NCBI GenBank assembly: GCA_018241125.1
Contig: JAFEEL010000013.1
Coordinates: 62,001 to 126,000 of the forward strand
From: Pseudomonadota bacterium
Lineage (GTDB): Bacteria > Pseudomonadota > Gammaproteobacteria > Xanthomonadales > Xanthomonadaceae
Direction: 5' to 3'
Length of the DNA stretch: 64,000 bases
A program made the position numbers and the translations under genes. Shown here in pieces: positions 1 to 64,000 of the stretch; the first letter of the stretch is position 1; the number at the start of each line of letters is the position of its first letter. The notes under the pieces were generated by a model. That model ran no database searches. It saw only the letters and a list, made by a program, of their open reading frames with translations, and was not told the origin of the DNA.

Positions 1-1173
<1,173 letters not shown>

Positions 1174-1312
1174 GGGAAAGTCGTCGGATTGAATCTGAAC
1201 GCAGTGTAGCAATCGCGGTTTGTTCGGAAAACGTTATCAGTCGGGGTTAAGCGATCCGATGCTGCAATGCCAGCGCCGAACCACGTATCGCAACCTTGCC
1301 CGGAGTGCCCAG

Positions 1313-1885
1313 ATGCAAACCACTTCCATCCTCATGCCCGTTGCCTTGGCCTTGGCCGCCGCGTTGCCGATGCAGGCCGCGCTCGCGCAGTACGCTCCGC
1401 CGCCGCCACCGGCGGCCCGCTACGCGCCAGACCGTGCGCCGGTGGTTTATGGTTACGCCAGCGTGCTGCGCGTAACGCCGGTTTATGATCGCTATACCAC
1501 CGACGAGCAGCGCTGCGACGGCCCGCCGCAGCCGGTGCAGAAAGATACGACAGGCGGCACCTTGCTTGGCGCGGTAGTGGGCGGAGTGATCGGTAGCACC
1601 ATGGGGCGTGGCAGCGGCCGCAAGGCTGCCGTCGTCGGCGGTGCGGTCGTCGGCGGCGTGGTCGGCAACCAGATCGCAAAGGACAGCGGCCCGGATTACG
1701 TCGCGCCCGGCTGCCGCACCGTGCAGGTCACCCACGATGGTGACGGCCCGCCGATCGGGTTCGACGTGGAATACGACTACAAGGGCGACGTCTTCACCGC
1801 GCGCATGCCCTATGACCCCGGCAATCGCATCCGCGTGCGTGTCTCGGCGGTGCCGGCCGACGGCCCGCCGCGCTATCGGCGCTGA
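1313..1885 (+). CDS. glycine-zipper 2TM-type envelope protein
   Basis: A 190-residue exported protein of unassigned function. It starts with a signal peptide (MQTTSILMPVALALAAALP, cleavage likely after AALA). A proline-rich stretch and a small domain with one cysteine follow. Residues about 80-120 carry the glycine zipper, with repeated GxxxG spacing in GALLGAVVGGVIGS-like and AVVGGAVVGGVVGNQIA segments. The C-terminal part (GFDVEYDYKGDVF...MPYDPGNRIRVRV) is a small beta-rich domain common in proteobacterial 17 kDa-antigen-like proteins. The frame is open back to 1220, but the ATG at 1313 directly precedes the signal peptide and is preferred. Family members sit in or near the outer membrane, and a role in envelope integrity is inferred. 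It has its own transcription unit between cysS and the arginine cluster. Confidence 0.75.
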   Translation: MQTTSILMPVALALAAALPMQAALAQYAPPPPPAARYAPDRAPVVYGYASVLRVTPVYDRYTTDEQRCDGPPQPVQKDTTGGTLLGAVVGGVIGSTMGRGSGRKAAVVGGAVVGGVVGNQIAKDSGPDYVAPGCRTVQVTHDGDGPPIGFDVEYDYKGDVFTARMPYDPGNRIRVRVSAVPADGPPRYRR

Positions 1886-1897
1886 CGTAGCGGAGCC

Positions 1898-1946
1898 GGG
1901 ACTCGGGACTCGGGATTCGGGATTCGGGATTCGGGATTCGGGATTC
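1898..1946. repeat. heptamer tandem array A (GGGACTC/GGGATTC, 7 units)
   Basis: Seven uninterrupted 7-base units, two GGGACTC followed by five GGGATTC, begin 13 bases after the stop codon of the glycine-zipper gene. The register is perfect. Confidence 0.95.
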
Positions 1947-1965
1947 GGCGCCGAGGGAGTGCAAG

Positions 1966-2000
1966 CCGTTCGTGGTGAGCCGGCCCGTGTCGAACCACGG
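1966..2000. repeat. REP-like inverted repeat
   Basis: A short hairpin-forming element. The arms CGTGGT (1971-1976) and ACCACG (1994-1999) enclose GAGCCGGCCCGTGTCGA. Intergenic inverted repeats of the GTGGTGAGCC...TCGAACCAC type are widespread in proteobacterial chromosomes. It is not part of any gene. Confidence 0.6.
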
Positions 2001-2072
2001 CACGCGGGTGGCCAACGCTCGCGCTCGCTTTGCTTGTTGCATTGCAGCGAAAGATCGTGCAACACTCCGCCC

Positions 2073-2180
2073 ATGCGCAGCCTGTATTCCGATGCCATCG
2101 TCCTCACCACCGCCCACATGGCGGCGGGGATGACCTCGCGCGCGCGCCGACCGCTGACCAGCCATTGCGAGGTCGGGTAG
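2073..2180 (+). CDS. possible leader peptide upstream of the arginine cluster
   Basis: A 35-codon ORF (MRSLYSDAIVLTTAHMAAGM, then an Arg-rich TSRARRPL segment and a short tail) ends 28 bases before the terminator stem that precedes argF'. It has four arginine codons, three of them clustered at codons 23, 25 and 26, and its stop lies inside a sequence able to pair with the 5' half of the terminator. That arrangement resembles a ribosome-stalling leader. Against it, there is no good Shine-Dalgarno sequence and the arginine cluster is modest for so GC-rich a genome. It may be non-coding. Confidence 0.25.
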   Translation: MRSLYSDAIVLTTAHMAAGMTSRARRPLTSHCEVG

Positions 2181-2238
2181 CGGCGCAACGTCATCCATCG
2201 TTGCCACGAAAAAACCCGGCCTGCGCGCCGGGTTTTTT
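2170..2238 (+). promoter_or_regulatory. candidate attenuator with mutually exclusive hairpins
   Basis: Three structures can be drawn. The terminator is at 2209-2238. A 6-bp hairpin GCAACG/CGTTGC sits at 2185-2190 and 2199-2204. A competing pairing joins 2170-2178 (AGGTCGGGT) with 2214-2222 (ACCCGGCCT), nine pairs including one G-U, and would disrupt the terminator while enclosing the small hairpin. The competing strand overlaps the stop of the possible leader ORF. The layout is what transcription attenuation would need ahead of argF'. Regulation by arginine is inferred, not shown. Confidence 0.35.
2209..2238 (+). terminator. strong rho-independent terminator before argF'
   Basis: A perfect 12-bp stem AAAAAACCCGGC / GCCGGGTTTTTT with a six-base loop, ending in six T residues. 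It lies 42 bases before the argF' ATG. It could end transcription from the glycine-zipper gene about 320 bases upstream, act in both directions because of the A-run, or be the terminator arm of an attenuator. Confidence 0.85.
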
Positions 2239-2280
2239 GTTGCCCGGCGCTTTCCTTCATTCCCGCTGCGAGCCCGCGCC

Positions 2281-3351
2281 ATGCAATCCGGATTTCCAGA
2301 ACATCCCCGCGACTTTCTCGACACCCAGCACTGGAGCCGCCCGGCGCTGGATGCGCTGCTGGCGTGTGCGGCCGCGTTCAAACGCGAGCGCTTTGGCGAT
2401 GACCTGCGCGGCAAGACCATCGCGCTGGTGTTCTTCAATCCCTCGTTGCGCACACGCAGCAGCTTCGAGATCGGCGCCTTCCAGCTCGGCGGGCACGCGG
2501 TGGTGCTGGCGCCGGGCAAGGATGCGTGGCCGATCGCGTTCGATCCGGGTGCGGTGATGGACGGCGATGCCGAGGAGCACATCGCCGAGGTGGCGCGCGT
2601 GCTGTCGCGCTACGTCGATCTGATCGGCGTGCGCGCGTTCCCGAAGTTTCTGGACTGGGCACAGGATCGCAAGGATGCGGTGCTGCGTGGTTTCGCGAAG
2701 TACGCCACGGTGCCGGTGATCAACCTGGAAACCATCGTGCATCCGTGTCAGGAACTGGCGCACATCCTCGCCTTGCGCGAGCGCTTGGGCACTGACGATT
2801 TGCGCGGGAAAAAATACCTGCTGACCTGGACGTATCACCCCAAGCCGTTGAACACCGCGGTCGCCAACTCGGCGCTGAGCATCGCCACGCGCTACGGGAT
2901 GGATGTCACCTTGCTGTGCCCGACGCCCGAGTACGTGCCCGATGCGCGCTACATGCAGCGTGCCGCCGACAACGTGGCTATGCACGGCGGCAGCTTGACC
3001 GTCAGCCACGAGCCGCACGAGGCCTATCGCGACGCCGACGTGGTGTACGCCAAGAGCTGGGGCGCGCTGCCGTATTTCGGGCGCTGGGAACAGGAGAGGC
3101 CCATCCGCGATGCACACCGCCACTTCATCGTGGATGAAGCCAAGATGGCACTCACCAACCGTGCCGCGTTCAGCCACTGCCTGCCGTTGCGCCGCAACGT
3201 CAAGGCCACCGACGGCGTGATGGATTCACCCGACTGCATCGCCATCGAAGAGGCCGAGAATCGCCTGCACGTGCAGAAGGCGGTGATGGCGGAACTGGCA
3301 CGGGACTCGGGACTCGGGGCTAGGGACTCGGGACACGGGGCTAGGGGCTAG
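2281..3351 (+). CDS. argF': N-acetylornithine carbamoyltransferase
   Basis: Transfers the carbamoyl group of carbamoyl phosphate to N-acetylornithine to give N-acetylcitrulline, the distinctive step of the acetylated arginine pathway of Xanthomonas relatives. The 356-residue protein has the carbamoyl-phosphate site FFNPSLRTRSSFE (about residues 50-62), HPCQ starting at residue 154 and HCLPLRR starting at residue 299. The segment GKDAWPIAF, with its tryptophan and proline, and the NLETIVHPCQ context match acetylornithine rather than ornithine carbamoyltransferases. The last 16 or so residues (ARDSGLGARDSGHGARG) are encoded by heptamer array B, and the stop codon itself is a TAG inside the array, so the native C-terminus has been replaced or extended. 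First gene of the arginine cluster. Confidence 0.95.
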   Translation: MQSGFPEHPRDFLDTQHWSRPALDALLACAAAFKRERFGDDLRGKTIALVFFNPSLRTRSSFEIGAFQLGGHAVVLAPGKDAWPIAFDPGAVMDGDAEEHIAEVARVLSRYVDLIGVRAFPKFLDWAQDRKDAVLRGFAKYATVPVINLETIVHPCQELAHILALRERLGTDDLRGKKYLLTWTYHPKPLNTAVANSALSIATRYGMDVTLLCPTPEYVPDARYMQRAADNVAMHGGSLTVSHEPHEAYRDADVVYAKSWGALPYFGRWEQERPIRDAHRHFIVDEAKMALTNRAAFSHCLPLRRNVKATDGVMDSPDCIAIEEAENRLHVQKAVMAELARDSGLGARDSGHGARG

Positions 3352-3378
3352 GGACTAGAGGCTCGGGGCTAGGGGCTC
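3302..3378. repeat. heptamer tandem array B (GGGACTC/GGGGCTA type, 11 units)
   Basis: Eleven consecutive 7-base units without a break in register, with variants GGGACTC, GGGGCTA, GGGACAC, GGGACTA, GAGGCTC and GGGGCTC. It overlaps the last 50 bases of argF' and supplies its stop codon. Confidence 0.93.
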
Positions 3379-3387
3379 AGTTGTTCT

Positions 3388-3426
3388 CCTTCCCCCGCTT
3401 GCGGGGGAAGGTCGGGATGGGGGCAC
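3388..3426. repeat. REP-like palindrome
   Basis: The perfect 11-bp inverted repeat CCTTCCCCCGC/GCGGGGGAAGG (3388-3411, two-base centre) is followed by TCGGGATGGGGG. A diverged copy with the same right flank is at 16607-16640, so this is a dispersed intergenic element. It lies in the gap between argF' and argG. Confidence 0.75.
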
Positions 3427-3549
3427 TTTTGCGCGCACCACACCCCATCTTCCCCGCAAGCACAGCAGGGAGCCGCTTGACCAACCCGATCTATGTGCAA
3501 ACACAACGCTGACCACAATTCTTGTCCGACCTGAGCACTGATACACGCC

Positions 3550-5010
3550 ATGATCTCCGCTTCCGCGATTTCCGATTCCCGAGTCCCGAGTCCGGGATCC
3601 TCCGACATCGTCCTGGCCTTCTCCGGCGGCCTGGACACCAGTTTTTGCGTGCCCTGGCTGATCGAACGCGGCTGGGCCGTGCACACCGTGTTCGCCGATA
3701 CCGGCGGTGTGGATGCGGGCGAGCGGGCGCGCATCGCGGCGCGGGCACACGAGCTGGGCGCGGCCTCGCACGTCACCGTCGACGGCGGGCCGGCGTTGTG
3801 GCGCGATTTCGTGGTGCCCTTCGTGATGGCCGGGGAAGGCTATCAGGGCCAGTATCCGTTGCTGGTGTCCGACCGTTATCTGATCGTCGCCGCCGCGCTC
3901 AAGCGCTGCGACGAACTGGGCACGCGCCACATCGCGCACGGCTGCACCGGCATGGGCAACGATCAGGTGCGCTTCGACCTGACGGTGAAGGCGTCGGGCG
4001 ATTATTCGATCATTGCGCCGATCCGCGAAATCCAGAAAGAGCACACCCACACCCGCGCCTACGAGCAGGCCTATCTGGCGCAGCGCGGGTTTTCCGTGCC
4101 GGCCAAGCAGCAGGCTTACACCATCAACGAAAACCTGCTGGGCGTGACGATGTCCGGTGGCGAGATCGACCGCTGGCAGGCACCGGACGCGGGCGCACGC
4201 GGCTGGTGCGCGCCGCGCGAGCAATGGCCATCCGAACCTCTGCACGTGCGCATCGGTTTCGAGTGCGGGCAGGCGGCGTCACTGGATGGACAGCGCATCG
4301 ATGGGCACGAGTTGCTGGGCAAACTCAACGGGCTGTTCGCGCGCTACGGCGTGGGTCGCGGCATCTACACCGGCGACACCACCATCGGCTTGAAGGGCCG
4401 CATCGTCTACGAAGCACCGGGTCTGATCGCCCTGCTCGCTGCGCATCGCGCGCTGGAAGACGCCGTGCTCGGCAAGGCGCAGAACCGCTTCAAGCCGAGC
4501 GTTGCGAAGCAATGGGTGGAACTGGTCTACGAAGGTTTTTTCCACGACCCGCTCAAGGCCGATCTGGAAGCCTTCCTGCGCTCCAGCCAGCGCTGCGTGA
4601 GCGGCGAGGTGACGCTGGAAACCTACGGCGGCAGCGTGCAGGCGGTGGCCATCGAATCGCCGCACACCCTGCACGCCAAGGGCGCGACCTATGCGCAATC
4701 GGCGGACTGGGGCGTGGCCGAAGCCGAAGGCTTCATCCGCCTGTACGGGATGAGCAGCACGCTGTGGGCGGAGGTGAATGGAGCGGGGAGCAGGGAGCGG
4801 GGAGCAGGGAGCGGGGAGCAGGGAGCGGGGAGCAGGGAGCGGGGAGCAGGGAGCAGGGAGCGGGGAGCAGGGAGCGGGGAGCAGGGGGGGGCAGGGGGAG
4901 CAGGGAGTGGGGAGCGGGGAGCAGGGAGCGGGGAGCAGGGAGCGGGGAGCAGGGGGGGGGCAGGGGGAGCAGTAAATTCTGCGTCTGATCGACCTTCCAA
5001 CCGACGTTGA
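3550..5010 (+). CDS. argG: argininosuccinate synthase with repeat-encoded tails at both ends
   Basis: Joins citrulline and aspartate using ATP to give argininosuccinate. The core has the N-type ATP pyrophosphatase loop [12 protein letters not shown] near residue 21, FADTGGVD, the substrate segment [14 protein letters not shown] and [11 protein letters not shown]. It ends at [10 protein letters not shown] (residue 410), where relatives such as the Xanthomonas enzyme end as I recall them. Residues 411-486 are a low-complexity tail ([14 protein letters not shown] repeats) encoded by heptamer array D, and the stop lies beyond the array. The N-terminal 18 residues before SSDIVLAF are largely encoded by the short reversed array C; no start codon lies between 3550 and the core. 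A 7-base unit read in triplets gives a seven-residue repeat, so neither array breaks the frame. The tails probably do not contribute to catalysis. Confidence 0.93.
3566..3593. repeat. heptamer tandem array C (CGATTCC/CGAGTCC, 4 units, reverse orientation)
   Basis: Four 7-base units, reading GGACTCG/GGAATCG/GAAATCG on the minus strand, lie inside the first codons of argG and encode most of its extra N-terminal residues. The array is the reverse-complement counterpart of arrays A and B. Confidence 0.8.
4781..4972. repeat. heptamer tandem array D (GAGCGGG/GAGCAGG, about 24 units)
   Basis: The longest array in the window. Alternating GAGCGGG and GAGCAGG units run from one base after the last conserved codon of argG to just before the TAA at 4973 (out of frame). 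Two copies of a 13-base G-rich interruption (GGGGGGCAGGGGG) suggest block duplication of part of the array. The array is translated as the ArgG C-terminal tail. Confidence 0.95.
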
Positions 5011-5090
5011 ATAGTGTCGGCCGCGCGACTGCCTTTCGGCTCACCGCTCACCGCTACCGGCTCACGCATTCAAACCATCATTCCCACCCC

Positions 5091-6179
5091 ATGCTCCCCT
5101 CCATCCTCACCCACCTCCAACGCCTCGTCGCCTTTGACACGCGCAATCCGCCGCGTGCGATTGGCACCGACGGCATCTTTGACTACTTGCGCGCGCAGTT
5201 GCCGGGCTTCGCGTTCGACCTGCGCGATCACGGTGCCGGCGCGGTGTCGCTGCTGGCGGTGCGCGGATCGCCCTCGCGGGTGTTCAACGTGCACATCGAT
5301 ACCGTGCCGGATGCGCCGGGCTGGAGTGCCGATCCGTTCGCGCTGGGCGTGGATGACCAACGAGCGACCGGCCTTGGCGCCTGCGACATCAAGGGCGCGG
5401 CGGCTTGCCTGCTGGCAGCCGCGCAGGCGTCCACCGGCGCTGCCGCGCTATTGTTCAGCAGCGACGAGGAAGCCAACGATCCGCGATGCATCCGCGCCTT
5501 TCTCGGTTCGGATCATGGCTTCGCGCAAGCCATCGTCGCCGAACCGACCGGCTGCAAGGTGGTGCTCGCCCATCGCGGCATCGCCTCGGTGCAGATGCGT
5601 TTTGTCGGCAACGCCGGGCACGCATCAGGCGTGAACGCGCTGGCCGACAACGCCCTGCATCAGGCGGTGCGCTGGGGCGCGCGGGCGCTGGACTGCGTGG
5701 CGAACGAGGCGCACCGCGAGTTCGACGGGCTCAGCGGCCTGCGCTTCAACATCGGCCGCATCGAGGGCGGCATCAAGGCCAACGTGATCGCGCCATCAGC
5801 CGACGTGCGCTTCGGCTTCCGACCGTTGCCATCGCACGACGTGGATGAGTTGCACGCGCGCTTTCACGATTGTGCCCACGCGCCGCCGGCGAGCTATACG
5901 GAAGTGTTTCGCGGCCCGGCGTTGCCCGCCGGCACGCCAGCACAAGCCAGCGCGCGCCACGGTCAAGCACGAGCGCTCGCGGACGACTTGGGTTTGCCGA
6001 TCGGCGCGGCGGTGGACTTCTGGACGGAAGCCGCGCTGTTCTCCGCCGCCGGCCTGACTACGCTGGTGTATGGGTCGGGCGATATCGCGCAGGCGCACGC
6101 GGCCGACGAATGGGTCGCGCTGGAGCAACTGCGCGCCGCCGCCACCACCTACCGACGCCTGCTGGAGATCGAGCAATGA
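5091..6179 (+). CDS. argE: M20-family deacetylase, N-acetylcitrulline/N-acetylornithine type
   Basis: Removes the acetyl group from N-acetylcitrulline, inferred from the acetylornithine carbamoyltransferase in the same cluster, or from N-acetylornithine. The 362-residue protein has the M20 di-zinc landmarks: NVHIDTVP (metal His and Asp, about residue 65), GLGACDIKGA (bridging Asp), SSDEEAND (catalytic and metal Glu), VAEPTGCK, and a C-terminal FWTEAALFS region. The dimerisation domain begins around AHRGIASVQMRF. The ATG at 5091 is preferred because it directly precedes the conserved LPSILTHLQRLVAFDTRNPP segment; the open frame continues upstream to 5007 without conserved sequence. It lies 80 bases after argG. 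Substrate preference cannot be read from the sequence. Confidence 0.9.
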   Translation: MLPSILTHLQRLVAFDTRNPPRAIGTDGIFDYLRAQLPGFAFDLRDHGAGAVSLLAVRGSPSRVFNVHIDTVPDAPGWSADPFALGVDDQRATGLGACDIKGAAACLLAAAQASTGAAALLFSSDEEANDPRCIRAFLGSDHGFAQAIVAEPTGCKVVLAHRGIASVQMRFVGNAGHASGVNALADNALHQAVRWGARALDCVANEAHREFDGLSGLRFNIGRIEGGIKANVIAPSADVRFGFRPLPSHDVDELHARFHDCAHAPPASYTEVFRGPALPAGTPAQASARHGQARALADDLGLPIGAAVDFWTEAALFSAAGLTTLVYGSGDIAQAHAADEWVALEQLRAAATTYRRLLEIEQ

Positions 6180-6260
6180 ACCCCGCGCGTATGGCAACGA
6201 CACCGACCACCGAGTTGCGGAGCTCGCTTCCGCAACCCCTCCACTGAGCCGTACCTGAGC

Positions 6261-7595
6261 ATGAGCCAGATGCGCACCACCATCGTCCGCTTGCTGTCCA
6301 ACATGGCCAGCGCCAAGGAAATCAGCCTGTACCTGAAGCGTTTCGCGCGCATGGACGCGGCGCGCTTCGCGGTGGTCAAGGTCGGCGGCGCGGTGCTGCG
6401 CGACGATCTGGACGCGCTGGTGTCCTCGCTGGCTTTCCTGCAACAGGTCGGGCTGACGCCGATCGTGCTGCACGGTGCCGGTCCGCAACTGGACGAACAC
6501 TGTGCCGCCGCCGGCATCGCGAAACGCGCGCTCGATGGCTTGCGCGTGACCCCGCCGGAGACGCTGGCGGTCGTGCGCCGCGTGTTGCTGTCCGAAAACC
6601 TGCGGCTGGTCGAAGCCTTGCAAGCGGCCGGTGTGCGTGCCACGTCGATCCAGTCCGGCGTGTTCGAGGTGGAAGTGCTGGATCCTGATCGCTACGGCCT
6701 TGTCGGCAAGGTGATCGCGGTGCACACGCCGGGCATCCGCGCCGCCATCGGCGTGGGCTCGATCCCGGTGATCGCCTCGCTGGGCGAAACCGGTGGCGGG
6801 CAAATCCTCAACATCAATGCCGACTGGGCGGCCAGCGAGTTGGTGAAGGAACTGCAACCGTACAAGATCGTTTTTCTCACCGGTACCGGCGGCCTGCTCG
6901 ACGGCGATGGCCGCTTGATCGACTCGATCAATCTGGGCAGTCAATACGAAGCGCTGATGGGCGCGGCGTGGTTGCACTCGGGCATGCGCGTGAAGATCGA
7001 GCAGATCCACGATCTGCTGATGCAGTTGCCGCCGTCCTCGTCGGTGTCGATCACGCGCCCGGACGAACTGGCCAAGGAACTGTTCACCCATCGCGGCTCC
7101 GGCACGCTGGTACGGCGTGGCGAACGCATCGAACAACACACCGGATGGAATGCGCTGGATCGGACGCGGATCGCCGCGTTGATCGAATCGGGCTTTGGCC
7201 GCAGGCTGGCAGCGGATTATTTCGAGGCCACGCAACCCTGGCGGGTGTTCGTCAGCGAGCACTACCGCGCGGCGCTGCTGCTCACGCGCGAAGTGTTTGC
7301 CGGCGGCGAACTCGTGCCGCATCTGGACAAGTTCGCTGTCGCCCACGATGCGCAGGGCGAAGGCCTGGGGCGCGCCGCGTGGCAGGCGATGCGTGCGTCC
7401 GTGCCCAGGCTGTTCTGGCGCTCGCGCCCAGACAATCCGGTCAACGAGTTTTACCTCGAACAGGCCGATGGCTGCATCAAGTCCGAGCGTTGGAACGTGT
7501 ACTGGTACGGGCTGGAATCACTGGCCGCGATCGGGCAAGCGGTGGATCATTGCCGGGCGCGACCGGCGAGCTTGAAGGAGCATTGCCATGCATGA
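6261..7595 (+). CDS. argB: bifunctional N-acetylglutamate synthase/kinase
   Basis: Makes N-acetylglutamate and phosphorylates it, the first two steps of arginine synthesis. Residues about 30-280 form the amino-acid-kinase domain ([56 protein letters not shown]). Residues about 290-440 form the vertebrate-like NAT/GNAT domain ([59 protein letters not shown]). This fused architecture is characterised in Xanthomonas and Xylella and explains the absence of separate argA and argB here. At 444 residues it is full length for the fusion. The stop overlaps the GNAT gene by eight bases, pointing to translational coupling. The usual gene name is argB (or argAB). Confidence 0.95.
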
Positions 7596-8199
7596 GTCGG
7601 CCACGGCGTGGCTCGATCCGGTGACGTTGGCAAGCGATCAGGTGCGCCTGGAGCCGCTGGCGCCCGCGCACTCGCCGGCGCTATGCGAGGCCACACGGGA
7701 TGGCCAATTGTGGAATCTCTGGTACACCTCGGTTCCAGCGCCCGAACGCATGGATGCGTGGATCGCTTCGGCACTCGCCGATCGTGCTGCCGGCACCGCA
7801 TTGCCTTTCGTGGTGCGCGATGGGAACGGTGTCGTCGTCGGCAGCACGCGCTACTGCAACGCCGACGCAGGCAATCGCCGGCTGGAGATCGGCCATACGT
7901 GGTACGCGGAGCGCGTTCAGCGCAGCGGCGTGAACACGCAAGCCAAGTGGCTGCTGTTGCGACACGCATTTGAAACGCTGGGCTGCATCGCGGTGGAATT
8001 CCGCACGCATTGGTGCAACCTGCGCTCGCGCGCAGCGATCGCACGACTGGGCGCGAAGCAGGACGGCGTGCTGCGCAACCATCGGATCATGCCCGATGGC
8101 AGTTTTCGCGACACCGTGGTGTTTTCGATCGTCGCCAGCGAGTGGCCGGCGGCGCGCGCGCACTTGCAGTTCCTTGTCGAAAGCGGAGGGCAGCGGTGA
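7588..8199 (+). CDS. RimJ/RimL-type GNAT acetyltransferase within the arginine cluster
   Basis: A 203-residue acetyl-CoA-dependent N-acetyltransferase. Typical RimJ/L features are [18 protein letters not shown] at the N-terminus, [18 protein letters not shown] (strands 2-4), LEIGHTWY, a CoA-loop region [18 protein letters not shown] around residues 110-128, and [20 protein letters not shown], the hallmark helix of this subfamily. The Shine-Dalgarno AAGGAG sits 7 bases before the ATG. The ORF overlaps argB by 8 bases and argC by 4, so it is translated with the arginine enzymes. Its substrate is unknown. A comparable gene sits between argB and argC in Xanthomonas relatives to my knowledge, which suggests a link to arginine metabolism, but this is inference. 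Confidence 0.85.
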
Positions 8200-9173
8200 A
8201 CGCGCAGGTCGGCATCGTCGGTGGGCGCGGCCACGTTGGCGCGGAGCTGATCCGGCTGCTTTCCGCGCACCCGCAGTTCGAGATCGCCTATGTTTCCTCG
8301 CGGGAACTGGCAGGGCAGCCGGTGGCCGATCATGTGCGCGAATATCGCGGCGATCTGCGATTCACTACGCCAGCGCATGAAGACTTGCCTGTGCTTGCGG
8401 CCGGCGCCGTGGTGCTGGCTCTGCCCAACGGCAAGGCCGGCGCTTGCGTGGCAGCCTTCGACAGGGCGCATACCGACTCGGTGATCGTGGACCTGTCGGC
8501 CGATCATCGCTTCGACGACGACTGGTTGTACGGATTGCCAGAGCTTGCCGACGCGTCGGCCAAGGGCGTGCGGCGCATCGCCAATCCCGGTTGCTACGCC
8601 ACCGCGATGCAACTGGCGATTGCGCCGATGATCGATGCGCTGGTCGGGCCGGTGCAATGTTTCGGGGTCTCCGGCTACAGCGGCGCGGGCACCTCGCCAT
8701 CGGACAAGAACGACCCGGAAAAGCTGCGCGACAACCTGATGCCCTACGCGCTGACCGGCCATGTGCACGAGCGTGAGGTCGCCCGTCATTTGCGGCATCC
8801 GGTCGAGTTCATGCCGCACGTCGCACCGCATTTTCGCGGCCTGAGCATCACCGCGAACCTGCATCTGGCGCGCAGTTTCGAGATCGACGAAGTGCGGGCG
8901 ATCTATCGGGGCCGCTATGCCGGCCAACCGCTGGTGCGCGTGCTCGATGATGCGCCGTGGGTGAGCCGCATCGCCGGTGCGCAGCACGCCGAGGTCGGCG
9001 GCTTGACGCTGGCGCCCGACGGCCGCCGCCTCGTGGTCGTGGCCACGCTCGACAACCTGCTCAAGGGCGCGGCCACGCAAGCGGTGCAGAACCTCAATCG
9101 CGCGTTCGGATTCGATGAGCTCGCCGGGATCCCTCTGCAAGCCCCGCAGCCGTCTGGCGATGCGTTGCGGTGA
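8196..9173 (+). CDS. argC: N-acetyl-gamma-glutamyl-phosphate reductase
   Basis: NADPH-dependent reduction of N-acetylglutamyl phosphate to N-acetylglutamate semialdehyde. It has the Rossmann motif [18 protein letters not shown] at the N-terminus, [21 protein letters not shown], the active-site cysteine in [10 protein letters not shown] (Cys133), [16 protein letters not shown], and the histidine-bearing HVAPHFRGL segment. The start is the GTG at 8196, which has the Shine-Dalgarno GGAGGG five bases upstream and overlaps the TGA of the GNAT gene as GTGA. This gives 325 residues, normal for the short type of ArgC in this group. The in-frame ATG at 8010 lies deep inside the GNAT gene and is not used. 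Confidence 0.95.
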
Positions 9174-9260
9174 GTGGTAGCCGCACATCGCTCCGCAGCG
9201 GCGGTGTGGTCAGGCAAGGCGACACCCAATTCGTATCCTGCTTCGCTCTTCGCTTCTCTC

Positions 9261-9302
9261 TGCTCCCCGCTCCCCGCTCCCATCTCCCCGCTCCCTGCAC
9301 CC
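9261..9302. repeat. heptamer tandem array E (CGCTCCC type, 6 units), flush with the argH start
   Basis: Six 7-base units (TGCTCCC, CGCTCCC twice, ATCTCCC, CGCTCCC, TGCACCC) end exactly at the base before the argH ATG. On the minus strand it reads GGGAGCG/GGGAGCA, the same sequence family as array D. It fills the position where a ribosome binding site should be with pyrimidines. Confidence 0.93.
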
Positions 9303-10607
9303 ATGACCGACTACCTCTGGCAAAAGCCCGGCACCTGCGTCGATGCGCGGATCATGAAATTTCTCGCCGGCGACGACGTACTGCTCGATGCCGCATTCTT
9401 CGTCTGCGACATCCGCGCCAGCATCGCCCACGTCGAATCCTTGCAACGCATCGGAATGCTCACGGTGGAGGAGGCCGAATCGCTGGTGCGCGAGTTGCGT
9501 GCGTTGGCGGATGATTTTTCCAGCGGGACGTTCGTGCTCGACGCCCGCTACGAAGACGGCCATTCGGCCATCGAAGCGCGCTTGGGCGAGCGGCTGGGCG
9601 AAGTCGGCCGCAAGGTACACGCCGGACGCAGCCGCAACGATCAGGTCCTCGTCGCCACGCGCTTGTGGCTGAAGGAGCGCCTCGACGAACTGGAGTCGCT
9701 GTGCGCGCAGGCCGCGGTGGTGTGCCTGGATCGGGCCGCGCACGAAGCGCTGCCGCTGCCCGGCTACACCCATTTGCAGCGCGCGGTAGTGTCGTCCACG
9801 GCGATGTGGTTCGCCGGTTTCGCCGAAGCGTTCATCGACGACGCACTGCGCGCACGCCAGGCGCGCGACTGGATCGACGCCAACCCGCTGGGTACCGCTG
9901 CCGGCTACGGCGTCAACCTGCCGCTGGATCGGGACTACACGACGCAGACGCTGGGATTCGCGCGCATGCAGGTGTCGCCGGTGTATGCGCAGCTATCGCG
10001 CGGCAAGTTCGAGATCGCCGCGCTCGACGCGTTGGGCGCGGTGCTGCTCGATGCGCGCCGGTTGGCGTGGGACCTGTCGCTGTTCACCACCGCCGAATTC
10101 GATTTCGTCGATCTGCCGGATGAATACACCACCGGCAGTTCGATCATGCCCAACAAGCGCAACCCCGATGTGATCGAGTTGCTGCGCGCCAGTTACGCCA
10201 CCGTCGCCGCGGCGCGGGTGGAGATCGAATCGCTGCTGTCGCTGCCGTCCGGCTACCAGCGCGATTTGCAGTATTCCAAAGGCGGCCTGTGGCATGGGTT
10301 CACACACGGTCTGGCGGCGCTGCACCTGTTGCCAGACCTGCTGGCGCGCATGCAATGGAATGCAGCGCCGATGCATGCGGCGATCGATCCGGCGATGTAT
10401 GCCACCGACCGCGCGATCGAACTGGCGCGCGCCGGCACGCCGTTTCGCGATGCCTATCGGCGGGCTGCGGTCGATCCGTTGCCGGCTGCCGGCGCCGATC
10501 CGCAAGCAAGCCTGTCGGCGCGGGTGTCGCCGGGCGGCGCGGCCGATCTGCGGCTGGACGTGTTGCGTGCACGTCTGGCTGCCCTGCGACCGCCGCAGTT
10601 GGGTTGA
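9303..10607 (+). CDS. argH: argininosuccinate lyase
   Basis: Splits argininosuccinate into arginine and fumarate, the last step of the pathway. The 434-residue protein shows fumarase/aspartase superfamily features: [11 protein letters not shown] near residue 105, [14 protein letters not shown], and the signature [12 protein letters not shown] around residue 280, which holds the catalytic serine loop. The ATG at 9303 begins the conserved TDYLWQKPG segment. Upstream in-frame codons encode only array E and unconserved sequence. No Shine-Dalgarno sequence is possible in the 42 bases before the start because they are a pyrimidine-rich repeat, so translation may depend on coupling or a start lacking a canonical site. 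It ends the arginine cluster; no proB or proA follows. Confidence 0.95.
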
Positions 10608-10653
10608 GCGAAGCAAAGGGCGAGGGGCGCCCCGGCAAGGCCGCGGTCGCGGG

Positions 10654-10684
10654 GCGGGGGAACCCCCGCTGAACAGGGTAGAAT
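10654..10684 (+). promoter_or_regulatory. G-rich palindrome and -10-like hexamer before the phosphate genes
   Basis: The perfect palindrome GCGGGGG-AA-CCCCCGC (10654-10669) is followed by TAGAAT at 10679-10684, a five-of-six match to a sigma-70 -10 box, 42 bases before the DUF47 start. No recognisable -35 box lies at the right distance, because that position falls in the palindrome. A promoter for the DUF47-pit pair is plausible only. Confidence 0.3.
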
Positions 10685-10726
10685 GCGCGCCGTTCCGGCA
10701 ATCGCCGGGGCTACCCCGGAGCGAGC

Positions 10727-11353
10727 ATGTTTTCCCTGCAAACCATCTTCGGCAGCGGCAAGCAGTTCTATGCGCTGCTGGAAGCGGCCGCCGCCGCATC
10801 CCTGGACAGTGCCAGGGCGCTGCACGAGATGGCCAAGGCGGCCAGCACGACGCCCTCGCTGGAAGAGTTCAAGCGCGTGCGCCAGCGCGAGCGCGAGATC
10901 ATCAACAAGATCAACACCGCGCTGGTGCATTCGTTCGTCACCCCGATCGAGCGCGAGGACATCGAATCGCTGGCCGGTGCGATCTACCGCATCCCCAAGG
11001 CCATCGAGAAGTTCGCCGACCGCTACGCGCTGGCAGCCGACAACCTGCGCGAGATCGATTTCGCGCCGCGTGCGGCGATGCTCGAACAGGCCGCCACGGT
11101 GGTGCTGGAGATGGTGCGGCAACTGCCGGGGCTGAAGCTGGAGCCGATGAAGGAGCTCAACGACCGCCTGAGCGCGATCGAATCCGAGGCCGACCGGCTG
11201 ATGCTCGAACTCTATCGCGGCCTGTATGCGGGCCATTACGACGGGCTGGTGGTGCTGTTGATCAAGGACTTTTTCGAAATGCTGGAAAAAGCCATCGACC
11301 GCTGTCGCGAGGCCGGCACGGTGGTCTATCGCATCACCTTGAAAAACTCCTGA
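10727..11353 (+). CDS. DUF47/PhoU-like phosphate transport accessory protein
   Basis: A 208-residue all-helical cytoplasmic protein of the TIGR00153/DUF47 family, distantly related to PhoU. Visible family features are the opening MFSLQTIFGSGKQFYALLE, the acidic helical repeat IEREDIESLAGAIYRIPKAIEKFADR, a second repeat LNDRLSAIESEADRLMLELYR, and the ending LIKDFFEMLEKAIDRCREAGTVVYRITLKNS. These helices carry Glu/Asp clusters suited to metal binding. It has the Shine-Dalgarno GGAG before the ATG and is followed after 10 bases by the Pit transporter. The DUF47-pit pair is a standard arrangement, and the protein probably modulates the transporter. Confidence 0.9.
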   Translation: MFSLQTIFGSGKQFYALLEAAAAASLDSARALHEMAKAASTTPSLEEFKRVRQREREIINKINTALVHSFVTPIEREDIESLAGAIYRIPKAIEKFADRYALAADNLREIDFAPRAAMLEQAATVVLEMVRQLPGLKLEPMKELNDRLSAIESEADRLMLELYRGLYAGHYDGLVVLLIKDFFEMLEKAIDRCREAGTVVYRITLKNS

Positions 11354-11363
11354 GCGCCCGGCC

Positions 11364-12491
<1,128 letters not shown>

Positions 12492-12531
12492 TCGGCCGCG
12501 CACCTTTTTTTCATCTTCCGAGAGCTTGCCG

Positions 12532-14616
12532 ATGATCGTCGAATGCTTGCGTCGCCGCCTTGTCGTCGCGACCGCTGCCGCCTTGTTTTCCGCCGTGACG
12601 GCCGTGGCGGCAACGCCCGCGCCCAGGCCGACGCAAGCGCCGGACGGGGTCGCGCAGCCGCAGGATTTCCTGCGCGCCGACATCGATTTCGCGGTCGATC
12701 CGCGCAAGGATTTCTTCGACTACGCCAACGGTCGCTGGCTTGCCAGCCACCCGATCCCCGCCTCGGAAACGGCCTGGGGCATCGGCGATCTGGTGCAGCA
12801 GGACATCTACGCCAGCTTGCGCAAGATCAACGAGGACAATGCGGCCAAACGCTGGGCGGCCGGCAGCTACGGCCAGAAAGTGGGCGATTTCTGGAAGACG
12901 GCGATGGATACCGCCAAGGCCGACGATCTGGGCGTCGAGCCGCTGGCCGACGAGATCAAGCGCATCGACGGGGTGAGCAACGCCAAGGAAGCGATGATGG
13001 AAGCCTTCGCGCTGGCACAGATCGGCGTGGATGTGTTCTTCGAGGCCGACATCAGCCAGGACGAGAAGAACTCCGACGCGCTGGCGGTGCACTTCAATCA
13101 AGGCGGGTTGGGACTGCCCGAGCGCGATTTCTACTTCAACCCGGAAGCGGGCGTAGCCAAGGTACGCGCCGAGTACGTCGCGCACCTGTCGCGGGTGTTG
13201 CAATTGCTCGGGCGCAAGCCGGCCGACGCTGACGCGGCCGCCGGCAAGGTGATGGCGTTCGAAACCGGACTGGCGCGCATCTCGCGCAAGATCGAGGACC
13301 TGCGCGATCCGGACAAGAACTACCTGAAGATCAGCCCGACCGAGTTCACCGCGAAGTACACCCCGGGCATTCCGTGGAATGATCGCCTGTACTCGTGGTC
13401 GATCCAGCCGCAGACGGTGATCGTGGGGCAGCCCGAGTTTTTCGCGGCGATGGACAAGTTACTGGGCAAGACCGATCCGGGCGTGCTGCGAGATTACCTG
13501 CGACTGCATCTGGTCGACGCCTATTCTCCGTACTTGAGCACAGCGTTCGACGCCGAGCACTTCCGCTTTTACGGGCAGGCGATGCACGGCCAGAAGGAGC
13601 AGCGGGAGCGCTGGAAGCGCGTGATCGATGCCGAGAACGGCGCGATGGGCATGGTGATCGGGCAGGCGTGGGTGGCCGACAACTTCCCGGCGGCCGAGAA
13701 GCAACGTTACGTGGCGATGGTGGAAGCCATTCGCGATGCCTACCGCGAACGCATCGGCAACCTGTCGTGGATGAGTCCGCAGACCAAGGCCAAGGCACTG
13801 GCGAAGCTGGCCGCCATCACCGCCAAGGTCGGCTACCCGGACAAGTGGGAAGACTTCCACGAGATGAACATTTCCCGTGGCTCGTATTGCCAGAACATGC
13901 TGCGGGCCGCGTTATGGCACTTCAACGACCGTGTGCGCAAGCTGGCTCTGCCGGTGGACCGCGGTCAGTGGGACATGTTCCCGCAGACGTACAATGCGTA
14001 CTACTACCCGTCCAACAACGAGATCGTGCTGCCTGCAGCGATGTTCATCGTGCCCGGCGTGGCCGACAAGGACGTGGACGATGCGGTGGCCTACGGTTAC
14101 GTGGCCGCCGGCACGATCGGCCACGAGATCACCCACGGCTTCGACGACGAGGGCCGCAAGTTCGACGCCCACGGCAATCTCACCGACTGGTGGACGGCCG
14201 AGGATGCGAAGAGTTTCCAGCAGCGCGCTGACGTGCTGGTCAAGCAATTCGACGCCTACGAGCCAATCCCGGGCATCCACATCAACGGCAAGGCCAGCCT
14301 CGGCGAGAACATCGCCGATTTCGGCGGCGTGCTGCTGGGCCTGGATGCGTTCAAGAAGACGCAGCAGTACAAGGACGGCAAGACGATCGGCGGCCTCACC
14401 CCGACCCAGCGTTTCTTCCTCGGCTACGCGTTGGGCTGGATGACCCAGCAGCGCGAACAGTCCTTGCGCCAGCACCTGCTCGCCGACGTGCACGCGCCGG
14501 CGAAGTGGCGGGTGCTCGGCCCGCTGTCGAACATCCCGGCGTTCTACGAGGCGTTCGGGGTCAAGGCTGGCGATCCGATGTGGCGCCCGGCCGACCAGCG
14601 CGCGAGCATCTGGTGA
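12532..14616 (+). CDS. M13-family zinc metallopeptidase, intact active site
   Basis: A secreted neprilysin-like peptidase of 694 residues. A signal peptide (about residues 1-24) precedes the M13 N-terminal domain beginning FAVDPRKDFFDYANGRWLASHPIP. The catalytic domain carries NAYYYPSNNEIVLPAA, the zinc motif HEITH at residues 531-535 in GTIGHEITHGFDDEGRKFD, and the third ligand and partner Asp in GENIADFGGV. The C-terminus ends MWRPADQRASIW with the family's terminal tryptophan. The ATG at 12532 is chosen; an in-frame TTG two codons earlier is less likely. It lies 40 bases after pit and may be co-transcribed. It is one of three M13 paralogues within 11 kb, each on a similar scaffold. Substrates are unknown. 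Confidence 0.93.
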   Translation: MIVECLRRRLVVATAAALFSAVTAVAATPAPRPTQAPDGVAQPQDFLRADIDFAVDPRKDFFDYANGRWLASHPIPASETAWGIGDLVQQDIYASLRKINEDNAAKRWAAGSYGQKVGDFWKTAMDTAKADDLGVEPLADEIKRIDGVSNAKEAMMEAFALAQIGVDVFFEADISQDEKNSDALAVHFNQGGLGLPERDFYFNPEAGVAKVRAEYVAHLSRVLQLLGRKPADADAAAGKVMAFETGLARISRKIEDLRDPDKNYLKISPTEFTAKYTPGIPWNDRLYSWSIQPQTVIVGQPEFFAAMDKLLGKTDPGVLRDYLRLHLVDAYSPYLSTAFDAEHFRFYGQAMHGQKEQRERWKRVIDAENGAMGMVIGQAWVADNFPAAEKQRYVAMVEAIRDAYRERIGNLSWMSPQTKAKALAKLAAITAKVGYPDKWEDFHEMNISRGSYCQNMLRAALWHFNDRVRKLALPVDRGQWDMFPQTYNAYYYPSNNEIVLPAAMFIVPGVADKDVDDAVAYGYVAAGTIGHEITHGFDDEGRKFDAHGNLTDWWTAEDAKSFQQRADVLVKQFDAYEPIPGIHINGKASLGENIADFGGVLLGLDAFKKTQQYKDGKTIGGLTPTQRFFLGYALGWMTQQREQSLRQHLLADVHAPAKWRVLGPLSNIPAFYEAFGVKAGDPMWRPADQRASIW

Positions 14617-14652
14617 TCGGAGCGCGCCACGCGAACTACAACAGCACGCGAA

Positions 14653-15060
14653 CTATAACAGATCCCCGCCGCCGGTGAGCCGGTGCTCGATGCGGTCGCC
14701 GACGCTGCCGATCTCCAGCACGAGGCGGTCGATCTCGGCGCCGTCGAGGCCCTCGTAGGGGCGGTTTTCGCACAGTTGCAGGTAGGGCACGCCGTCGAGC
14801 GCGCTCACAGCCAGAAATCCCACCGGGCTTTCCCAGTTGAACGCCAGCGCCCGCCGCGGATCCACGCCGGTGGTCGGGCCCAACAGCGTGCTCACGCGCA
14901 AGAAGCGACGACCGTCCTCGTGTTCGAGTTCGGACAGGTACACGCTCTGCTGGCGACGGCCGTCGTTGAGCGCGATCTGCACGCAAGCCAGGAACGGCTC
15001 GCTGGTGATCAGCGGGTAGCGGGCCAGCAGATGGCCGCGAATCTGTTCGAAGTTGTGCAT
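14653..15060 (-). CDS. conserved hypothetical protein, possibly YbjN/chaperone-like fold
   Basis: A 135-residue acidic cytoplasmic protein starting MHNFEQIRGHLLARYPLI. The pattern of strands and helices (FLACVQIALNDGRRQQSVYLSEL, RRFLRVSTLLGP, ALAFNWESPVGFLAVSALDGVPYLQLCENRPYEGLDGAEIDRLVLEIGSVGDRIEHRL) resembles small YbjN or type III secretion-chaperone-like alpha/beta proteins. That is only a structural guess. The frame stays open upstream to 15207 over the divergent alkyltransferase-like gene, but the ATG at 15060 avoids that overlap. No enzyme motif, membrane segment or signal is visible. Function unknown. Confidence 0.65.
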   Translation of the reverse strand: MHNFEQIRGHLLARYPLITSEPFLACVQIALNDGRRQQSVYLSELEHEDGRRFLRVSTLLGPTTGVDPRRALAFNWESPVGFLAVSALDGVPYLQLCENRPYEGLDGAEIDRLVLEIGSVGDRIEHRLTGGGDLL

Positions 15061-15115
15061 GGCGATTTTCGAGTGGGGCAGGCCGTATGCTAATCCCTTG
15101 CCCAAGATCGCACCA

Positions 15116-15514
15116 ATGCCAAAATCCGTCGACGCTTCGCACGAACCGTCCAAAGCCGCGGCGAGCGCCGCCGCGCGCGCGCGCATCCTCGCCGCGATCC
15201 GCGCCATCCCGATCGGTCGCGTGGCCGGTTACGGCGTGATCGCGCGGCGTGCCGGGCTGCCCGGGCGGGCGCGGCTGGTGGCGCGGATCCTGTCGGGAAA
15301 TGACGATCCCACGCTGCCCTGGCACCGCGTGCTGCGCTCCGACGGACGCATCGCCTTCCCACCCGATTCGCTGGATGCCGCCGAACAGGCGCAGCGACTG
15401 CGCGCCGAAGGGGTGAGCGTCGAGAACGGCCGGGTGCGCGATGCGGCTCGATCGGAAGCGTCCCTCGATGCCCTGCTGTGGGCGCCGTCGCGTCGCAAAA
15501 GCGTGTCGCGATAA
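15116..15514 (+). CDS. alkyltransferase-like protein (ATL), cysteine replaced by tryptophan
   Basis: A 132-residue member of the O6-alkylguanine methyltransferase DNA-binding superfamily. It has the wing-helix features IGRVAGYGVIARRAG and RLVARILSGN, and the active-site loop reads PWHRVL (Trp69) where true methyltransferases have PCHRV. The arginine that flips the base lies in the recognition helix. Proteins with this Cys-to-Trp change are alkyltransferase-like proteins that bind O6-alkylguanine, cannot remove the alkyl group, and hand the lesion to nucleotide excision repair. It is short because the methyltransferase N-terminal domain is absent. It is divergent from the hypothetical gene at 15060. 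The ORF could extend back to 15053, but the ATG at 15116 is preferred. Confidence 0.88.
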   Translation: MPKSVDASHEPSKAAASAAARARILAAIRAIPIGRVAGYGVIARRAGLPGRARLVARILSGNDDPTLPWHRVLRSDGRIAFPPDSLDAAEQAQRLRAEGVSVENGRVRDAARSEASLDALLWAPSRRKSVSR

Positions 15515-15580
15515 GGCATCGATACAGCGAATTGCCGCGCGCTGCCGGTATCATGACGGCCTCGCTGGCGCGGAGTGCGC

Positions 15581-16243
15581 ATGTTCAATCATCTGCCCAA
15601 AGGCATCCAGGCGCTGTTGTGGGTCAACGGCGGCCTGTTTCTCCTGCAGAGCCTGCTCGATCAAAGCGGTACACGCTTCGCGGCGTTCTATCTGTGGCCG
15701 TTGGGTCTGGATCCTGCGTCGATGGGGGTGGACAGCCTGCCATTCGGCATCGGCTTCATGCCCTGGCAGTTGCTCACGTATGGCTTCCTGCACGCCAACC
15801 TGCCGCACATCTTCTTCAACATGTTTGCGCTGCTGATGTTCGGCGCGCCGCTGGAATACACCTGGGGCACGAAGCGCTTCTTGACGTACTACATGGTGTG
15901 CGTGGTCGGTGCGGGCCTGACGTATCTGGGCTGGGCGGCGGCGATGCATATTTCCACGCCGGTGCTGGGCGCTTCGGGCGGCGTGTTCGGGCTGTTGCTG
16001 GCCTACGGCATGTTGTTCCCCAAGCAGCGGGTGATGCTGTTGTTCCCGCCGATCCCGATGTCGGCGCGCACGCTGGTGATCGGCTACGGCGCGATCGAAC
16101 TGCTGATGGGCGTGACCGGGCTGGGCGGCAACATCGCCCACTTCGCGCACCTGGGCGGGATGTTGTTCGGCTGGCTGATGATCCGCTACTGGCGCGGGCA
16201 GCCGCCGTTCAACAAGCGACCGCGCGGCGGGTTTCGGGTGTAG
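15581..16243 (+). CDS. rhomboid-family intramembrane serine protease
   Basis: A 220-residue inner-membrane protease with six predicted membrane helices. The catalytic dyad is visible as Ser132 in GASGGVFGLLLAYG and His190 in GNIAHFAHLGGMLFGW. The conserved L1-loop/helix-2 region reads YGFLHANLPHIFFNMFALLMFGAPLE. It cleaves transmembrane helices, substrate unknown. A GGAG Shine-Dalgarno lies six bases before the ATG; an in-frame GTG two codons upstream is the alternative start. A single transcription unit, followed by a 480-base repeat-rich gap. Confidence 0.92.
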   Translation: MFNHLPKGIQALLWVNGGLFLLQSLLDQSGTRFAAFYLWPLGLDPASMGVDSLPFGIGFMPWQLLTYGFLHANLPHIFFNMFALLMFGAPLEYTWGTKRFLTYYMVCVVGAGLTYLGWAAAMHISTPVLGASGGVFGLLLAYGMLFPKQRVMLLFPPIPMSARTLVIGYGAIELLMGVTGLGGNIAHFAHLGGMLFGWLMIRYWRGQPPFNKRPRGGFRV

Positions 16244-16280
16244 CGCGGCGCTTGCATCGCGCCGCGGGAAGTTCTGCCCA

Positions 16281-16494
16281 GATCGGCCTTGTGGGAGGGG
16301 CCGTCCTCGGCCCGATCCAGACGAGATCGGCCTTGTGGGAGTCGGCCCGACCCAAGCAAGCATCGCGGCCAGAGGCCGCTCCCACCAAAAGCCGCTCCCA
16401 CTAAAATACGAGATCGGCCTTGTGGGAGGGCCGTCCTCGGCCCGATCCAGACACGCATCGCGGCCAGATGCCGCTCCCACCAAAATCCGCTCAC
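16281..16494. repeat. composite dispersed repeat (GTGGGAG/GCTCCCAC family)
   Basis: The gap 16244-16727 holds no gene. It contains three copies of GATCGGCCTTGTGGGAG (starting 16281, 16325 and 16412). The two full-length copies run on into GGCCGTCCTCGGCCCGATCCAG. Two copies of an opposing segment, CATCGCGGCCAGA then a GCCGCTCCCACCAAAA tail, start near 16361 and 16456. GTGGGAG and CTCCCAC are complementary, so the region can fold into large hairpins. It looks like REP-type repeats that have been duplicated as a block. Confidence 0.8.
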
Positions 16495-16606
16495 GCCAAA
16501 ACAGCGCTGACTCTCGGCAACGGTTGCGGGCAGGATCCCCACAGCGCTCGCCGGCATGAAGCGACGATTTTTGGCAACGAATTCATGGCCGGCGTCGCGG
16601 TTGACC

Positions 16607-16696
16607 CCTTCCGCCGCTTGCGGGGGAAGGCTGGGATGGGGGCGACACGACACGGGAAATCGCCCCCACCTCAATCCACCCCCGCATGCGGGGGAG
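16607..16696. repeat. REP-like palindromes, diverged copies
   Basis: CCTTCCGCCGC/CGGGGGAAGG followed by CTGGGATGGGGGCG is a diverged copy of the element at 3388-3426. A partly complementary CGCCCCCACC and a second small palindrome, CCCCCGCATGCGGGGG, follow to 16696. The block ends 32 bases before the end of higA and could act as its transcription end. Confidence 0.7.
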
Positions 16697-16727
16697 GAAG
16701 TGCTGCGTGGATCGCACGGCATCCAGA

Positions 16728-17027
16728 TCAGGCGGCGATGCGTTCGATTCCGGCGATGGCCTTGCCCAGATTCCGCCGTGCTTGCTCGAGGTCGAAATCG
16801 GCTTGCAAGCCGAGCCAGAAGCGCTCGCTCGTGCCCAGTGCAGCGGCCAGACGCACGGCGGTGTCGGCGCTGATGCCGCGTTTTCCCAGCACGATCTCGT
16901 TGATGCGGCGCGGCGGTACGCCAGCGGCGCGGGCCAACCCATTCTGGCTGATGCCCAGCGGCAGCAGAAATTCTTCGAGTAAAACTTCGCCGGGATGGAT
17001 ATTGGGCAGCGTCTTCATGGCGGGCAC
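16728..17027 (-). CDS. higA: HigA-family antitoxin
   Basis: A 99-residue XRE-type helix-turn-helix protein of the HigA/VapI addiction-module family. It opens with the subfamily signature NIHPGEVLLEEFLLPLGIS, continues with the HTH (QNGLARAAGVPPRRINEIVLGKRGISADTAVRLAAALG), and ends in a short helical tail (FWLGLQADFDLEQARRNL). It neutralises HigB and represses the operon. An ATG at 17018 (MKTLPNIHPGE) is an alternative start three codons inside. It lies seven bases downstream of higB, in the toxin-first order typical of higBA. Confidence 0.9.
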   Translation of the reverse strand: MPAMKTLPNIHPGEVLLEEFLLPLGISQNGLARAAGVPPRRINEIVLGKRGISADTAVRLAAALGTSERFWLGLQADFDLEQARRNLGKAIAGIERIAA

Positions 17028-17034
17028 CTCGGAT

Positions 17035-17316
17035 TCAGTGGTAATCGACGATCTTCACGCCATGGGCGTCTGCGTGCGTCCAGCGAAAGCAGGTGCGCCA
17101 CTGGTCGTTGATGCGAATGCTGTACTGGCCCTTGCGTGACCCTTTGAGCGCTTCGAGTCGATTGGCCGGCGGAATCCGCAGATCGTCCAGAACATGCGCG
17201 TTGTTGAGCATGCGCAGCTTGCGCCGGGCGATGGGTTGGATGTCGGTCGGCAACTGTCGGGAGACGACGCCGCGCCAGATCTTTTCGGCTTCCTTGTCGA
17301 TGAAGTCGCGGATCAT
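17035..17316 (-). CDS. higB: HigB-family toxin (RelE/ParE superfamily)
   Basis: A 93-residue mRNA interferase of the HigB type, expected to cleave mRNA on the ribosome. Features match the family: MIRDFIDKEAEKIWRG at the start, IARRKLRMLNNAHVLDDLRIPPANRLEALKG in the middle, and the RelE-fold ending GQYSIRINDQWRTCFRWTHADAHGVKIVDYH. The ATG at 17316 starts the conserved sequence; an upstream in-frame ATG at 17334 falls within a likely promoter. It comes first in the higBA operon. Confidence 0.9.
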   Translation of the reverse strand: MIRDFIDKEAEKIWRGVVSRQLPTDIQPIARRKLRMLNNAHVLDDLRIPPANRLEALKGSRKGQYSIRINDQWRTCFRWTHADAHGVKIVDYH

Positions 17317-17322
17317 GCGCCA

Positions 17323-17351
17323 ACCATAACGCAAAACGTCATATACCGCAA
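17323..17351 (-). promoter_or_regulatory. candidate higBA promoter
   Basis: On the minus strand, TTGCGG and TATGGT are separated by 17 bases. The -10 box ends seven bases before the higB ATG, so transcription would start at or next to the start codon and give a leaderless or nearly leaderless mRNA. AT-rich sequence here (TATATGACG) stands out from the GC-rich surroundings and may include the HigA operator. Confidence 0.4.
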
Positions 17352-17406
17352 TGCGTCATGATCGATCGCGGCCAACGATGGCCGATAGCGCTACGCCCGT
17401 AACCGC

Positions 17407-19416
17407 CTACTTCCAGACCGCCACCGGCGCGGCCAGCCCCATCGGCTGCCCGGCCTTGCAGGCGTAGGCCTTGGCAAATTCCGGGATGTTCGCCAGTACG
17501 CCGTTGACTCGGTACTTGGCCGGCGCCTGCACGGCGCTGGCGGCCCACGCGGTCAGGCTTGCCGCGGCGCTGCTGCGCGCCCACACCTTGGCGTAGGCAT
17601 CGAAGAAATCGCGCTCGGCCGCGGCGGTCGGCGGCTTGCCTGCCGTGGATGCAGCAAAGGCCGCCCATGCCAGTTCGACGCCGCCGAGGTCAGCGAGGTT
17701 CTCGTCGCGAGTGCGCGCGCCGTCCACGTGGGTCGTGTCGGCGACGACGTAGCCGCTGAACTGCGCCACGATCGGTGCCACGCGCTGCTCCCACGCCGCG
17801 CTGGTGGCTGGCGACCACCAGTCGTGGAGTTGGCCGTCGGCGTCGATGCCGCGGCCCTTGCCGGCCACGACGTATTGCAGTTGGTGGCCGAGCAGCGACC
17901 CGAACGCGCCGTACTGACGGGCTGCGTCCATGCTGGCATCGATTACCGGGGCTTGCAGCGCGGCGGCGGTGACCACGATGCGGTTGTGCAGCAGGTCGTA
18001 GGTGGCCGTGGGAACTTGTGGATGCACCGGCCAGCGACTGCCGTCGTCGGGCTTGCCGATCGAGTCCATCTCGCGTGCGTGTCGCCACGCCGCCAGCGCC
18101 AGCACGTCGGCCGCGTAACCGCCACCGAGCTTCAGGCCGGCCAGCGATGGCGTGGTCGCCGGTTCACCGATTTCGATGCGCAGCTTGCCGAGCTTGCTCT
18201 GCGCGGCGGCGCGGGTGGCCGCGTCCATGAAGCCGTTGTGGTCGATGGCGTCCTTGAGCGCGCCGCGCAGGGCGTCGGCGATGCGAGTGGCCGCGTCGCG
18301 GGTCGCGGGCGTGAGATAGCGCTGTGCGTAGGCGTGGCCGAGCGTGGCACCCAGCGAGCGGTCGGCGGTGTCCTGCACCTGCTGGGCGCGATCGGTCGGC
18401 TGCGCCGCGCCGGCCAGCAGCCGGCCGTACATCTGGAAGTGCGCGTCCTGGAACGGCTTGGACAGGAACGGCGCCATCGCGCTGGCGACGTGGAAGCGCA
18501 AGTACGCCTGCCACTGCTCGACCGGCACGTTGTCGAGCATGCTGTTGGCGGTGCCGAAAAACCCGGTCTGCGCCAGGGAAACGCTGGGTACGGATACGCG
18601 CTGCGCGGCGACGAACTTGTCCAGCGCCAACGCCGGATACGCCTTGCGCAGTTCGGCGACCGGCGTCGGGCGATAGTTCGCATCCGCAGCGCCGGCTTGA
18701 TCCATCGTCACGGACGTTTTCGCCAGTTCCATTTCCATCGACAGCACCCAGCCCGATTGCGTGGAAACCTGATCGGCCGGCGTGCCGGTCAGTTGCAGGA
18801 TGGTCTGGATGTAGGCGCGGTAGCGACCCAGCAAGTCACGGGTTTCGGAATCGCTGCGGGTGTAGTAGGCCGGATCGGGCAGGCCCAGGCCGCCCTGGGT
18901 TGCGTAGGCGATGCGCTGCGCGGGAGTTTTCAGATCCGCGTCGGCGGCGAAGTTGAACAGCACCGGGATGCCGGCCGCGTGCAGATCGGCGATGGCCGCG
19001 GCGACGTCGCGGGGTTTTTTCAGCTTGCCGATGCGTTCGAGCAGCGGCTGCAACGGCGTCGCACCGGCGGCATCGATGGCGGCCGTGTTCATGCCATCGT
19101 TCCACAGCGTGCCGAGCGCGCGGCTGGCGTCATCGGACGGGTTCTTTGCCATGTCCTCCAGCAAGGTGCGCTCCTGCGCGCGGGCGTTGGCGCGCAGGGT
19201 GTCGAGCGCCGACACGCTGCCGCTGGGCGGGGCCGGATTGGCTTTCAGCCAGGCCTCATTGGCGTGATCGTAGAAGTCCGAACACGCTGCCGGCACGCTG
19301 GCCACCGGCGCCGCTTTGGTCTTGTGCGCCTTGACCTTGCGCGCGGCATCGGCGGGGGCGTGGCACGTGAGCAACAACAACGGCACCAGCAGGGCGAGAC
19401 GGCGCGCAGCGATCAT
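17407..19416 (-). CDS. M13-family pseudopeptidase with a degenerate zinc motif
   Basis: A 669-residue exported protein clearly of the M13 family: a signal peptide (MIAARRLALLVPLLLLTCHA), then CSDFYDHANEAWLKANPAPP, GGLGLPDPAYYTRSD, DENLADLGGVELAW, and a C-terminal PMGLAAPVAVWK. The zinc site is destroyed. HExxH is HQLQY at residues 511-515 (GSLLGHQLQYVVAGKG), so the catalytic Glu is Gln and the second zinc His is Tyr. The substrate-binding NAYY motif is also lost (ATYDLLHNRIVVTAA). The reading frame is intact and long, which argues for a retained non-catalytic role such as binding or regulation rather than a decaying gene. A Shine-Dalgarno GGAG precedes the ATG at 19416. It lies 81 bases downstream of the FHA-like gene. 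Confidence 0.9.
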   Translation of the reverse strand: MIAARRLALLVPLLLLTCHAPADAARKVKAHKTKAAPVASVPAACSDFYDHANEAWLKANPAPPSGSVSALDTLRANARAQERTLLEDMAKNPSDDASRALGTLWNDGMNTAAIDAAGATPLQPLLERIGKLKKPRDVAAAIADLHAAGIPVLFNFAADADLKTPAQRIAYATQGGLGLPDPAYYTRSDSETRDLLGRYRAYIQTILQLTGTPADQVSTQSGWVLSMEMELAKTSVTMDQAGAADANYRPTPVAELRKAYPALALDKFVAAQRVSVPSVSLAQTGFFGTANSMLDNVPVEQWQAYLRFHVASAMAPFLSKPFQDAHFQMYGRLLAGAAQPTDRAQQVQDTADRSLGATLGHAYAQRYLTPATRDAATRIADALRGALKDAIDHNGFMDAATRAAAQSKLGKLRIEIGEPATTPSLAGLKLGGGYAADVLALAAWRHAREMDSIGKPDDGSRWPVHPQVPTATYDLLHNRIVVTAAALQAPVIDASMDAARQYGAFGSLLGHQLQYVVAGKGRGIDADGQLHDWWSPATSAAWEQRVAPIVAQFSGYVVADTTHVDGARTRDENLADLGGVELAWAAFAASTAGKPPTAAAERDFFDAYAKVWARSSAAASLTAWAASAVQAPAKYRVNGVLANIPEFAKAYACKAGQPMGLAAPVAVWK

Positions 19417-19497
19417 GAAGGACACTCCGGCAAGACGAAAGCGGCAGTTTAGCAAGCCGCGTGCGCTTGCCGGGATCGCAGTTGATCGCATGCACGG

Positions 19498-20280
19498 TTA
19501 CGCAGTGCGTGCCATGACGGCTGCGATCGCCGCGAGCATGTCCTTGCGCGCCGCGACGGGCTCGTCGTAATCACCATCCCAAGGCCGGGACGACACGAAC
19601 GCCAGTGCGGTGTTGCATACGGCGCTTCGACTGGCCGCATGCGGCCACTTTGCTTCACTGATATCGAGCGCCGTGCCGGAGGCCCATCGCGCATTCCCCT
19701 TGAAAAAACTGAACTCATCCCACGCGGCATCGCGGGTCGCATCGCCGCTCGCGCGCCACTTCGTTGCGACGCTGGCGGTGGCCGCGACGATTTCCGCGAA
19801 CGCCGCTTGCGCGTCAGCCGACGCGTAGTCGGCTACGTCGGTATCGGCGCAGGTTTCTGGATCGCTGTCGCGGAGGATGTGCTCGGCATCTGCGCTCCAG
19901 TTCGGCGGGCGAGCCACCCGGATCGGTTCGCGTCGCGGCTCGCGTGGATCGATGAGCGCATCAGGCAGCGCGGTGATGGTGAGCGCAAAACACACCTCGT
20001 CGATGCCGATGGTGTGCGTTCCCGGGGGGATGGGGCAGTCCTTGAATGGCAGTCCATCGACGGTGCAGCGCGCGAAATTTTTGACATGCCGCAGCCACAC
20101 CACGCCGTCGCGCACCCCGAGTGTCAGTTCGATGCGGCCCATCATCACGAATGATTGGGGTGGCAATGCCACATCGGCGATGGCGTCGCGGCCGATGGTC
20201 ACTTCATCCGCATCGGCAATCGGGCCAGACCACGTCGAACCGTCGGCAATACGCAATTCGAATTCGAATTTGACCGTCAC
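19498..20280 (-). CDS. hypothetical protein with a degenerate FHA-like N-terminal domain
   Basis: A 260-residue soluble protein. The first 105 residues follow the forkhead-associated pattern: EVTIGRDAIADVALPP, then FVMMGRIELTLGVRDGVVWLRHV, FARCTVDGLPF, IPPGTHTIGIDEVCFALTI. The usual phosphothreonine-binding Ser-x-x-His is not visible, so phosphopeptide binding is doubtful. The C-terminal half is alanine-rich and helical (AQAAFAEIVAATASVATKWRAS) with no recognisable domain. It starts seven bases after the end of the methyltransferase gene and is probably co-transcribed with it. Function unknown. Confidence 0.6.
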   Translation of the reverse strand: MTVKFEFELRIADGSTWSGPIADADEVTIGRDAIADVALPPQSFVMMGRIELTLGVRDGVVWLRHVKNFARCTVDGLPFKDCPIPPGTHTIGIDEVCFALTITALPDALIDPREPRREPIRVARPPNWSADAEHILRDSDPETCADTDVADYASADAQAAFAEIVAATASVATKWRASGDATRDAAWDEFSFFKGNARWASGTALDISEAKWPHAASRSAVCNTALAFVSSRPWDGDYDEPVAARKDMLAAIAAVMARTA

Positions 20281-20287
20281 GGCGTCG

Positions 20288-21031
20288 TCAACGCCTCTGC
20301 TTGTCCAACCCCATCGCTTGCCGCAGCTTCGACTTCAACCGCCCGGATGCGCGCCAGCTCGGCGGCACGTAGTCGGCGATGCTGGCGGTGCCGGTCTTGC
20401 GGTGCTCGGGCGGCTGCATCGGGCGCTTCTCGATCACCAGCACGCTGTCGTACCAGTGCAGTGAGTGCACGCTGCGGGTGAACTCGTCCACCTTCAGATC
20501 GGGGGTTTCCGAGTGCCAGGCGTGGATGCGGTCGATGAAATCCTTGGCGTATTCCACGAAGGTGCCGCGCCGCCGGTAGCCGCCGCCCCAGCGCTTCCAG
20601 TAGGCGGTGTGGATGTCTTCGCACAGGTACACGCCGTTGGGCGAGATGCGCCCGAACAACTCCTCGAAGGTGGCGATCTGCTGGCCCATGGTATGGCCGC
20701 CGTCGTCGATCAGGATGTCGATGCGCGGGATCTGCGCGGCCAGCGAGCGCAGAAAGCCGCGGTCCTCCTGATCGCCGATGAAAATGCGGGTGTCGTCGCG
20801 TTCCAGCGACTTGCACAGCGGGTTGATGTCGGCGCCGAACAGCTTGCAGTGCGGCCCGAAATAATCCCGCCACATATCCAGCGAGCCGCCCTGGGACACG
20901 CCGAACTCCAGCACGTGCACGTCGGTTCCGCGAAAGCGCGAAAAGTGCCGGTCATACACTTCGAAATAGTGCATCCACTTGTGCACGAGGCGGCCGGTGT
21001 TGGCCTCGAAATACTTTTGCAGGTCGTTCAT
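20288..21031 (-). CDS. class I SAM-dependent methyltransferase
   Basis: A 247-residue soluble enzyme. Motif I is VHVLEFGVSQGGSLDMWRDYFG, with an acidic residue ending strand 2 in KLFGADINP. The motif IDILIDDGGHTMGQQIATFEELF carries the Asp-Asp-Gly-Gly-His metal-type site seen in sugar O-methyltransferases of the MycE/macrocin class. The start MNDLQKYFEANTGRLVHKWMHYFEVYDRHF also resembles that group, so methylation of a sugar hydroxyl in a polysaccharide or glycolipid is a reasonable guess. No glycosyltransferase lies nearby to support it. It is the first gene of a possible minus-strand operon with the FHA-like and M13 genes. Confidence 0.8.
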   Translation of the reverse strand: MNDLQKYFEANTGRLVHKWMHYFEVYDRHFSRFRGTDVHVLEFGVSQGGSLDMWRDYFGPHCKLFGADINPLCKSLERDDTRIFIGDQEDRGFLRSLAAQIPRIDILIDDGGHTMGQQIATFEELFGRISPNGVYLCEDIHTAYWKRWGGGYRRRGTFVEYAKDFIDRIHAWHSETPDLKVDEFTRSVHSLHWYDSVLVIEKRPMQPPEHRKTGTASIADYVPPSWRASGRLKSKLRQAMGLDKQRR

Positions 21032-21110
21032 GCGTGGGATGTCCGGGGCCGCGCGTGGGCCATGCGCGCATGGTCGGGATGGATGCGATGGCCGTCAAGT
21101 CCGGACTACG

Positions 21111-21134
21111 AAAAGGCCCCGCGAACGGGGCCTT
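21111..21134 (-). terminator. bidirectional hairpin terminator
   Basis: The stem AAAAGGCCCC/GGGGCCTTT with a short GCGAAC loop has A's on one side and T's on the other. On the minus strand it follows the third M13 gene by 30 bases and ends in CCTTTT. Confidence 0.8.
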
Positions 21135-21164
21135 TCGTGGTTGCGGGCAAGGCCGTGCAGCCGG

Positions 21165-23225
21165 TTACCAGATCACCACCTGCTTGTTCGCCGGGCGCAC
21201 CATCGGATCGCCGGCCTTGCACGAAAATGCCTGCGCAAACGCGGGCATGTTCGACGGCGCGCCGTCGGCGCGGAACTGCGCTGGCGCGTGCGGATCGGTG
21301 TTCACGCGCACCGCCAGTTCCTCGGGCTTGAAACTGCGCCGCCAGATGTTGCCGAAGTTCATGAAGAAGCGCTGGGTTTCGGTATAGCCGTCGACCTTGG
21401 TGTCGGGCTTGTAGTGCGGGTCGCTGGCCAACTCGTGCATCAGCGCGTCGTAGGCGATGTTGATGCCGCCCAGGTCGGCGATGTTCTCGCCCAGCGTTAG
21501 TGCGCCCTTGACGTGGACGGGCTTGCCGTCCTTGTCGGTGTAGGCCACGTAGTCGTCGAACTGCTGCACCAGCTTGGATGTGCGTTCCATGAAGCCCTTC
21601 TTGTCGGCATCGGTCCACCAATTGCTCTGGTTGCCCCGGGCGTCGAACTGCGAGCCCTGGTCGTCATAGCCGTGGCTCATTTCGTGCCCGATCACCGCGC
21701 CGATGCCGCCATAGTTGAGCGCCGGATCGGCCTTGGCGTCGAAGAACGGCGGTTGCAGGATCGCCGCCGGGAACACGATCTCGTTGAGCTGCGGGTTGTA
21801 GTAGGCATTCACCGTCTGCGGGGTCATACCCCACTCGGTGCGATCCACCGGGTGGCCGATCTTGCCCAGTTGCCAGCGGGTGTTGAACTCGCCGGCGGCC
21901 AGCACGTTGCCGAGGTAGTCGTCGCGGGTGATCTTCAGGCCCGTCCAGTCGCGCCACTTGCTCGGGTAGCCGATCTTGGGCATGAACGTGGACCACTTCT
22001 CCATCGCCTTCTGCTTGGTTTCCGCGCTCATCCAGTCGAGCTTGGCGATGCGCGCCTTGAGCGACTGCCGCAGGTTGTCGACCAACTGCTCGGCCGCGGC
22101 TTTGGCCTCGGGCGTGAAGTAGTCCTTGACGTACAGCTGGCCCAGCGCTTCGCCGGCGCCCATGTTCACCGTGCCCAGCACGCGCTTCCAGCGCGGTTTC
22201 TGCTCCTGCTGGCCGTGCAGGGTCTTGTTGTAGAAGTCGAAGTGTTCGGTCGCCAGCGCGTCGTCGAGGAACGGGGCGGCGCTGTCGATCGCCTGATAGC
22301 GCAGGTAGGCCTGCCACTGGTCGATCGGGGCGGTCGCCAACAGCTTGTCAAACTCGGCAAAGAACTTCGGCTCGGCCGAGGAGAAATGGGTGATGCCCGG
22401 CACGCCGATGCCGTCGAAGAACTTCTGCCACGAAAAATGTGGAGTGACCGCATCGGCCTGCGCGATCGTCACCAGCTTGTACTGGTTGGCGGTGTCGCGG
22501 GCTTCGATCGGCGACAGCGAGGCGCGCGCCAGATCGGTCTCCATCGCCATCACCCACGCGGCCTGCTGCTTGGCTTGCGCGGCCGGCACGCCGCCCAGCT
22601 CCAGGGTCTTTCCGATGTGCGCCACGTAGGCATCACGGATCGGCTTGTATTGATCTTCGAGGTAATACGCGCGCTCGGGCAGGTTGTAGCCGCCCTCGGC
22701 GGCGTAACCGATCACCATCGAGGAGTCCTTGAAATCGGCCGCGCCGCCGAAGCCGAACACGCCCACCATCCCCTTGGCATAGTTGGCATCGATGTAGGCG
22801 GCGATGTCCGCCGGCGTCTTGAGTGCGTCGATCCTGGCCAGATAGGGCTTGAGCTTGACCGCCGCTGGCGTGGCGTTGATGGCCTTGGTGTCCATGCCGC
22901 TGGCGTAGAAATCGCCGACGATCTGCTCGACCGAGCCGGGCTTGTAGTGGCCGGTCAGCCCTTCGACGATACGATGCTGGGCGTTGTCCGAGCGCTGGCC
23001 GAGCATCTCGAAGCTGCCCCAGGAGGTGCGGTCGGCCGGGATCTGGGTGCGGGCGAGCCAGTTGTGGTTGACGAAGCCGTTGAGGTCGGTGCACGGGCTG
23101 ATCGCGTGGTCGAGGTCGGCCACGTTCAGGCGGCTGACTTCGCCCAGGTCGGGGGTGGCCGCACCGGCGGTGGAAGCGGCCAGCGCGCAGACGATGGCGA
23201 CGGCGAGGGGACGGATCGAGCGCAT
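21165..23225 (-). CDS. M13-family zinc metallopeptidase, intact active site
   Basis: A 686-residue exported neprilysin-like peptidase. A signal peptide (MRSIRPLAVAIVCALAASTAGA) precedes ISPCTDLNGFVNHNWLARTQIP. The catalytic part contains NAYYNPQLNEIVFPAAILQPPFF, HEMSH at residues 514-518 (GAVIGHEMSHGYDDQGSQFD), GENIADLGGINIAYD, and the C-terminal CKAGDPMVRPANKQVVIW with the terminal tryptophan. It is closer in length and motif spacing to the HQLQY paralogue than to the one at 12532, suggesting local duplication, although the order of events cannot be read here. A strong terminator follows. It is divergent from the beta-CASP gene. Confidence 0.95.
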   Translation of the reverse strand: MRSIRPLAVAIVCALAASTAGAATPDLGEVSRLNVADLDHAISPCTDLNGFVNHNWLARTQIPADRTSWGSFEMLGQRSDNAQHRIVEGLTGHYKPGSVEQIVGDFYASGMDTKAINATPAAVKLKPYLARIDALKTPADIAAYIDANYAKGMVGVFGFGGAADFKDSSMVIGYAAEGGYNLPERAYYLEDQYKPIRDAYVAHIGKTLELGGVPAAQAKQQAAWVMAMETDLARASLSPIEARDTANQYKLVTIAQADAVTPHFSWQKFFDGIGVPGITHFSSAEPKFFAEFDKLLATAPIDQWQAYLRYQAIDSAAPFLDDALATEHFDFYNKTLHGQQEQKPRWKRVLGTVNMGAGEALGQLYVKDYFTPEAKAAAEQLVDNLRQSLKARIAKLDWMSAETKQKAMEKWSTFMPKIGYPSKWRDWTGLKITRDDYLGNVLAAGEFNTRWQLGKIGHPVDRTEWGMTPQTVNAYYNPQLNEIVFPAAILQPPFFDAKADPALNYGGIGAVIGHEMSHGYDDQGSQFDARGNQSNWWTDADKKGFMERTSKLVQQFDDYVAYTDKDGKPVHVKGALTLGENIADLGGINIAYDALMHELASDPHYKPDTKVDGYTETQRFFMNFGNIWRRSFKPEELAVRVNTDPHAPAQFRADGAPSNMPAFAQAFSCKAGDPMVRPANKQVVIW

Positions 23226-23413
23226 GGAATTCTCCTGACGTGAAGTAGGTGCGCGGGGGCGGTGCCGATGGGCAAGGCATTGCGCGCGCGTGATTGCGGA
23301 TTTTACCGGCCCACACCGACGCGCCGACCGTGTCGAAGGTCATGTTCGGCTGCCAGCAAGCCACGCCACGGACTCGCGTGCTACCGTCGGGCTTTCATCG
23401 ACGGAGCAATGTC

Positions 23414-24781
23414 ATGCGCATCACCTTCATCGGCGCCGCCGGCGGCGTGGTCACCGGCTCGTGTCACCTGCTCGAAGCGGCCGGCAAGCGCATCCTGCTG
23501 GATTGCGGCATGGTGCAGGGCGGCAAGGACTCCGACGAAATCAACGCCAAGCCGTTTGCCTTCGACGTGGCCAGCATCGACGCGCTGGTGCTCAGCCACG
23601 CCCACATCGACCACATCGGTCGCGTGCCGCTGTTGGTCAAACGCGGCTACAAAGGCCCGATCTTCGCGCAGGCGGCGACCTGTGACCTGTTGCCGATCAT
23701 GTTGATCGACTCGGCGCGCCTGGCCGAGTTCAGCGCCCAGCGCGCGCAGCGCGACGGCGACGAGGATGCGCAGGCGTTGTACGACGAGGCCGATGTCGGC
23801 GCGGTGCAGAAGCTGCTGCATCCGCTGCGCTATGAAGCCGCGACCGAAATCCTGCCCGGCGTGACCGTCACCTTGCACGAGGCCGGGCACATCCTGGGCT
23901 CGTCTATGATCGAGCTGCGTGCCGACGGCAAGACCCTGCTGTTCACCGGCGACGTGGGCATGAAGAACACGCCGATCCTGCGCGACCCCGCCGATCCGCC
24001 GCGCGCCGACTTGATCCTGATGGAATCCACCTACGGCGATCGCAACCACAAGGATCGCGCCGCGACCGTGGCCGAACTGGGCGAGATTTTCGCCCTGGCC
24101 GCCAAGGATGGCGGCAACGTCGTCATCCCGGCATTCGCGGTAGGCCGCAGCCAGGAGCTGCTGTACTGGTTTGCCCAGCACTACGACGATTGGAGCCTGT
24201 CGCGCTGGAAGATCTTCCTCGACAGCCCGATGGCGGCCAAGGTGATGGCGGTGTACGACCGCCACGAGGAGCTGTTCGACGCCGACGCGGCCAAGGTCTG
24301 GGCGGGGCGCATCAAGCCGTTCCAGCTGCCGAACCTGAGCGTGACCGCCGACGCCAACGACAGCAAGGCGATCAACAAGCTGCGTGGCGGCGCGATCATC
24401 ATCGCCGGCTCTGGCATGGCCAATGGCGGGCGTGTGCGCCATCACCTGTCCTACAACCTCGGCAACCCCAAGGCACACGTGATCTTCGTCGGCTACCAGG
24501 CCGATGGCACCCTGGGCCGGCTATTGGTGAACGGCCTCAAGCGCGTGCGCATGTTCGGCGAGGAAATCGCGGTGAAGGCCCAGATCCACACGGTCGGCGG
24601 CCTGTCCGCGCACGCCGACCAGCAAGCCCTGCTCGACTGGTACGCCGCCAGCCCCAACCACCCCCCGGTGGCGCTGGTGCACGGCGAGAACCCGGCACGG
24701 GAAACACTCGACGGCAAGCTCGAAAAGCAATTCGGAATCCAGGTCACGCTGTCGCAGCCGGGCCTGACGCTGGATGTCTGA
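23414..24781 (+). CDS. metallo-beta-lactamase/beta-CASP RNase-like protein
   Basis: A 455-residue cytoplasmic protein of the CPSF73/Ysh1-like group. The metallo-beta-lactamase zinc motif is LVLSHAHIDHIGRVP, with further ligands in HEAGHILGSS and LLFTGDVG. The beta-CASP insert (about residues 210-370) includes LMESTYGDR and FAVGRSQELLYW. The C-terminal part has AGSGMANGGRVRHHL and the RNA-specificity region HTVGGLSAHADQQALLDWY, with VALVHGE near the end. This organisation fits an endo- or exoribonuclease. GGAG lies eight bases before the ATG. The stop codon TGA shares its last base with heptamer array F. Confidence 0.92.
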   Translation: MRITFIGAAGGVVTGSCHLLEAAGKRILLDCGMVQGGKDSDEINAKPFAFDVASIDALVLSHAHIDHIGRVPLLVKRGYKGPIFAQAATCDLLPIMLIDSARLAEFSAQRAQRDGDEDAQALYDEADVGAVQKLLHPLRYEAATEILPGVTVTLHEAGHILGSSMIELRADGKTLLFTGDVGMKNTPILRDPADPPRADLILMESTYGDRNHKDRAATVAELGEIFALAAKDGGNVVIPAFAVGRSQELLYWFAQHYDDWSLSRWKIFLDSPMAAKVMAVYDRHEELFDADAAKVWAGRIKPFQLPNLSVTADANDSKAINKLRGGAIIIAGSGMANGGRVRHHLSYNLGNPKAHVIFVGYQADGTLGRLLVNGLKRVRMFGEEIAVKAQIHTVGGLSAHADQQALLDWYAASPNHPPVALVHGENPARETLDGKLEKQFGIQVTLSQPGLTLDV

Positions 24782-24850
24782 GGACAGAGGACAGAGGACA
24801 GAGGACAGAGGACAGAGGACAGAGGACAGAGGACAGAGGACAGAGGACAG
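24781..24850. repeat. heptamer tandem array F (AGGACAG, 10 perfect units)
   Basis: Ten identical AGGACAG units with no variation start on the last base of the preceding stop codon. The perfect homogeneity suggests a recent expansion and likely length differences between strains. A reverse-complement cousin is array K at 46101. Confidence 0.97.
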
Positions 24851-24881
24851 AAAACAGCCGCCGCCGTCCGCGGTTTGCATT

Positions 24882-24915
24882 TTGCATGGCGTTGTCATAC
24901 GCTTATGACAACGCC
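24882..24915 (+). promoter_or_regulatory. vapBC promoter overlapping a perfect 12-bp palindromic operator
   Basis: TTGCAT (24882-24887) and TATGAC (24904-24909) with a 16-base spacer form a plausible sigma-70 promoter. The perfect inverted repeat GGCGTTGTCATA-CGCT-TATGACAACGCC (24888-24915) covers the spacer and -10 box. Such a palindrome fits a ribbon-helix-helix antitoxin operator, which would give autorepression of the vapBC pair. Confidence 0.7.
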
Positions 24916-24930
24916 ATGCAGGGCAAGGAC

Positions 24931-25287
24931 ATGAGCACCGCAGCCATTCGCATCAACGCGCGCTTGACCGGCGACGACGCGCGGCGCTTCATCGAGTTGA
25001 CCGAAGGCAAAGACGCGCTCGCGGCGTCCGACCTGTTGCGCGAGGCGCTGCGCGAATACCACGCGCGACATGCGCCGGCACGGCCGGATGCATTCAAGCT
25101 GATGCAGGCATCGGGCTTCATCGGTGGCTTCGATGCGGCGGCCGATTTGTCGAGCCGTTACAAGGAATATTTGACCGGCTCGCTCGACGAAAAACATCCG
25201 CAGGCGGTCAATGAACCGGCACCGCCGCGACACGTCGCGAAGAAAGCCGCCGCATCGCAAAAACGCGGCAAGGCCGTACGCAAGTGA
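24931..25287 (+). CDS. vapB: ribbon-helix-helix antitoxin of a VapBC-type module
   Basis: A 118-residue protein beginning MSTAAIRINARLTGDDARRFIELTEG, a ribbon-helix-helix pattern (STAAIRINARL as the strand, then two helices through SDLLREALREYHARHA). The middle part (FKLMQASGFIGGFDAAADLSSRYKEYL) would wrap the toxin, and the C-terminus is a basic lysine- and arginine-rich tail. An in-frame ATG at 24916 would add five residues but lies at the edge of the operator palindrome; 24931 has AGGG at a better distance. Its stop overlaps the toxin start as GTGA. Confidence 0.8.
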   Translation: MSTAAIRINARLTGDDARRFIELTEGKDALAASDLLREALREYHARHAPARPDAFKLMQASGFIGGFDAAADLSSRYKEYLTGSLDEKHPQAVNEPAPPRHVAKKAAASQKRGKAVRK

Positions 25288-25706
25288 TCCTCGCGGACTC
25301 CGGCTTCTGGATCGCACTCGGTAACCGCGGCGACCGTCATCACCAGCGCGCCCTGCACGCGGCGCGCAAATATTCGCCTGAAGGATTCGTGACCACCTGG
25401 CCGGTGCTCACCGAGGTCGTGCATCTGCTCGCCCATCGCGTGCACGTGGCGCAGGCGGTCACATTCATCGGCGACATCGAGCACGGCGCGGCGCGGATCG
25501 CCGAGTTCGCCGCCGACGCGCTGCCCCGCGTCGCGGCCCTGATGCGACGCTACGCGAACCTGCCGATGGACTTGGCCGATGCGTCGCTGGTCGTGCTTGC
25601 AGAGGAACTCGACGAAGGTCGCATTCTTTCCACCGATGCACGCGACTTCGACGGTTATCGCTGGAAAAACCGCAAGCCGTTCGTCAATCTGCTGTTGGCG
25701 GATTGA
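25284..25706 (+). CDS. vapC: PIN-domain toxin, VapC type
   Basis: A 140-residue PIN-domain ribonuclease. Its acidic metal-binding residues are seen in ILADSGFWIALGNRGD (first Asp), TTWPVLTEVVHLL (Glu), MDLADASLVVLAEEL (Asp) and ILSTDARDFDGYRW (last Asp). It starts with GTG, overlapping the antitoxin stop by four bases. Relatives cleave tRNA or rRNA when freed from the antitoxin. Codon composition does not differ noticeably from its neighbours. Confidence 0.88.
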   Translation: MILADSGFWIALGNRGDRHHQRALHAARKYSPEGFVTTWPVLTEVVHLLAHRVHVAQAVTFIGDIEHGAARIAEFAADALPRVAALMRRYANLPMDLADASLVVLAEELDEGRILSTDARDFDGYRWKNRKPFVNLLLAD

Positions 25707-25830
25707 GTCTCCGCACGGTGGCTTCGGCTTCTGACCGCACCGGCCGCAAGCGACGAGTGGACGCGACACGTGCACCGGTCCGCCCGCCGCCCGCGTCGGC
25801 TTGCATTGCCGCTCGATCAAGGAGGAACTC

Positions 25831-26598
25831 ATGAACCAGCGCACCGACGCGGCGAACGCGCGCGCCGGCTTCCGCTACTACGACCTGCTGGTCGGCGGCA
25901 TGGTGGGCGTGCTGCTGTGCGCCAACCTGATCGGCCCGGCCAAGACTTCGGTCATTCCGGCGAGCTGGCCGTTGATCGGCGGCCTGGTGTTCGGCACCGG
26001 CAACCTGTTTTTCCCGATCAGCTACATCTTCGACGACGTGATGACCGAGGTGTACGGCTACGCCCGCGCGCGCCGTGCGACCTGGGCCGCATTCGGCGCG
26101 CTGCTGTTCGCTTGTCTGATGTCGCAGCTGATCATCCGCATGCCGGTTGCGCCGGGTGAGCCGTTCAACAAGGTGCTGCAACCGGCGCTGGAAACCGTGT
26201 TCGGTGCGACCTGGCGGATCGCGCTGGCCTCGCTGGTGGGCTTCTGGATCGGCGATTTCGTCAATGCCTGGGTGATGGCGAAAATGAAGTTGTGGTCGGC
26301 CGGTCGTTGGCTGTGGACGCGCACGATCGGCTCGACGATCCTTGGCGAGGGCGTGGACAGCCTGACCTTCTACCCGATCGCCTTTCTGGGCGTCTGGGAA
26401 AGCCAGACGATCGTGAAAGTCATCGTCTTCAACTGGACGATGAAGGTGATCGTCGAAGTGCTGCTCACGCCGGTGACGTATGCGGTGGTCGGGTTCCTCA
26501 AGCGTCGCGAGAACGCCGACACCTATGACGCCACGACCGATTTCAATCCTTTCAGCCTGCGCGACGAGGGCGAGGTTCGCGAATATCTGCGCGGTTGA
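25831..26598 (+). CDS. yhhQ: queuosine precursor transporter, YhhQ family
   Basis: A 255-residue inner-membrane protein of the YhhQ/DUF165 (vitamin uptake-like) family, which imports precursors of queuosine such as 7-cyano- or 7-aminomethyl-7-deazaguanine. Family sequences are visible: YYDLLVGGMVGVLLCANLIGPAK, FPISYIFDDVMTEVYGYARARRATW, WIGDFVNAWVMAKMKLW, and TIGSTILGEGVDSLTFYPIAFLG, with about six hydrophobic helices. The Shine-Dalgarno AGGAGG lies five bases before the ATG at 25831. No preQ1 riboswitch is recognisable in the 124 bases upstream, and no queuosine synthesis gene is nearby. Confidence 0.93.
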   Translation: MNQRTDAANARAGFRYYDLLVGGMVGVLLCANLIGPAKTSVIPASWPLIGGLVFGTGNLFFPISYIFDDVMTEVYGYARARRATWAAFGALLFACLMSQLIIRMPVAPGEPFNKVLQPALETVFGATWRIALASLVGFWIGDFVNAWVMAKMKLWSAGRWLWTRTIGSTILGEGVDSLTFYPIAFLGVWESQTIVKVIVFNWTMKVIVEVLLTPVTYAVVGFLKRRENADTYDATTDFNPFSLRDEGEVREYLRG

Positions 26599-26757
26599 CG
26601 GCGGCGCACGCTCTGGTCGCCGCAGCGCCCGTGCGTCCATGCAAGCGCTGTCAGGTCGCGACGACCGGGTGCTGCAACGCACTCGGGCCAGGCGCGAGGC
26701 GCTCCGGGCCCGGCCCGCGCTTTCGTGGCGGCGCGCGCGGCGCCATCGAGGCGTCGA

Positions 26758-28575
26758 TCAGTGCTGGCTGGCGATCCAGCGATCCAGTTTGTCGTCCAGC
26801 ACCGCCAGCGGCAGGGCGCCGTCCTTGAGCAGCTCGGTGTGGAAGGCGCGCACGTCGAATTTCGCGCCGAGTTCGCGCGTCGCCTTGGCGCGCAGGCGGG
26901 TGATGTCCATCTGTCCGGTCTTGTAGGCCAGCGCCTGCGCCGGCATGGCGATGTAGCGTTCGACTTCGGCGGTCACGTCGGTCGGGCTCATCGCCGAGTT
27001 GGCGAGCATGTAGTCGATCGCCTGCTCGCGGCTCCAGCCCAGCGCGTGGATGCCGGTATCCACCACCAGGCGCATGGCGCGGAACTGCTCGGCCTGCAAC
27101 TGCCCGAACTTCTGGTACGGGTCGGTGTACATGCCCAGCTCGTAGCCGATGGTCTCGCAATACAGCGCGTAGCCTTCGACGTAGGCGTTGAACTGCGCGA
27201 AGCGACGGAACATCGGCAGGCCGGTCTGCTCCTGCTGGATCGAGATCTGGAAGTGGTGCCCGGGGATGGCTTCGTGCAGGAACAGATCCTCCATGTCCCA
27301 GGTCTTGCGCGAGGGCAGGTCGTAGGTGTTGACGTAGAAGATGCCCGGTCGCTTGCCGTCCATGCTCGGCGGCTGGTACTGGCCGCCGGCGGCGGACTTG
27401 GCACGGTAGGCTTCCACCGGACGGATCTCGAACGGCGCCTTGGGCAGGATCGAGAAGTCGCGGGGCACGCCCTTCATCACCTTGGCGTACACGCCGTTGT
27501 AGCCGTCCAGCAGCGCCTTTTCGCTCTTGAAGGTGAAGCGCGGATCGGTCTGCAAGTAATGTAAGAACGACTTGAGATCGCCCTTGTAACCGACCTGCAC
27601 GCGCAGGGCATCCATTTCCTTGGCGATGCGCGCCACCTCGCTCAGGCCGATCGCGTGGATCTGCTCGGGTGTCTGGTTGGTGGTGGTCTGCGTGCGCACG
27701 TCGTAGGCGTACCACGCCTTGCCGTCGGGCAGGGCGTCCATGCCGACGGTGTTGCGCGTGTGCGTCATGTAGTCGTTGGCGATGTAGTCGCGCAGGCGAC
27801 GGTAGGAGGGCATCAACTGGTCGGCGATCAGGTGCCGGTAGGCGGCGGTCAGGCGTGCCTTGTCGGCGGCGCTGAAATCCTTGGGCATGTTCTTGATCGG
27901 GTCCCAGAACTCGCTGTCCTCGGGCTTGTCCTTGATGACCGCGTCCAGTTGCGGGATCACCTTCACCATCAGCACGCGTGGCTGCACGATGCCTTCCCTC
28001 ACGCCTTCGCGCATGTTGGCGATGGCGGTGTCGTAGATCGCCGGGATCTTGCCGGCGCGCGCCAGCCAGTCGTCGTAGTCCTTGACCGTGGCGAACGGCT
28101 GCGCATTGGTGCCCGAGCCCAGCTGCACCGCCATCAACGCGAGGTTGTTGAACTGGTCGATCGGCAGCAACTCACCGCGGAAGCGCTCGCCGTCGACGGC
28201 ATCTTGCTGCTGCTCGATGAAGATCTGGTAGGACAACAACGCCTGCCCGCTCAAGCCTGCCGAGCCGATCGCCTTGGCTTTCGCCAGCCATTCCTCATTG
28301 AAACGGTTGGTAGCGTCGATGTAGTCCTTGGACAACATGTTCGGCAACTGGTCGTTGTAGCGCGGGTCACCGATGAAAGTCGCCATGAGCGGGTTGAGTT
28401 TGAGCGAAGCCTCCCAGAAGTCGGCGTACAGCTGATCCAGCTGGGCGGCCTTGGACGCAGCCGGCGCTCCGGCCTCGGGTTTGGCCGAAGGCGTGTCAGT
28501 GGCCGTCTGCGCGATGGCGGGCGTGGCCGCCAACAACGTGGCGGCAATGGCGATAACGAGGGCGGAACGGCGCAT
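26758..28575 (-). CDS. DUF885-family putative secreted metallopeptidase
   Basis: A 605-residue exported protein. The signal peptide MRRSALVIAIAATLLAATPAIA is followed by the DUF885 region, including YADFWEASLKLNPLMATFIGDPRYND, GIFYVNTYDLPSRKTWDMEDLFLHEAIPGHHFQ and FAQFNAYVEGYALYCETIGYELG. The HEAIPGHH stretch is the family's likely zinc site, and GYALYCE carries the probable further ligand. Members are presumed metallopeptidases of unknown substrate. AGGAAG lies eight bases before the ATG at 28575. The frame extends upstream through array G but without conserved sequence. Confidence 0.88.
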   Translation of the reverse strand: MRRSALVIAIAATLLAATPAIAQTATDTPSAKPEAGAPAASKAAQLDQLYADFWEASLKLNPLMATFIGDPRYNDQLPNMLSKDYIDATNRFNEEWLAKAKAIGSAGLSGQALLSYQIFIEQQQDAVDGERFRGELLPIDQFNNLALMAVQLGSGTNAQPFATVKDYDDWLARAGKIPAIYDTAIANMREGVREGIVQPRVLMVKVIPQLDAVIKDKPEDSEFWDPIKNMPKDFSAADKARLTAAYRHLIADQLMPSYRRLRDYIANDYMTHTRNTVGMDALPDGKAWYAYDVRTQTTTNQTPEQIHAIGLSEVARIAKEMDALRVQVGYKGDLKSFLHYLQTDPRFTFKSEKALLDGYNGVYAKVMKGVPRDFSILPKAPFEIRPVEAYRAKSAAGGQYQPPSMDGKRPGIFYVNTYDLPSRKTWDMEDLFLHEAIPGHHFQISIQQEQTGLPMFRRFAQFNAYVEGYALYCETIGYELGMYTDPYQKFGQLQAEQFRAMRLVVDTGIHALGWSREQAIDYMLANSAMSPTDVTAEVERYIAMPAQALAYKTGQMDITRLRAKATRELGAKFDVRAFHTELLKDGALPLAVLDDKLDRWIASQH

Positions 28576-28652
28576 GGGCAGGCTTCCTGACATGGATGGG
28601 CGTGCGTGCATGGTGACGGGTCGGCGACGCCCGCGCACCGGCCGAAGGTCAC

Positions 28653-28701
28653 GGGAAGCAGGGAGCGGAGAGCAGGGAGCGGGGAGCGGAGGCAGGGGAC
28701 A
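28653..28701. repeat. heptamer tandem array G (AGGGAGC/GGGGAGC type, 7 units)
   Basis: Seven 7-base units (GGGAAGC, AGGGAGC, GGAGAGC, AGGGAGC, GGGGAGC, GGAGGCA, GGGGACA), a mixed relative of array D, lie in the gap upstream of the DUF885 gene. Confidence 0.85.
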
Positions 28702-28779
28702 AGGGGTTCTGCTGCTTTCAGCCCGCCGGTGCGGGGGATGGATCCGCGTGACTGGCCGAGCGCGACGCATCGTTCGCTT

Positions 28780-29529
28780 TCAGCTCCTGTCTGGCTGAGG
28801 AGGATTGGGAGACAAGGGCATGCGCGTGCCTGCTGGCTCGGTTCGGGTTGCCGCAAACGGCATCGACGGCGGGGTCACCGCGCCACCGGAGATGATGAAG
28901 GTCATCGCTTGATCGACCGTCCAGTCGGTGGCAACGAGGTCTTCCACAGGTACCACCAACAGATAGCCTCCGGTCGGGTTGGGCGTGGTCGGCACGAACA
29001 CCGAGGCGAGCTGGCGGCTGGTCGCATCCTCGCGCAGGGTGCGGGTCAGGAACCCGACGGATCTCACGCCCGGATGCGGAAACTCCACCAGTACCACGCG
29101 CTGGCCGCTCCCGGAGGGTGAGGACATCATGTCCAGAAGCTGCCGTGAGCTGCCGTACACGGTCTTGGCCAGCGGAATGCGCCGGATCGCCGCCTCGAAC
29201 CACGCCAGCAAGCGCTGCCCGGCCACGCGCTGCGCCAGCAAGCCGACGGCGAGGATCAGCAGCACGGTGGCGATCACGCCGATCGCGGTCAATGCCCACG
29301 GATCGGCCAGCCAGGCCAGTGATGGCGATTGGCGCGCAAGCTCGACCAGCAGCGGGCCGATCAGCGGGCGACTGGAGTCGGACAACAGCCCGAACACGAA
29401 CTTGAATACCACGAAGGTCAACCACAGCGGCAGCAGGGTGAGCAGGCCGGTGACGAACAGGCCGCGCAGGGTCGACAGCACCGTTTCGGGCGCGGGCGTC
29501 TGCGCACCGTTGCCGACCGGTGAAGGCAT
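28780..29529 (-). CDS. DUF502-family inner-membrane protein
   Basis: A 249-residue membrane protein. The first hydrophobic segment is VLSTLRGLFVTGLLTLLPLWLTFVVFKFVFG and the second is WALTAIGVIATVLLILAVGLLAQRVAG. The DUF502 soluble part follows, with IRRIPLAKTVYGSSRQLLDMM, VVLVEFPHPGVRSVGFLT, VFVPTTPNPTGGYLLVVPVEDL and MTFIISGGAVTPP. The molecular function of this family is not known. The ATG at 29529 comes one base after the TGA of the upstream kinase (TGACATG), so the two are almost certainly translationally coupled, and a functional link with the kinase is inferred. The proline-rich C-terminal tail is unconserved. Confidence 0.88.
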   Translation of the reverse strand: MPSPVGNGAQTPAPETVLSTLRGLFVTGLLTLLPLWLTFVVFKFVFGLLSDSSRPLIGPLLVELARQSPSLAWLADPWALTAIGVIATVLLILAVGLLAQRVAGQRLLAWFEAAIRRIPLAKTVYGSSRQLLDMMSSPSGSGQRVVLVEFPHPGVRSVGFLTRTLREDATSRQLASVFVPTTPNPTGGYLLVVPVEDLVATDWTVDQAMTFIISGGAVTPPSMPFAATRTEPAGTRMPLSPNPPQPDRS

Positions 29530-29530
29530 G

Positions 29531-31627
29531 TCAGCGCTTGCCGTCGAGCACGCGCACGACGCGGAAGCCGACGTCGTCGAAGCCCTGCGTGCCGTCGTGG
29601 GCGCCGCCGTCGCGGCCGGCGATGCCCCGATCGAGCAACCACTCCGGGTGCGTGCCGCCGATGCCGCCCGCGGTCTTGGCGGCCTGCCAATCGGCGGCCG
29701 TGGCCAGCCGGTAGTGTTGGCCTTTTTGCGCGCCCAGCCATGCGGCATAGGCGTTGGCGTCATTCCAGCTCACGCACACCACGGTCTGGTCGCTGGCCAC
29801 CGCAAAGCCCGGATCGCTCCAGGTCTTGCGGCCGCCCGCTGGCGCCGGCTTGGAGCCGCTGCAGGTCGAGGCCGGCCGGCGCGTGGCGTTGACGAACTCG
29901 GCGTATTCGTGGCGGGTGATTTGCGCGCGCGCGATCGCGCTGGGCGCAGACCTGGGATTGGCCTGCGGCAGCGCTACCCAGCCGGCACCCAACGCGGCCA
30001 ACGCGGCCGAACCTGCGGTCGCGCTGGCCCCGCTGCGCCGCTGCGCCTCGGCCACGCTCTGTCGATATACCTCGCCCAGGTCGATCTGGCGGGCCAGCGA
30101 TTCGGTACGCTTGAGTGCGGCGGTGTCGTTGATCGACGACTCGGCCTGAACGCGTCGCTGGATTGCATTGGCGAGGGTGGCGCGGATCGTGCGCGCGACC
30201 GGGGCGTCGCGGCCAATAGTGGCATCGGCCAGTTGCAGGGACTTGAGGCGATCGTCGAGCACGCGCGGATCGTGGTGCTCGACGATCGCCTGCGCTTGCC
30301 GTTCGGCGAGCGCCTTGAGCACGTCCGCGGCCAGCGTGCGGGCGTCGACCGAATCGGGCGAGAGTTTCCATGCCATGCGCGTCAGGTCGATGGCGTTGTT
30401 GTCGGCCGGCGCGGTGAGGTTGCCGTGGGCGATCGCTTCGCGTGCCGCAGTCAGCACGGTGTTATCCGGCGACTGCTCGGCGGCCGCTCCCAGAGCGCTC
30501 GCCGGAACATCCGCTGCAGGCGTCGGCGTGGCGGCCGCACTGGCCGCGCGCGTGTCGGCGCGTGCGCTGGCGAGGGTCACGAAACCGGATTTGCCCGATG
30601 CCGGCGCGTTCGTGCGTTCGACCGCTCCGGTTTCTGCGCCGTGCCACGGAAGATGGTTGCGCAGCGTGTAGATCCCGCCGGCCAGCAAGGCCACCCCGCC
30701 CAGCGCGGCCAGCGCACGCGGCTGCCGCCAGACGCCGGCAGTACCCGCGTGCCGGCTGTGCTGGCGCCGCTCGATGCGCGTCGTCGCGTCGAGCATCTGC
30801 TGCGCGCTGGCGTAACGCTGGTCGGCCGACTTGGCCATCGCTTTGTCGATGAAGAACTGCCAATGGCGTTTTTGCGCCGGCAGTCGCGGGATGGGGTTCT
30901 GCGCGTGCATCAGCGCCAGCGCCAGCGCATCCGGGGCTTGGTAGGGCAGTCGCCCGGTGAGCAGCTCGTAGGCGAGCACGCCGACGCTGTACAAATCGGC
31001 GCGGCCATCCACCACGTCGCCGCGCGCCTGCTCGGGCGCCATGTAGCCCGAACTGCCGACCGCGATGCCGGCGGTGGTGATGCGACTGGTATCGCGCTTG
31101 CTCATGGCGATGCCGAAGTCGGTCAGCAACGGCCGGTCGGCGACATCGAACAGCACGTTGGCCGCTTTCACGTCGCGGTGCACGATCCCGCGCTGGTGGG
31201 CATAGCCCAGGGCCGAAAGCAGCGCGCGCAACACGCCCAGAATCGCGGCCTCGTCATTGCGCAAGTCGCGCTGCGACAGGTCGCCGTTGGCCAGGAACGG
31301 CATGATGTAGTACATGCGGCCGTCGCTGGTGCGGCCGACTTCGTAGATCGCCACGATGCACGGATGGCTGAGCTGGGCGATGGTGCGCGCCTCGTTCTCG
31401 AAGCGCTGCTTGCTCACCTCGTCCTGCAGGCCGGCGCGCTCCATGACCTTGATCGCCACCGGGCGATCCAGCGATTGCTGCGTGGCCAGAAAAACCGCGG
31501 CCATGCCGCCCTCGCCCAGGCGCTTGCTGATGCGGTAGCCGGCGATCTTCGGAAACGCCCGCTCAGCGCTCTGGGCAATCCCGTTCTGGCCGGTGGCGTC
31601 AGCGGGCGGACTGGCGGGGCGGGGCAT
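29531..31627 (-). CDS. membrane Ser/Thr protein kinase with C-terminal SUMF1-like domain (copy 1)
   Basis: A 698-residue Hanks-type kinase. The kinase domain (about residues 30-300) has the glycine loop LGEGGMAAVFLA, lysine in VAIKV, the catalytic loop HRDVKAANVLFD, DFGIAMS, APEQARGD and DLYSVGVLAYELLTG. A single membrane segment around residue 310 (LAALGGVALLAGGIYTL) places the rest in the periplasm. An alanine-rich region follows, then a helical stretch and a SUMF1/C-type-lectin-like domain (ITRHEYAEFVNATRRP, VVCVSWNDANAYAAWLGAQKGQHYRLATAADW, GFDDVGFRVV). The cysteine pair of the true formylglycine enzyme is absent near the C-terminus, so the domain probably binds rather than catalyses. It has the same layout as the neighbouring kinase, so this is a tandem duplication. 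Confidence 0.92.
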   Translation of the reverse strand: MPRPASPPADATGQNGIAQSAERAFPKIAGYRISKRLGEGGMAAVFLATQQSLDRPVAIKVMERAGLQDEVSKQRFENEARTIAQLSHPCIVAIYEVGRTSDGRMYYIMPFLANGDLSQRDLRNDEAAILGVLRALLSALGYAHQRGIVHRDVKAANVLFDVADRPLLTDFGIAMSKRDTSRITTAGIAVGSSGYMAPEQARGDVVDGRADLYSVGVLAYELLTGRLPYQAPDALALALMHAQNPIPRLPAQKRHWQFFIDKAMAKSADQRYASAQQMLDATTRIERRQHSRHAGTAGVWRQPRALAALGGVALLAGGIYTLRNHLPWHGAETGAVERTNAPASGKSGFVTLASARADTRAASAAATPTPAADVPASALGAAAEQSPDNTVLTAAREAIAHGNLTAPADNNAIDLTRMAWKLSPDSVDARTLAADVLKALAERQAQAIVEHHDPRVLDDRLKSLQLADATIGRDAPVARTIRATLANAIQRRVQAESSINDTAALKRTESLARQIDLGEVYRQSVAEAQRRSGASATAGSAALAALGAGWVALPQANPRSAPSAIARAQITRHEYAEFVNATRRPASTCSGSKPAPAGGRKTWSDPGFAVASDQTVVCVSWNDANAYAAWLGAQKGQHYRLATAADWQAAKTAGGIGGTHPEWLLDRGIAGRDGGAHDGTQGFDDVGFRVVRVLDGKR

Positions 31628-31705
31628 GGGCGTGGGACGACGCGCTGGCGATCGGGGACGATCGCAGCATACGGCAGCCTGAGCCAGCCCGGAAGCGCGT
31701 TCGCA

Positions 31706-34135
31706 TCAACGACCCTTGCCGCCCTTGCCGGGTGCGGTCAGCACTTCGACCACGCGGAATCCGACGTCGTCGAACCCGTGATCGGTGGGGCGACCGCCGT
31801 TGGCGCCCGACAACGCGCGCCACGATCGACCGGCGATCTTGTGCCGGTCGCAACCCATGCTGGCGCAATCGGCGAGCCATTCATGCACGTTGCCGTCGAG
31901 CCCGTACAGCCCCAATGGGTTGGCCGCACCGGCACGCGCCGGCGAAGTGCCACGCCCGCCGACGACGCTGCCAACGCCCTGGGCGACCGCCAACTGCCAC
32001 TCGCTGGCATAGGGCAGGCGGAAGTGGCGGTGGTAGCGCTGGCTGAGCCATTGCGTGTAGGCCACGGCATCGTTCCAGCTCACGCACACCACCGGGTGAT
32101 CGCCTGCTTGCGGGAACCCTGGCGAGCGCCAGTCGTGGTCGCTCGGTGCCGGCGCGGGAACCTCGACCGACTGGCGGCGGAAGCCAAGCAAACGGCCGTG
32201 CCGCACGACCGGCTTTTCCCGCACTTGCGTGCGCTCGGCCAGCTTGGGCGTGCCGCCACAGGCGACGCCCACGTGACTGGTTTCCTCGACGAACATCGAA
32301 TACGCGCCGAGGGTGACCGACGTGACCGCGATGGCGCTGCCCGGCGAGCCGCCTGCAGGCACTTGCAGGGCGACGAAACCCGGATCGGCTGCGCGCGGCG
32401 CCGATTTGGCTGCGGGCGCGGCCATCTGCGGCGGCGGAGTGAAGGTCTGCGCCGGTGCCCGCGCAGGCGCCGGTGCGGGAGTCGGCGCGGGGGCCGGAGC
32501 TGCAGCGGCAATCGCGTCCGGGAACCCGAGCTTGGCCGACAGCGCACGCGTGCGCGCAAAATCGGGCGATTTGGGCGCTTGGGCGGACGCGCGCGCGCGC
32601 AGGGCATCGGCGATGGCGTCACGGTGCTTTTGCCACACGCCCGAGGTCGGGCCGACGGTGGCGTCGCCCAGCGTAACGGCCTTCTGGTCCAGCTCCGATG
32701 CGCGCGCATCCTGCCGCTCGGCGATGGCGCGCACTTCGGCGGGCGTCAGTGCCTGCAACACGTTGGTCGCCAGCGTCTTGACCTCGTGGCTGCCCGGCGC
32801 CAGTTCGCCGGCGGCCAAGGTCAGGTCGACCGCGTTTTCCTTGACTGGATCGATCAGGTTGCCGCGGCGGAGTGCATCGCGCGCCCGTTGCAGGGCCAGT
32901 TCGGCGGCCTGCATGGCCGGGGTGATCGCCGGCACTGGCGAGGTCACCGGCGCTGGCGCGGGGCTCGTCGCGGTCGCTGGCGGCGGCGCTGGCGTGGCCG
33001 GCGCGGGTAGCTGGCGCGCAGGTGCAGCCGTCGATGTCGTTGCCGGCGCGGTCGGCGTGCTCGGCGCTGGCGCGGCAGCCGATCCACCCCAGGGCAAATG
33101 ATCGCGCAGGGCATACCCGCCGGCACCCAGAGCGATCAACGCCGCGGCGGCGAGCATTCCCACGCGCTTGCCGGCGCCTGGAGCGCCCGCAGGACGCGAG
33201 GCGCGCGCGAAGGTCTGGCCGCTGCGGCGCTCGATGCGTTCGAGCGCTTCGAGCATGTCCTTGGCACTGGCATATCGCTGCGCCGGATCCTTGGCCATCG
33301 CCTTGTCGACGAACGCCTGCCAGTGCTTCTTCGCCGGCGGCAGGCGCGGGATTTCCTTTTGCGCGTGCATCAGCGCCAGCGCGAAGGCGTCGGTGGACCG
33401 GAACGGCAACTGCCCGGTGAGCAGTTCGTAGGTCAGCACGCCCACGCTGTACAGGTCGGCGCGGCCATCCACCGCATCGCCGCGCGCTTGCTCGGGCGCC
33501 ATGTAGGCCGAACTGCCGACCGCGAAGCCGGCGGTGGTGATGCGCACGTCGTCGTTGCGCGACATGGCGATGCCGAAGTCCGCCAGCATCGGCCGGTTGT
33601 CGGCATCGAACAGCACGTTCTCCTGCTTCACGTCGCGATGCACGACGCCGCGCGCGTGCGCGTATTCCAGTGCCGACAGCAGCGTTCGCAAGACCTCGAG
33701 GATGCGCGCGTCGTCGTGGTCGAGGTTGCGCTGCGCGAGATCGCCGTTGGGCAGGAAGGGCATCGAGAAATAAGCGCGCCCATCGTCGGTGCGGCCGATC
33801 TCGTGGATCGCCACGATGTTGGGGTGGCTGAGCTTGGCGACCGTGCGTGCTTCGTTCTCGAAGCGCTGCATGCTGGTCTCGTCGGCCAGTGCGCCGTGCT
33901 CCATCACCTTGATGCTGACGGTGCGATCCAGCGCCACCTGCACGGCCTGATAGACCGCAGCCATGCCGCCTTGCCCGAGCTTCTTGACCACCTTGTAGCC
34001 GGGAATGCTCGGCAAGTCGTCGGCCTGCCCGGTGCTGGCCTCGGGGTTACCGGTGACATGCACCACCGTGGCGCGCGGGTCGGACGGATGCGTGGGGTTC
34101 ATGGGTGACGATCTGCGATCGAGCGGACGATCCAT
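31706..34135 (-). CDS. membrane Ser/Thr protein kinase with C-terminal SUMF1-like domain (copy 2)
   Basis: An 809-residue paralogue of the kinase at 29531. The kinase domain (about residues 45-315) shows LGQGGMAAVYQA, VSIKVMEHG, HRDVKQENVLFD, DFGIAMS and APEQARGDAVDGRADLYSVGVL. One membrane segment (MLAAAALIALGAGGYAL) is followed by a long proline-alanine linker, a helical region, and a SUMF1-like domain with VTLGAYSMFVEETSHVGVACGG, VVCVSWNDAVAYTQWLSQRYHRHFRLPYASEW, NPLGLYGLDGNVHEWLADCA and HGFDDVGFRVVEVL. This domain keeps more of the family's core (GLDGNVHEW) than copy 1 but lacks the paired C-terminal catalytic cysteines. The ATG at 34135 has GGAAGG ten bases upstream; an ATG at 34102 is the alternative. 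Confidence 0.92.
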   Translation of the reverse strand: MDRPLDRRSSPMNPTHPSDPRATVVHVTGNPEASTGQADDLPSIPGYKVVKKLGQGGMAAVYQAVQVALDRTVSIKVMEHGALADETSMQRFENEARTVAKLSHPNIVAIHEIGRTDDGRAYFSMPFLPNGDLAQRNLDHDDARILEVLRTLLSALEYAHARGVVHRDVKQENVLFDADNRPMLADFGIAMSRNDDVRITTAGFAVGSSAYMAPEQARGDAVDGRADLYSVGVLTYELLTGQLPFRSTDAFALALMHAQKEIPRLPPAKKHWQAFVDKAMAKDPAQRYASAKDMLEALERIERRSGQTFARASRPAGAPGAGKRVGMLAAAALIALGAGGYALRDHLPWGGSAAAPAPSTPTAPATTSTAAPARQLPAPATPAPPPATATSPAPAPVTSPVPAITPAMQAAELALQRARDALRRGNLIDPVKENAVDLTLAAGELAPGSHEVKTLATNVLQALTPAEVRAIAERQDARASELDQKAVTLGDATVGPTSGVWQKHRDAIADALRARASAQAPKSPDFARTRALSAKLGFPDAIAAAAPAPAPTPAPAPARAPAQTFTPPPQMAAPAAKSAPRAADPGFVALQVPAGGSPGSAIAVTSVTLGAYSMFVEETSHVGVACGGTPKLAERTQVREKPVVRHGRLLGFRRQSVEVPAPAPSDHDWRSPGFPQAGDHPVVCVSWNDAVAYTQWLSQRYHRHFRLPYASEWQLAVAQGVGSVVGGRGTSPARAGAANPLGLYGLDGNVHEWLADCASMGCDRHKIAGRSWRALSGANGGRPTDHGFDDVGFRVVEVLTAPGKGGKGR

Positions 34136-34291
34136 GGCGTAGGCGCCTTCCCCAGCATACGGCAGACGGGCCGGGGCGGAACAGCACCCGGACTGCCCGA
34201 CGAACGTCGGGGGCGGGCAGCGGTTGACTCGGGCCGCACCGACCCCGGGCGTTCGTTCAGGTTCGCCGATGCCGGACGCGACGGGTGCCGG

Positions 34292-35161
34292 TCAGAACAG
34301 CAACGAGGACATCTTGCGCCGGTAGGTGCCGATCAGGTCGGCGTCCTCGACGAGGCGAAAGGCTTCGATCAGGGCGCGCCGCGGCAAACCGTCTTCGTAG
34401 CCGCGATTTCGTCGCAGCATTTCGATGAACTGCTCCAGACCCGCGCCCGCGCGGCCCGCCAGCAGCCAGTGCGCGCCGAGCAGGTGGCGGGCCCGCAAGT
34501 CGTCCGGATTGGCGGCGATGGCCGCTTCCAGCACCGCAGTGGGCGGTGCATCCTTGATCACCGCCGCCAAAGCAAGATGCGCGCGCCCGCGCAGGGCCCG
34601 TTCGTCGGTGGCGAGGTTGGCCGGCAAGGCGTCGAGGATTTGTTCGGCCTCATGCGCCGCGCCGGTCTTGAGCAGGGCCAGCGCGAGGTCGAGCTTGAGC
34701 AAGTCCTGTGCGGGCTCGGCGGCCACGGCGGCACGCAGGCGCATCACTTCGGCGTGCGGATCGAGCGGCGCGCTGGCGACCGCTGGCGGCGGTTCGGGCG
34801 GGGCTTGCGCGGGGGCCGGTTCGATGCCGTGCTGCTTGAGGAACTGGCGAATCTGGCCTTCCGGCAAGGCGCCCTGAAAGCCGTCCACCGGCTGCCCGCC
34901 TTTCACCAGAATGACGGTGGGGATCGAGCGGATCTGGAAGGCCGCGGCCAGTTCCTGTTCCTTGTCCACGTCGATCTTGGCCAACCGGAACGCACCGTTG
35001 AACTCAGCCGCGAGCTTTTCCACGATCGGCCCGAGGGTCTTGCACGGCCCGCACCACGCCGCCCAGAAGTCGATCAATACCGGCGTGTGCACGGAAGCTT
35101 GCAGGACGTCGGCTTCGAAGTCGGCGATGGTCGGCGAAAAGACGTGGGCGGTGGCGGTCAT
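34292..35161 (-). CDS. thioredoxin-TPR fusion protein (CnoX/YbbN type)
   Basis: A 289-residue cytoplasmic protein. The thioredoxin domain (residues 1-110) has the redox motif WCGPC (Cys37, Cys40) in FWAAWCGPCKTLGPIVEKLA and the cis-proline in IRSIPTVILVKGG. A proline-rich linker (PAPAQAPPEPPPAVA) leads to tetratricopeptide-like helices (residues about 140-280; LALALLKTGAAHEAEQILDALPANLA, NPDDLRARHLLGAHWLLAGR). This is the architecture of YbbN/CnoX, a chaperedoxin that protects and hands on unfolding proteins; unlike the E. coli protein it keeps both active-site cysteines. Single gene on the minus strand. Confidence 0.9.
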   Translation of the reverse strand: MTATAHVFSPTIADFEADVLQASVHTPVLIDFWAAWCGPCKTLGPIVEKLAAEFNGAFRLAKIDVDKEQELAAAFQIRSIPTVILVKGGQPVDGFQGALPEGQIRQFLKQHGIEPAPAQAPPEPPPAVASAPLDPHAEVMRLRAAVAAEPAQDLLKLDLALALLKTGAAHEAEQILDALPANLATDERALRGRAHLALAAVIKDAPPTAVLEAAIAANPDDLRARHLLGAHWLLAGRAGAGLEQFIEMLRRNRGYEDGLPRRALIEAFRLVEDADLIGTYRRKMSSLLF

Positions 35162-35230
35162 GGGTATTGCGGGCAGGTGGGAACGCGGTGGATATGTGGC
35201 TGCAACGGCGGCAATGCAAGCGCGGGCGAA

Positions 35231-36622
<1,392 letters not shown>

Positions 36623-36750
36623 GGGCGGCGATCTCCGGAGCACGAAAGCGGTCAATGTACCGTTCGGCGCCGGTCAGCGCACGGGTTCCGAGCCGGCGCA
36701 CCGCGCAGGCGGAACGCGGCGGTGCTCGCCATGAGCGTTGGCTGGACGGC

Positions 36751-38763
36751 ATGATGCGCGCGATGGATGCCCCATCTGACAAGACCGACCCCGAAGGCGG
36801 CGCCCGCCCAGGTGCCGTGTTGGCCTGTGTCGGCGCCGGGGGGGCGTCCGCGGACGTGGTGCGCTGTGCCCACCGAATGGCGCAGGCGCAGGGCGCCCCA
36901 TGGCTTGCCGTGTTCGTGGAGACCCCACGCCTGCAACGCCTGCCGCAGCCGCTGCGCGAGCGAGTCATCCGTACGCTCAAGCTCGCCGAGCGGCTGGGCG
37001 CGGAGGTCGTGACTTTGTCCGGTGAACGCATCGACGCCCAGTTGCTGGCGCTGGTGCGCGAGCGTGGCTGCAGAAGCGTCGTCCTCGGCAAGTCGCGCAG
37101 ACCGCGGCGCCGGTACCTGCCGCGGCGCACGCTGGCCGGCGCATTGCTGCGTGCCGATGTCGTCATCGACCTGCACGTGATCACCGGTGCCACCGCCGAG
37201 CCGCCGCCGCTGCTGTTGCGCGTGCTGGCGCCGAAGGCGCGCTGGATGGCCTATGTGAAGGCATCGTTGGTGGTGGCGGCAACCACCGTGGCAGCGGCGT
37301 TGCTGTCGCGATATACCGATCGCGTCACCCTGGTGATGGTGTTCCTGCTGGGAACGATGGCGGTGGCGTGGCGGTACGGGCGCGGGCCCTCGGTGCTGAC
37401 CGCCATCGCCAGCGTGGTCTTGTTTGATTTCCTGTTTGTGCCGACCTATTTCAGCTTCATCCTCGAGAACACCGAGTATTTCTTCACGTTTGCCGCGATG
37501 CTGGGAACCGGCCTGAGCATCAGCGAACTGATCGCCTACGGCCGTCGTCAGGCCGACATCGCCCGCCATCGCGAGGCGCGCACGCGTGCGCTTTACCGGC
37601 TCAGTCGCGCGCTGGCCGAAGGCCGCAGCCTGGACGAGCTTGCGCAGACCCTGGCCAGCCACGTCATGGCGTGGATGGAGTGCTCGGCGGCGGTGCTGAT
37701 GCCGGATGTGCACGGCCGCATCCAGGACCCGGGCGGCTTCGCGACCCGCGTATCGCCGAACTCGCCCGACGGGCGCTTGCCGGTTCCCGGCGACGAACTT
37801 CAGATCGCCCAACATGCGTTCGATTACCGCGATTCGGCCGGCTTGGGTACCGGCACGCTGGCCAGTGGCGATGTCTTGTACGTGCCGTTGAATGCGCTGG
37901 AGCGCTGCGTCGGCGTGCTCGCGGTGCGGCCGTTCGATCGGGGCCTGTCGATGGCGCCCGAGCAGGCGTTCGTGCTCGATGCGTTCGCAACCCAGGCCGC
38001 GGTCGCCATCGAACGCGTGCGGCTGGCCGAAGCGGCGCAGGCGGCGGGGGTTGCGGTCGAGGCCGAACGCATGCGCAACGTCGTGCTCAGTTCGATTTCG
38101 CACGATTTCCGCACGCCGCTGGCAACCATCGTCGGCTCGGCATCGACGTTGCTGGACGACGATGCCGCTGCGATCGACCGCGTGCGCCGGCGTTCCCTCT
38201 TGCGCGGCGTGGTCGACGAAGCGCGCCGTTTGAATCGGCTGATGACCGACCTGCTGGACATGACCCGCTGGAGCTCCGGACGAGTCAGTCTCAAGCTGGA
38301 GTGGGTGGCCATCGACGAACTGATCGGGGCGGTGCTGGTGCGCTTCGACGAGGCGCTGGGCGATCGCGAGGTCACCACCCGCATCGATCCGGACTTGCCG
38401 CTGGCGCGTTGCGACGAGGTGCTGATCGCGCAGTTGCTCGGCAACCTGCTCGACAACGCCGTCAAACATACCCGGGCGGGGACGGCGATCGCGATCGCCG
38501 CTGAACGCGCCGGTGAGGAGATTTTACTGTCCGTGCGCGATCATGGCGACGGGTTGCCGGCCGGGCAGGAGGACAGCGTGTTCGAGAAATTCCATCGCGG
38601 GCGCAGCGAAGGCGCACAAAGCGGTTTCGGTCTGGGGTTGGCGTTGTGCAAGTACATCGTGCAGGCGCATGGCGGCAGCATCAGCGGCGTCAGCATGCCC
38701 GACGGCGGCGCGCGGTTCGAGGTCACGTTGCCGCTGCATCCGCAGGCGGACGTCGGCCCATGA
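36751..38763 (+). CDS. KdpD-like sensor histidine kinase lacking the N-terminal KdpD ATPase domain
   Basis: A 670-residue membrane histidine kinase. Residues about 18-150 form a universal-stress-protein-like domain (AVLACVGAGGASADVVRCAHRMAQAQ...VFVETPR). The DUF4118 four-helix membrane region follows (ASLVVAATTVAAALLSRYTDRVTLVMVFLLGTMAVAWRYGRGPSVLTAIASVVLFDFLFVP), then a GAF domain, the dimerisation and phosphorylation helix SSISHDFRTPLATIVG (His451), and the ATPase domain (NLLDNAVKHT, VRDHGDGLP, GFGLGLALCKYIVQAHGG). The first domain of standard KdpD, with its P-loop GAAPGVGKT, is absent. No kdpFABC genes are nearby. ATG at 36751, 36754 or 36763 could start it. It overlaps the regulator gene as ATGA. 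Confidence 0.88.
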   Translation: MMRAMDAPSDKTDPEGGARPGAVLACVGAGGASADVVRCAHRMAQAQGAPWLAVFVETPRLQRLPQPLRERVIRTLKLAERLGAEVVTLSGERIDAQLLALVRERGCRSVVLGKSRRPRRRYLPRRTLAGALLRADVVIDLHVITGATAEPPPLLLRVLAPKARWMAYVKASLVVAATTVAAALLSRYTDRVTLVMVFLLGTMAVAWRYGRGPSVLTAIASVVLFDFLFVPTYFSFILENTEYFFTFAAMLGTGLSISELIAYGRRQADIARHREARTRALYRLSRALAEGRSLDELAQTLASHVMAWMECSAAVLMPDVHGRIQDPGGFATRVSPNSPDGRLPVPGDELQIAQHAFDYRDSAGLGTGTLASGDVLYVPLNALERCVGVLAVRPFDRGLSMAPEQAFVLDAFATQAAVAIERVRLAEAAQAAGVAVEAERMRNVVLSSISHDFRTPLATIVGSASTLLDDDAAAIDRVRRRSLLRGVVDEARRLNRLMTDLLDMTRWSSGRVSLKLEWVAIDELIGAVLVRFDEALGDREVTTRIDPDLPLARCDEVLIAQLLGNLLDNAVKHTRAGTAIAIAAERAGEEILLSVRDHGDGLPAGQEDSVFEKFHRGRSEGAQSGFGLGLALCKYIVQAHGGSISGVSMPDGGARFEVTLPLHPQADVGP

Positions 38764-39482
38764 GTCCGGCTCGCTCGGGTCTGCTGGCGATCGAGGACGA
38801 TCGCCGGATCCAGGAGTTTCTGGCTGCCGCACTGGCCGGACACGGCTACGAGCTGCTGCATGCCGAGACCGCCGCGCAGGGCTTGCGGCTGGCCAACGCG
38901 AACAAACCCGACATCGTGCTGGTGGATCTGGGGCTGCCGGATCGCTCGGGTCTGGAGGTGATCGCCGAACTTCGCCGTTGGCACCGTGGCGCGATCATCG
39001 TGTTGTCGGCGCGCAGTCAGGAGTCCGACAAGGTCGTCGCGCTGGATGCCGGTGCCGACGACTACCTGACCAAGCCGTTCGGGATCGGCGAGTTGCTCGC
39101 GCGCCTGCGCGTGGCCGAGCGTCACTTGCGTGCGCGTGGTGTCGATGCGTTGCCAAAGACGCTGGAGATCGGCGATCTGGCGATCAATCTTGAAGCCTAC
39201 CGGGTGACCCGCGCCGGTGCCGATGTGCACCTGACCCCGCTCGAGTTCAAGTTGCTGGCGGTGCTGGCGCAGCAGCCGGGCAGGGTGGTCACCCACCGGC
39301 AGTTGTTGCGCGAGGTCTGGGGCTCGGCGTACGTCGAATCGGCACATTACCTGCGCATCTACATGCGCGCCTTGCGACGCAAGATCGAAGCCGACCCGGC
39401 GCGGCCGCGGGTGCTGCAGACGGAAGTGGGTGTGGGCTATCGACTGGTCTTGCCTGCCGACGCGGTCGCGGGGCCGGACTGA
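38760..39482 (+). CDS. KdpE-like OmpR-family response regulator
   Basis: A 240-residue response regulator. The receiver domain has acidic residues in [14 protein letters not shown], the phosphoacceptor Asp56 in [25 protein letters not shown], and lysine in DDYLTKPFG. The winged-helix DNA-binding domain reads [55 protein letters not shown], the KdpE-type ending. Its ATG overlaps the kinase stop (ATGA), confirming an operon and a cognate pair. It may respond to potassium or osmotic conditions by analogy, but the shortened kinase and absent target operon leave the regulon open. Confidence 0.92.
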
Positions 39483-39574
39483 AGAACCTGGGCACCGTCG
39501 CGTTCGGCTTTCCCCTTGTGCTGCACTGCGGTAGGCTGGACGGCCAACCGCGCACTTTTTCATCGTTTCCGCCC

Positions 39575-42367
39575 ATGCAAGACCGCCTCGAACCCACGCC
39601 CCCCGCGCCCGCCGCCAGCGGCTACGACCCCAAGACCGTCGAGGCCGCCGCGCAGGCGTTCTGGTCGCGCACGCGCGCGTTTGATGCCCGCGAGGACGAT
39701 CCGAAGCCGAAGTTCTACTGCCTGTCGATGCTGCCGTACCCGTCGGGCGCGCTGCACATGGGGCACGTGCGCAACTACACCATCGGCGACGTCATCACCC
39801 GCTTCCAGCGCATGAACGGACGCAACGTGCTGCAGCCGATGGGTTGGGACGCATTCGGCCTGCCGGCCGAAAACGCCGCGATCAAGCACAAGACCGCGCC
39901 GGCGAAGTGGACCTACGCCAACATCGCGCACATGCGCGAGCAGTTGACCACGATGGGCTACGCGATCGACTGGACGCGCGAGTTTGCCACCTGCAAACCC
40001 GATTACTACGTGCACGAGCAGCGCATGTTCGTGCGCCTGTTCAACAAGGGCCTGGCCTATCGCAAGCAGTCGGTGGTGAACTGGGACCCGGTGGATCACA
40101 CCGTGCTGGCCAACGAGCAGGTGATCGACGGGCGCGGCTGGCGCACCGGCGCGCTGGTGGAAAAGCGTGAGATCCCGCAGTGGTTTCTGAAGATCACCGA
40201 TTACGCGCAGGAGCTGCTCGATGGGCTGGACGTGCTGCCGGGCTGGCCGGAATCGGTCAAGACCATGCAGCGCAACTGGATCGGCCGCAGCGAGGGCCTG
40301 GAAATCGATTTCGCGGTGGAAGGCCGCGCCGAAAAGCTGACGGTGTTCACCACCCGCCCGGACACGCTGATGGGCGTGAGCTTCATCTCCATCGCCGCCG
40401 AGCATCCGCTGGCGCTGGCGGCGGCCAAGGACAATGCCAAGATCACCGCCTTCATCGACGAATGCCGCCACGGCGGCACCGCCACCGCACAGATCGAGAC
40501 GCAGGAGAAGAAGGGCGTGGAGACCGGCTACCACGCCATCCACCCGATCAGCGGCGAACGCTTGCCGGTGTGGGTCGCCAACTTCGTGCTGATGGGCTAT
40601 GGCACCGGCGCGGTGATGGGCGTGCCCGGCCACGACCAGCGTGACTGGGAGTTCGCCAGCAAGTACGACCTGCTGATCAAGATGGTGATCGTCAGCGATC
40701 CGGTGCGCGAGGCAATCCTCGAACTGGGCCGTGACGCGGCCAGCAACGCCGACCCGATGACCGCCGCGCTGGGCGGCAGCGCCGCACTGGACGTGGTCGA
40801 GCCGGCCGGCGCGCTGGACATCGTGTCCGAGTTCGAACGCGCCATCGTCGAGGATGGTGCCTACACCGAGTACGGCACCTGCGTGAACTCGGGCGACATC
40901 GACGGCATGGAGTACGAGCAAGCCTTCGAGTTCCTCGCCGACAAGCTCGCACGCGACGGCACGGGCCGGCGTCGCGTCAACTTCCGCCTGCGCGACTGGG
41001 GCGTGAGTCGGCAGCGCTACTGGGGCTGCCCGATCCCGATCATCTACTGTGAAAAATGCGGCGCGGTACCGGTGCCGGAAGACCAGCTGCCGGTGTTGCT
41101 GCCCGAGGACGTGGCCTTCATGGGTACGGGTTCGCCGATCAAGGCCGATCCGAACTGGCGCAAGACCACCTGCCCGACCTGCGGGGCGGCCGCCGAGCGC
41201 GAGACCGACACCTTCGACACCTTCATGGAGTCGAGCTGGTACTACGCCCGTTACGCCTGCCCCGGCGCGGCCGACATGGTCGATGCGCGCGCGCGCCACT
41301 GGCTGCCGGTGGATCAATACATCGGCGGCATCGAGCACGCGATCTTGCACCTGCTGTATTTCCGCTTTTTCCACAAGCTGCTGCGCGATCAGGGGCTGGT
41401 GGATTCGGACGAGCCGGCAACGAATCTGCTGTGTCAGGGCATGGTGATCGCCGATACCTACTACCGCGAGGACGAACACGGCGGCAAGGACTGGATCAAT
41501 CCGTCCGAGGTGGAGATCGAGCGCAATGCGCGCGGCCACGCGATCGGCGCCAAGTCGAAGGCCGATGGCCTGCCGGTGCAGATCGGCGGCATCGAGAAGA
41601 TGTCCAAATCCAGGAACAACGGTGTCGATCCGCAGGAGATGGTCGGCAAGTACGGCGCCGATACGGTGCGATTGTTCTCGATGTTCGCCGCCCCGCCCGA
41701 GCAGTCGCTGGAGTGGTCGGAGGCGGGCGTGGAAGGCTGTGCGCGCTTCCTGCGCCGGGTGTGGAAGTTCTTCGAGGAGGTGTTCGCCGCCGGCCACCAC
41801 AAGCAGCTGCCGGACATCGCCTGGGACCGCGCGCAGGCCGACGCGGCCACGATTGCCGTACGCCGCGAAATCCACGCCCTGCTCAAGCAGGCGGTGTACG
41901 ACTACCACCGCACCCAGTTCAATACCGTGGTGTCGGCGGCGATGAAGATGCTCAATCAGTTGGAGTCGCTCGGCGCCGGCGACCCGCCGGGCGCCAGCGA
42001 AGCGGCCAACCGGCAGCGCGATTTCGCCCGCCGCGAAGGACAGAAGTTCCTGCTCAAGATCCTCAACCCGATCGCTCCGCACATCGCGCACGCGCTGTGG
42101 CAGCGGCTGAACCACGGCGAGGAACTGATCGAAAACCTGCGCTGGCCCGAGCCCGATGCCGACGCCCTGCGCCGCGACAGCGTGACCTTGGCGGTGCAGG
42201 TCAACGGCAAGCTGCGCGGCACCATCGAGGTCGCCGCCGATGCGCCGCGCGAGGCCATCGAGGCCGCAGCACAGGCCGAGCCGAACGTAGCGCGTTACCT
42301 CGACGGTCTGGCCGTGCGCAAGGTGATCGTGGTGCCCGGCAAGATCGTCAACATCGTCGCGGCGTGA
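39575..42367 (+). CDS. leuS: leucyl-tRNA synthetase
   Basis: Charges tRNA-Leu with leucine. A 930-residue class I synthetase with [21 protein letters not shown] (HMGH at residues 61-64), the editing (CP1) domain with [22 protein letters not shown] and [21 protein letters not shown], a zinc-type cysteine cluster ([22 protein letters not shown]), KMSKS at residues 675-679 and the C-terminal [14 protein letters not shown]. The ATG at 39575 is chosen; the open frame reaches 39518 without conserved sequence. It is followed after 25 bases by lptE, the usual order leuS-lptE-holA-nadD-rsfS. Confidence 0.97.
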
Positions 42368-42392
42368 TCTTTGCCCACTACGGAAGCCGTCC

Positions 42393-42905
42393 ATGCGCGC
42401 ACGTCGATTTGCTGTTCCACTGGCCTGTACGGTAGCGCTCGCATTGTCCGCTTGCGGCTTCCATCCGCGCGGGGAGATGACGCTTCCGGCCGGCATGGGC
42501 GCGGTGAAGGCGTTTTCGGTCGATCCCTACGATCCGCTGGTTGCGGTGCTCAACCGCGACCTGGCGCGCACCGGCGCGCAGGCCGGCGCCGATCCGGCGG
42601 CCAAGGGGCCCACGGTGGTGGTCGCCGGACAGACCTGGGAGCAATTGCCGCTCACCGTCAACGTGCACGCGCAGGCAACCGAATACAACATCAGCTATGT
42701 GGTGAAGTACGAGTTGCTCGGCGCCGATGGCAAGGCGATCGTGCCCATGCAGGAAGCGCGCCTGCAGCGCGATTTCCAGTACGACGCCGCGCACGCGCTG
42801 GGCTCGGCGCAGGAGCAGGACACGATCCGCGACGAGATGCGCCGCGACATGGCCGCGACCATCATCCGCCGTATCGACATCGTGCTGCGCAACTATCGCC
42901 CCTGA
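42393..42905 (+). CDS. lptE: LPS-assembly lipoprotein LptE
   Basis: A 170-residue outer-membrane lipoprotein that partners LptD in inserting lipopolysaccharide. The signal ends in the lipobox LSAC with Cys21 as the lipidated residue, followed by GFHPRGEMTLPAGM, a typical LptE start. The rest shows the alternating strands of the family (FSVDPYDPLVAVLNRDLARTG, AQATEYNISYVVKYELLGADG, and a C-terminal helix EMRRDMAATIIRRIDIVL). Position between leuS and holA supports the assignment. Confidence 0.93.
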   Translation: MRARRFAVPLACTVALALSACGFHPRGEMTLPAGMGAVKAFSVDPYDPLVAVLNRDLARTGAQAGADPAAKGPTVVVAGQTWEQLPLTVNVHAQATEYNISYVVKYELLGADGKAIVPMQEARLQRDFQYDAAHALGSAQEQDTIRDEMRRDMAATIIRRIDIVLRNYRP

Positions 42906-42926
42906 GCCTGCGGCCGCTGACGCGCC

Positions 42927-44081
42927 ATGCAGTTCGAAGACGAATCCGCGTTTGTCCGCCAATTGGCCCGCACGCCGTTGCCGCCAGCCATCCTGATCGC
43001 CGGTGTGGACGATCTGCGGGTGATCGAGGCGGCCGACGCGGTGCGCGCCAAGGCGCGTGCCGATGGTTGCGAACGCACCATCTACGATGTCGATGGCCGC
43101 TTCGACTGGGACGTGCTGGTGGGCGATTTTTCCGCGCTGAGCCTGTTCGCCAGCGCGCGCCTGCTCGATGTGCGCGTGCCCGATGGCAAGGTCGGCAAGG
43201 AGGGCAGCGAGGTCATCGCGGGCTTCTGCAAGGATCCGCCGCCGGGTACCACCTTGCTCGTCACCTGCATGGAGTGGAGCAAGCGCCACGCCGAATCGGC
43301 GTGGGTCAAGGCCATCGGCAAGGCCGGGCAGGTGCTGGCGATGTGGGCGCTGCCGCGCCACAAGCTGCCCGACTGGCTGCTGCGGCGGATGAGCGCGCGC
43401 GGCATCGACGCCAGCCACGAGGCCGCCGAGCTGCTGGCCGCTCGCGTTGAAGGCAACTTGCTGGCGGCCGCGCAGGAGGTGGACAAATTATGTTTGCTGC
43501 TTGCGCAAGAGCGGGCTTCCAGCCGCGCCTTGCGCGAACACGGCGACGGCGAAGCCGCCGCACGTGTTCCCGGCGAACGCGAGCGTTCGCCGGCCGGGAC
43601 ATTCATGTCCCGGAGCCCGAGTTCGGGTTCGCGAGTGCGCATCGACGCACCGGAAATGCAACGATTGGTCGCCGATTCGGCGCGTTTCGACGTGTTCAAG
43701 CTGGCCGATGCCTGCGTTGCCGGCGAGCCGGTGCGGGCGCTGCGGATCGTGCGCACGCTGCGCGCCGAGGGCGAGGCGGTGCCGGCGGTGCTGGGCGGAT
43801 TGATTCCGAGCTTGCTGCAACTGGCCGGCTTGGCGGCGCAAGCCGCGCGCGGCGACGATTTGCGTGCGGCGATGAATGCGCAGCGCATCTGGGATGCGCG
43901 GCAGGCACAGTTTCGGCGTGCGCTCGAACGCCACGACGCCGCGCGTTGGGAAGCGTTCGCGATCGAGGCCGGGCGCATCGATCGCATGTCCAAGGGCCGC
44001 GCGGACGGCGATCCGTGGGTCGCGATGGAACGTCTGCTGGCCGCGGTGGCCAGCGCGCGTGGCCGAGCGCTGGTGGCGTGA
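42927..44081 (+). CDS. holA: DNA polymerase III delta subunit with a repeat-encoded insertion
   Basis: Opens the sliding clamp as part of the clamp loader. The N-terminal AAA+-like domain includes PPAILIAGVDDLRVIEAADAVRAKA, a central part has LLVTCMEWSKRHAESAWVKAI and ALPRHKLPDWLLRRMSARG, and the C-terminal domain has MQRLVADSARFDVFKLADACVAGEPVRALRIVRTLRAEG. Residues about 193-237 (AQERASSRALREH...PSSGSRV) separate EVDKLCLLL from RIDAPEMQRL, which relatives join with only a few residues. This stretch is encoded by a composite REP-like element (43500-43637) that keeps the frame. It lies in the loop between the AAA+-like region and the collar domain, where it may be tolerated. Confidence 0.93.
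   Translation: MQFEDESAFVRQLARTPLPPAILIAGVDDLRVIEAADAVRAKARADGCERTIYDVDGRFDWDVLVGDFSALSLFASARLLDVRVPDGKVGKEGSEVIAGFCKDPPPGTTLLVTCMEWSKRHAESAWVKAIGKAGQVLAMWALPRHKLPDWLLRRMSARGIDASHEAAELLAARVEGNLLAAAQEVDKLCLLLAQERASSRALREHGDGEAAARVPGERERSPAGTFMSRSPSSGSRVRIDAPEMQRLVADSARFDVFKLADACVAGEPVRALRIVRTLRAEGEAVPAVLGGLIPSLLQLAGLAAQAARGDDLRAAMNAQRIWDARQAQFRRALERHDAARWEAFAIEAGRIDRMSKGRADGDPWVAMERLLAAVASARGRALVA
43500..43637. repeat. composite REP-like element inserted in frame in holA
   Basis: It contains two perfect inverted repeats: CGGCGAAC-GCGAGC-GTTCGCCG (43571-43592) and CCGGGACAT-TC-ATGTCCCGG (43594-43613). Imperfect ones, such as CCCGA-GTTCGGG just after, are also present. About 138 bases (46 codons) are added to holA without a stop or frameshift. 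Confidence 0.75.
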
Positions 44082-44085
44082 TCGC

Positions 44086-44766
44086 ATGCGATCGGATGGC
44101 GATGGCTGGTCGGTGAAGCTCACGATTCTCTACGGCGGCACCTTCGACCCGGTACACGCCGGCCACCTGGCGGTCGCCGACGCGGCCGCGACGTGCTTCG
44201 ATGTGGACGTGGCATTGCTGCCGGCCGCCGATCCACCGCATCGGCCGCCACCCGGGGCCGATGCCAGCCAACGTGCGACGATGCTTGATCTGGCGGTGGT
44301 TGGACATCCGCGCCTGCGCGTGGATCGCCGCGAGCTGCATCGCACCGGGCCGTCGTACACGGTGGACACCCTCGCACAGGCACGCAGCCAACTGGGTGTC
44401 CAGGCGCCGCTGGCATGGCTGCTCGGTGCCGATGCCTTCGCGGGCCTGCCGCGCTGGCATCGCTGGCGGGAATTGTTCGATCTGGCGCACCTGATCGTGG
44501 CCTCGCGCCCCGGTCATGGGCTGGAAGCACTCGATCCGGAACTGCGCACGGCGACCGAGCATCGCTGGACGACCGACCCGGCTGCACTGCACCGCTCGCC
44601 TTGCGCGAGGTTGTTTCGACTCGACTTGCCCTTGCGACCCGAAGCGGCCAGCGACTTGCGCGCCCGCATTGCCGCTGGCGATCGGTGGCAGGACGAAACC
44701 CCGCCCGCGGTGGCCGCCTACATCGGCGCGCAGCGTTTGTATCAGCGCCACCGCTTGCCGTCCTGA
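44086..44766 (+). CDS. nadD: nicotinate-mononucleotide adenylyltransferase
   Basis: Forms nicotinate adenine dinucleotide from nicotinate mononucleotide and ATP in NAD synthesis. It has the nucleotidyltransferase start LTILYGGTFDPVHAGHLAVAD with the HxGH signature, VALLPAADPPHRPP, VDRRELHRTGPSYTVDTLAQ, WLLGADAFAGLPRWHRWRELF, and the usual SSTxIR-like region reduced in a divergent C-terminus. The ATG at 44086 lies four bases after the holA stop and gives 226 residues; a GTG at 44113 (encoding KLTILYGG next) would give the length more usual for the family and is a real alternative. Confidence 0.92.
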   Translation: MRSDGDGWSVKLTILYGGTFDPVHAGHLAVADAAATCFDVDVALLPAADPPHRPPPGADASQRATMLDLAVVGHPRLRVDRRELHRTGPSYTVDTLAQARSQLGVQAPLAWLLGADAFAGLPRWHRWRELFDLAHLIVASRPGHGLEALDPELRTATEHRWTTDPAALHRSPCARLFRLDLPLRPEAASDLRARIAAGDRWQDETPPAVAAYIGAQRLYQRHRLPS

Positions 44767-44833
44767 AGCGCCGGCGTGTCGGGCTGCCCAAGGGGTCATT
44801 GCAGGATCGTTCCCGCGCCCGCACGCTTGTGCC

Positions 44834-44839
44834 TATACT
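44834..44839 (+). promoter_or_regulatory. candidate -10 box before rsfS
   Basis: TATACT matches the sigma-70 -10 consensus at five of six positions and lies 37 bases before the rsfS start, in the 110-base gap after nadD. A -35 box at the standard distance is not recognisable. Confidence 0.35.
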
Positions 44840-44876
44840 CCGCCAAAGCCCTTTCGCCACCCGAGGATTCGTCCAC

Positions 44877-45266
44877 TTGAGCTCCCAGGCCGTCGTCATC
44901 AAGACCCGCATGCCCGAACCGCCACCGTCGCCGGAGGCCCTGCTCGGGCAGGTTCGCGCCGCTCTGGAGGAGATCAAGGCCAAGGACGCCGTGGAAATCG
45001 ACGTGCGCGGCAAGACCGGCATCGCCGACTTCATGGTGGTGGTCTCCGGTACCTCCACCCGCCACGTCAAATCCATCGCCGACGAAGTGGTGCGCTTCGC
45101 CAAGAAAGTCGGGGTGATGCCGTTGGGCGTGGAGGGCGAACGCGAAGCCGAATGGGTGCTGGTGGATCTGGCCGACGTGATCGTCCACGTCATGCTGCCA
45201 CGGGTGCGCGAGTTCTACGCCATCGAGCGGCTGTGGACGATCGGCGATCAGCCGCCGGAGGAGTGA
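44877..45266 (+). CDS. rsfS: ribosomal silencing factor RsfS
   Basis: Binds ribosomal protein uL14 on the large subunit and blocks subunit joining when nutrients are short. The core features are LEEIKAKDAVEIDVRGKTGIADFMVVVSG, TSTRHVKSIADEVVRFAKK, EGEREAEWVLVDLADVIVHVMLPRVREFYAIERLW. A TTG at 44877 (preceding SSQAVVIKTRMPE) is chosen because homologues, as I recall, begin with a similar QAxxIKTR segment and a GAGG lies about ten bases upstream; the ATG at 44910 is the alternative. The rlmH gene that often follows is not here; a repeat array begins nine bases after the stop. Confidence 0.9.
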   Translation: MSSQAVVIKTRMPEPPPSPEALLGQVRAALEEIKAKDAVEIDVRGKTGIADFMVVVSGTSTRHVKSIADEVVRFAKKVGVMPLGVEGEREAEWVLVDLADVIVHVMLPRVREFYAIERLWTIGDQPPEE

Positions 45267-45274
45267 GGCAGAGG

Positions 45275-45423
45275 ACTGGGAGCCGGGAGCCGGGAGCCGG
45301 AGCAGGGAGCCGGAGCAGGGAGCAGGGAGCCGGAGCAGGGAACCGGGAGCCGGAGCAGGGAGCCGGAGCAGGGAGCCGGGAGCCGGAAGCAGGGAGCCGG
45401 AGCAGGGAGCCGGAACAGGGAGC
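45275..45423. repeat. tandem array H (GGGAGCC/GGGAGCA heptamers mixed with GGAGCA hexamers)
   Basis: About 22 units: heptamers GGGAGCC, GGGAGCA, GGGAACC and GGAAGCA alternate with 6-base GGAGCA and GGAACA. It is the only GGGAGC-type array with regular 6/7 mixing. It starts nine bases after rsfS and lies in a 374-base gap with no gene. Confidence 0.9.
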
Positions 45424-45436
45424 GTTGCTTCGCGCT

Positions 45437-45462
45437 GTCATCCTGAGCGCAGCGAAGGATCT
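45437..45462. repeat. GTCATCCTGAGCG...CGAAGGATCT dispersed repeat
   Basis: A 26-base imperfect palindrome with ATCCT/AGGAT arms. The sequence matches a short repeat I recall from intergenic regions of many unrelated bacterial phyla. It sits between array H and the tRNA-Pro promoter region. The rest of the gap to 45640 shows only a weak promoter-like pair (TTGCGA 45519, TTAAAC 45543) that might drive the tRNA cluster. Confidence 0.55.
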
Positions 45463-45640
45463 GCTGTTCGGACGGCGCCGCAATGGCCATCGTGCCTGCA
45501 CGCCCCTTTCATCATTCGTTGCGATCAGCGGTGCATTGCGTGTTAAACTGCGCGGCTCGCACGGCACGGGTCGCACGGTGCCGGGCCGCGCGGAAAACTG
45601 CCGCGCGAGCGCAAGGCAACGCGGACGCGGCAACTGAATG

Positions 45641-45717
45641 CGGGGTATAGCGCAGTCTGGTAGCGCGCCTGCTTTGGGAGCAGGATGTCGGGGGTTCGAA
45701 TCCCTCTACCCCGACCA
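45641..45717 (+). tRNA. tRNA-Pro (TGG)
   Basis: A cloverleaf of 77 bases with encoded CCA. The acceptor stem CGGGGTA pairs with TACCCCG, the anticodon stem CCTGC/GCAGG carries loop TTTGGGA with anticodon TGG, and the T arm GGGGG-TTCGAAT-CCCTC follows the consensus. First of five tRNA genes in a cluster ahead of tig. Confidence 0.95.
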
Positions 45718-45792
45718 CCTTCTGCGCACGTCCGCAGTGGTGGGTTCGGCGTGCGTGCGTGGATGGGTGCGTGGTCGGTATCATCGGCGTAC

Positions 45793-45868
45793 GCGCCCGT
45801 AGCTCAATGGATAGAGCACCGGCCTTCTAAGCCGGTGGTTGCAGGTTCGATCCCTGCCGGGCGCGCCA
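45793..45868 (+). tRNA. tRNA-Arg (TCT)
   Basis: Acceptor stem GCGCCCG/CGGGCGC, D arm AGCTCAATGGATAGAGC, anticodon stem CCGGC/GCCGG with loop CTTCTAA and anticodon TCT, T arm GCAGG-TTCGATC-CCTGC, encoded CCA. It reads the rare AGA codon class. Array I begins two bases after the CCA. Confidence 0.96.
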
Positions 45869-45870
45869 GC

Positions 45871-45912
45871 CGGAGGACGGAAGACAGAGGACGGAGGACG
45901 GAAGACAGAGGG
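45871..45912. repeat. heptamer tandem array I (CGGAGGA/CGGAAGA/CAGAGGA, 6 units)
   Basis: Six 7-base units made of a three-unit block (CGGAGGA, CGGAAGA, CAGAGGA) repeated twice, so there is a 21-base higher-order repeat. It begins two bases after tRNA-Arg. Confidence 0.88.
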
Positions 45913-45981
45913 TGATCAGTAGTCGGTAACCAGTACCAGCCAGCGATCGCTGGACTCATGGAAGTACAAGAACGGGAGCAC

Positions 45982-46061
45982 AAAAACGCGGAAGCACAAA
46001 AGCGCGGAGGCACAAAAGCGCGGAAGCACAAAAGCGCGGAAGCACAAAAGCGCGGAAGCAC
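45982..46061. repeat. 16-base tandem repeat (AAAAGCGCGGAAGCAC, 5 units)
   Basis: Five direct units of 16 bases with two single-base variants. This differs from the heptamer arrays in length and is A-rich. It lies between tRNA-Arg and tRNA-His; no gene is evident in the 267-base gap. Confidence 0.93.
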
Positions 46062-46100
46062 AGACGCCAGCGGACAGATGACTGTGGACAGACTACCTTT

Positions 46101-46135
46101 CTGTCCTCTGTCTTCTGTCCTCTGTCCTCTGAACG
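46101..46135. repeat. heptamer tandem array K (CTGTCCT type, 5 units), flush with tRNA-His
   Basis: CTGTCCT, CTGTCTT, CTGTCCT, CTGTCCT and a diverged CTGAACG end exactly at the base before tRNA-His. CTGTCCT is the reverse complement of AGGACAG in array F. Confidence 0.9.
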
Positions 46136-46212
<77 letters not shown>

Positions 46213-46267
46213 GTTACCGGATGCGGCATAATGCCGTGTCCGCTGCCCGAGGCGGCAGGAAGAGATT

Positions 46268-46343
46268 GGGCCGTTAGCTCAGTTGGTAGAGCAGTTGACT
46301 CTTAATCAATAGGTCGTAGGTTCGAATCCTACACGGCCCACCA
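46268..46343 (+). tRNA. tRNA-Lys (CTT)
   Basis: Acceptor stem GGGCCGT/ACGGCCC, D arm AGCTCAGTTGGTAGAGC, anticodon stem GTTGA/TCAAT with loop CTCTTAA and anticodon CTT, T arm GTAGG-TTCGAAT-CCTAC, encoded CCA. Confidence 0.96.
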
Positions 46344-46379
46344 ACTCTTCCTCGCTCGTGGCAGCCACCCGCGGCAATC

Positions 46380-46464
46380 GCGAAAGTGGCGAAACTGGTA
46401 GACGCGCCAGATTTAGGTTCTGGTGGGGCAACCCGTGAGAGTTCGAGTCTCTCCTTTCGCACCA
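46380..46464 (+). tRNA. tRNA-Leu (TAG)
   Basis: An 85-base class II tRNA with acceptor stem GCGAAAG/CTTTCGC, anticodon stem CCAGA/TCTGG with loop TTTAGGT and anticodon TAG, a long variable arm (TGGGGCAACCCGTGA region) and encoded CCA. Last of the cluster; tig begins 72 bases later. Confidence 0.95.
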
Positions 46465-46536
46465 GCGCGGTCGCCGGCGTGATTTCCTGCCACGAACCCC
46501 GTGCGCGCCGCTTGGTACGCACCCACTGGAGTGAAC

Positions 46537-47838
46537 ATGCAAGTCTCGGTCGAAAACGTCAGCAATCTCGAACGCCGCGTCACCGTCAGCCTCCCGAGCG
46601 ATCGCTTCAACGCGATCGCCGGCTCGCGCCTGGGTGAGATCGCGCGCAGCGTGCGCATCAAGGGCTTCCGTCCCGGCAAAGTGCCGGCCAAGATCATCGA
46701 GCAGCGCTACGGCCCGCAGGTACGCGACGAGGTGTTCGGTGACCTGGTGCGCGAAAGCTTCGACGAGGCCGTGCGCAAGGAAAACCTGCGCCCGGCCGGC
46801 GCCCCGCGGATCGAGGTCACGCCGCCGGCGGAAGGGCAGATGGGCTATGTGGCCACCTTCGAGGTGGTTCCGGAGTTCGGTGCGATCGACGTGACCACCT
46901 TGCCGATCGTGCGCGCCACATCCGAAGTGCTGGAAGCGGACGTGGACAACATGGTCGAGACCTTGCGCACGCAGCGGCGCACCTGGAGCCCGGTCGAGCG
47001 CGCCGCGCAGGCCGGCGATCTGGTGATGGTGGAGATGGTCACCCAGGCCGAGGGTCTGCGTCGACCGGCCGAGGGCGAAGATCGCACCGCGACCGTCATC
47101 GGTTCGGGCATGCTCGACAATGAACTGGAGATGCGCCTGGTCGGCCAGTCGGCTGGCGCCGACGTCCATGTGGAAACCTCCTACGCGGCCGATTGGGCCG
47201 ATCCGGCGCTGGCCGGCAAGACCGCCACCATCGACGCGCGCGTGGTGCGCGTTTCCGAACCGCACATGCCGCAGGTGGATGCCGAGTTCATCCGTGCCTT
47301 CGGCGTGCGCAGCGGTCAGGCCGAGGATTTCCGCATCGAAGTGCGCGCCAACCTCGAGCGTGAGCTCAAGGGCGCGCTGATGGCGCGCCTGCGTGCCGAG
47401 GTGCTGGACAAGCTGCTGGCGCAGTTCGCGCACGTCGAATTGCCGGCGCGCCTGATCGAAAGTGAGGCGCAGGTGCAAGCGCGCATGGCTGAACAAAATG
47501 CCCGCGAAGCCGGGCAGACCGATCCGCACTTCCCGATCGAAGGCTTCCTTCCGGTGGCCCGGCAACGCGTGGCCACGGTGTTGCTGATCAACGAGATTTC
47601 ACGTCAGCACAACATCCGCCTCGAACCGCAGCGGGTCAACGAGATGCTGCGCCTGATCGCCTCGACCTACGAGGAGCCCAAGCAGGTGCTGGATCTGTAC
47701 CGCGACAATCCGCGGATGATGCAGGAGTTGCAGGGGCGGGTGATGGAGGAGCAGGTGATCGACTGGATCGCCGAGCAGGCGCACGCCACCGAACACCGCC
47801 TGAGTTTTGCCGACGCGATGCAGCAGCGGCGCGGTTGA
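46537..47838 (+). CDS. tig: trigger factor (ribosome-associated chaperone and prolyl isomerase)
   Basis: Shields nascent chains at the ribosome exit. The 433-residue protein has the N-terminal ribosome-binding domain with the signature [12 protein letters not shown] (about residues 44-55), the FKBP-type domain (about 150-245, [11 protein letters not shown]...[16 protein letters not shown]), and the C-terminal chaperone arms ([42 protein letters not shown]). GGAG stands eight bases before the ATG at 46537. It opens the conserved order tig-clpP-clpX-lon. Confidence 0.97.
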
Positions 47839-47914
47839 TTTGCGGCACTTGCACCCCATTTGGGCGTGATGCAACGCAAGTCGCGTCGCAGGGATGCCAA
47901 TATTGCGGAACGTC

Positions 47915-47953
47915 GCCCCTCACCCCAACCCCTATCCCGGGGGGGAGAGGGGC
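47915..47953. repeat. REP-like hairpin upstream of clpP
   Basis: GCCCCTC (47915-47921) pairs with GAGGGGC (47947-47953) around ACCCCAACCCCTATCCCGGGGGG, which itself can form inner pairs. It ends 25 bases before the clpP start and lies between tig and clpP, so it may affect read-through or the stability of the clpP message. Confidence 0.75.
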
Positions 47954-47978
47954 TTGTAGTTTCCTGTTCCAGCCGGAG

Positions 47979-48608
47979 ATGCTTGTGATCCCGACCCAAA
48001 ACCTCAACCTCGTGCCGATGGTGGTCGAGCAGACCAGCCGCGGCGAGCGCGCCTACGACATCTATTCGCGCCTGCTCAAGGAGCGCGTGATTTTCTGCGT
48101 CGGCCCGATCGACGACTACATGGCCAACGTGATCGTCGCGCAGATGCTGTTCCTGGAGGCCGACAATCCCGAGAAGGACATCAGCCTGTACATCAACTCG
48201 CCCGGCGGCATCGTCACCGCCGGCATGGCGATCTACGACACCATGCAGTTCATCAAGCCCGAGGTGGGCACGATCTGCATCGGCCAGGCCGCCAGCATGG
48301 GTTCGTTGCTGCTGGCCGCCGGCGCTCACGGCAAGCGCTACGCGCTGCCCAACTCGCGGGTGATGATCCACCAGCCGCTGGGTGGCTTCCAGGGCCAGGC
48401 CACCGACATCGAGATCCACGCCCGCGAGATCCTCTCGCTGAAGGCTCGCCTGAATGAGATCCTCGCCCAGCATACCGGGCAGTCGGTGGCCACCATCGCC
48501 TCCGACACCGAGCGCGACAACTTCAAGAGCGCCGAGGAAGCCCGCGCCTACGGGTTGATCGACCAGGTGATCGCCCGCCGCCCCGACGAGTCGGTGCAGG
48601 CGTCCTGA
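47979..48608 (+). CDS. clpP: ATP-dependent Clp protease proteolytic subunit
   Basis: The serine peptidase chamber of ClpXP and ClpAP. The 209-residue protein carries the catalytic triad Ser106 (IGQAASMGS), His131 (VMIHQP) and Asp180 (TERDN), with the spacing of E. coli ClpP. The self-processed propeptide precedes [29 protein letters not shown]. The ATG at 47979 is taken; GGAG immediately before it is too close, and the GTG at 47985 has better spacing, so the first two residues are uncertain. Followed by clpX after 104 bases. Confidence 0.97.
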
Positions 48609-48712
48609 TCGCGCCGGCCCAGGCCCGCGCCCGGCATCACGTTTCCCGCGCGCAAGCCTGCGTGCGGGCTGTGTTATTCTGAAAGGGCATTTCCGCCCGG
48701 AGCCCGAGATTC

Positions 48713-49999
48713 ATGAGCGACGACCGCAGCGGCCGATCCAGCGACGGCGGCAAGATCCTTTACTGCTCGTTCTGCGGCAAGAGCCAGCACGAAGTCCGCA
48801 AGTTGATCGCCGGCCCGTCGGTATTCATCTGCGACGAATGTGTCGAGCTGTGCAACGACATCATCCGCGAGGAACTCGAGGAAAAGGCGCAGGCCGCCGG
48901 CAGCCACCTGCCCAAGCCGCGTGAGATCCTCGACGTGCTCGATCAGTACGTGATCGGCCAGCAACGCGCCAAGAAGACGCTCTCGGTGGCGGTGTACAAC
49001 CACTACAAGCGCATCGAGAGCCGCGGCAAGGGCGACGACGTCGAGCTGAGCAAGTCCAACATCCTGCTGGTCGGCCCGACCGGTTCGGGCAAGACGCTGC
49101 TGGCCGAGACGCTGGCGCGCCTGCTCAACGTGCCCTTCACGATCGCCGATGCCACCACCCTCACCGAAGCCGGTTACGTCGGCGAGGACGTGGAAAACAT
49201 CATCCAGAAGCTGCTGCAAAAGTGCGAGTACGACGTCGAGAAGGCGCAGACCGGCATCGTCTACATCGACGAGATCGACAAAATTTCGCGCAAGTCCGAA
49301 AACCCGTCCATCACCCGTGATGTGTCCGGCGAGGGCGTGCAGCAGGCGCTGCTCAAGCTGATCGAGGGCACCATCGCCTCGGTACCGCCGCAGGGCGGGC
49401 GCAAGCATCCGCAGCAGGAGTTCCTGCAGGTCGATACGAAGAATATCCTTTTCATCTGCGGCGGCGCGTTCGCCGGGCTGGAGAAGATCGTCCAGCAACG
49501 CAGCACCGATGCCGGCGGGATCGGTTTCGGCGCCAAGGTGAAGAGCAAGTCCCGCAAGGCCGAAGTCGGTCGCCTGCTCGCCGACGTGGAACCTGAAGAC
49601 CTGATCAAGTTCGGCCTGATCCCCGAGTTCGTCGGCCGCCTGCCGGTGGTGGCTACGCTGGAAGAACTCGACGAAGCCGCGCTGGTGAAGATTCTCACCC
49701 AGCCCAGGAACGCGCTGTCCAAGCAGTTCCGCAAGCTGTTTGACATGGAAGGCGTGGAACTCGAGCTGCGCCCGGAAGCGTTGGCGGCGGTGGCGCGCAA
49801 GGCGCTCAAGCGCAAGACCGGCGCGCGCGGCCTGCGCACCATCCTGGAGTCGGTGCTGCTCGACACCATGTTCGACCTGCCGTCGTTGCAGAACGTGAGC
49901 AAGGTGGTGGTCGACGAATCGGTGATCGAGAACCAGACCGAGCCGTTCCTGATCTACTCCAACACCGCCGAACCCAAGCGCGCCGCTTCCTCGGAGTGA
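48713..49999 (+). CDS. clpX: ATP-dependent unfoldase ClpX
   Basis: Unfolds tagged or native substrates and feeds them to ClpP. The 428-residue protein has the N-terminal zinc-binding domain with Cys18, Cys21, Cys40 and Cys43, the Walker A GPTGSGKT (about residue 123), the Walker [11 protein letters not shown], the IGF loop that docks on ClpP ([12 protein letters not shown]), sensor 1 in [13 protein letters not shown], and sensor 2 in [17 protein letters not shown] box at 48675 in a TGTGT context is a possible extra promoter before it. Downstream is lon. Confidence 0.97.
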
Positions 50000-50060
50000 G
50001 CCCGGCGGCCGTTGGTGGCCGTCGCGGCAATGCGCAAGTCGTTGATTCTTCGTTCGGTCG

Positions 50061-50091
50061 GCGCTTGCGCGCCGGTCAGGCTTGCAAGCGC
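50061..50091 (+). promoter_or_regulatory. hairpin in the clpX-lon gap
   Basis: GCGCTTGC (50061-50068) pairs with GCAAGCGC (50084-50091) around a 15-base loop. No T-run follows, so it is not a typical terminator. It could act in RNA stability or as a DNA site in the 146-base gap before lon. Confidence 0.4.
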
Positions 50092-50145
50092 GCCCGGCAA
50101 GCCCCATAACCGCTTCCGTCAGCCCTCGCGCAACCGGAGTCCGCG

Positions 50146-52584
<2,439 letters not shown>

Positions 52585-52662
52585 ACTCCGCGCGCGCCCA
52601 CCCAAACCGTGCCGGGAGTTTCGAAATCCGCTGAAAACCGCGTCGTTGCTGGATTTTCCGTG

Positions 52663-52691
52663 TTGCGCGGCATCGGTTGCGCTGGTATAAA
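52663..52691 (+). promoter_or_regulatory. hupB promoter
   Basis: TTGCGC (52663-52668) and TATAAA (52686-52691) are separated by 17 bases, with a TGG just before the -10 box (extended -10). It is among the best sigma-70 matches in the window, 127 bases before the hupB ATG, giving a long untranslated leader. Confidence 0.65.
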
Positions 52692-52817
52692 TCGCTACGA
52701 CCTCGCCGCCCGCCGATTCGGCCCGCGGTGGGGCCCAGGTCGATCGGGCGTGCAGGGGATCATGGCGCGCCCGGATTGAAGCCAATTGCAGGTCCCATTT
52801 GCCCCCAGGAGCATTCA

Positions 52818-53090
52818 ATGAACAAGGCTGATTTCATCGCGTCGGTTGCCGATATCGCGGAGCTGTCCAAGGCCGACGCTGGTCGCGCCGTCGACGCGAT
52901 GGTGGAGACCATCACCAAGTCCCTGAAGAAGGGCACGAGCGTGACGCTCGTGGGTTTCGGCACGTTCTCGATCCGCAAGCGCGCCGCGCGCACCGGGCGC
53001 AATCCGCGCACCGGCGCCACGATCAAGATCAAGGCTTCGAAGAACCCCGCGTTCAAGGCTGGCAAGGCTCTGAAGGATGCCGTAAACTAA
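52818..53090 (+). CDS. hupB: DNA-binding protein HU
   Basis: A small histone-like dimer that bends and compacts DNA. The 90-residue protein reads [33 protein letters not shown], then the beta-arm with [25 protein letters not shown] and the DNA-intercalating proline region, and ends [16 protein letters not shown]. Shine-Dalgarno CAGGAG lies before the ATG. The lon-hupB-ppiD order is conserved in proteobacteria, with two tRNAs inserted here. Confidence 0.97.
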
Positions 53091-53100
53091 GCGGCTCGGT

Positions 53101-53129
53101 GGGAAGCTAGGCCGTTCGCCCGGCTTCCC
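53101..53129 (+). terminator. hairpin after hupB, possible terminator or RNA processing site
   Basis: GGGAAGC (53101-53107) pairs with GCTTCCC (53123-53129). It lies 10 bases after the hupB stop and 13 before tRNA-Val. There is no T-run, so it may end hupB weakly or mark processing of a joint hupB-tRNA transcript. Confidence 0.4.
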
Positions 53130-53142
53130 GCGGTCGCCTTGC

Positions 53143-53217
53143 GGGTGCTTAGCTCAGCGGTAGAGCGTCGCCCTTACAAGGCGAGGGTCGGGGGTTCGAA
53201 ACCCTCAGCACCCACCA
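53143..53217 (+). tRNA. tRNA-Val (TAC)
   Basis: Acceptor stem GGGTGCT/AGCACCC, D arm AGCTCAGCGGTAGAGC, anticodon stem TCGCC/GGCGA with loop CTTACAA and anticodon TAC, T arm GGGGG-TTCGAAA-CCCTC, encoded CCA. Confidence 0.96.
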
Positions 53218-53321
53218 GTGTCGGTCGGACGCGGTTTCGTCAACGCCGCCTGTCTGGACGCCCGGAAGAGTAGTGCGGGCCATCCGGCGACGGGTGGTTG
53301 CCGCAAGGAGAGTTTCAGCGC

Positions 53322-53398
53322 GGAGTGGTAGTTCAGTCGGTTAGAATGCTGGCCTGTCACGCCGGAGGTCGCGGGTTCGAGTCCCGTCCACTCCGCCA
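53322..53398 (+). tRNA. tRNA-Asp (GTC)
   Basis: Acceptor stem GGAGTGG/CCACTCC, D arm AGTTCAGTCGGTTAGAAT, anticodon stem CTGGC/GCCGG with loop CTGTCAC and anticodon GTC, T arm GCGGG-TTCGAGT-CCCGT, encoded CCA. A terminator-like hairpin follows 10 bases later. Confidence 0.96.
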
Positions 53399-53407
53399 TT
53401 TTTCGCC

Positions 53408-53433
53408 AGGGCGCCGCAAGGCGCCCTTGTCTT
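53408..53433 (+). terminator. terminator after the tRNA-Val/tRNA-Asp pair
   Basis: An eight-bp GC-rich stem AGGGCGCC/GGCGCCCT closed by a GCAA tetraloop, followed by the T-rich TGTCTTGTC. A good candidate for ending the tRNA transcript before ppiD. Confidence 0.65.
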
Positions 53434-53496
53434 GTCGGGGGTCGCCTTGACGATCGGGCACCCGCGGCGGGCGCATTCGTCGAGAGCCCTCACAGC

Positions 53497-55467
53497 ATGC
53501 TGCAAAAAATCCGCAACGCGAGCACCGGCTGGGTTGCCGGCATCATCATGGGCCCGCTGATCCTGTTCTTCGGCCTGTGGGGTATCGACGGGTATTTCCA
53601 GGGGCGCATCGAGACCTACGCGGCGCGCATCACCCTCCAGCGCGGCTGGTTCGGCACCGACTTCGGCGCCAAGTTCAAGGACATCTCCGTAGACGACTTC
53701 CGGCGCCGCCTCGAAAGCGAGCGCGAAGCGCAGCGGCAACAGTTGGGCGATGCCTTCGATCAAGCCACGTTCGACACGCCCGCCACCAAGCGCAAGGTGA
53801 TCGATCGCATGGTGATGCGGGAACTGCTGTTGGCCGCCGCCGGGCGTGATGGACTGGCGGTGTCCGGGCAGCAACTGTTCGACGCCATTGCCAGCGACCC
53901 GATGTTCCAGTCGGCCGGCAAGTTCGATCCGCTGCGCTACAAGATGGCGCTGCAAAGCGTGAATCCACCGATGTCGCCCGAACAATACGAGGCGACCAAG
54001 CGCGACGATCTGCTGATCCAGTCGCTTGCGCAGGAAATCAGTTTCTCGGGCATCGCCTCGGACAAGGAGGTGGACGAAGCGATTCGACTGGGTGGGCAAA
54101 AGCGCGACATGCGCATCCTGACGCTGCCGGTGCCCGCCGATGGCCCGGCGCCGAGCGATGCGCAAATCGCCGCGTGGTACAAGGCGCACCCGAAGTCGTA
54201 TCAAACCGAAGAACAGGTCGCGTTGGAATATCTGGAACTGGACGCGGCAACGATGCCGCCGCCGGCGCCGATCGACGAGGCGACCTTGCGCCAGCGCTAC
54301 GACGACCAGAAAGATCGCTACGTCGAACCCGAGCAGCGCGAAGCCTCGCACATCCTGCTCAACGTGCCGGCCAATGCCACCCCGGCGCAAGAGAAAGCGG
54401 TGCAGGCCAAAGCGGCGGCGCTGGTCGCAAAAGCACGTGCGCCCGGCGCAGATTTCGCAGCGCTGGCCAAGGCGCAGTCCGACGACATCGGTTCGAAGAA
54501 CCAGGGTGGCGATCTGGGCTGGCTGACCGAAAAGGCCGTCAGCCAGAAGGCGTTCGCCACCGCGCTGTTCGCCCTGCAAAAAGGGCAGGTGTCCGATCCG
54601 GTGCGTACCGACGAGGGCTGGCACGTGATCTTGCTGCGCGACATCAAGCCCGGTGAGCGCATTCCGTTCGCGCAGGTGCGCGACCAGATTTCTGCCGATG
54701 CGTTGAAGGAAGAACGCGAGAAGGATTTCTCCGACCAGTCCGGCAAGCTCGTCGACCTGACCCTCAAGGACCCGACCACCCTGGCCAGTGCTGCCAAGCA
54801 GATGGGCCTGACGGTGCAAAAGACACCGCTGTTCACGCGCACCACGGCAACCGGTATCGCCGCCAACCCGGCGGTGCTCAAGGCGGCGTTCTCCAGTTCG
54901 TTGATCGACAGCGGCCAGAACAGCGACGAGATCGATCTGGACAAGAAAAACCACGAGCACATGGTGGTCATTCGCGTCGCCGAGCATCACCCGGTCAAGG
55001 TGATGCCGCTGGCGCAAGTGCACGACCGCGTGGTTGCCGACATCCAGGCCGATGCGCGCGCCAAGGCCGCCAAGGCCGCCGCTGATGCGATGCTCACGCG
55101 TGCGCAAAAAGGCGAGACGCTCGAAGCCCTCGCCACCTCGATCGGTACCGGCGTGCAGACGCTGACGCAGGTCGGTCGCGGGCAAACCACCCCTTCGGCG
55201 GACATCGTCGATGCCGCGTTCCGCATGCCGCACCCGGTGCAGGGCAAGCCCGATCCGTTGGCGATCGCCGATTTGACGCCCGATCACTACGTGCTGATCG
55301 AGTTGACCCGGGTCGTCGATGGGGACCTGTCGGCAGTGGATGCGGCGACCCGCGCCAGCTACCGCAAGCAGTTCGCGCGCGATGCCCGCGGCGGGCTGGA
55401 AGTGCGCAACTACATCGACGCCCTGCGCAAGCAGTTCCCGGTCAAAATCGCCGAGGATCGCTTGTAA
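53497..55467 (+). CDS. ppiD: periplasmic chaperone/prolyl isomerase PpiD (SurA_N plus rotamase)
   Basis: A 656-residue inner-membrane-anchored periplasmic folding factor that assists proteins leaving the Sec translocon. A single N-terminal membrane segment ([23 protein letters not shown]) is followed by the SurA_N-like region, a parvulin domain (about residues 275-380, [68 protein letters not shown]), and a long C-terminal SurA-like part. Location after hupB is the classical position for ppiD. Confidence 0.94.
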
Positions 55468-55483
55468 GCCGCGACGCCGCGTC

Positions 55484-55518
55484 CGTCGCCCGTCTCCCGT
55501 CTCCCGTTTCTCGTCTCC
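55484..55518. repeat. heptamer tandem array L (CGTCTCC type, 5 units)
   Basis: CGTCGCC, CGTCTCC twice, CGTTTCT and CGTCTCC fill most of the 64-base gap between ppiD and mdh. The minus-strand unit reads GGAGACG. The array ends next to the GGAG that serves mdh. Confidence 0.85.
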
Positions 55519-55531
55519 CGGAGTTCCAGTC

Positions 55532-56515
55532 ATGAAATCCCCCGTTCGCGTTGCAGTCACCGGCGCCGCCGGCCAGATCGGTTATGCCCTGTTGTTCCGC
55601 ATCGCCGCCGGCGACATGCTCGGCCCGGATCAGCCGGTGATCCTGCACCTGCTGGAGATCACCCCGGCGCTGGGCGCATTGTCGGGCGTGGTGATGGAGC
55701 TCAACGACTGCGCGTTCCCGACGCTGGCCGGCATCGTCGCCACCGACGACGCCAACGTGGCGTTCAAGGATGTCGATTACGCCCTGCTGGTCGGCGCGCG
55801 CCCGCGTGGTCCGGGCATGGAGCGCAAGGATCTGCTGGAAGCCAACGGCGCGATCTTCGGGCCGCAAGGCCGCGCGTTGAATGCACACGCCAAGCGCGAC
55901 GTGAAGGTGCTGGTGGTCGGCAACCCGGCCAACACCAATGCGCTGATCGCGCAGCAAAACGCGCCCGACCTCGACCCGCGCTGTTTCACCGCGATGGTGC
56001 GCCTGGACCACAACCGCGCCAAGTCGCAACTCGCCGAGAAGACCGGTGCGCACAACACCGATGTCGCCAAAATGATCATCTGGGGCAACCATTCATCGAC
56101 CCAGTTCCCGGACCTCCACCACGCCTCCGTCAAGGGCGCGGCGGCGCTGGGTCAGGTCGATGCGACGTGGTACGAGAAGGAGTTCATCCCGACCGTGCAG
56201 CAGCGTGGCGCGGCGATCATCAAGGCGCGCGGTGCGTCCTCGGCCGCATCGGCCGCTTCGGCGGCGATCGACCACATGCGCTCGTGGGCGCTGGGCACCG
56301 CCGAGGGCGACTGGGTGTCGATGGGCGTGCCGTCCGACGGCAGCTACGGCATCGCCCCGGGCGTGATCTACGGCTACCCGTGCACCTGCAAGGGCGGCCA
56401 ATACGCCATCGTGCAGGGGCTTGCGATCAACGACTTCTCGCGTGCGCGCATGGACGCCACCGACAAGGAACTGCGCGAAGAGCGCGCCGGCGTGGAGCAT
56501 TTGTTCGCGAAGTGA
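55532..56515 (+). CDS. mdh: malate dehydrogenase (NAD-dependent)
   Basis: Oxidises malate to oxaloacetate in the citric acid cycle. A 327-residue enzyme of the longer MDH type (lacking the E. coli-type layout). It has the Rossmann motif [20 protein letters not shown], the active-site loop [19 protein letters not shown] (with substrate-binding arginines), [12 protein letters not shown], the proton-relay LDHNRA and the catalytic His in [17 protein letters not shown] nine bases upstream of the ATG at 55532 follows array L. Confidence 0.96.
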
Positions 56516-56562
56516 GGTTTTCGTGCGGGCGCAGCAGCGCTGAATGCTACCGGCCCGTCTGC

Positions 56563-56582
56563 TTCCCCCGCAAGCGCGGGAA
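56563..56582. repeat. small REP-like palindrome
   Basis: TTCCCCCGC-AA-GCGCGGGAA is an imperfect inverted repeat similar to the arms at 3388. It lies in the 168-base gap between the converging mdh and tamB genes; no T-run is visible. Confidence 0.4.
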
Positions 56583-56683
56583 CGTCTGGAGGGTGGCGAC
56601 AAGAAGTGTGGCCGCAAGAAGCGTGGCGAGGCAAGTACGGTCATGCCGGTCGTCGGCCGCCGCGGACGCGTAACCGATGCGGC

Positions 56684-59600
56684 TCACCGCTCGATCCGCC
56701 AGTTCACCGACGCGCGGTTTTCCTTCGCCGATTCGATGCTCACGTCGAAGCCTTTGCGCAGCAGGTACTTGAGCGTGAGCACTTCGCCGGTGCCGGCCAG
56801 TGCCACGCCGTAGCTGACGAACAAGCGCGGCGAGAGGTACTTGCCGACGGTGAAGGTCTCGCCGCCGAGCGCGCGCGACTGGCCCACGCCGGCGCTGTCC
56901 AGCCCAAGGCGCGTGGCGACCTTCTGCGCCAGCAAGTTGCTGCCCACCGCCAGTGCCGCCGAGGCCGCGCCGATCTGTTTGGTCTCGTTGGCGTCGGCCG
57001 ATTGCAGCGGGCGACCGATCACGAGGTAGGCCAGCGCGTTGCTCGGATCCATCGCCGGGGTGGACACGATCTGCGTCTGCGGCCGTCGCGCGCTGCCGCG
57101 CACGCGCACGCCGACGGTGACGCCATCGTCGAACTGCCGCTGCGCGAGCACGTCCAGCGCCGGGTCGTCGAAGCCGCCGCCGTTGTACGTCAGGCGGCCA
57201 CGCTCGATCTCCAGTTGTTGGCCGTAAGCCGCGTAACGACCGCCGACATCCAGCGCGCCGTTGGCGGTCATGCCCGCGCCTGCCGGCTTGCGCACGCGCA
57301 AGGCGCCGCCCAACGTGCCGTCGAGACCAAAGCCCTTGAGGGTGACGTGTTTGCCCAGCGCCAGTTGCAGGTCGACATCGACCTTCAGCGGCGAGCGCGG
57401 CTGCTTCTGGCGCGGATCGAGCACGACCACGTCCGGCGATGGCGAGATGGTGCTGTCGAGGCGTTCCAGATCCAGCTTGGCGGTGGGCACGTCCACGTTG
57501 CCGCGCACGGTGAGCGTGCCGGCGGCGAAGCCCAGTTGCAGATCCGGCGCAGCGACCGCTTCCAGTTCCGGGGTGTCGGCGATGCGCAGATTGTCGCCTT
57601 TGAGTGTCACCGTCAGCGGCGCGTCGAAGTCGTCCCAGCGCCAGCCGCCGCCGATGGCGAGCGAGCCGTCGCCGGATTTGAGTGCGCCGCTGATCGTCGC
57701 CGCGCCGCTGGCATCGGCATCGATCTGCACGTGGCCGTCCTTGAGCGCGACGCCAAGCGCCGGCAGTTCGGCGGCGAAGTCGGCCAGTTGCAAGCGCCCG
57801 GAAAGCTGCGGATGCGCGAGGCTGCCGGCCAGCGCAAGCTGCCCGCCGAAGCGGCCGGAGGGCGCGGCGATGTCGGTGGAGAACAATTCCAGCCAGGTGA
57901 CGTCGCGCAGGTCGATGCTCGCCTCACCTTGCAGCGGCGCATCGGCGGCAAGCCCGCCGGTCACTTGCGCCTGCACGTGGCCGCCGGCGGACAGGTCGCT
58001 GGACAGGGTGGCCTGCACGCGCGGCCCGTCGAGTGCGGCGTGCACGCTCAGGTTGCTGTAGCCCAGCAACGGATGTGCCGGTTGCGACGGCAGGCGCAAC
58101 GCGCCTTGCGCCGAGCGCAGTTGCGCGCTGCCGGTGAAACCGCCGCGTGCCGGCGCGATGTTTACGTCGAGGTCGGTCACGCCATCGGCATGCGCATCGA
58201 AATCGGGCCGTGCGATCCACGCATCCAGCCACCCCATCGGGATGCTCCGCGCTTGCGCGCTGGCGCGGCGCGGCCAGTCGGCCTGCGCGCAGAGCGATGC
58301 CGCTGCCGACTGCAAACACGCCGAGGGCAGGGCGATGCTGCCGCGCGCGTCGATGCGCAGGTTGGCCGGCGCGCTCAGCGTCCATGCCGCGCCTCGCGTC
58401 GGTGCGTAGCGCAGGGTGGCGATTTGCGCGTTCCACACGTCTTTCGTTCGCTGTGCGCTGGCAGAAAGCTCGAGCGATCCGAGCGATCCGGCGAGGTTGC
58501 CGGTTACGCGCGGTTGCGTGGGTGAACCGTTGAACTGCAAGTGCGCTTGCGTGATCGCCGCAAGCCCGCCGATGCCATCGGCATCCACGCGCAGCGCACC
58601 ATATTTCCCGGAATCGTCGATGCGTCCGTCCAGCGCCAGATGCGCGGCGGCGTACTGTCGCCATTGCAGGCCGCTGCCGGTGAGTTGGCCTTGCAGCGCC
58701 GGCAGCGGCAGCGCGCCTTGCATAACGATGCGGCCACTCACGCTGCCGCGCGCATCCAGCAGCAGATCATCCAGTCGCAACGGATCCAGGTGCGTAACCA
58801 GATCGAAGCGCGAACCGAACGTGCCCTTCGCCTGCACGTGGCTGCCGCCGATGCGCAGGTCGATATCGGCTTTTCCGGTGTCGTGCGCCCATTCCAGCGT
58901 GCCGCTGCCGCCGAGCGCGCGTTTGCGCAACGTCCCGGACAGCCCGTCGATGGCTGCGCGCAGCGCCATTCCAGCGAGTGCGTCGTGCGCGCCGCTGGCC
59001 TGCAAGCGCGCCGACACCGCGCCGTCGAAACCCGGTGCGAGATAGCCCGGATCGAAACGATCGAGCGTGGCGTCGGCGTTCCATTGCAGCGCTGGCGACC
59101 AACGCAGATGACCGTTGGCGTGCAGCTTGCCGGCTGGTGTCGTGGCATCCAGCGAGTGGATCGTGGCCTGCGTGCCATCGCCGTCGAGCGCCAGCGCGAG
59201 CCGCGCCGCTTCGCCGCTGCGCCGCAGGTCGAGCATGCCATTGGTCTGCCACGCCGCGAGCGTGCCGCGCACGCTCAGCGTGCCGCTGGCGCGTACCGGT
59301 TCGGCGCTCGGATCGGCGCGCCACGCGATGCGATCCAGATCGACCGTGGCGTCCAGCGTCGGCGCAGCGGGCTTGAAATCGGCGCGGCCGGTGACTCGCA
59401 CGCGGCCGTCCAGCATGTCCAGCGCCAGCGGGTGGGCGGACAGCACGCCGTTCTCGTAATCCAGTTGCGACGGCGCGATGGTCAACGCGCGTTCGCCTTG
59501 GGCGATGCGGCCGCGCAACTTCGCCGCGCCGCCGGTGCCGTTGGCGGTGAGGTCGATGTGCCACGGTGCGACTGCGGCCGCTGCGTCATGATCGGCGGCG

Positions 59601-60448
59601 CCGGCCAGTGCAGCCACGCGTTGCGTATCGAGCCCGTGGGCCGTCGCCGACAGCGACCAGTCCGGCACGCGCTGGCCGTTGTCCAGCGTCAGCTTGACCG
59701 CCAGCGGAGCCGGCGCATGCCCGGACACCGAGAGCACGAAGTGTTGCAAATCGCCGCCGGCGATCAGGTGCAGATCGGCCGCATCGGCACCCGCCGGTGC
59801 TTGCCACTGCGCGGCGATCCGCGTGGCGTACGACCGCCGCGCATTCATCGCCCCGTCGATGCGGAACTCACCGCGATCGGTGCTGGCGATGAGCCGGTCG
59901 ATGCGCAAGCGTCCCGGTGCCAGCAGCGCGCCGCCGTGCGCGGTGGCGATGGTGAGCAACGGCGTGCGTTCGCGACTGATGCGCACAGTACGAACGTCGA
60001 TCTGTGCCACGTCAAGCGTGATCGGCAGATCGAACTTCGGCAGCACATCCGGCCAACGCGGTGGCGGCTGCGGGGTGTGGTCGATGGGCAGATCGAGCGT
60101 GGCGTCGTCCACGCGCAACGCATCCAACCGCACGCGGTCGCGCAGCAGCGGCAGCCAACGCGGCTCGAGTGACACACGCTTGGCGCTGAAGGTCACGCCG
60201 TCGTGTTGAAAACGCAGCCCGTGCAGGGTGAGCGAGCGGCCCAGCACGCCATCAGCGCGTTGCCATGTCAATGAGCCTTTCGGCAGAAAACGTGCAGTGA
60301 TGCCCAGTGCCGCATCGCGGCCGCTGGTTGTCAGCAGCAGCCATGCGAGCAGCAGCGCTGTTGTCGCGATGAGCACGACGATGGCGAACACCCATCGGCG
60401 CCAGCGCCTGCGTGTGCGCGGAACTGCTTGCGCGGCTGGCGTGCTCAC
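56684..60448 (-). CDS. tamB: translocation and assembly module protein TamB
   Basis: A 1254-residue AsmA-like inner-membrane protein spanning the periplasm to TamA, involved in outer-membrane protein assembly and lipid transport. An N-terminal membrane anchor (RWVFAIVVLIATTALLLAWLLLTT) is followed by about 850 residues of repetitive beta-helical sequence, and the DUF490 C-terminus (VRVRGSARRPQTQIVSTPAMDPSNALAYLVIGRPL ... KYLSPRLFVSYGVAL ... LKYLLRKGFDVSIES, RASVNWRIER). It starts with GTG overlapping the tamA stop as GTGA, indicating translational coupling. Length is typical. Confidence 0.93.
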   Translation of the reverse strand: MSTPAAQAVPRTRRRWRRWVFAIVVLIATTALLLAWLLLTTSGRDAALGITARFLPKGSLTWQRADGVLGRSLTLHGLRFQHDGVTFSAKRVSLEPRWLPLLRDRVRLDALRVDDATLDLPIDHTPQPPPRWPDVLPKFDLPITLDVAQIDVRTVRISRERTPLLTIATAHGGALLAPGRLRIDRLIASTDRGEFRIDGAMNARRSYATRIAAQWQAPAGADAADLHLIAGGDLQHFVLSVSGHAPAPLAVKLTLDNGQRVPDWSLSATAHGLDTQRVAALAGAADHDAAAAVAPWHIDLTANGTGGAAKLRGRIAQGERALTIAPSQLDYENGVLSAHPLALDMLDGRVRVTGRADFKPAAPTLDATVDLDRIAWRADPSAEPVRASGTLSVRGTLAAWQTNGMLDLRRSGEAARLALALDGDGTQATIHSLDATTPAGKLHANGHLRWSPALQWNADATLDRFDPGYLAPGFDGAVSARLQASGAHDALAGMALRAAIDGLSGTLRKRALGGSGTLEWAHDTGKADIDLRIGGSHVQAKGTFGSRFDLVTHLDPLRLDDLLLDARGSVSGRIVMQGALPLPALQGQLTGSGLQWRQYAAAHLALDGRIDDSGKYGALRVDADGIGGLAAITQAHLQFNGSPTQPRVTGNLAGSLGSLELSASAQRTKDVWNAQIATLRYAPTRGAAWTLSAPANLRIDARGSIALPSACLQSAAASLCAQADWPRRASAQARSIPMGWLDAWIARPDFDAHADGVTDLDVNIAPARGGFTGSAQLRSAQGALRLPSQPAHPLLGYSNLSVHAALDGPRVQATLSSDLSAGGHVQAQVTGGLAADAPLQGEASIDLRDVTWLELFSTDIAAPSGRFGGQLALAGSLAHPQLSGRLQLADFAAELPALGVALKDGHVQIDADASGAATISGALKSGDGSLAIGGGWRWDDFDAPLTVTLKGDNLRIADTPELEAVAAPDLQLGFAAGTLTVRGNVDVPTAKLDLERLDSTISPSPDVVVLDPRQKQPRSPLKVDVDLQLALGKHVTLKGFGLDGTLGGALRVRKPAGAGMTANGALDVGGRYAAYGQQLEIERGRLTYNGGGFDDPALDVLAQRQFDDGVTVGVRVRGSARRPQTQIVSTPAMDPSNALAYLVIGRPLQSADANETKQIGAASAALAVGSNLLAQKVATRLGLDSAGVGQSRALGGETFTVGKYLSPRLFVSYGVALAGTGEVLTLKYLLRKGFDVSIESAKENRASVNWRIER

Positions 60449-62178
60449 AGCTCCGATCCGATGTTCAGGTGCAGGTGCACCGGCGAGCCGGATTGGAATC
60501 CATGCGCGAGGTCGATCCGCACCGGCCCCACCGGCGAGCGCCAGCGCAGTCCGAAGCCAACGCCCAGATGCGAACGCGGCGCGTGCTCGAAGGCATCACC
60601 GTCGTCGGCGAACACCGCCGCGCCCCAGGTGTGCGTGAAGCGGTGCTCGAACTCCACGCTGCCGATCAACAGGTTCGGCGCGCCCACGTTCTGCCCGTTC
60701 ACGCGCGGGCCGATTTCCTGATAGCTGTAGCCGCGTACGGAGTTGTCGCCGCCGGCGTAATAGCGCAGCGACGGCGGCAGTTGGTTGAAGCTGCCGGTGA
60801 ACACATGGCCGAACTCGCCGCGCAACAGCAGACGGTTGCGATCACCCAACGGATGCATCCACGCCGCACGTGCGTGCAGTTGTGCGAAGTCCACGTCCGA
60901 GCCGATCGCGGTCGCGCCGCCGCTGGCATCGATGCCGAAGCTCCAGCCGCGCGTCGGATACAGCTTGTCGTCGGTGCGCGTGGTCTGCGCCGAAATCGAC
61001 GGAAACACCAGCGTCGCAAAACGATCCAGCCCCGGGAACGCGGCATCCTGATACCGCTCGCGTTGCATGTGCACGGCCGTGGTGAGGTTCCAGTGGTGCA
61101 GGCGACCGCTGCGGCTACCGACGATTTCAGCCAGCCGCGTATGCCCGGCGTCGGTGGTTTCGTCGCGCAGTTGCGTGGACAGCGCGTACCATCCATCCAG
61201 CCAGCCGAACGCCGGGATGCGATAGCGCGCCGTGACCAGCTTGCGGTTCTGCGCCCATTCCAGTTGCGAATCGAACTTGTCGCCGCGCGCATTCAACCAG
61301 CGCCGCTCGTAGCCCAGCGTCACGCCGGCGCCGCTGTCGGTCCCGTAGCTCAGGCCTGCGCTGTACACGTTGCGCTTGGCCGGCGTGGTCGTCACCGTGA
61401 TCGGCACTTGGCCATCGGCGCGGTGTTCGACATCCGGCGATACGTCGACCGAACCGAAGTAATCCAGGTCGGCCAGCGCCTGCTGGAAATCGAGCAGGCG
61501 GTCGGCGCGATAAGGCTGACCGGGCTTCCAGCGCAGCAACGGGTCGAGCGCGCCGGGCTTGAGTTGATTGGCAGCGAACGTGGTCGCGCCGAAGCGATAG
61601 CGCGGCCCGCTGTCCCAGTTCAAGTCGATGTCCGCTGAATGCGCGGCGCGCGTGACCTCGACGCGATGCGTGGTGGCATCCGCATCGAAGTAGCCGCGCT
61701 CGTTGAGGCGTCGCTCGACCTCCTGCTTGCTGTCTTCGTAACGACGGTGGTCGAGGACTTGCCCGATGTTCGGCTTGAAGGCAGCCACCGCCGGCGCGAC
61801 CACGGCATCGCTGGCCGCATCGCCGCGCACCGCGACGTGCTTGGCCGTCACCCGCACCGGCGCGCCCATCTGCACGGTGAATGTCACGTTGGTGGTTTGT
61901 TCCTCGCGCTGCACCTGCGCATCGACACTGGCGTCGTAATAACCGAAGGGTTCCAGCGCCGTGCGGATCTCCTGGGGTGCTGCACGCAGCAGGAAGGCCA
62001 GCCGTTCCTCGCTGACATCTTTGCCCTGTGTGCGCCGCAGCGACACCGACATCTCGGCGTTGCGCAGTTCATCGGCATCGGCGATGCCGACGATGCGTAC
62101 CTGCCCGACCTGCACCGCGTGGGCGCAGGGGGTGGTGAGTAGCAGGAGGAGGATGGTGAATCGGGATCCGCGGGTCAT
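60445..62178 (-). CDS. tamA: outer-membrane assembly protein TamA (Omp85 family)
   Basis: A 577-residue outer-membrane protein. A signal peptide (MTRGSRFTILLLLLTTPCAHA) is followed by three POTRA-like domains (EIRTALEPFGYYDASVDAQVQREE, EVERRLNERGYFDADATTHRVEV, DYFGSVDVSPDVEH) and a 16-strand barrel with the Omp85 lid-lock motif region YAGGDNSVRGYSYQEIGP and the C-terminal GLRWRSPVGPVRIDLAHGF. The ATG at 62178 is chosen because it directly precedes the signal; the frame extends to 62343 over the vapBC promoter without conserved residues. Forms a two-gene operon with tamB. Confidence 0.93.
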   Translation of the reverse strand: MTRGSRFTILLLLLTTPCAHAVQVGQVRIVGIADADELRNAEMSVSLRRTQGKDVSEERLAFLLRAAPQEIRTALEPFGYYDASVDAQVQREEQTTNVTFTVQMGAPVRVTAKHVAVRGDAASDAVVAPAVAAFKPNIGQVLDHRRYEDSKQEVERRLNERGYFDADATTHRVEVTRAAHSADIDLNWDSGPRYRFGATTFAANQLKPGALDPLLRWKPGQPYRADRLLDFQQALADLDYFGSVDVSPDVEHRADGQVPITVTTTPAKRNVYSAGLSYGTDSGAGVTLGYERRWLNARGDKFDSQLEWAQNRKLVTARYRIPAFGWLDGWYALSTQLRDETTDAGHTRLAEIVGSRSGRLHHWNLTTAVHMQRERYQDAAFPGLDRFATLVFPSISAQTTRTDDKLYPTRGWSFGIDASGGATAIGSDVDFAQLHARAAWMHPLGDRNRLLLRGEFGHVFTGSFNQLPPSLRYYAGGDNSVRGYSYQEIGPRVNGQNVGAPNLLIGSVEFEHRFTHTWGAAVFADDGDAFEHAPRSHLGVGFGLRWRSPVGPVRIDLAHGFQSGSPVHLHLNIGSEL

Positions 62179-62260
62179 CAGGGTGAGGATATACGGCAAC
62201 TCGCGCGAAGTGTTTCGTGGGCGTCGAGCCGGTGGGCAGCACCCGTTTGCACGAACGATT

Positions 62261-62290
62261 TTGACATCGATCAGTATACCGTAATACGAT
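62261..62290 (+). promoter_or_regulatory. promoter of the second vapBC pair
   Basis: A consensus TTGACA (62261-62266) and TACGAT (62285-62290) with an 18-base spacer. AGTAT (62273-62277) and ATACT (62289-62293) form inverted arms across the spacer and -10 box, a likely operator for the AbrB-type antitoxin. The whole segment is distinctly AT-rich. Confidence 0.6.
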
Positions 62291-62318
62291 ACTCTGGTCG
62301 ATCGAGCGGGGGCAGTGC

Positions 62319-62525
62319 ATGACTTCGGTTCGAGTGTCTCCAAAATATCAAGTGGTCATTCCGCAGGCGGTGCGCGAAGCGTTGGGGCTCGAAGCTGGCA
62401 CCCGGCTGGAGGTCATGCCCTACGAAAATCGCATCGAGATGATTCCGGTGCGGCCGGCCAGGAGCCTGCGCGGGAGCCTGCGCGGAATCGACACGTCCGT
62501 GCCACGCGAGCGCGATCGCACGTGA
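62319..62525 (+). CDS. vapB: AbrB/SpoVT-type antitoxin
   Basis: A 68-residue swapped-hairpin DNA-binding protein: MTSVRVSPKYQVVIPQAVREALGLEAGTRLEVMPYENRIEMIPV, the typical AbrB/MazE motif, followed by a short arginine-rich tail that would bind the toxin. A GGGGGCA lies before the ATG. The stop overlaps the toxin start as GTGA. It represses its own operon and neutralises the PIN toxin by analogy. Confidence 0.9.
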   Translation: MTSVRVSPKYQVVIPQAVREALGLEAGTRLEVMPYENRIEMIPVRPARSLRGSLRGIDTSVPRERDRT

Positions 62526-62896
62526 ACGTGATCGACTCGTCGGCTTGGCTGGAGTATTTTGCCGACGGATCCAATGCCAAGCATTTCGCGGCGGTCATCG
62601 AAAGGCCGGACTCGCTGCTGGTGCCTGCGATCACCTTGCTGGAAGTGTTCAAGCGCATCGCCGGACAGCGTGACGAATCCATCGCGCTGCAATATGTGGC
62701 GGTGATGCGCCAGAGTGCGGTGGCAGATCTGGATGCCGCGCTGGCGTTGCGCGCTGCGGCGCTCGGCCTGCGCTACAAGTTGCCGCTGGCTGACAGCGTC
62801 GTGTACGCGACTGCGCAGTCCGCAGATGCGCTGGTGTGGACGCAGGACGCGGATTTCGAGGGCCTTCCCGGCGTGAAATTCTGGTGCAAGTCCTAG
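62522..62896 (+). CDS. vapC: PIN-domain toxin, VapC type (second copy)
   Basis: A 124-residue PIN-domain ribonuclease starting with GTG. The acidic residues appear in NVIDSSAWLEYFADG, ITLLEVFKRI, LPLADSVVYATAQ and WTQDADFEGLPGV. It has little similarity in sequence to the VapC at 25284 outside the fold and is paired with a different antitoxin class, so the two modules were acquired separately. It overlaps vapB by four bases. Confidence 0.9.
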   Translation: MNVIDSSAWLEYFADGSNAKHFAAVIERPDSLLVPAITLLEVFKRIAGQRDESIALQYVAVMRQSAVADLDAALALRAAALGLRYKLPLADSVVYATAQSADALVWTQDADFEGLPGVKFWCKS

Positions 62897-62934
62897 AGCT
62901 GCGGCGGGCGACGGCTGTTCGGATCGGGGGCGCG

Positions 62935-64000
62935 ATGACGGAGTTCTTGCAGCGCTTGAAGGAACCCAAGCTGGTGCAGTGGGCGCTGGCCTACGTCGCC
63001 GCTGCGTTCGCGCTGATCCAGGTGCTGGATGTGGTCGCGCAGCGCTTCGGCTGGCCCGATGCATTGGAGAAGCTGCTGATCGTGGCGCTGGGGGTGGGGT
63101 TCTTCGTCGCCCTCGTGCTGGCGTGGTACCACGGCGAGAAGGGCGAGCAGAAGGTCACCCGGCGCGAGCTGCTGGCGCTGGCGGTGGTGCTGGCGGCCGG
63201 CGGCGGGGTGTTGTGGCACTTCGGACACCCGGCCGCAGGCCCCATCAGCGGCACCGATGGTGCGCGCCACGATGCGGTGCGCGCCGATGCCGGAAGGGCC
63301 AGCGCAGCGGCTTCCTCGGGCGCGCGCGATGCCAGCGCGCAGGCCATTCCCTCCAAGTCGATCGCGGTGTTGCCGTTCGCCAACGAAAGCGGTGAGAAAG
63401 ACCAGCAGTATTTTTCCGATGGATTATCGGAAGACCTGATCAACGCGCTGTCGCAGTTCGACGGGTTGAAGGTCATCAGCCGCAACTCGTCGTTCCAGTT
63501 CCGCGACAGCACCGACAGCAGCGCGGTGATCGGCATGAAACTGGGTGTGGCGCATCTGCTGGAGGGCAGCGTGCGGCGCGTGGGCAACAAGGTTCGCATC
63601 AGTGCGGAACTGGTCAACGCGGCAGATGGCAGAAACTTGTGGTCGCAAAAGTACGATCGGCCCTACGAAAGCCTGTTTGCGTTGCAGGACGAGATCACGA
63701 AATCCGTTGCCGATGTGCTGAAGGCGAAGTTGCTCGAAGGCGGTGGCGCGGTCGTGCAAAGCGATCGTCCACCCAGTGGCGACCTTGCCGCTTATGCCGC
63801 TTACATCAAGGGGCGTTCGTTGGATCGGCAGCTTGGCGAAACGCAATTGCGGCAGGCGATCGCGCACTTCGGGGATGCCGTCCGGATCGACCCGGAATAT
63901 GCCGCCGCGTATGCGGCAATGGCGCGTGCGTGGGTGCAGCTGGCCGCATACAACCTGGGCGGGTCCGCGGCGCGACAGGCTTACGCCAGCGCACGACTGG
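62935..64000 (+). CDS. TolB-like/TPR membrane protein, 3' end outside the window
   Basis: At least 355 residues. Two N-terminal hydrophobic segments (LVQWALAYVAAAFALIQVLDVVAQ and LLIVALGVGFFVALVLAWYHG) and a third (LLALAVVLAAGGGVLWHFG) are followed by a linker. Next comes the TolB N-terminal/FlgO-like domain (SIAVLPFANESGEKDQQYFSDGLSEDLINAL, LEGSVRRVGNKVRISAELVNAADGRNLWSQKYDRP), then helical repeats of the TPR type (FGDAVRIDPEYAAAYAAMARAWVQL). Such proteins are often misnamed adenylate cyclase because a cyclase or winged-helix domain can precede this region; none is present here. The start at 62935 is the first ATG after vapC. Function unknown. Confidence 0.82.
   Translation, partial: MTEFLQRLKEPKLVQWALAYVAAAFALIQVLDVVAQRFGWPDALEKLLIVALGVGFFVALVLAWYHGEKGEQKVTRRELLALAVVLAAGGGVLWHFGHPAAGPISGTDGARHDAVRADAGRASAAASSGARDASAQAIPSKSIAVLPFANESGEKDQQYFSDGLSEDLINALSQFDGLKVISRNSSFQFRDSTDSSAVIGMKLGVAHLLEGSVRRVGNKVRISAELVNAADGRNLWSQKYDRPYESLFALQDEITKSVADVLKAKLLEGGGAVVQSDRPPSGDLAAYAAYIKGRSLDRQLGETQLRQAIAHFGDAVRIDPEYAAAYAAMARAWVQLAAYNLGGSAARQAYASARL

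Follow-up and report, generated by a model that had tools for sequence, protein, structure and literature searches.

The window, a stretch of 64,000 nucleotides from a Pseudomonadota bacterium of the Xanthomonadaceae, related to Lysobacter and Xanthomonas (GCA_018241125.1, contig JAFEEL010000013.1, positions 62,001 to 126,000), harbours tandem arrays of seven-base units which border functional sequence, in most cases with their G-rich strand leading away from it, and which draw on a restricted number of unit families that recur. At the gene edges examined in several species both the presence of an array and its unit often differ. The arrays are long simple-sequence repeats of the class of the Xanthomonas heptamers, a kind already known, to which the present genome adds a multitude of units, arrays devoid of GGG, arrays at tRNA edges and a change of unit at one and the same edge. 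The reading we prefer, to which we assign a probability of roughly 45%, is that the arrays are dispersed repeats, expanded by slippage, which spread by copying from one gene edge to another, keep a fixed polarity and inherit their seven-base register.

Dominance of period seven

TRF, after merging of rows whose period is 7 or a multiple of it, recovers a tandem array at all 11 sites of the window named in a first-pass annotation of the sequence and additionally a twelfth one at 5039-5065 (Table 1). A lag-match scan of the window yields 13 segments of period 7, totalling 632 nt, plus segments at the multiples 14, 21 and 28; periods 2-5, 8, 10 and 11 give no segment in the window and other periods at most four each. 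A sample of 773,647 nt from the genome to which the window belongs contains 124 arrays; 66 of them have period 7, and 51 of these 66 are intergenic. The array density of this sample is biased upward as the stretches were partly picked from contigs already shown to bear repeats. A first-order Markov control of this sample returns one array only, with period 2. Across 2.2 Mb from nine Xanthomonadaceae genomes period 7 accounts for 117 of 235 arrays. The initial claim that a seven-base unit length prevails is thus borne out, period 7 standing far above the others in the window, in its genome and in the nine genomes. The exact seven-base register, as also claimed, does not hold throughout; the arrays at 45278-45423 (periods of 13, 20 and 33), 4780-4970 and 28652-28699 deviate from it. 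Likewise, a G-rich strand is found as described, but the proposed G/A-rich pattern GGRNNNN is too narrow, as arrays of GTGAATC type also occur in the genome. Copy numbers of the own-genome arrays gather near 4, with a detection threshold which drops shorter arrays.

Table 1. Heptamer arrays of the window (strand: that of the G-rich repeat).
Position	Strand	Unit and copies	Setting
1897..1948	+	7.4 copies GGGATTC, GGGACTC on gene side	11 nt past stop of Gly-zipper gene 1313-1885
3301..3377 (TRF 3297-3378)	+	11 copies GGGACTC/GGGGCTA	over stop of ornithine/aspartate carbamoyltransferase gene 2281-3351
3557..3593	-	4-5 copies GGGAATC/GGGACTC	argininosuccinate synthase side; converging partner of 3301-3377
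4780..4970	+	~27 copies GGGAGCA/GGGAGCG, largely 14-mer	opens at last conserved argininosuccinate synthase codon
5039..5065	-	3.9 copies GGTGAGC	before M20 peptidase gene 5091; read as converging partner of 4780-4970
9241..9302 (TRF 9262-9304)	-	8.9 copies GGGAGCA-type	ends at called start of lyase gene 9303
24780..24851	+	10.3 perfect copies GGACAGA	starts within TGA stop of beta-CASP hydrolase gene 23414-24781
28652..28699	+	degenerate GGGAGCG-type	upstream of DUF885 gene; after conserved GAAGGTCA-type motif
45278..45423	+	GGGAGCC/GGAGCA, 7- and 6-nt units mixed	11 nt past RsfS stop (45266)
45871..45911	+	5-6 copies GGAGGAC-type	2 nt past tRNA-Arg 3' end (45868)
46100..46131	-	4.6 copies GGACAGA	4 nt before tRNA-His (46136); converging partner of 45871-45911
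55483..55520	-	4.6-5.4 copies GGGAGAC	most of short gap before malate/lactate dehydrogenase gene 55532

Since the array at 3301..3377 spans the end of the carbamoyltransferase gene and provides its TAG stop, the last residues of this protein are array-coded. The argininosuccinate synthase frame continues through the array at 4780..4970 to position 5010, which amounts to a tail of 76 amino acids.

The array census of the own genome (66/124 and 51/66) and the count of neighbouring pairs given below were obtained with a first gene caller, which performs poorly in the GC-rich genomes G006 and G111 (55 reciprocal best pairs, as against 111 with a retrained caller). The retrained caller was used for the nine-genome polarity, spacer, unit, flank, phase, purity and unit-recurrence counts. 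The two gene callers agree on 608 of 672 own-genome stops.

Polarity and pairing at gene edges

In the nine genomes 135 arrays have a period of 7, 14 or 21, and for 120 of them neighbours are called on both sides. A G/C skew is present in 114 of the 120, and 95 of these 114 are intergenic; the polarity count is based on the 95, leaving out 6 arrays without skew and 19 which lie mostly inside called genes, among them the window arrays 3301, 3566, 4780 and 4895. In 86 of the 95 a gene or tRNA lies closer on the 5' side of the G-rich strand than on its 3' side, regardless of the direction of the gene, the median distances being 11 nt and 164 nt, respectively. Thinning to one array per kilobase leaves 63-64 arrays for this polarity versus 8-9 against it. 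Broken down by gap type, the ratio amounts to 15:1 in convergent and 10:1 in divergent gaps, while in tandem gaps it is 29:1 with G on the coding strand and 32:6 with G on the template strand. As convergent and divergent gaps behave alike, a function at the RNA level is not a general cause of the polarity. An effect of base composition at gene edges is likewise rejected as its source since array-free gap edges show little outward G-skew (0.011 after stops and 0.073 before starts, with a maximum of 0.16 in one 10-nt bin). Of the statement in the first-pass annotation that arrays start or stop at gene ends, the edge placement, which is not random, is upheld; what actually underlies it is a polarity, with the 5' end of the G-strand at the gene. 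Two arrays of the window are exceptions, namely 55483-55514 (17 nt on the 5' side, 15 nt on the 3' side) and 28652-28699, which is about 77 and 81 nt away from its two neighbours.

Arrays of GTGA type begin at one phase in 10 of 14 cases and those of GGGA type outside the own genome in 21 of 33, which gives a hint of a fixed start phase, the calls being biased by the variable seventh base and the 3' ends of GGGA arrays being phased too (p 0.005). Among the GGGA arrays of the own genome the start phase is not clear (7/31). Regarding purity, the 5' half is the worse one in 49 of 91 arrays and the 3' half in 21, with 21 ties (p 0.001). After trimming 7 nt per end this difference is gone (20 versus 14, 14 ties, p 0.39), and as the 5'-end degeneracy vanishes with the outermost unit we dropped purity as an indicator of growth direction.

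Among 30 pairs of neighbouring arrays 21 are convergent and none is divergent. Convergent partners share units (mean distance 1.43 versus 2.09, permutation p 0.002). A count of partner arms (29 of 65) was set aside owing to its poor control (19 of 65). Folding of 16 intervals that contain convergent partners, without a shuffled control, showed the two arrays paired with each other in most of them, although weakly in L045 4810-4879. Of 39 own-genome flanks on the 3' side of an array, 19 contain dispersed matches, versus 52 of 229 array-free gaps (p 0.0014), the 19 including neighbouring arrays of one gap and three of them resting on a single match. These 39 flanks belong to 48 own-genome arrays, the remainder of which had short or masked flanks.

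Unit families, their turnover and known heptamers

The 62 arrays of the own-genome sample use 22 distinct units where independent births would lead to 56. Reduced to one array per kilobase, 42 well-separated arrays use about 17 units although 39 are expected (minimum 34 in 500 draws), and the array units are therefore not independent inventions; with GGGA held fixed, about 10 units are found in 31 arrays versus 22 expected. The commonest one is GGGACTC (10 arrays), whereas GGGATTC occurs twice and GGGAATC once; GGG is contained in 44 of the 62 and missing in 18, and most own-genome arrays do not fit the unit GGGAATC or GGGANTN. Six units were sampled per congener, and five of these also occur in the own-genome sample for G025, five for G068 and one for G095. 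Since units recur beyond independent births and are shared by congeners, the data point to unit families which persist while sites turn over, i.e. to dispersal. The earlier suggestion of a shared generating mechanism rather than descent is, as stated, unsupported by these recurrent units; a constant seven-base register can be passed on through copying and slippage. Dispersal is deduced here from shared units and not from an observed copying event, and such units could instead reflect a generator which prefers certain sequences.

Five own-genome edges were compared with congeners, in which three of them likewise bear arrays; at two of these three every congener array has a different unit. Upstream of the DUF885 gene the unit of G025 differs, G068 opens with window-like units and then switches, and G119 has no array. 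Because congener arrays at shared edges differ in unit, simple inheritance of one repeat at a fixed site does not account for them, which supports the interpretation in the first-pass annotation in part. The 3' edge of argininosuccinate synthase bears arrays in 4 of 30 loci, with four different units. For two of three genes compared the array is present in the window's genome only (1 of 30 loci each); at the beta-CASP stop edge GGACAGA occurs in 1 of 30 loci, the array at 24780..24851 being absent from the 29 others, four congeners included. These four, three of them named as MAGs, make up the few near relatives. Between G006 and G111 two of five array gaps hold a detected array in both, and one orthologous site comprises 4 units in G006 versus about 21 in G111.

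Rehm et al. (2015) described G-rich heptamers of Xanthomonas and Nostoc (GGGAATC, GGGGA(C/T)T) which have the same polarity, form convergent pairs and vary in sequence where sites are shared; 83% of the sites are common to two Xanthomonas species, and related units fold into G4 in vitro (PMC4692102). The present arrays resemble them in their G-rich 7-nt units, intergenic location, genome-wide spread and overlap with stop codons, in having the gene nearest on the 5' side of the G-strand in any orientation, in the convergence of inverted pairs and in array length and sequence varying at shared sites (PMC4692102). In contrast to them, the window's genome shows 22 unit families in the sample (GGGAATC in only 1/62, no GGG in 18/62), tRNA-edge arrays, a change of unit family at one edge and 3' flanks richer in dispersed repeats than array-free gaps. 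Several heptanucleotides per genome are also a feature of the STRR heptamers of cyanobacteria, which we liken to ours by description only. For Calothrix, three heptanucleotides are cited in PMC4692102. As cited in PMC4692102 and PMC4679880, Mrazek and co-workers (2007) reported long simple-sequence repeats of 5-11 nt in which heptamers dominate, as they do here, and proposed slippage together with polymerase contact length; in this cited form the proposal comprises neither polarity nor pairing. The TAACTGA heptamers of marine Beggiatoaceae, in the account of PMC4679880, also form intergenic arrays near gene edges, but consist of one unit of other composition and lie chiefly upstream of starts. 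Finally, the VNTR loci used as typing markers in Xanthomonas are portrayed in PMC8002079 and PMC6459536 as having 7-nt units, mixed motifs per array and copy numbers that differ between strains, all of which our arrays recall.

Origin of the arrays

According to the dispersal reading, a new array would start as a piece copied from an existing one into a gap, either by template switching or by illegitimate recombination. Often two arrays would arise in this way as an inverted, converging pair, and the variable spacer between them may hold REP-like palindromes. A new array would then gain or lose copies of its unit through strand slippage, with which the 14- and 28-nt higher-order periods and the mixed 6/7 units are compatible, while the unit length of seven would mainly be passed from array to array. 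Purifying selection would exclude arrays from genes and thereby leave them directly abutting the last indispensable codon, tRNA base or promoter motif. Copying and selection alone give no polarity; we guess that the direction of the G-strand may stem from a copying step which favours one strand where it meets a DNA end or a hairpin. Counter to dispersal with turnover are the 83% of sites common in Xanthomonas (PMC4692102), the two of five gaps occupied in both G006 and G111 and the one of six units shared by G095. Y1 transposase, Ku and the Pfam reverse transcriptase are not required for the arrays. PF01797 (Y1), matched three times in the window's genome, is missing in 10 of 52 genomes with at least 10 pattern hits, including the richest, G020, and the congener G095; a Y1/RAYT requirement is rejected. 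Of three thresholds tried, one gives a weak association (p 0.03, uncorrected), while the other two give p 0.11 and 0.14. A search of four genus members (G000, G025, G068, G095) showed that neither Ku (PF02735) nor reverse transcriptase (PF00078) was matched, although divergent types of the latter may exist outside the model.

Somewhat unlikely is pure local slippage, in which chance duplications of purine-rich heptamers expand under weak selection, seven being a length that suits polymerase slippage, a proposal credited in PMC4692102 and PMC4679880 to Mrazek and co-workers (2007). The higher-order periods, copy differences such as those at the G006/G111 site and the patchy distribution beyond the family (24 genomes in a class sample of 274, with two of the 24 belonging to this family) fit such a process, which, however, predicts neither units common to unlinked loci nor shared units within convergent pairs nor a gene-edge polarity independent of gene direction.

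That selection keeps the G-rich arrays, often as inverted pairs, because they form hairpins or G-quadruplexes at the borders of transcripts or genes seems improbable to us. While their edge position, the mutual pairing in most folded intervals, G4 folding of related units and the conserved Xanthomonas sites argue for such an element, the restriction of two of three arrays to the window's genome and the similar polarity of divergent and convergent gaps argue against it. A G-quadruplex as the common cause is rejected as general in view of the units without GGG.

Quite improbable, too, is that the arrays edge an intergenic cassette whose hypervariable interior, framed by converging G-rich arrays that run inward from both functional edges, is made or reset by break repair of the gap, the arrays being either cap-like outgrowths of 3' ends or polar stop signals for a nuclease; Ku and PF00078 would not be needed for this. 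We consider it very improbable that, in a broken gap, 3' ends are extended by self-templated heptamers and rejoined with filler, like facing telomere caps. Such outgrowth would cover at once the exclusive convergence of pairs, the same unit on both sides and the direction-independent polarity, and also the poorly aligning gap interior between conserved edges in G006 versus G111, a comparison of 5 array gaps with 52 gaps. Yet the searches for Ku and PF00078 in the four genus members offer no candidate enzyme, and trimmed arrays show no significant purity gradient. An assembly artefact is hardly credible: three of the four congeners bear the name of MAGs, a kind of assembly that may collapse arrays, but arrays also occur in long contigs (one each of G006, G058 and G111, three of G022) with polarities of 7:1, 2:0, 3:1 and 12:0, respectively (in the order of listing), and have been published for Xanthomonas genomes (PMC4692102).

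The Xanthomonadaceae lineage studied here bears on the question why heptamers dominate the long repeats of some bacteria, as a single gene edge can exchange one unit family for another without any change in period, polarity or pairing. Such changing units separate models built on one sequence, be it a G-quadruplex or a single regulatory motif, from models of DNA end or gap copying. By entering coding ends, where they give rise to C-termini and stop codons, the arrays are a possible source of variation in protein ends. If dispersal between gene edges is true, simple repeats would spread like an element family without a dedicated transposase.

Occurrence of heptamer arrays and known counterparts

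Tandem Repeats Finder recovers heptamer arrays (tandem repeats of a 7-nt unit) at all 11 sites of the window which the first-pass annotation had named, plus an additional one. By a lag-match scan, 13 segments with a period of seven are detected in the window, in addition to those with a multiple of it, while any other period is represented by at most four segments and periods 2–5, 8, 10 and 11 by none. The window belongs to a draft genome of 3,073,646 bases in 67 contigs. Three congener MAGs are its nearest named records; next come, among others, records of Lysobacter, Luteimonas and Lysobacterales. The predominance of period 7 claimed from the window extends to this genome, where it accounts for 66 of 124 arrays (51 of the 66 being intergenic) in 773,647 nt sampled, as well as to nine genomes of the family (117 of 235 arrays in 2,214,590 nt), in which periods 15 (n = 19), 6 (n = 18) and 14 (n = 15) rank next. 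Since the own-genome sample was partly picked from repeat-bearing contigs, its array densities are biased upward; a Markov control of this sample contains a single array, of period 2. Among 56 comparison loci, mostly from other phyla (933,746 nt), periods 7, 14 and 21 are each represented by four arrays, and among 14 loci from Lysobacterales and similar records (284,331 nt) period 7 is present in 4 of 15 arrays.

At least one fourfold GGGANNN match is found in 70 of 119 genomes of the family and in 24 of 274 genomes of a class sample, the 24 including the own genome and one further family member. Two genomes of one other family (G289 and G399) yield no match of this pattern and many matches of its reversed version, which served as a control (151/154 and 32/90, respectively); their repeats are another heptamer type with the order AGGGNNN.

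The arrays described here are of a known kind, in a diversified variant. Rehm et al. (2015, PMC4692102) describe repeats of the GGGAATC type in two Xanthomonas genomes, which contain 186 and 183 of them, as well as comparable repeats in Nostoc. They are intergenic, lie closest to their 5' neighbour in either orientation and form 70 and 75 convergent pairs. There, they are reported to fold into G4 structures in vitro, with no function found, and to differ largely in length and sequence between the two species; a proposal quoted ties the repeat length to the stretch of DNA which the polymerase contacts in its active site. In Xanthomonas typing studies, copy number varies among strains and 7-nt motifs are mixed (PMC8002079), and 12 of 19 typing loci have 7-nt units (PMC6459536). 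In the open-licence literature searched we found no report on Lysobacter relatives, on a change of unit family at one edge or on tRNA edges.

Polarity and position at gene edges

The first-pass annotation had the arrays start or stop at gene ends. Their position is indeed non-random, but is better described as a polarity, with the 5' end of the G-rich strand on the side nearer to a gene or tRNA. With genes called by a retrained caller and tRNAs by ARAGORN, 86 of the 95 intergenic arrays that are skewed, i.e. have one G-rich strand, lie nearer to the gene on the 5' side of that strand (median distance 11 nt versus 164 nt on the other side); with the first gene caller, gene-overlapping arrays being counted in, the figure for the own genome was 59 of 67. 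Thinning the set to one array per kilobase leaves a ratio of 63–64 versus 8–9. The polarity is observed in convergent (15:1) and divergent gaps (10:1) as well as in tandem gaps with G on the coding (29:1) or the template strand (32:6). Because the rule is independent of gene direction, we take it to belong to the DNA gap rather than to transcripts. At array-free gap edges the outward G-skew is small (0.011 after stops, 0.073 before starts).

Coordinates of arrays and associated features (window positions unless indicated)
Position	G-rich strand	Feature	Observation
1885	plus	stop codon	G-rich strand points outward
3250–3351	plus	carbamoyltransferase gene end	TAG stop supplied by array; G-rich strand points outward after 3351
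4780–5010		argininosuccinate synthase tail	predicted, array-coded
5039–5065		additional array	
9303	minus	gene	G-rich strand points outward ahead of gene
23226–23413		gap	GAAGGTCAT-type motif, also in congeners
24781	plus	stop codon of beta-CASP gene (23414–24781)	G-rich strand points outward
28576–28779		gap	GAAGGTCAT-type motif, also in congeners
28652–28699		array upstream of DUF885 gene	near-equal distance to both neighbours; outside counted set
45266	plus	stop codon	G-rich strand points outward
	plus	tRNA-Arg	G-rich strand points outward
45973–46062		CGGAAGCACAAAAGCG, 16-nt tandem repeat, 5.6 copies	fills middle of tRNA-Arg/tRNA-His gap, flanked on either side by a heptamer array, the two converging; period no multiple of seven
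	minus	tRNA-His	G-rich strand points outward ahead of gene
55483		array	17 versus 15 nt from neighbours; undecided, scored as polarity exception
19294–19630 of L028 (a stretch of the own-genome sample)		REP-like palindromes GCCCCTCTCCC-loop-GGGAGAGGGG and CTTCCCCCGC-GCGGGGGAAGG	example; recur beside array 3' ends in this sample

Within one gap, 21 of 30 pairs of neighbouring arrays converge, nine share their orientation and none diverges. The units of convergent partners resemble each other more closely than those of arrays drawn at random from that genome (1.43 versus 2.09 mismatches, p = 0.002), and most of 16 convergent-pair intervals, folded without a shuffled control, show pairing between the two arrays.

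The edges which the arrays abut are functional ones. A same-strand protein gene is the 5' neighbour of 60 skewed arrays, of which 13 span its stop codon, 25 start 0–15 nt and 12 farther past it, and 10 lie entirely within the gene. In argininosuccinate synthase the last conserved codon marks the start of the array, through which the reading frame is predicted to continue for about 76 residues as a repetitive tail. The carbamoyltransferase gene upstream of it ends at a stop codon supplied by an array, and one gene of G006 and G111, a pair from another genus of the family, appears to do so too. The array ahead of the DUF885 gene starts past a motif conserved in congeners; the GAAGGTCAT-type motif is possibly a promoter or regulator site.

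Turnover and recurrence of units

To compare single edges, sets of 30 loci were used which include distant relatives, some paralogues and four congeners. At the 3' edge of argininosuccinate synthase, arrays are detectable in 4 of 30 loci, each with another unit: GGGAGCA in the own genome, GGACAGA in the congener G025, GGGACTC in G004 and GGGATTC in G001. In the gap before this gene, arrays lie at most 160 nt from the matched start in 7 of 30 loci (GTGAATC twice, GAGAATC, GGGATTC twice, GGGAATC, plus a single array of minus polarity); the GGGACTC-type array of the window is located farther out and hence not included. Upstream of DUF885, G025 harbours GGACAGA/AGACAGA units and G068 window-like GGGAGCG/GGGAAGC units followed by GGGGTAC, while the array is absent from G119. 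The beta-CASP 3' edge and the gap following a PpiD-like gene each bear an array in just 1 of 30 loci, that of the window's genome. Thus, at three of five own-genome edges examined at least one congener has an array; at two of these all congener units are unlike that of the own genome, and the remaining edge has a different unit in one congener and a partly different one in the other. In contrast, 83% of sites are common to the two Xanthomonas species, according to Rehm et al. (2015, PMC4692102).

In spite of this turnover the repertoire is restricted. The 62 skewed own-genome arrays use 22 units, whereas 500 random draws of matched base composition yield a mean of 56 and never fewer than 48. 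As neighbouring arrays are not independent, we again thinned the set to one per kilobase, upon which 42 arrays use about 17 units (15–20; expected 39, minimum 34), and with GGGA held fixed the 31 GGGA-type arrays use 10–11 (expected 22, first percentile 17). Of six sampled units each, five from G025, five from G068 and one from G095 are also present in the own sample. Given this recurrence, the perfect GGACAGA array which abuts the beta-CASP stop is apparently a newcomer to its site only; as a sequence it is not new. From constant length and changing sequence a shared generating mechanism had been proposed instead of descent from one repeat; unit recurrence disfavours independent invention and favours either the copying of arrays already present or a generator that prefers a small number of units.

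Gap interiors and origin of the arrays

G006 and G111, each a single contig, share about 87% identity over their aligned parts. The gene-side flank alignment mostly reaches the array, which at one site has 4 versus about 21 units, and in the cases shown alignment is poor past the array until the next array or gene. Outside arrays, the mean aligned fraction is 0.28 in five array gaps versus 0.62 in 52 others (p = 0.027); as array gaps are also longer, this only suggests that their interior is less aligned. Of 39 array 3' flanks tested in the own genome, 19 match sequence elsewhere, three of the 19 with one match only and some originating from one gap; among gaps free of arrays the figure is 52 of 229 (p = 0.0014). 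REP-like palindromes are present in at least 10 of 14 listed 3' flanks.

Most likely, array pieces of fixed polarity are dispersed. They would keep this polarity upon dispersal, slippage would act on them alongside, and the register of seven would be passed on by inheritance from array to array. An origin by break repair is worth considering, since the polarity ignores gene direction and the arrays flank a variable interior; no direct event was observed, however, nor any candidate enzyme, neither Ku nor the reverse transcriptase PF00078 giving a match in the four genus members searched. The Y1 transposase (PF01797), found in 83 of 119 family genomes, is absent from 10 of 52 genomes with at least 10 GGGANNN matches, the richest one included. 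None of these three protein families is a requirement. With dispersal and slippage as the most likely reading, interest centres on where the polarity of the arrays originates.
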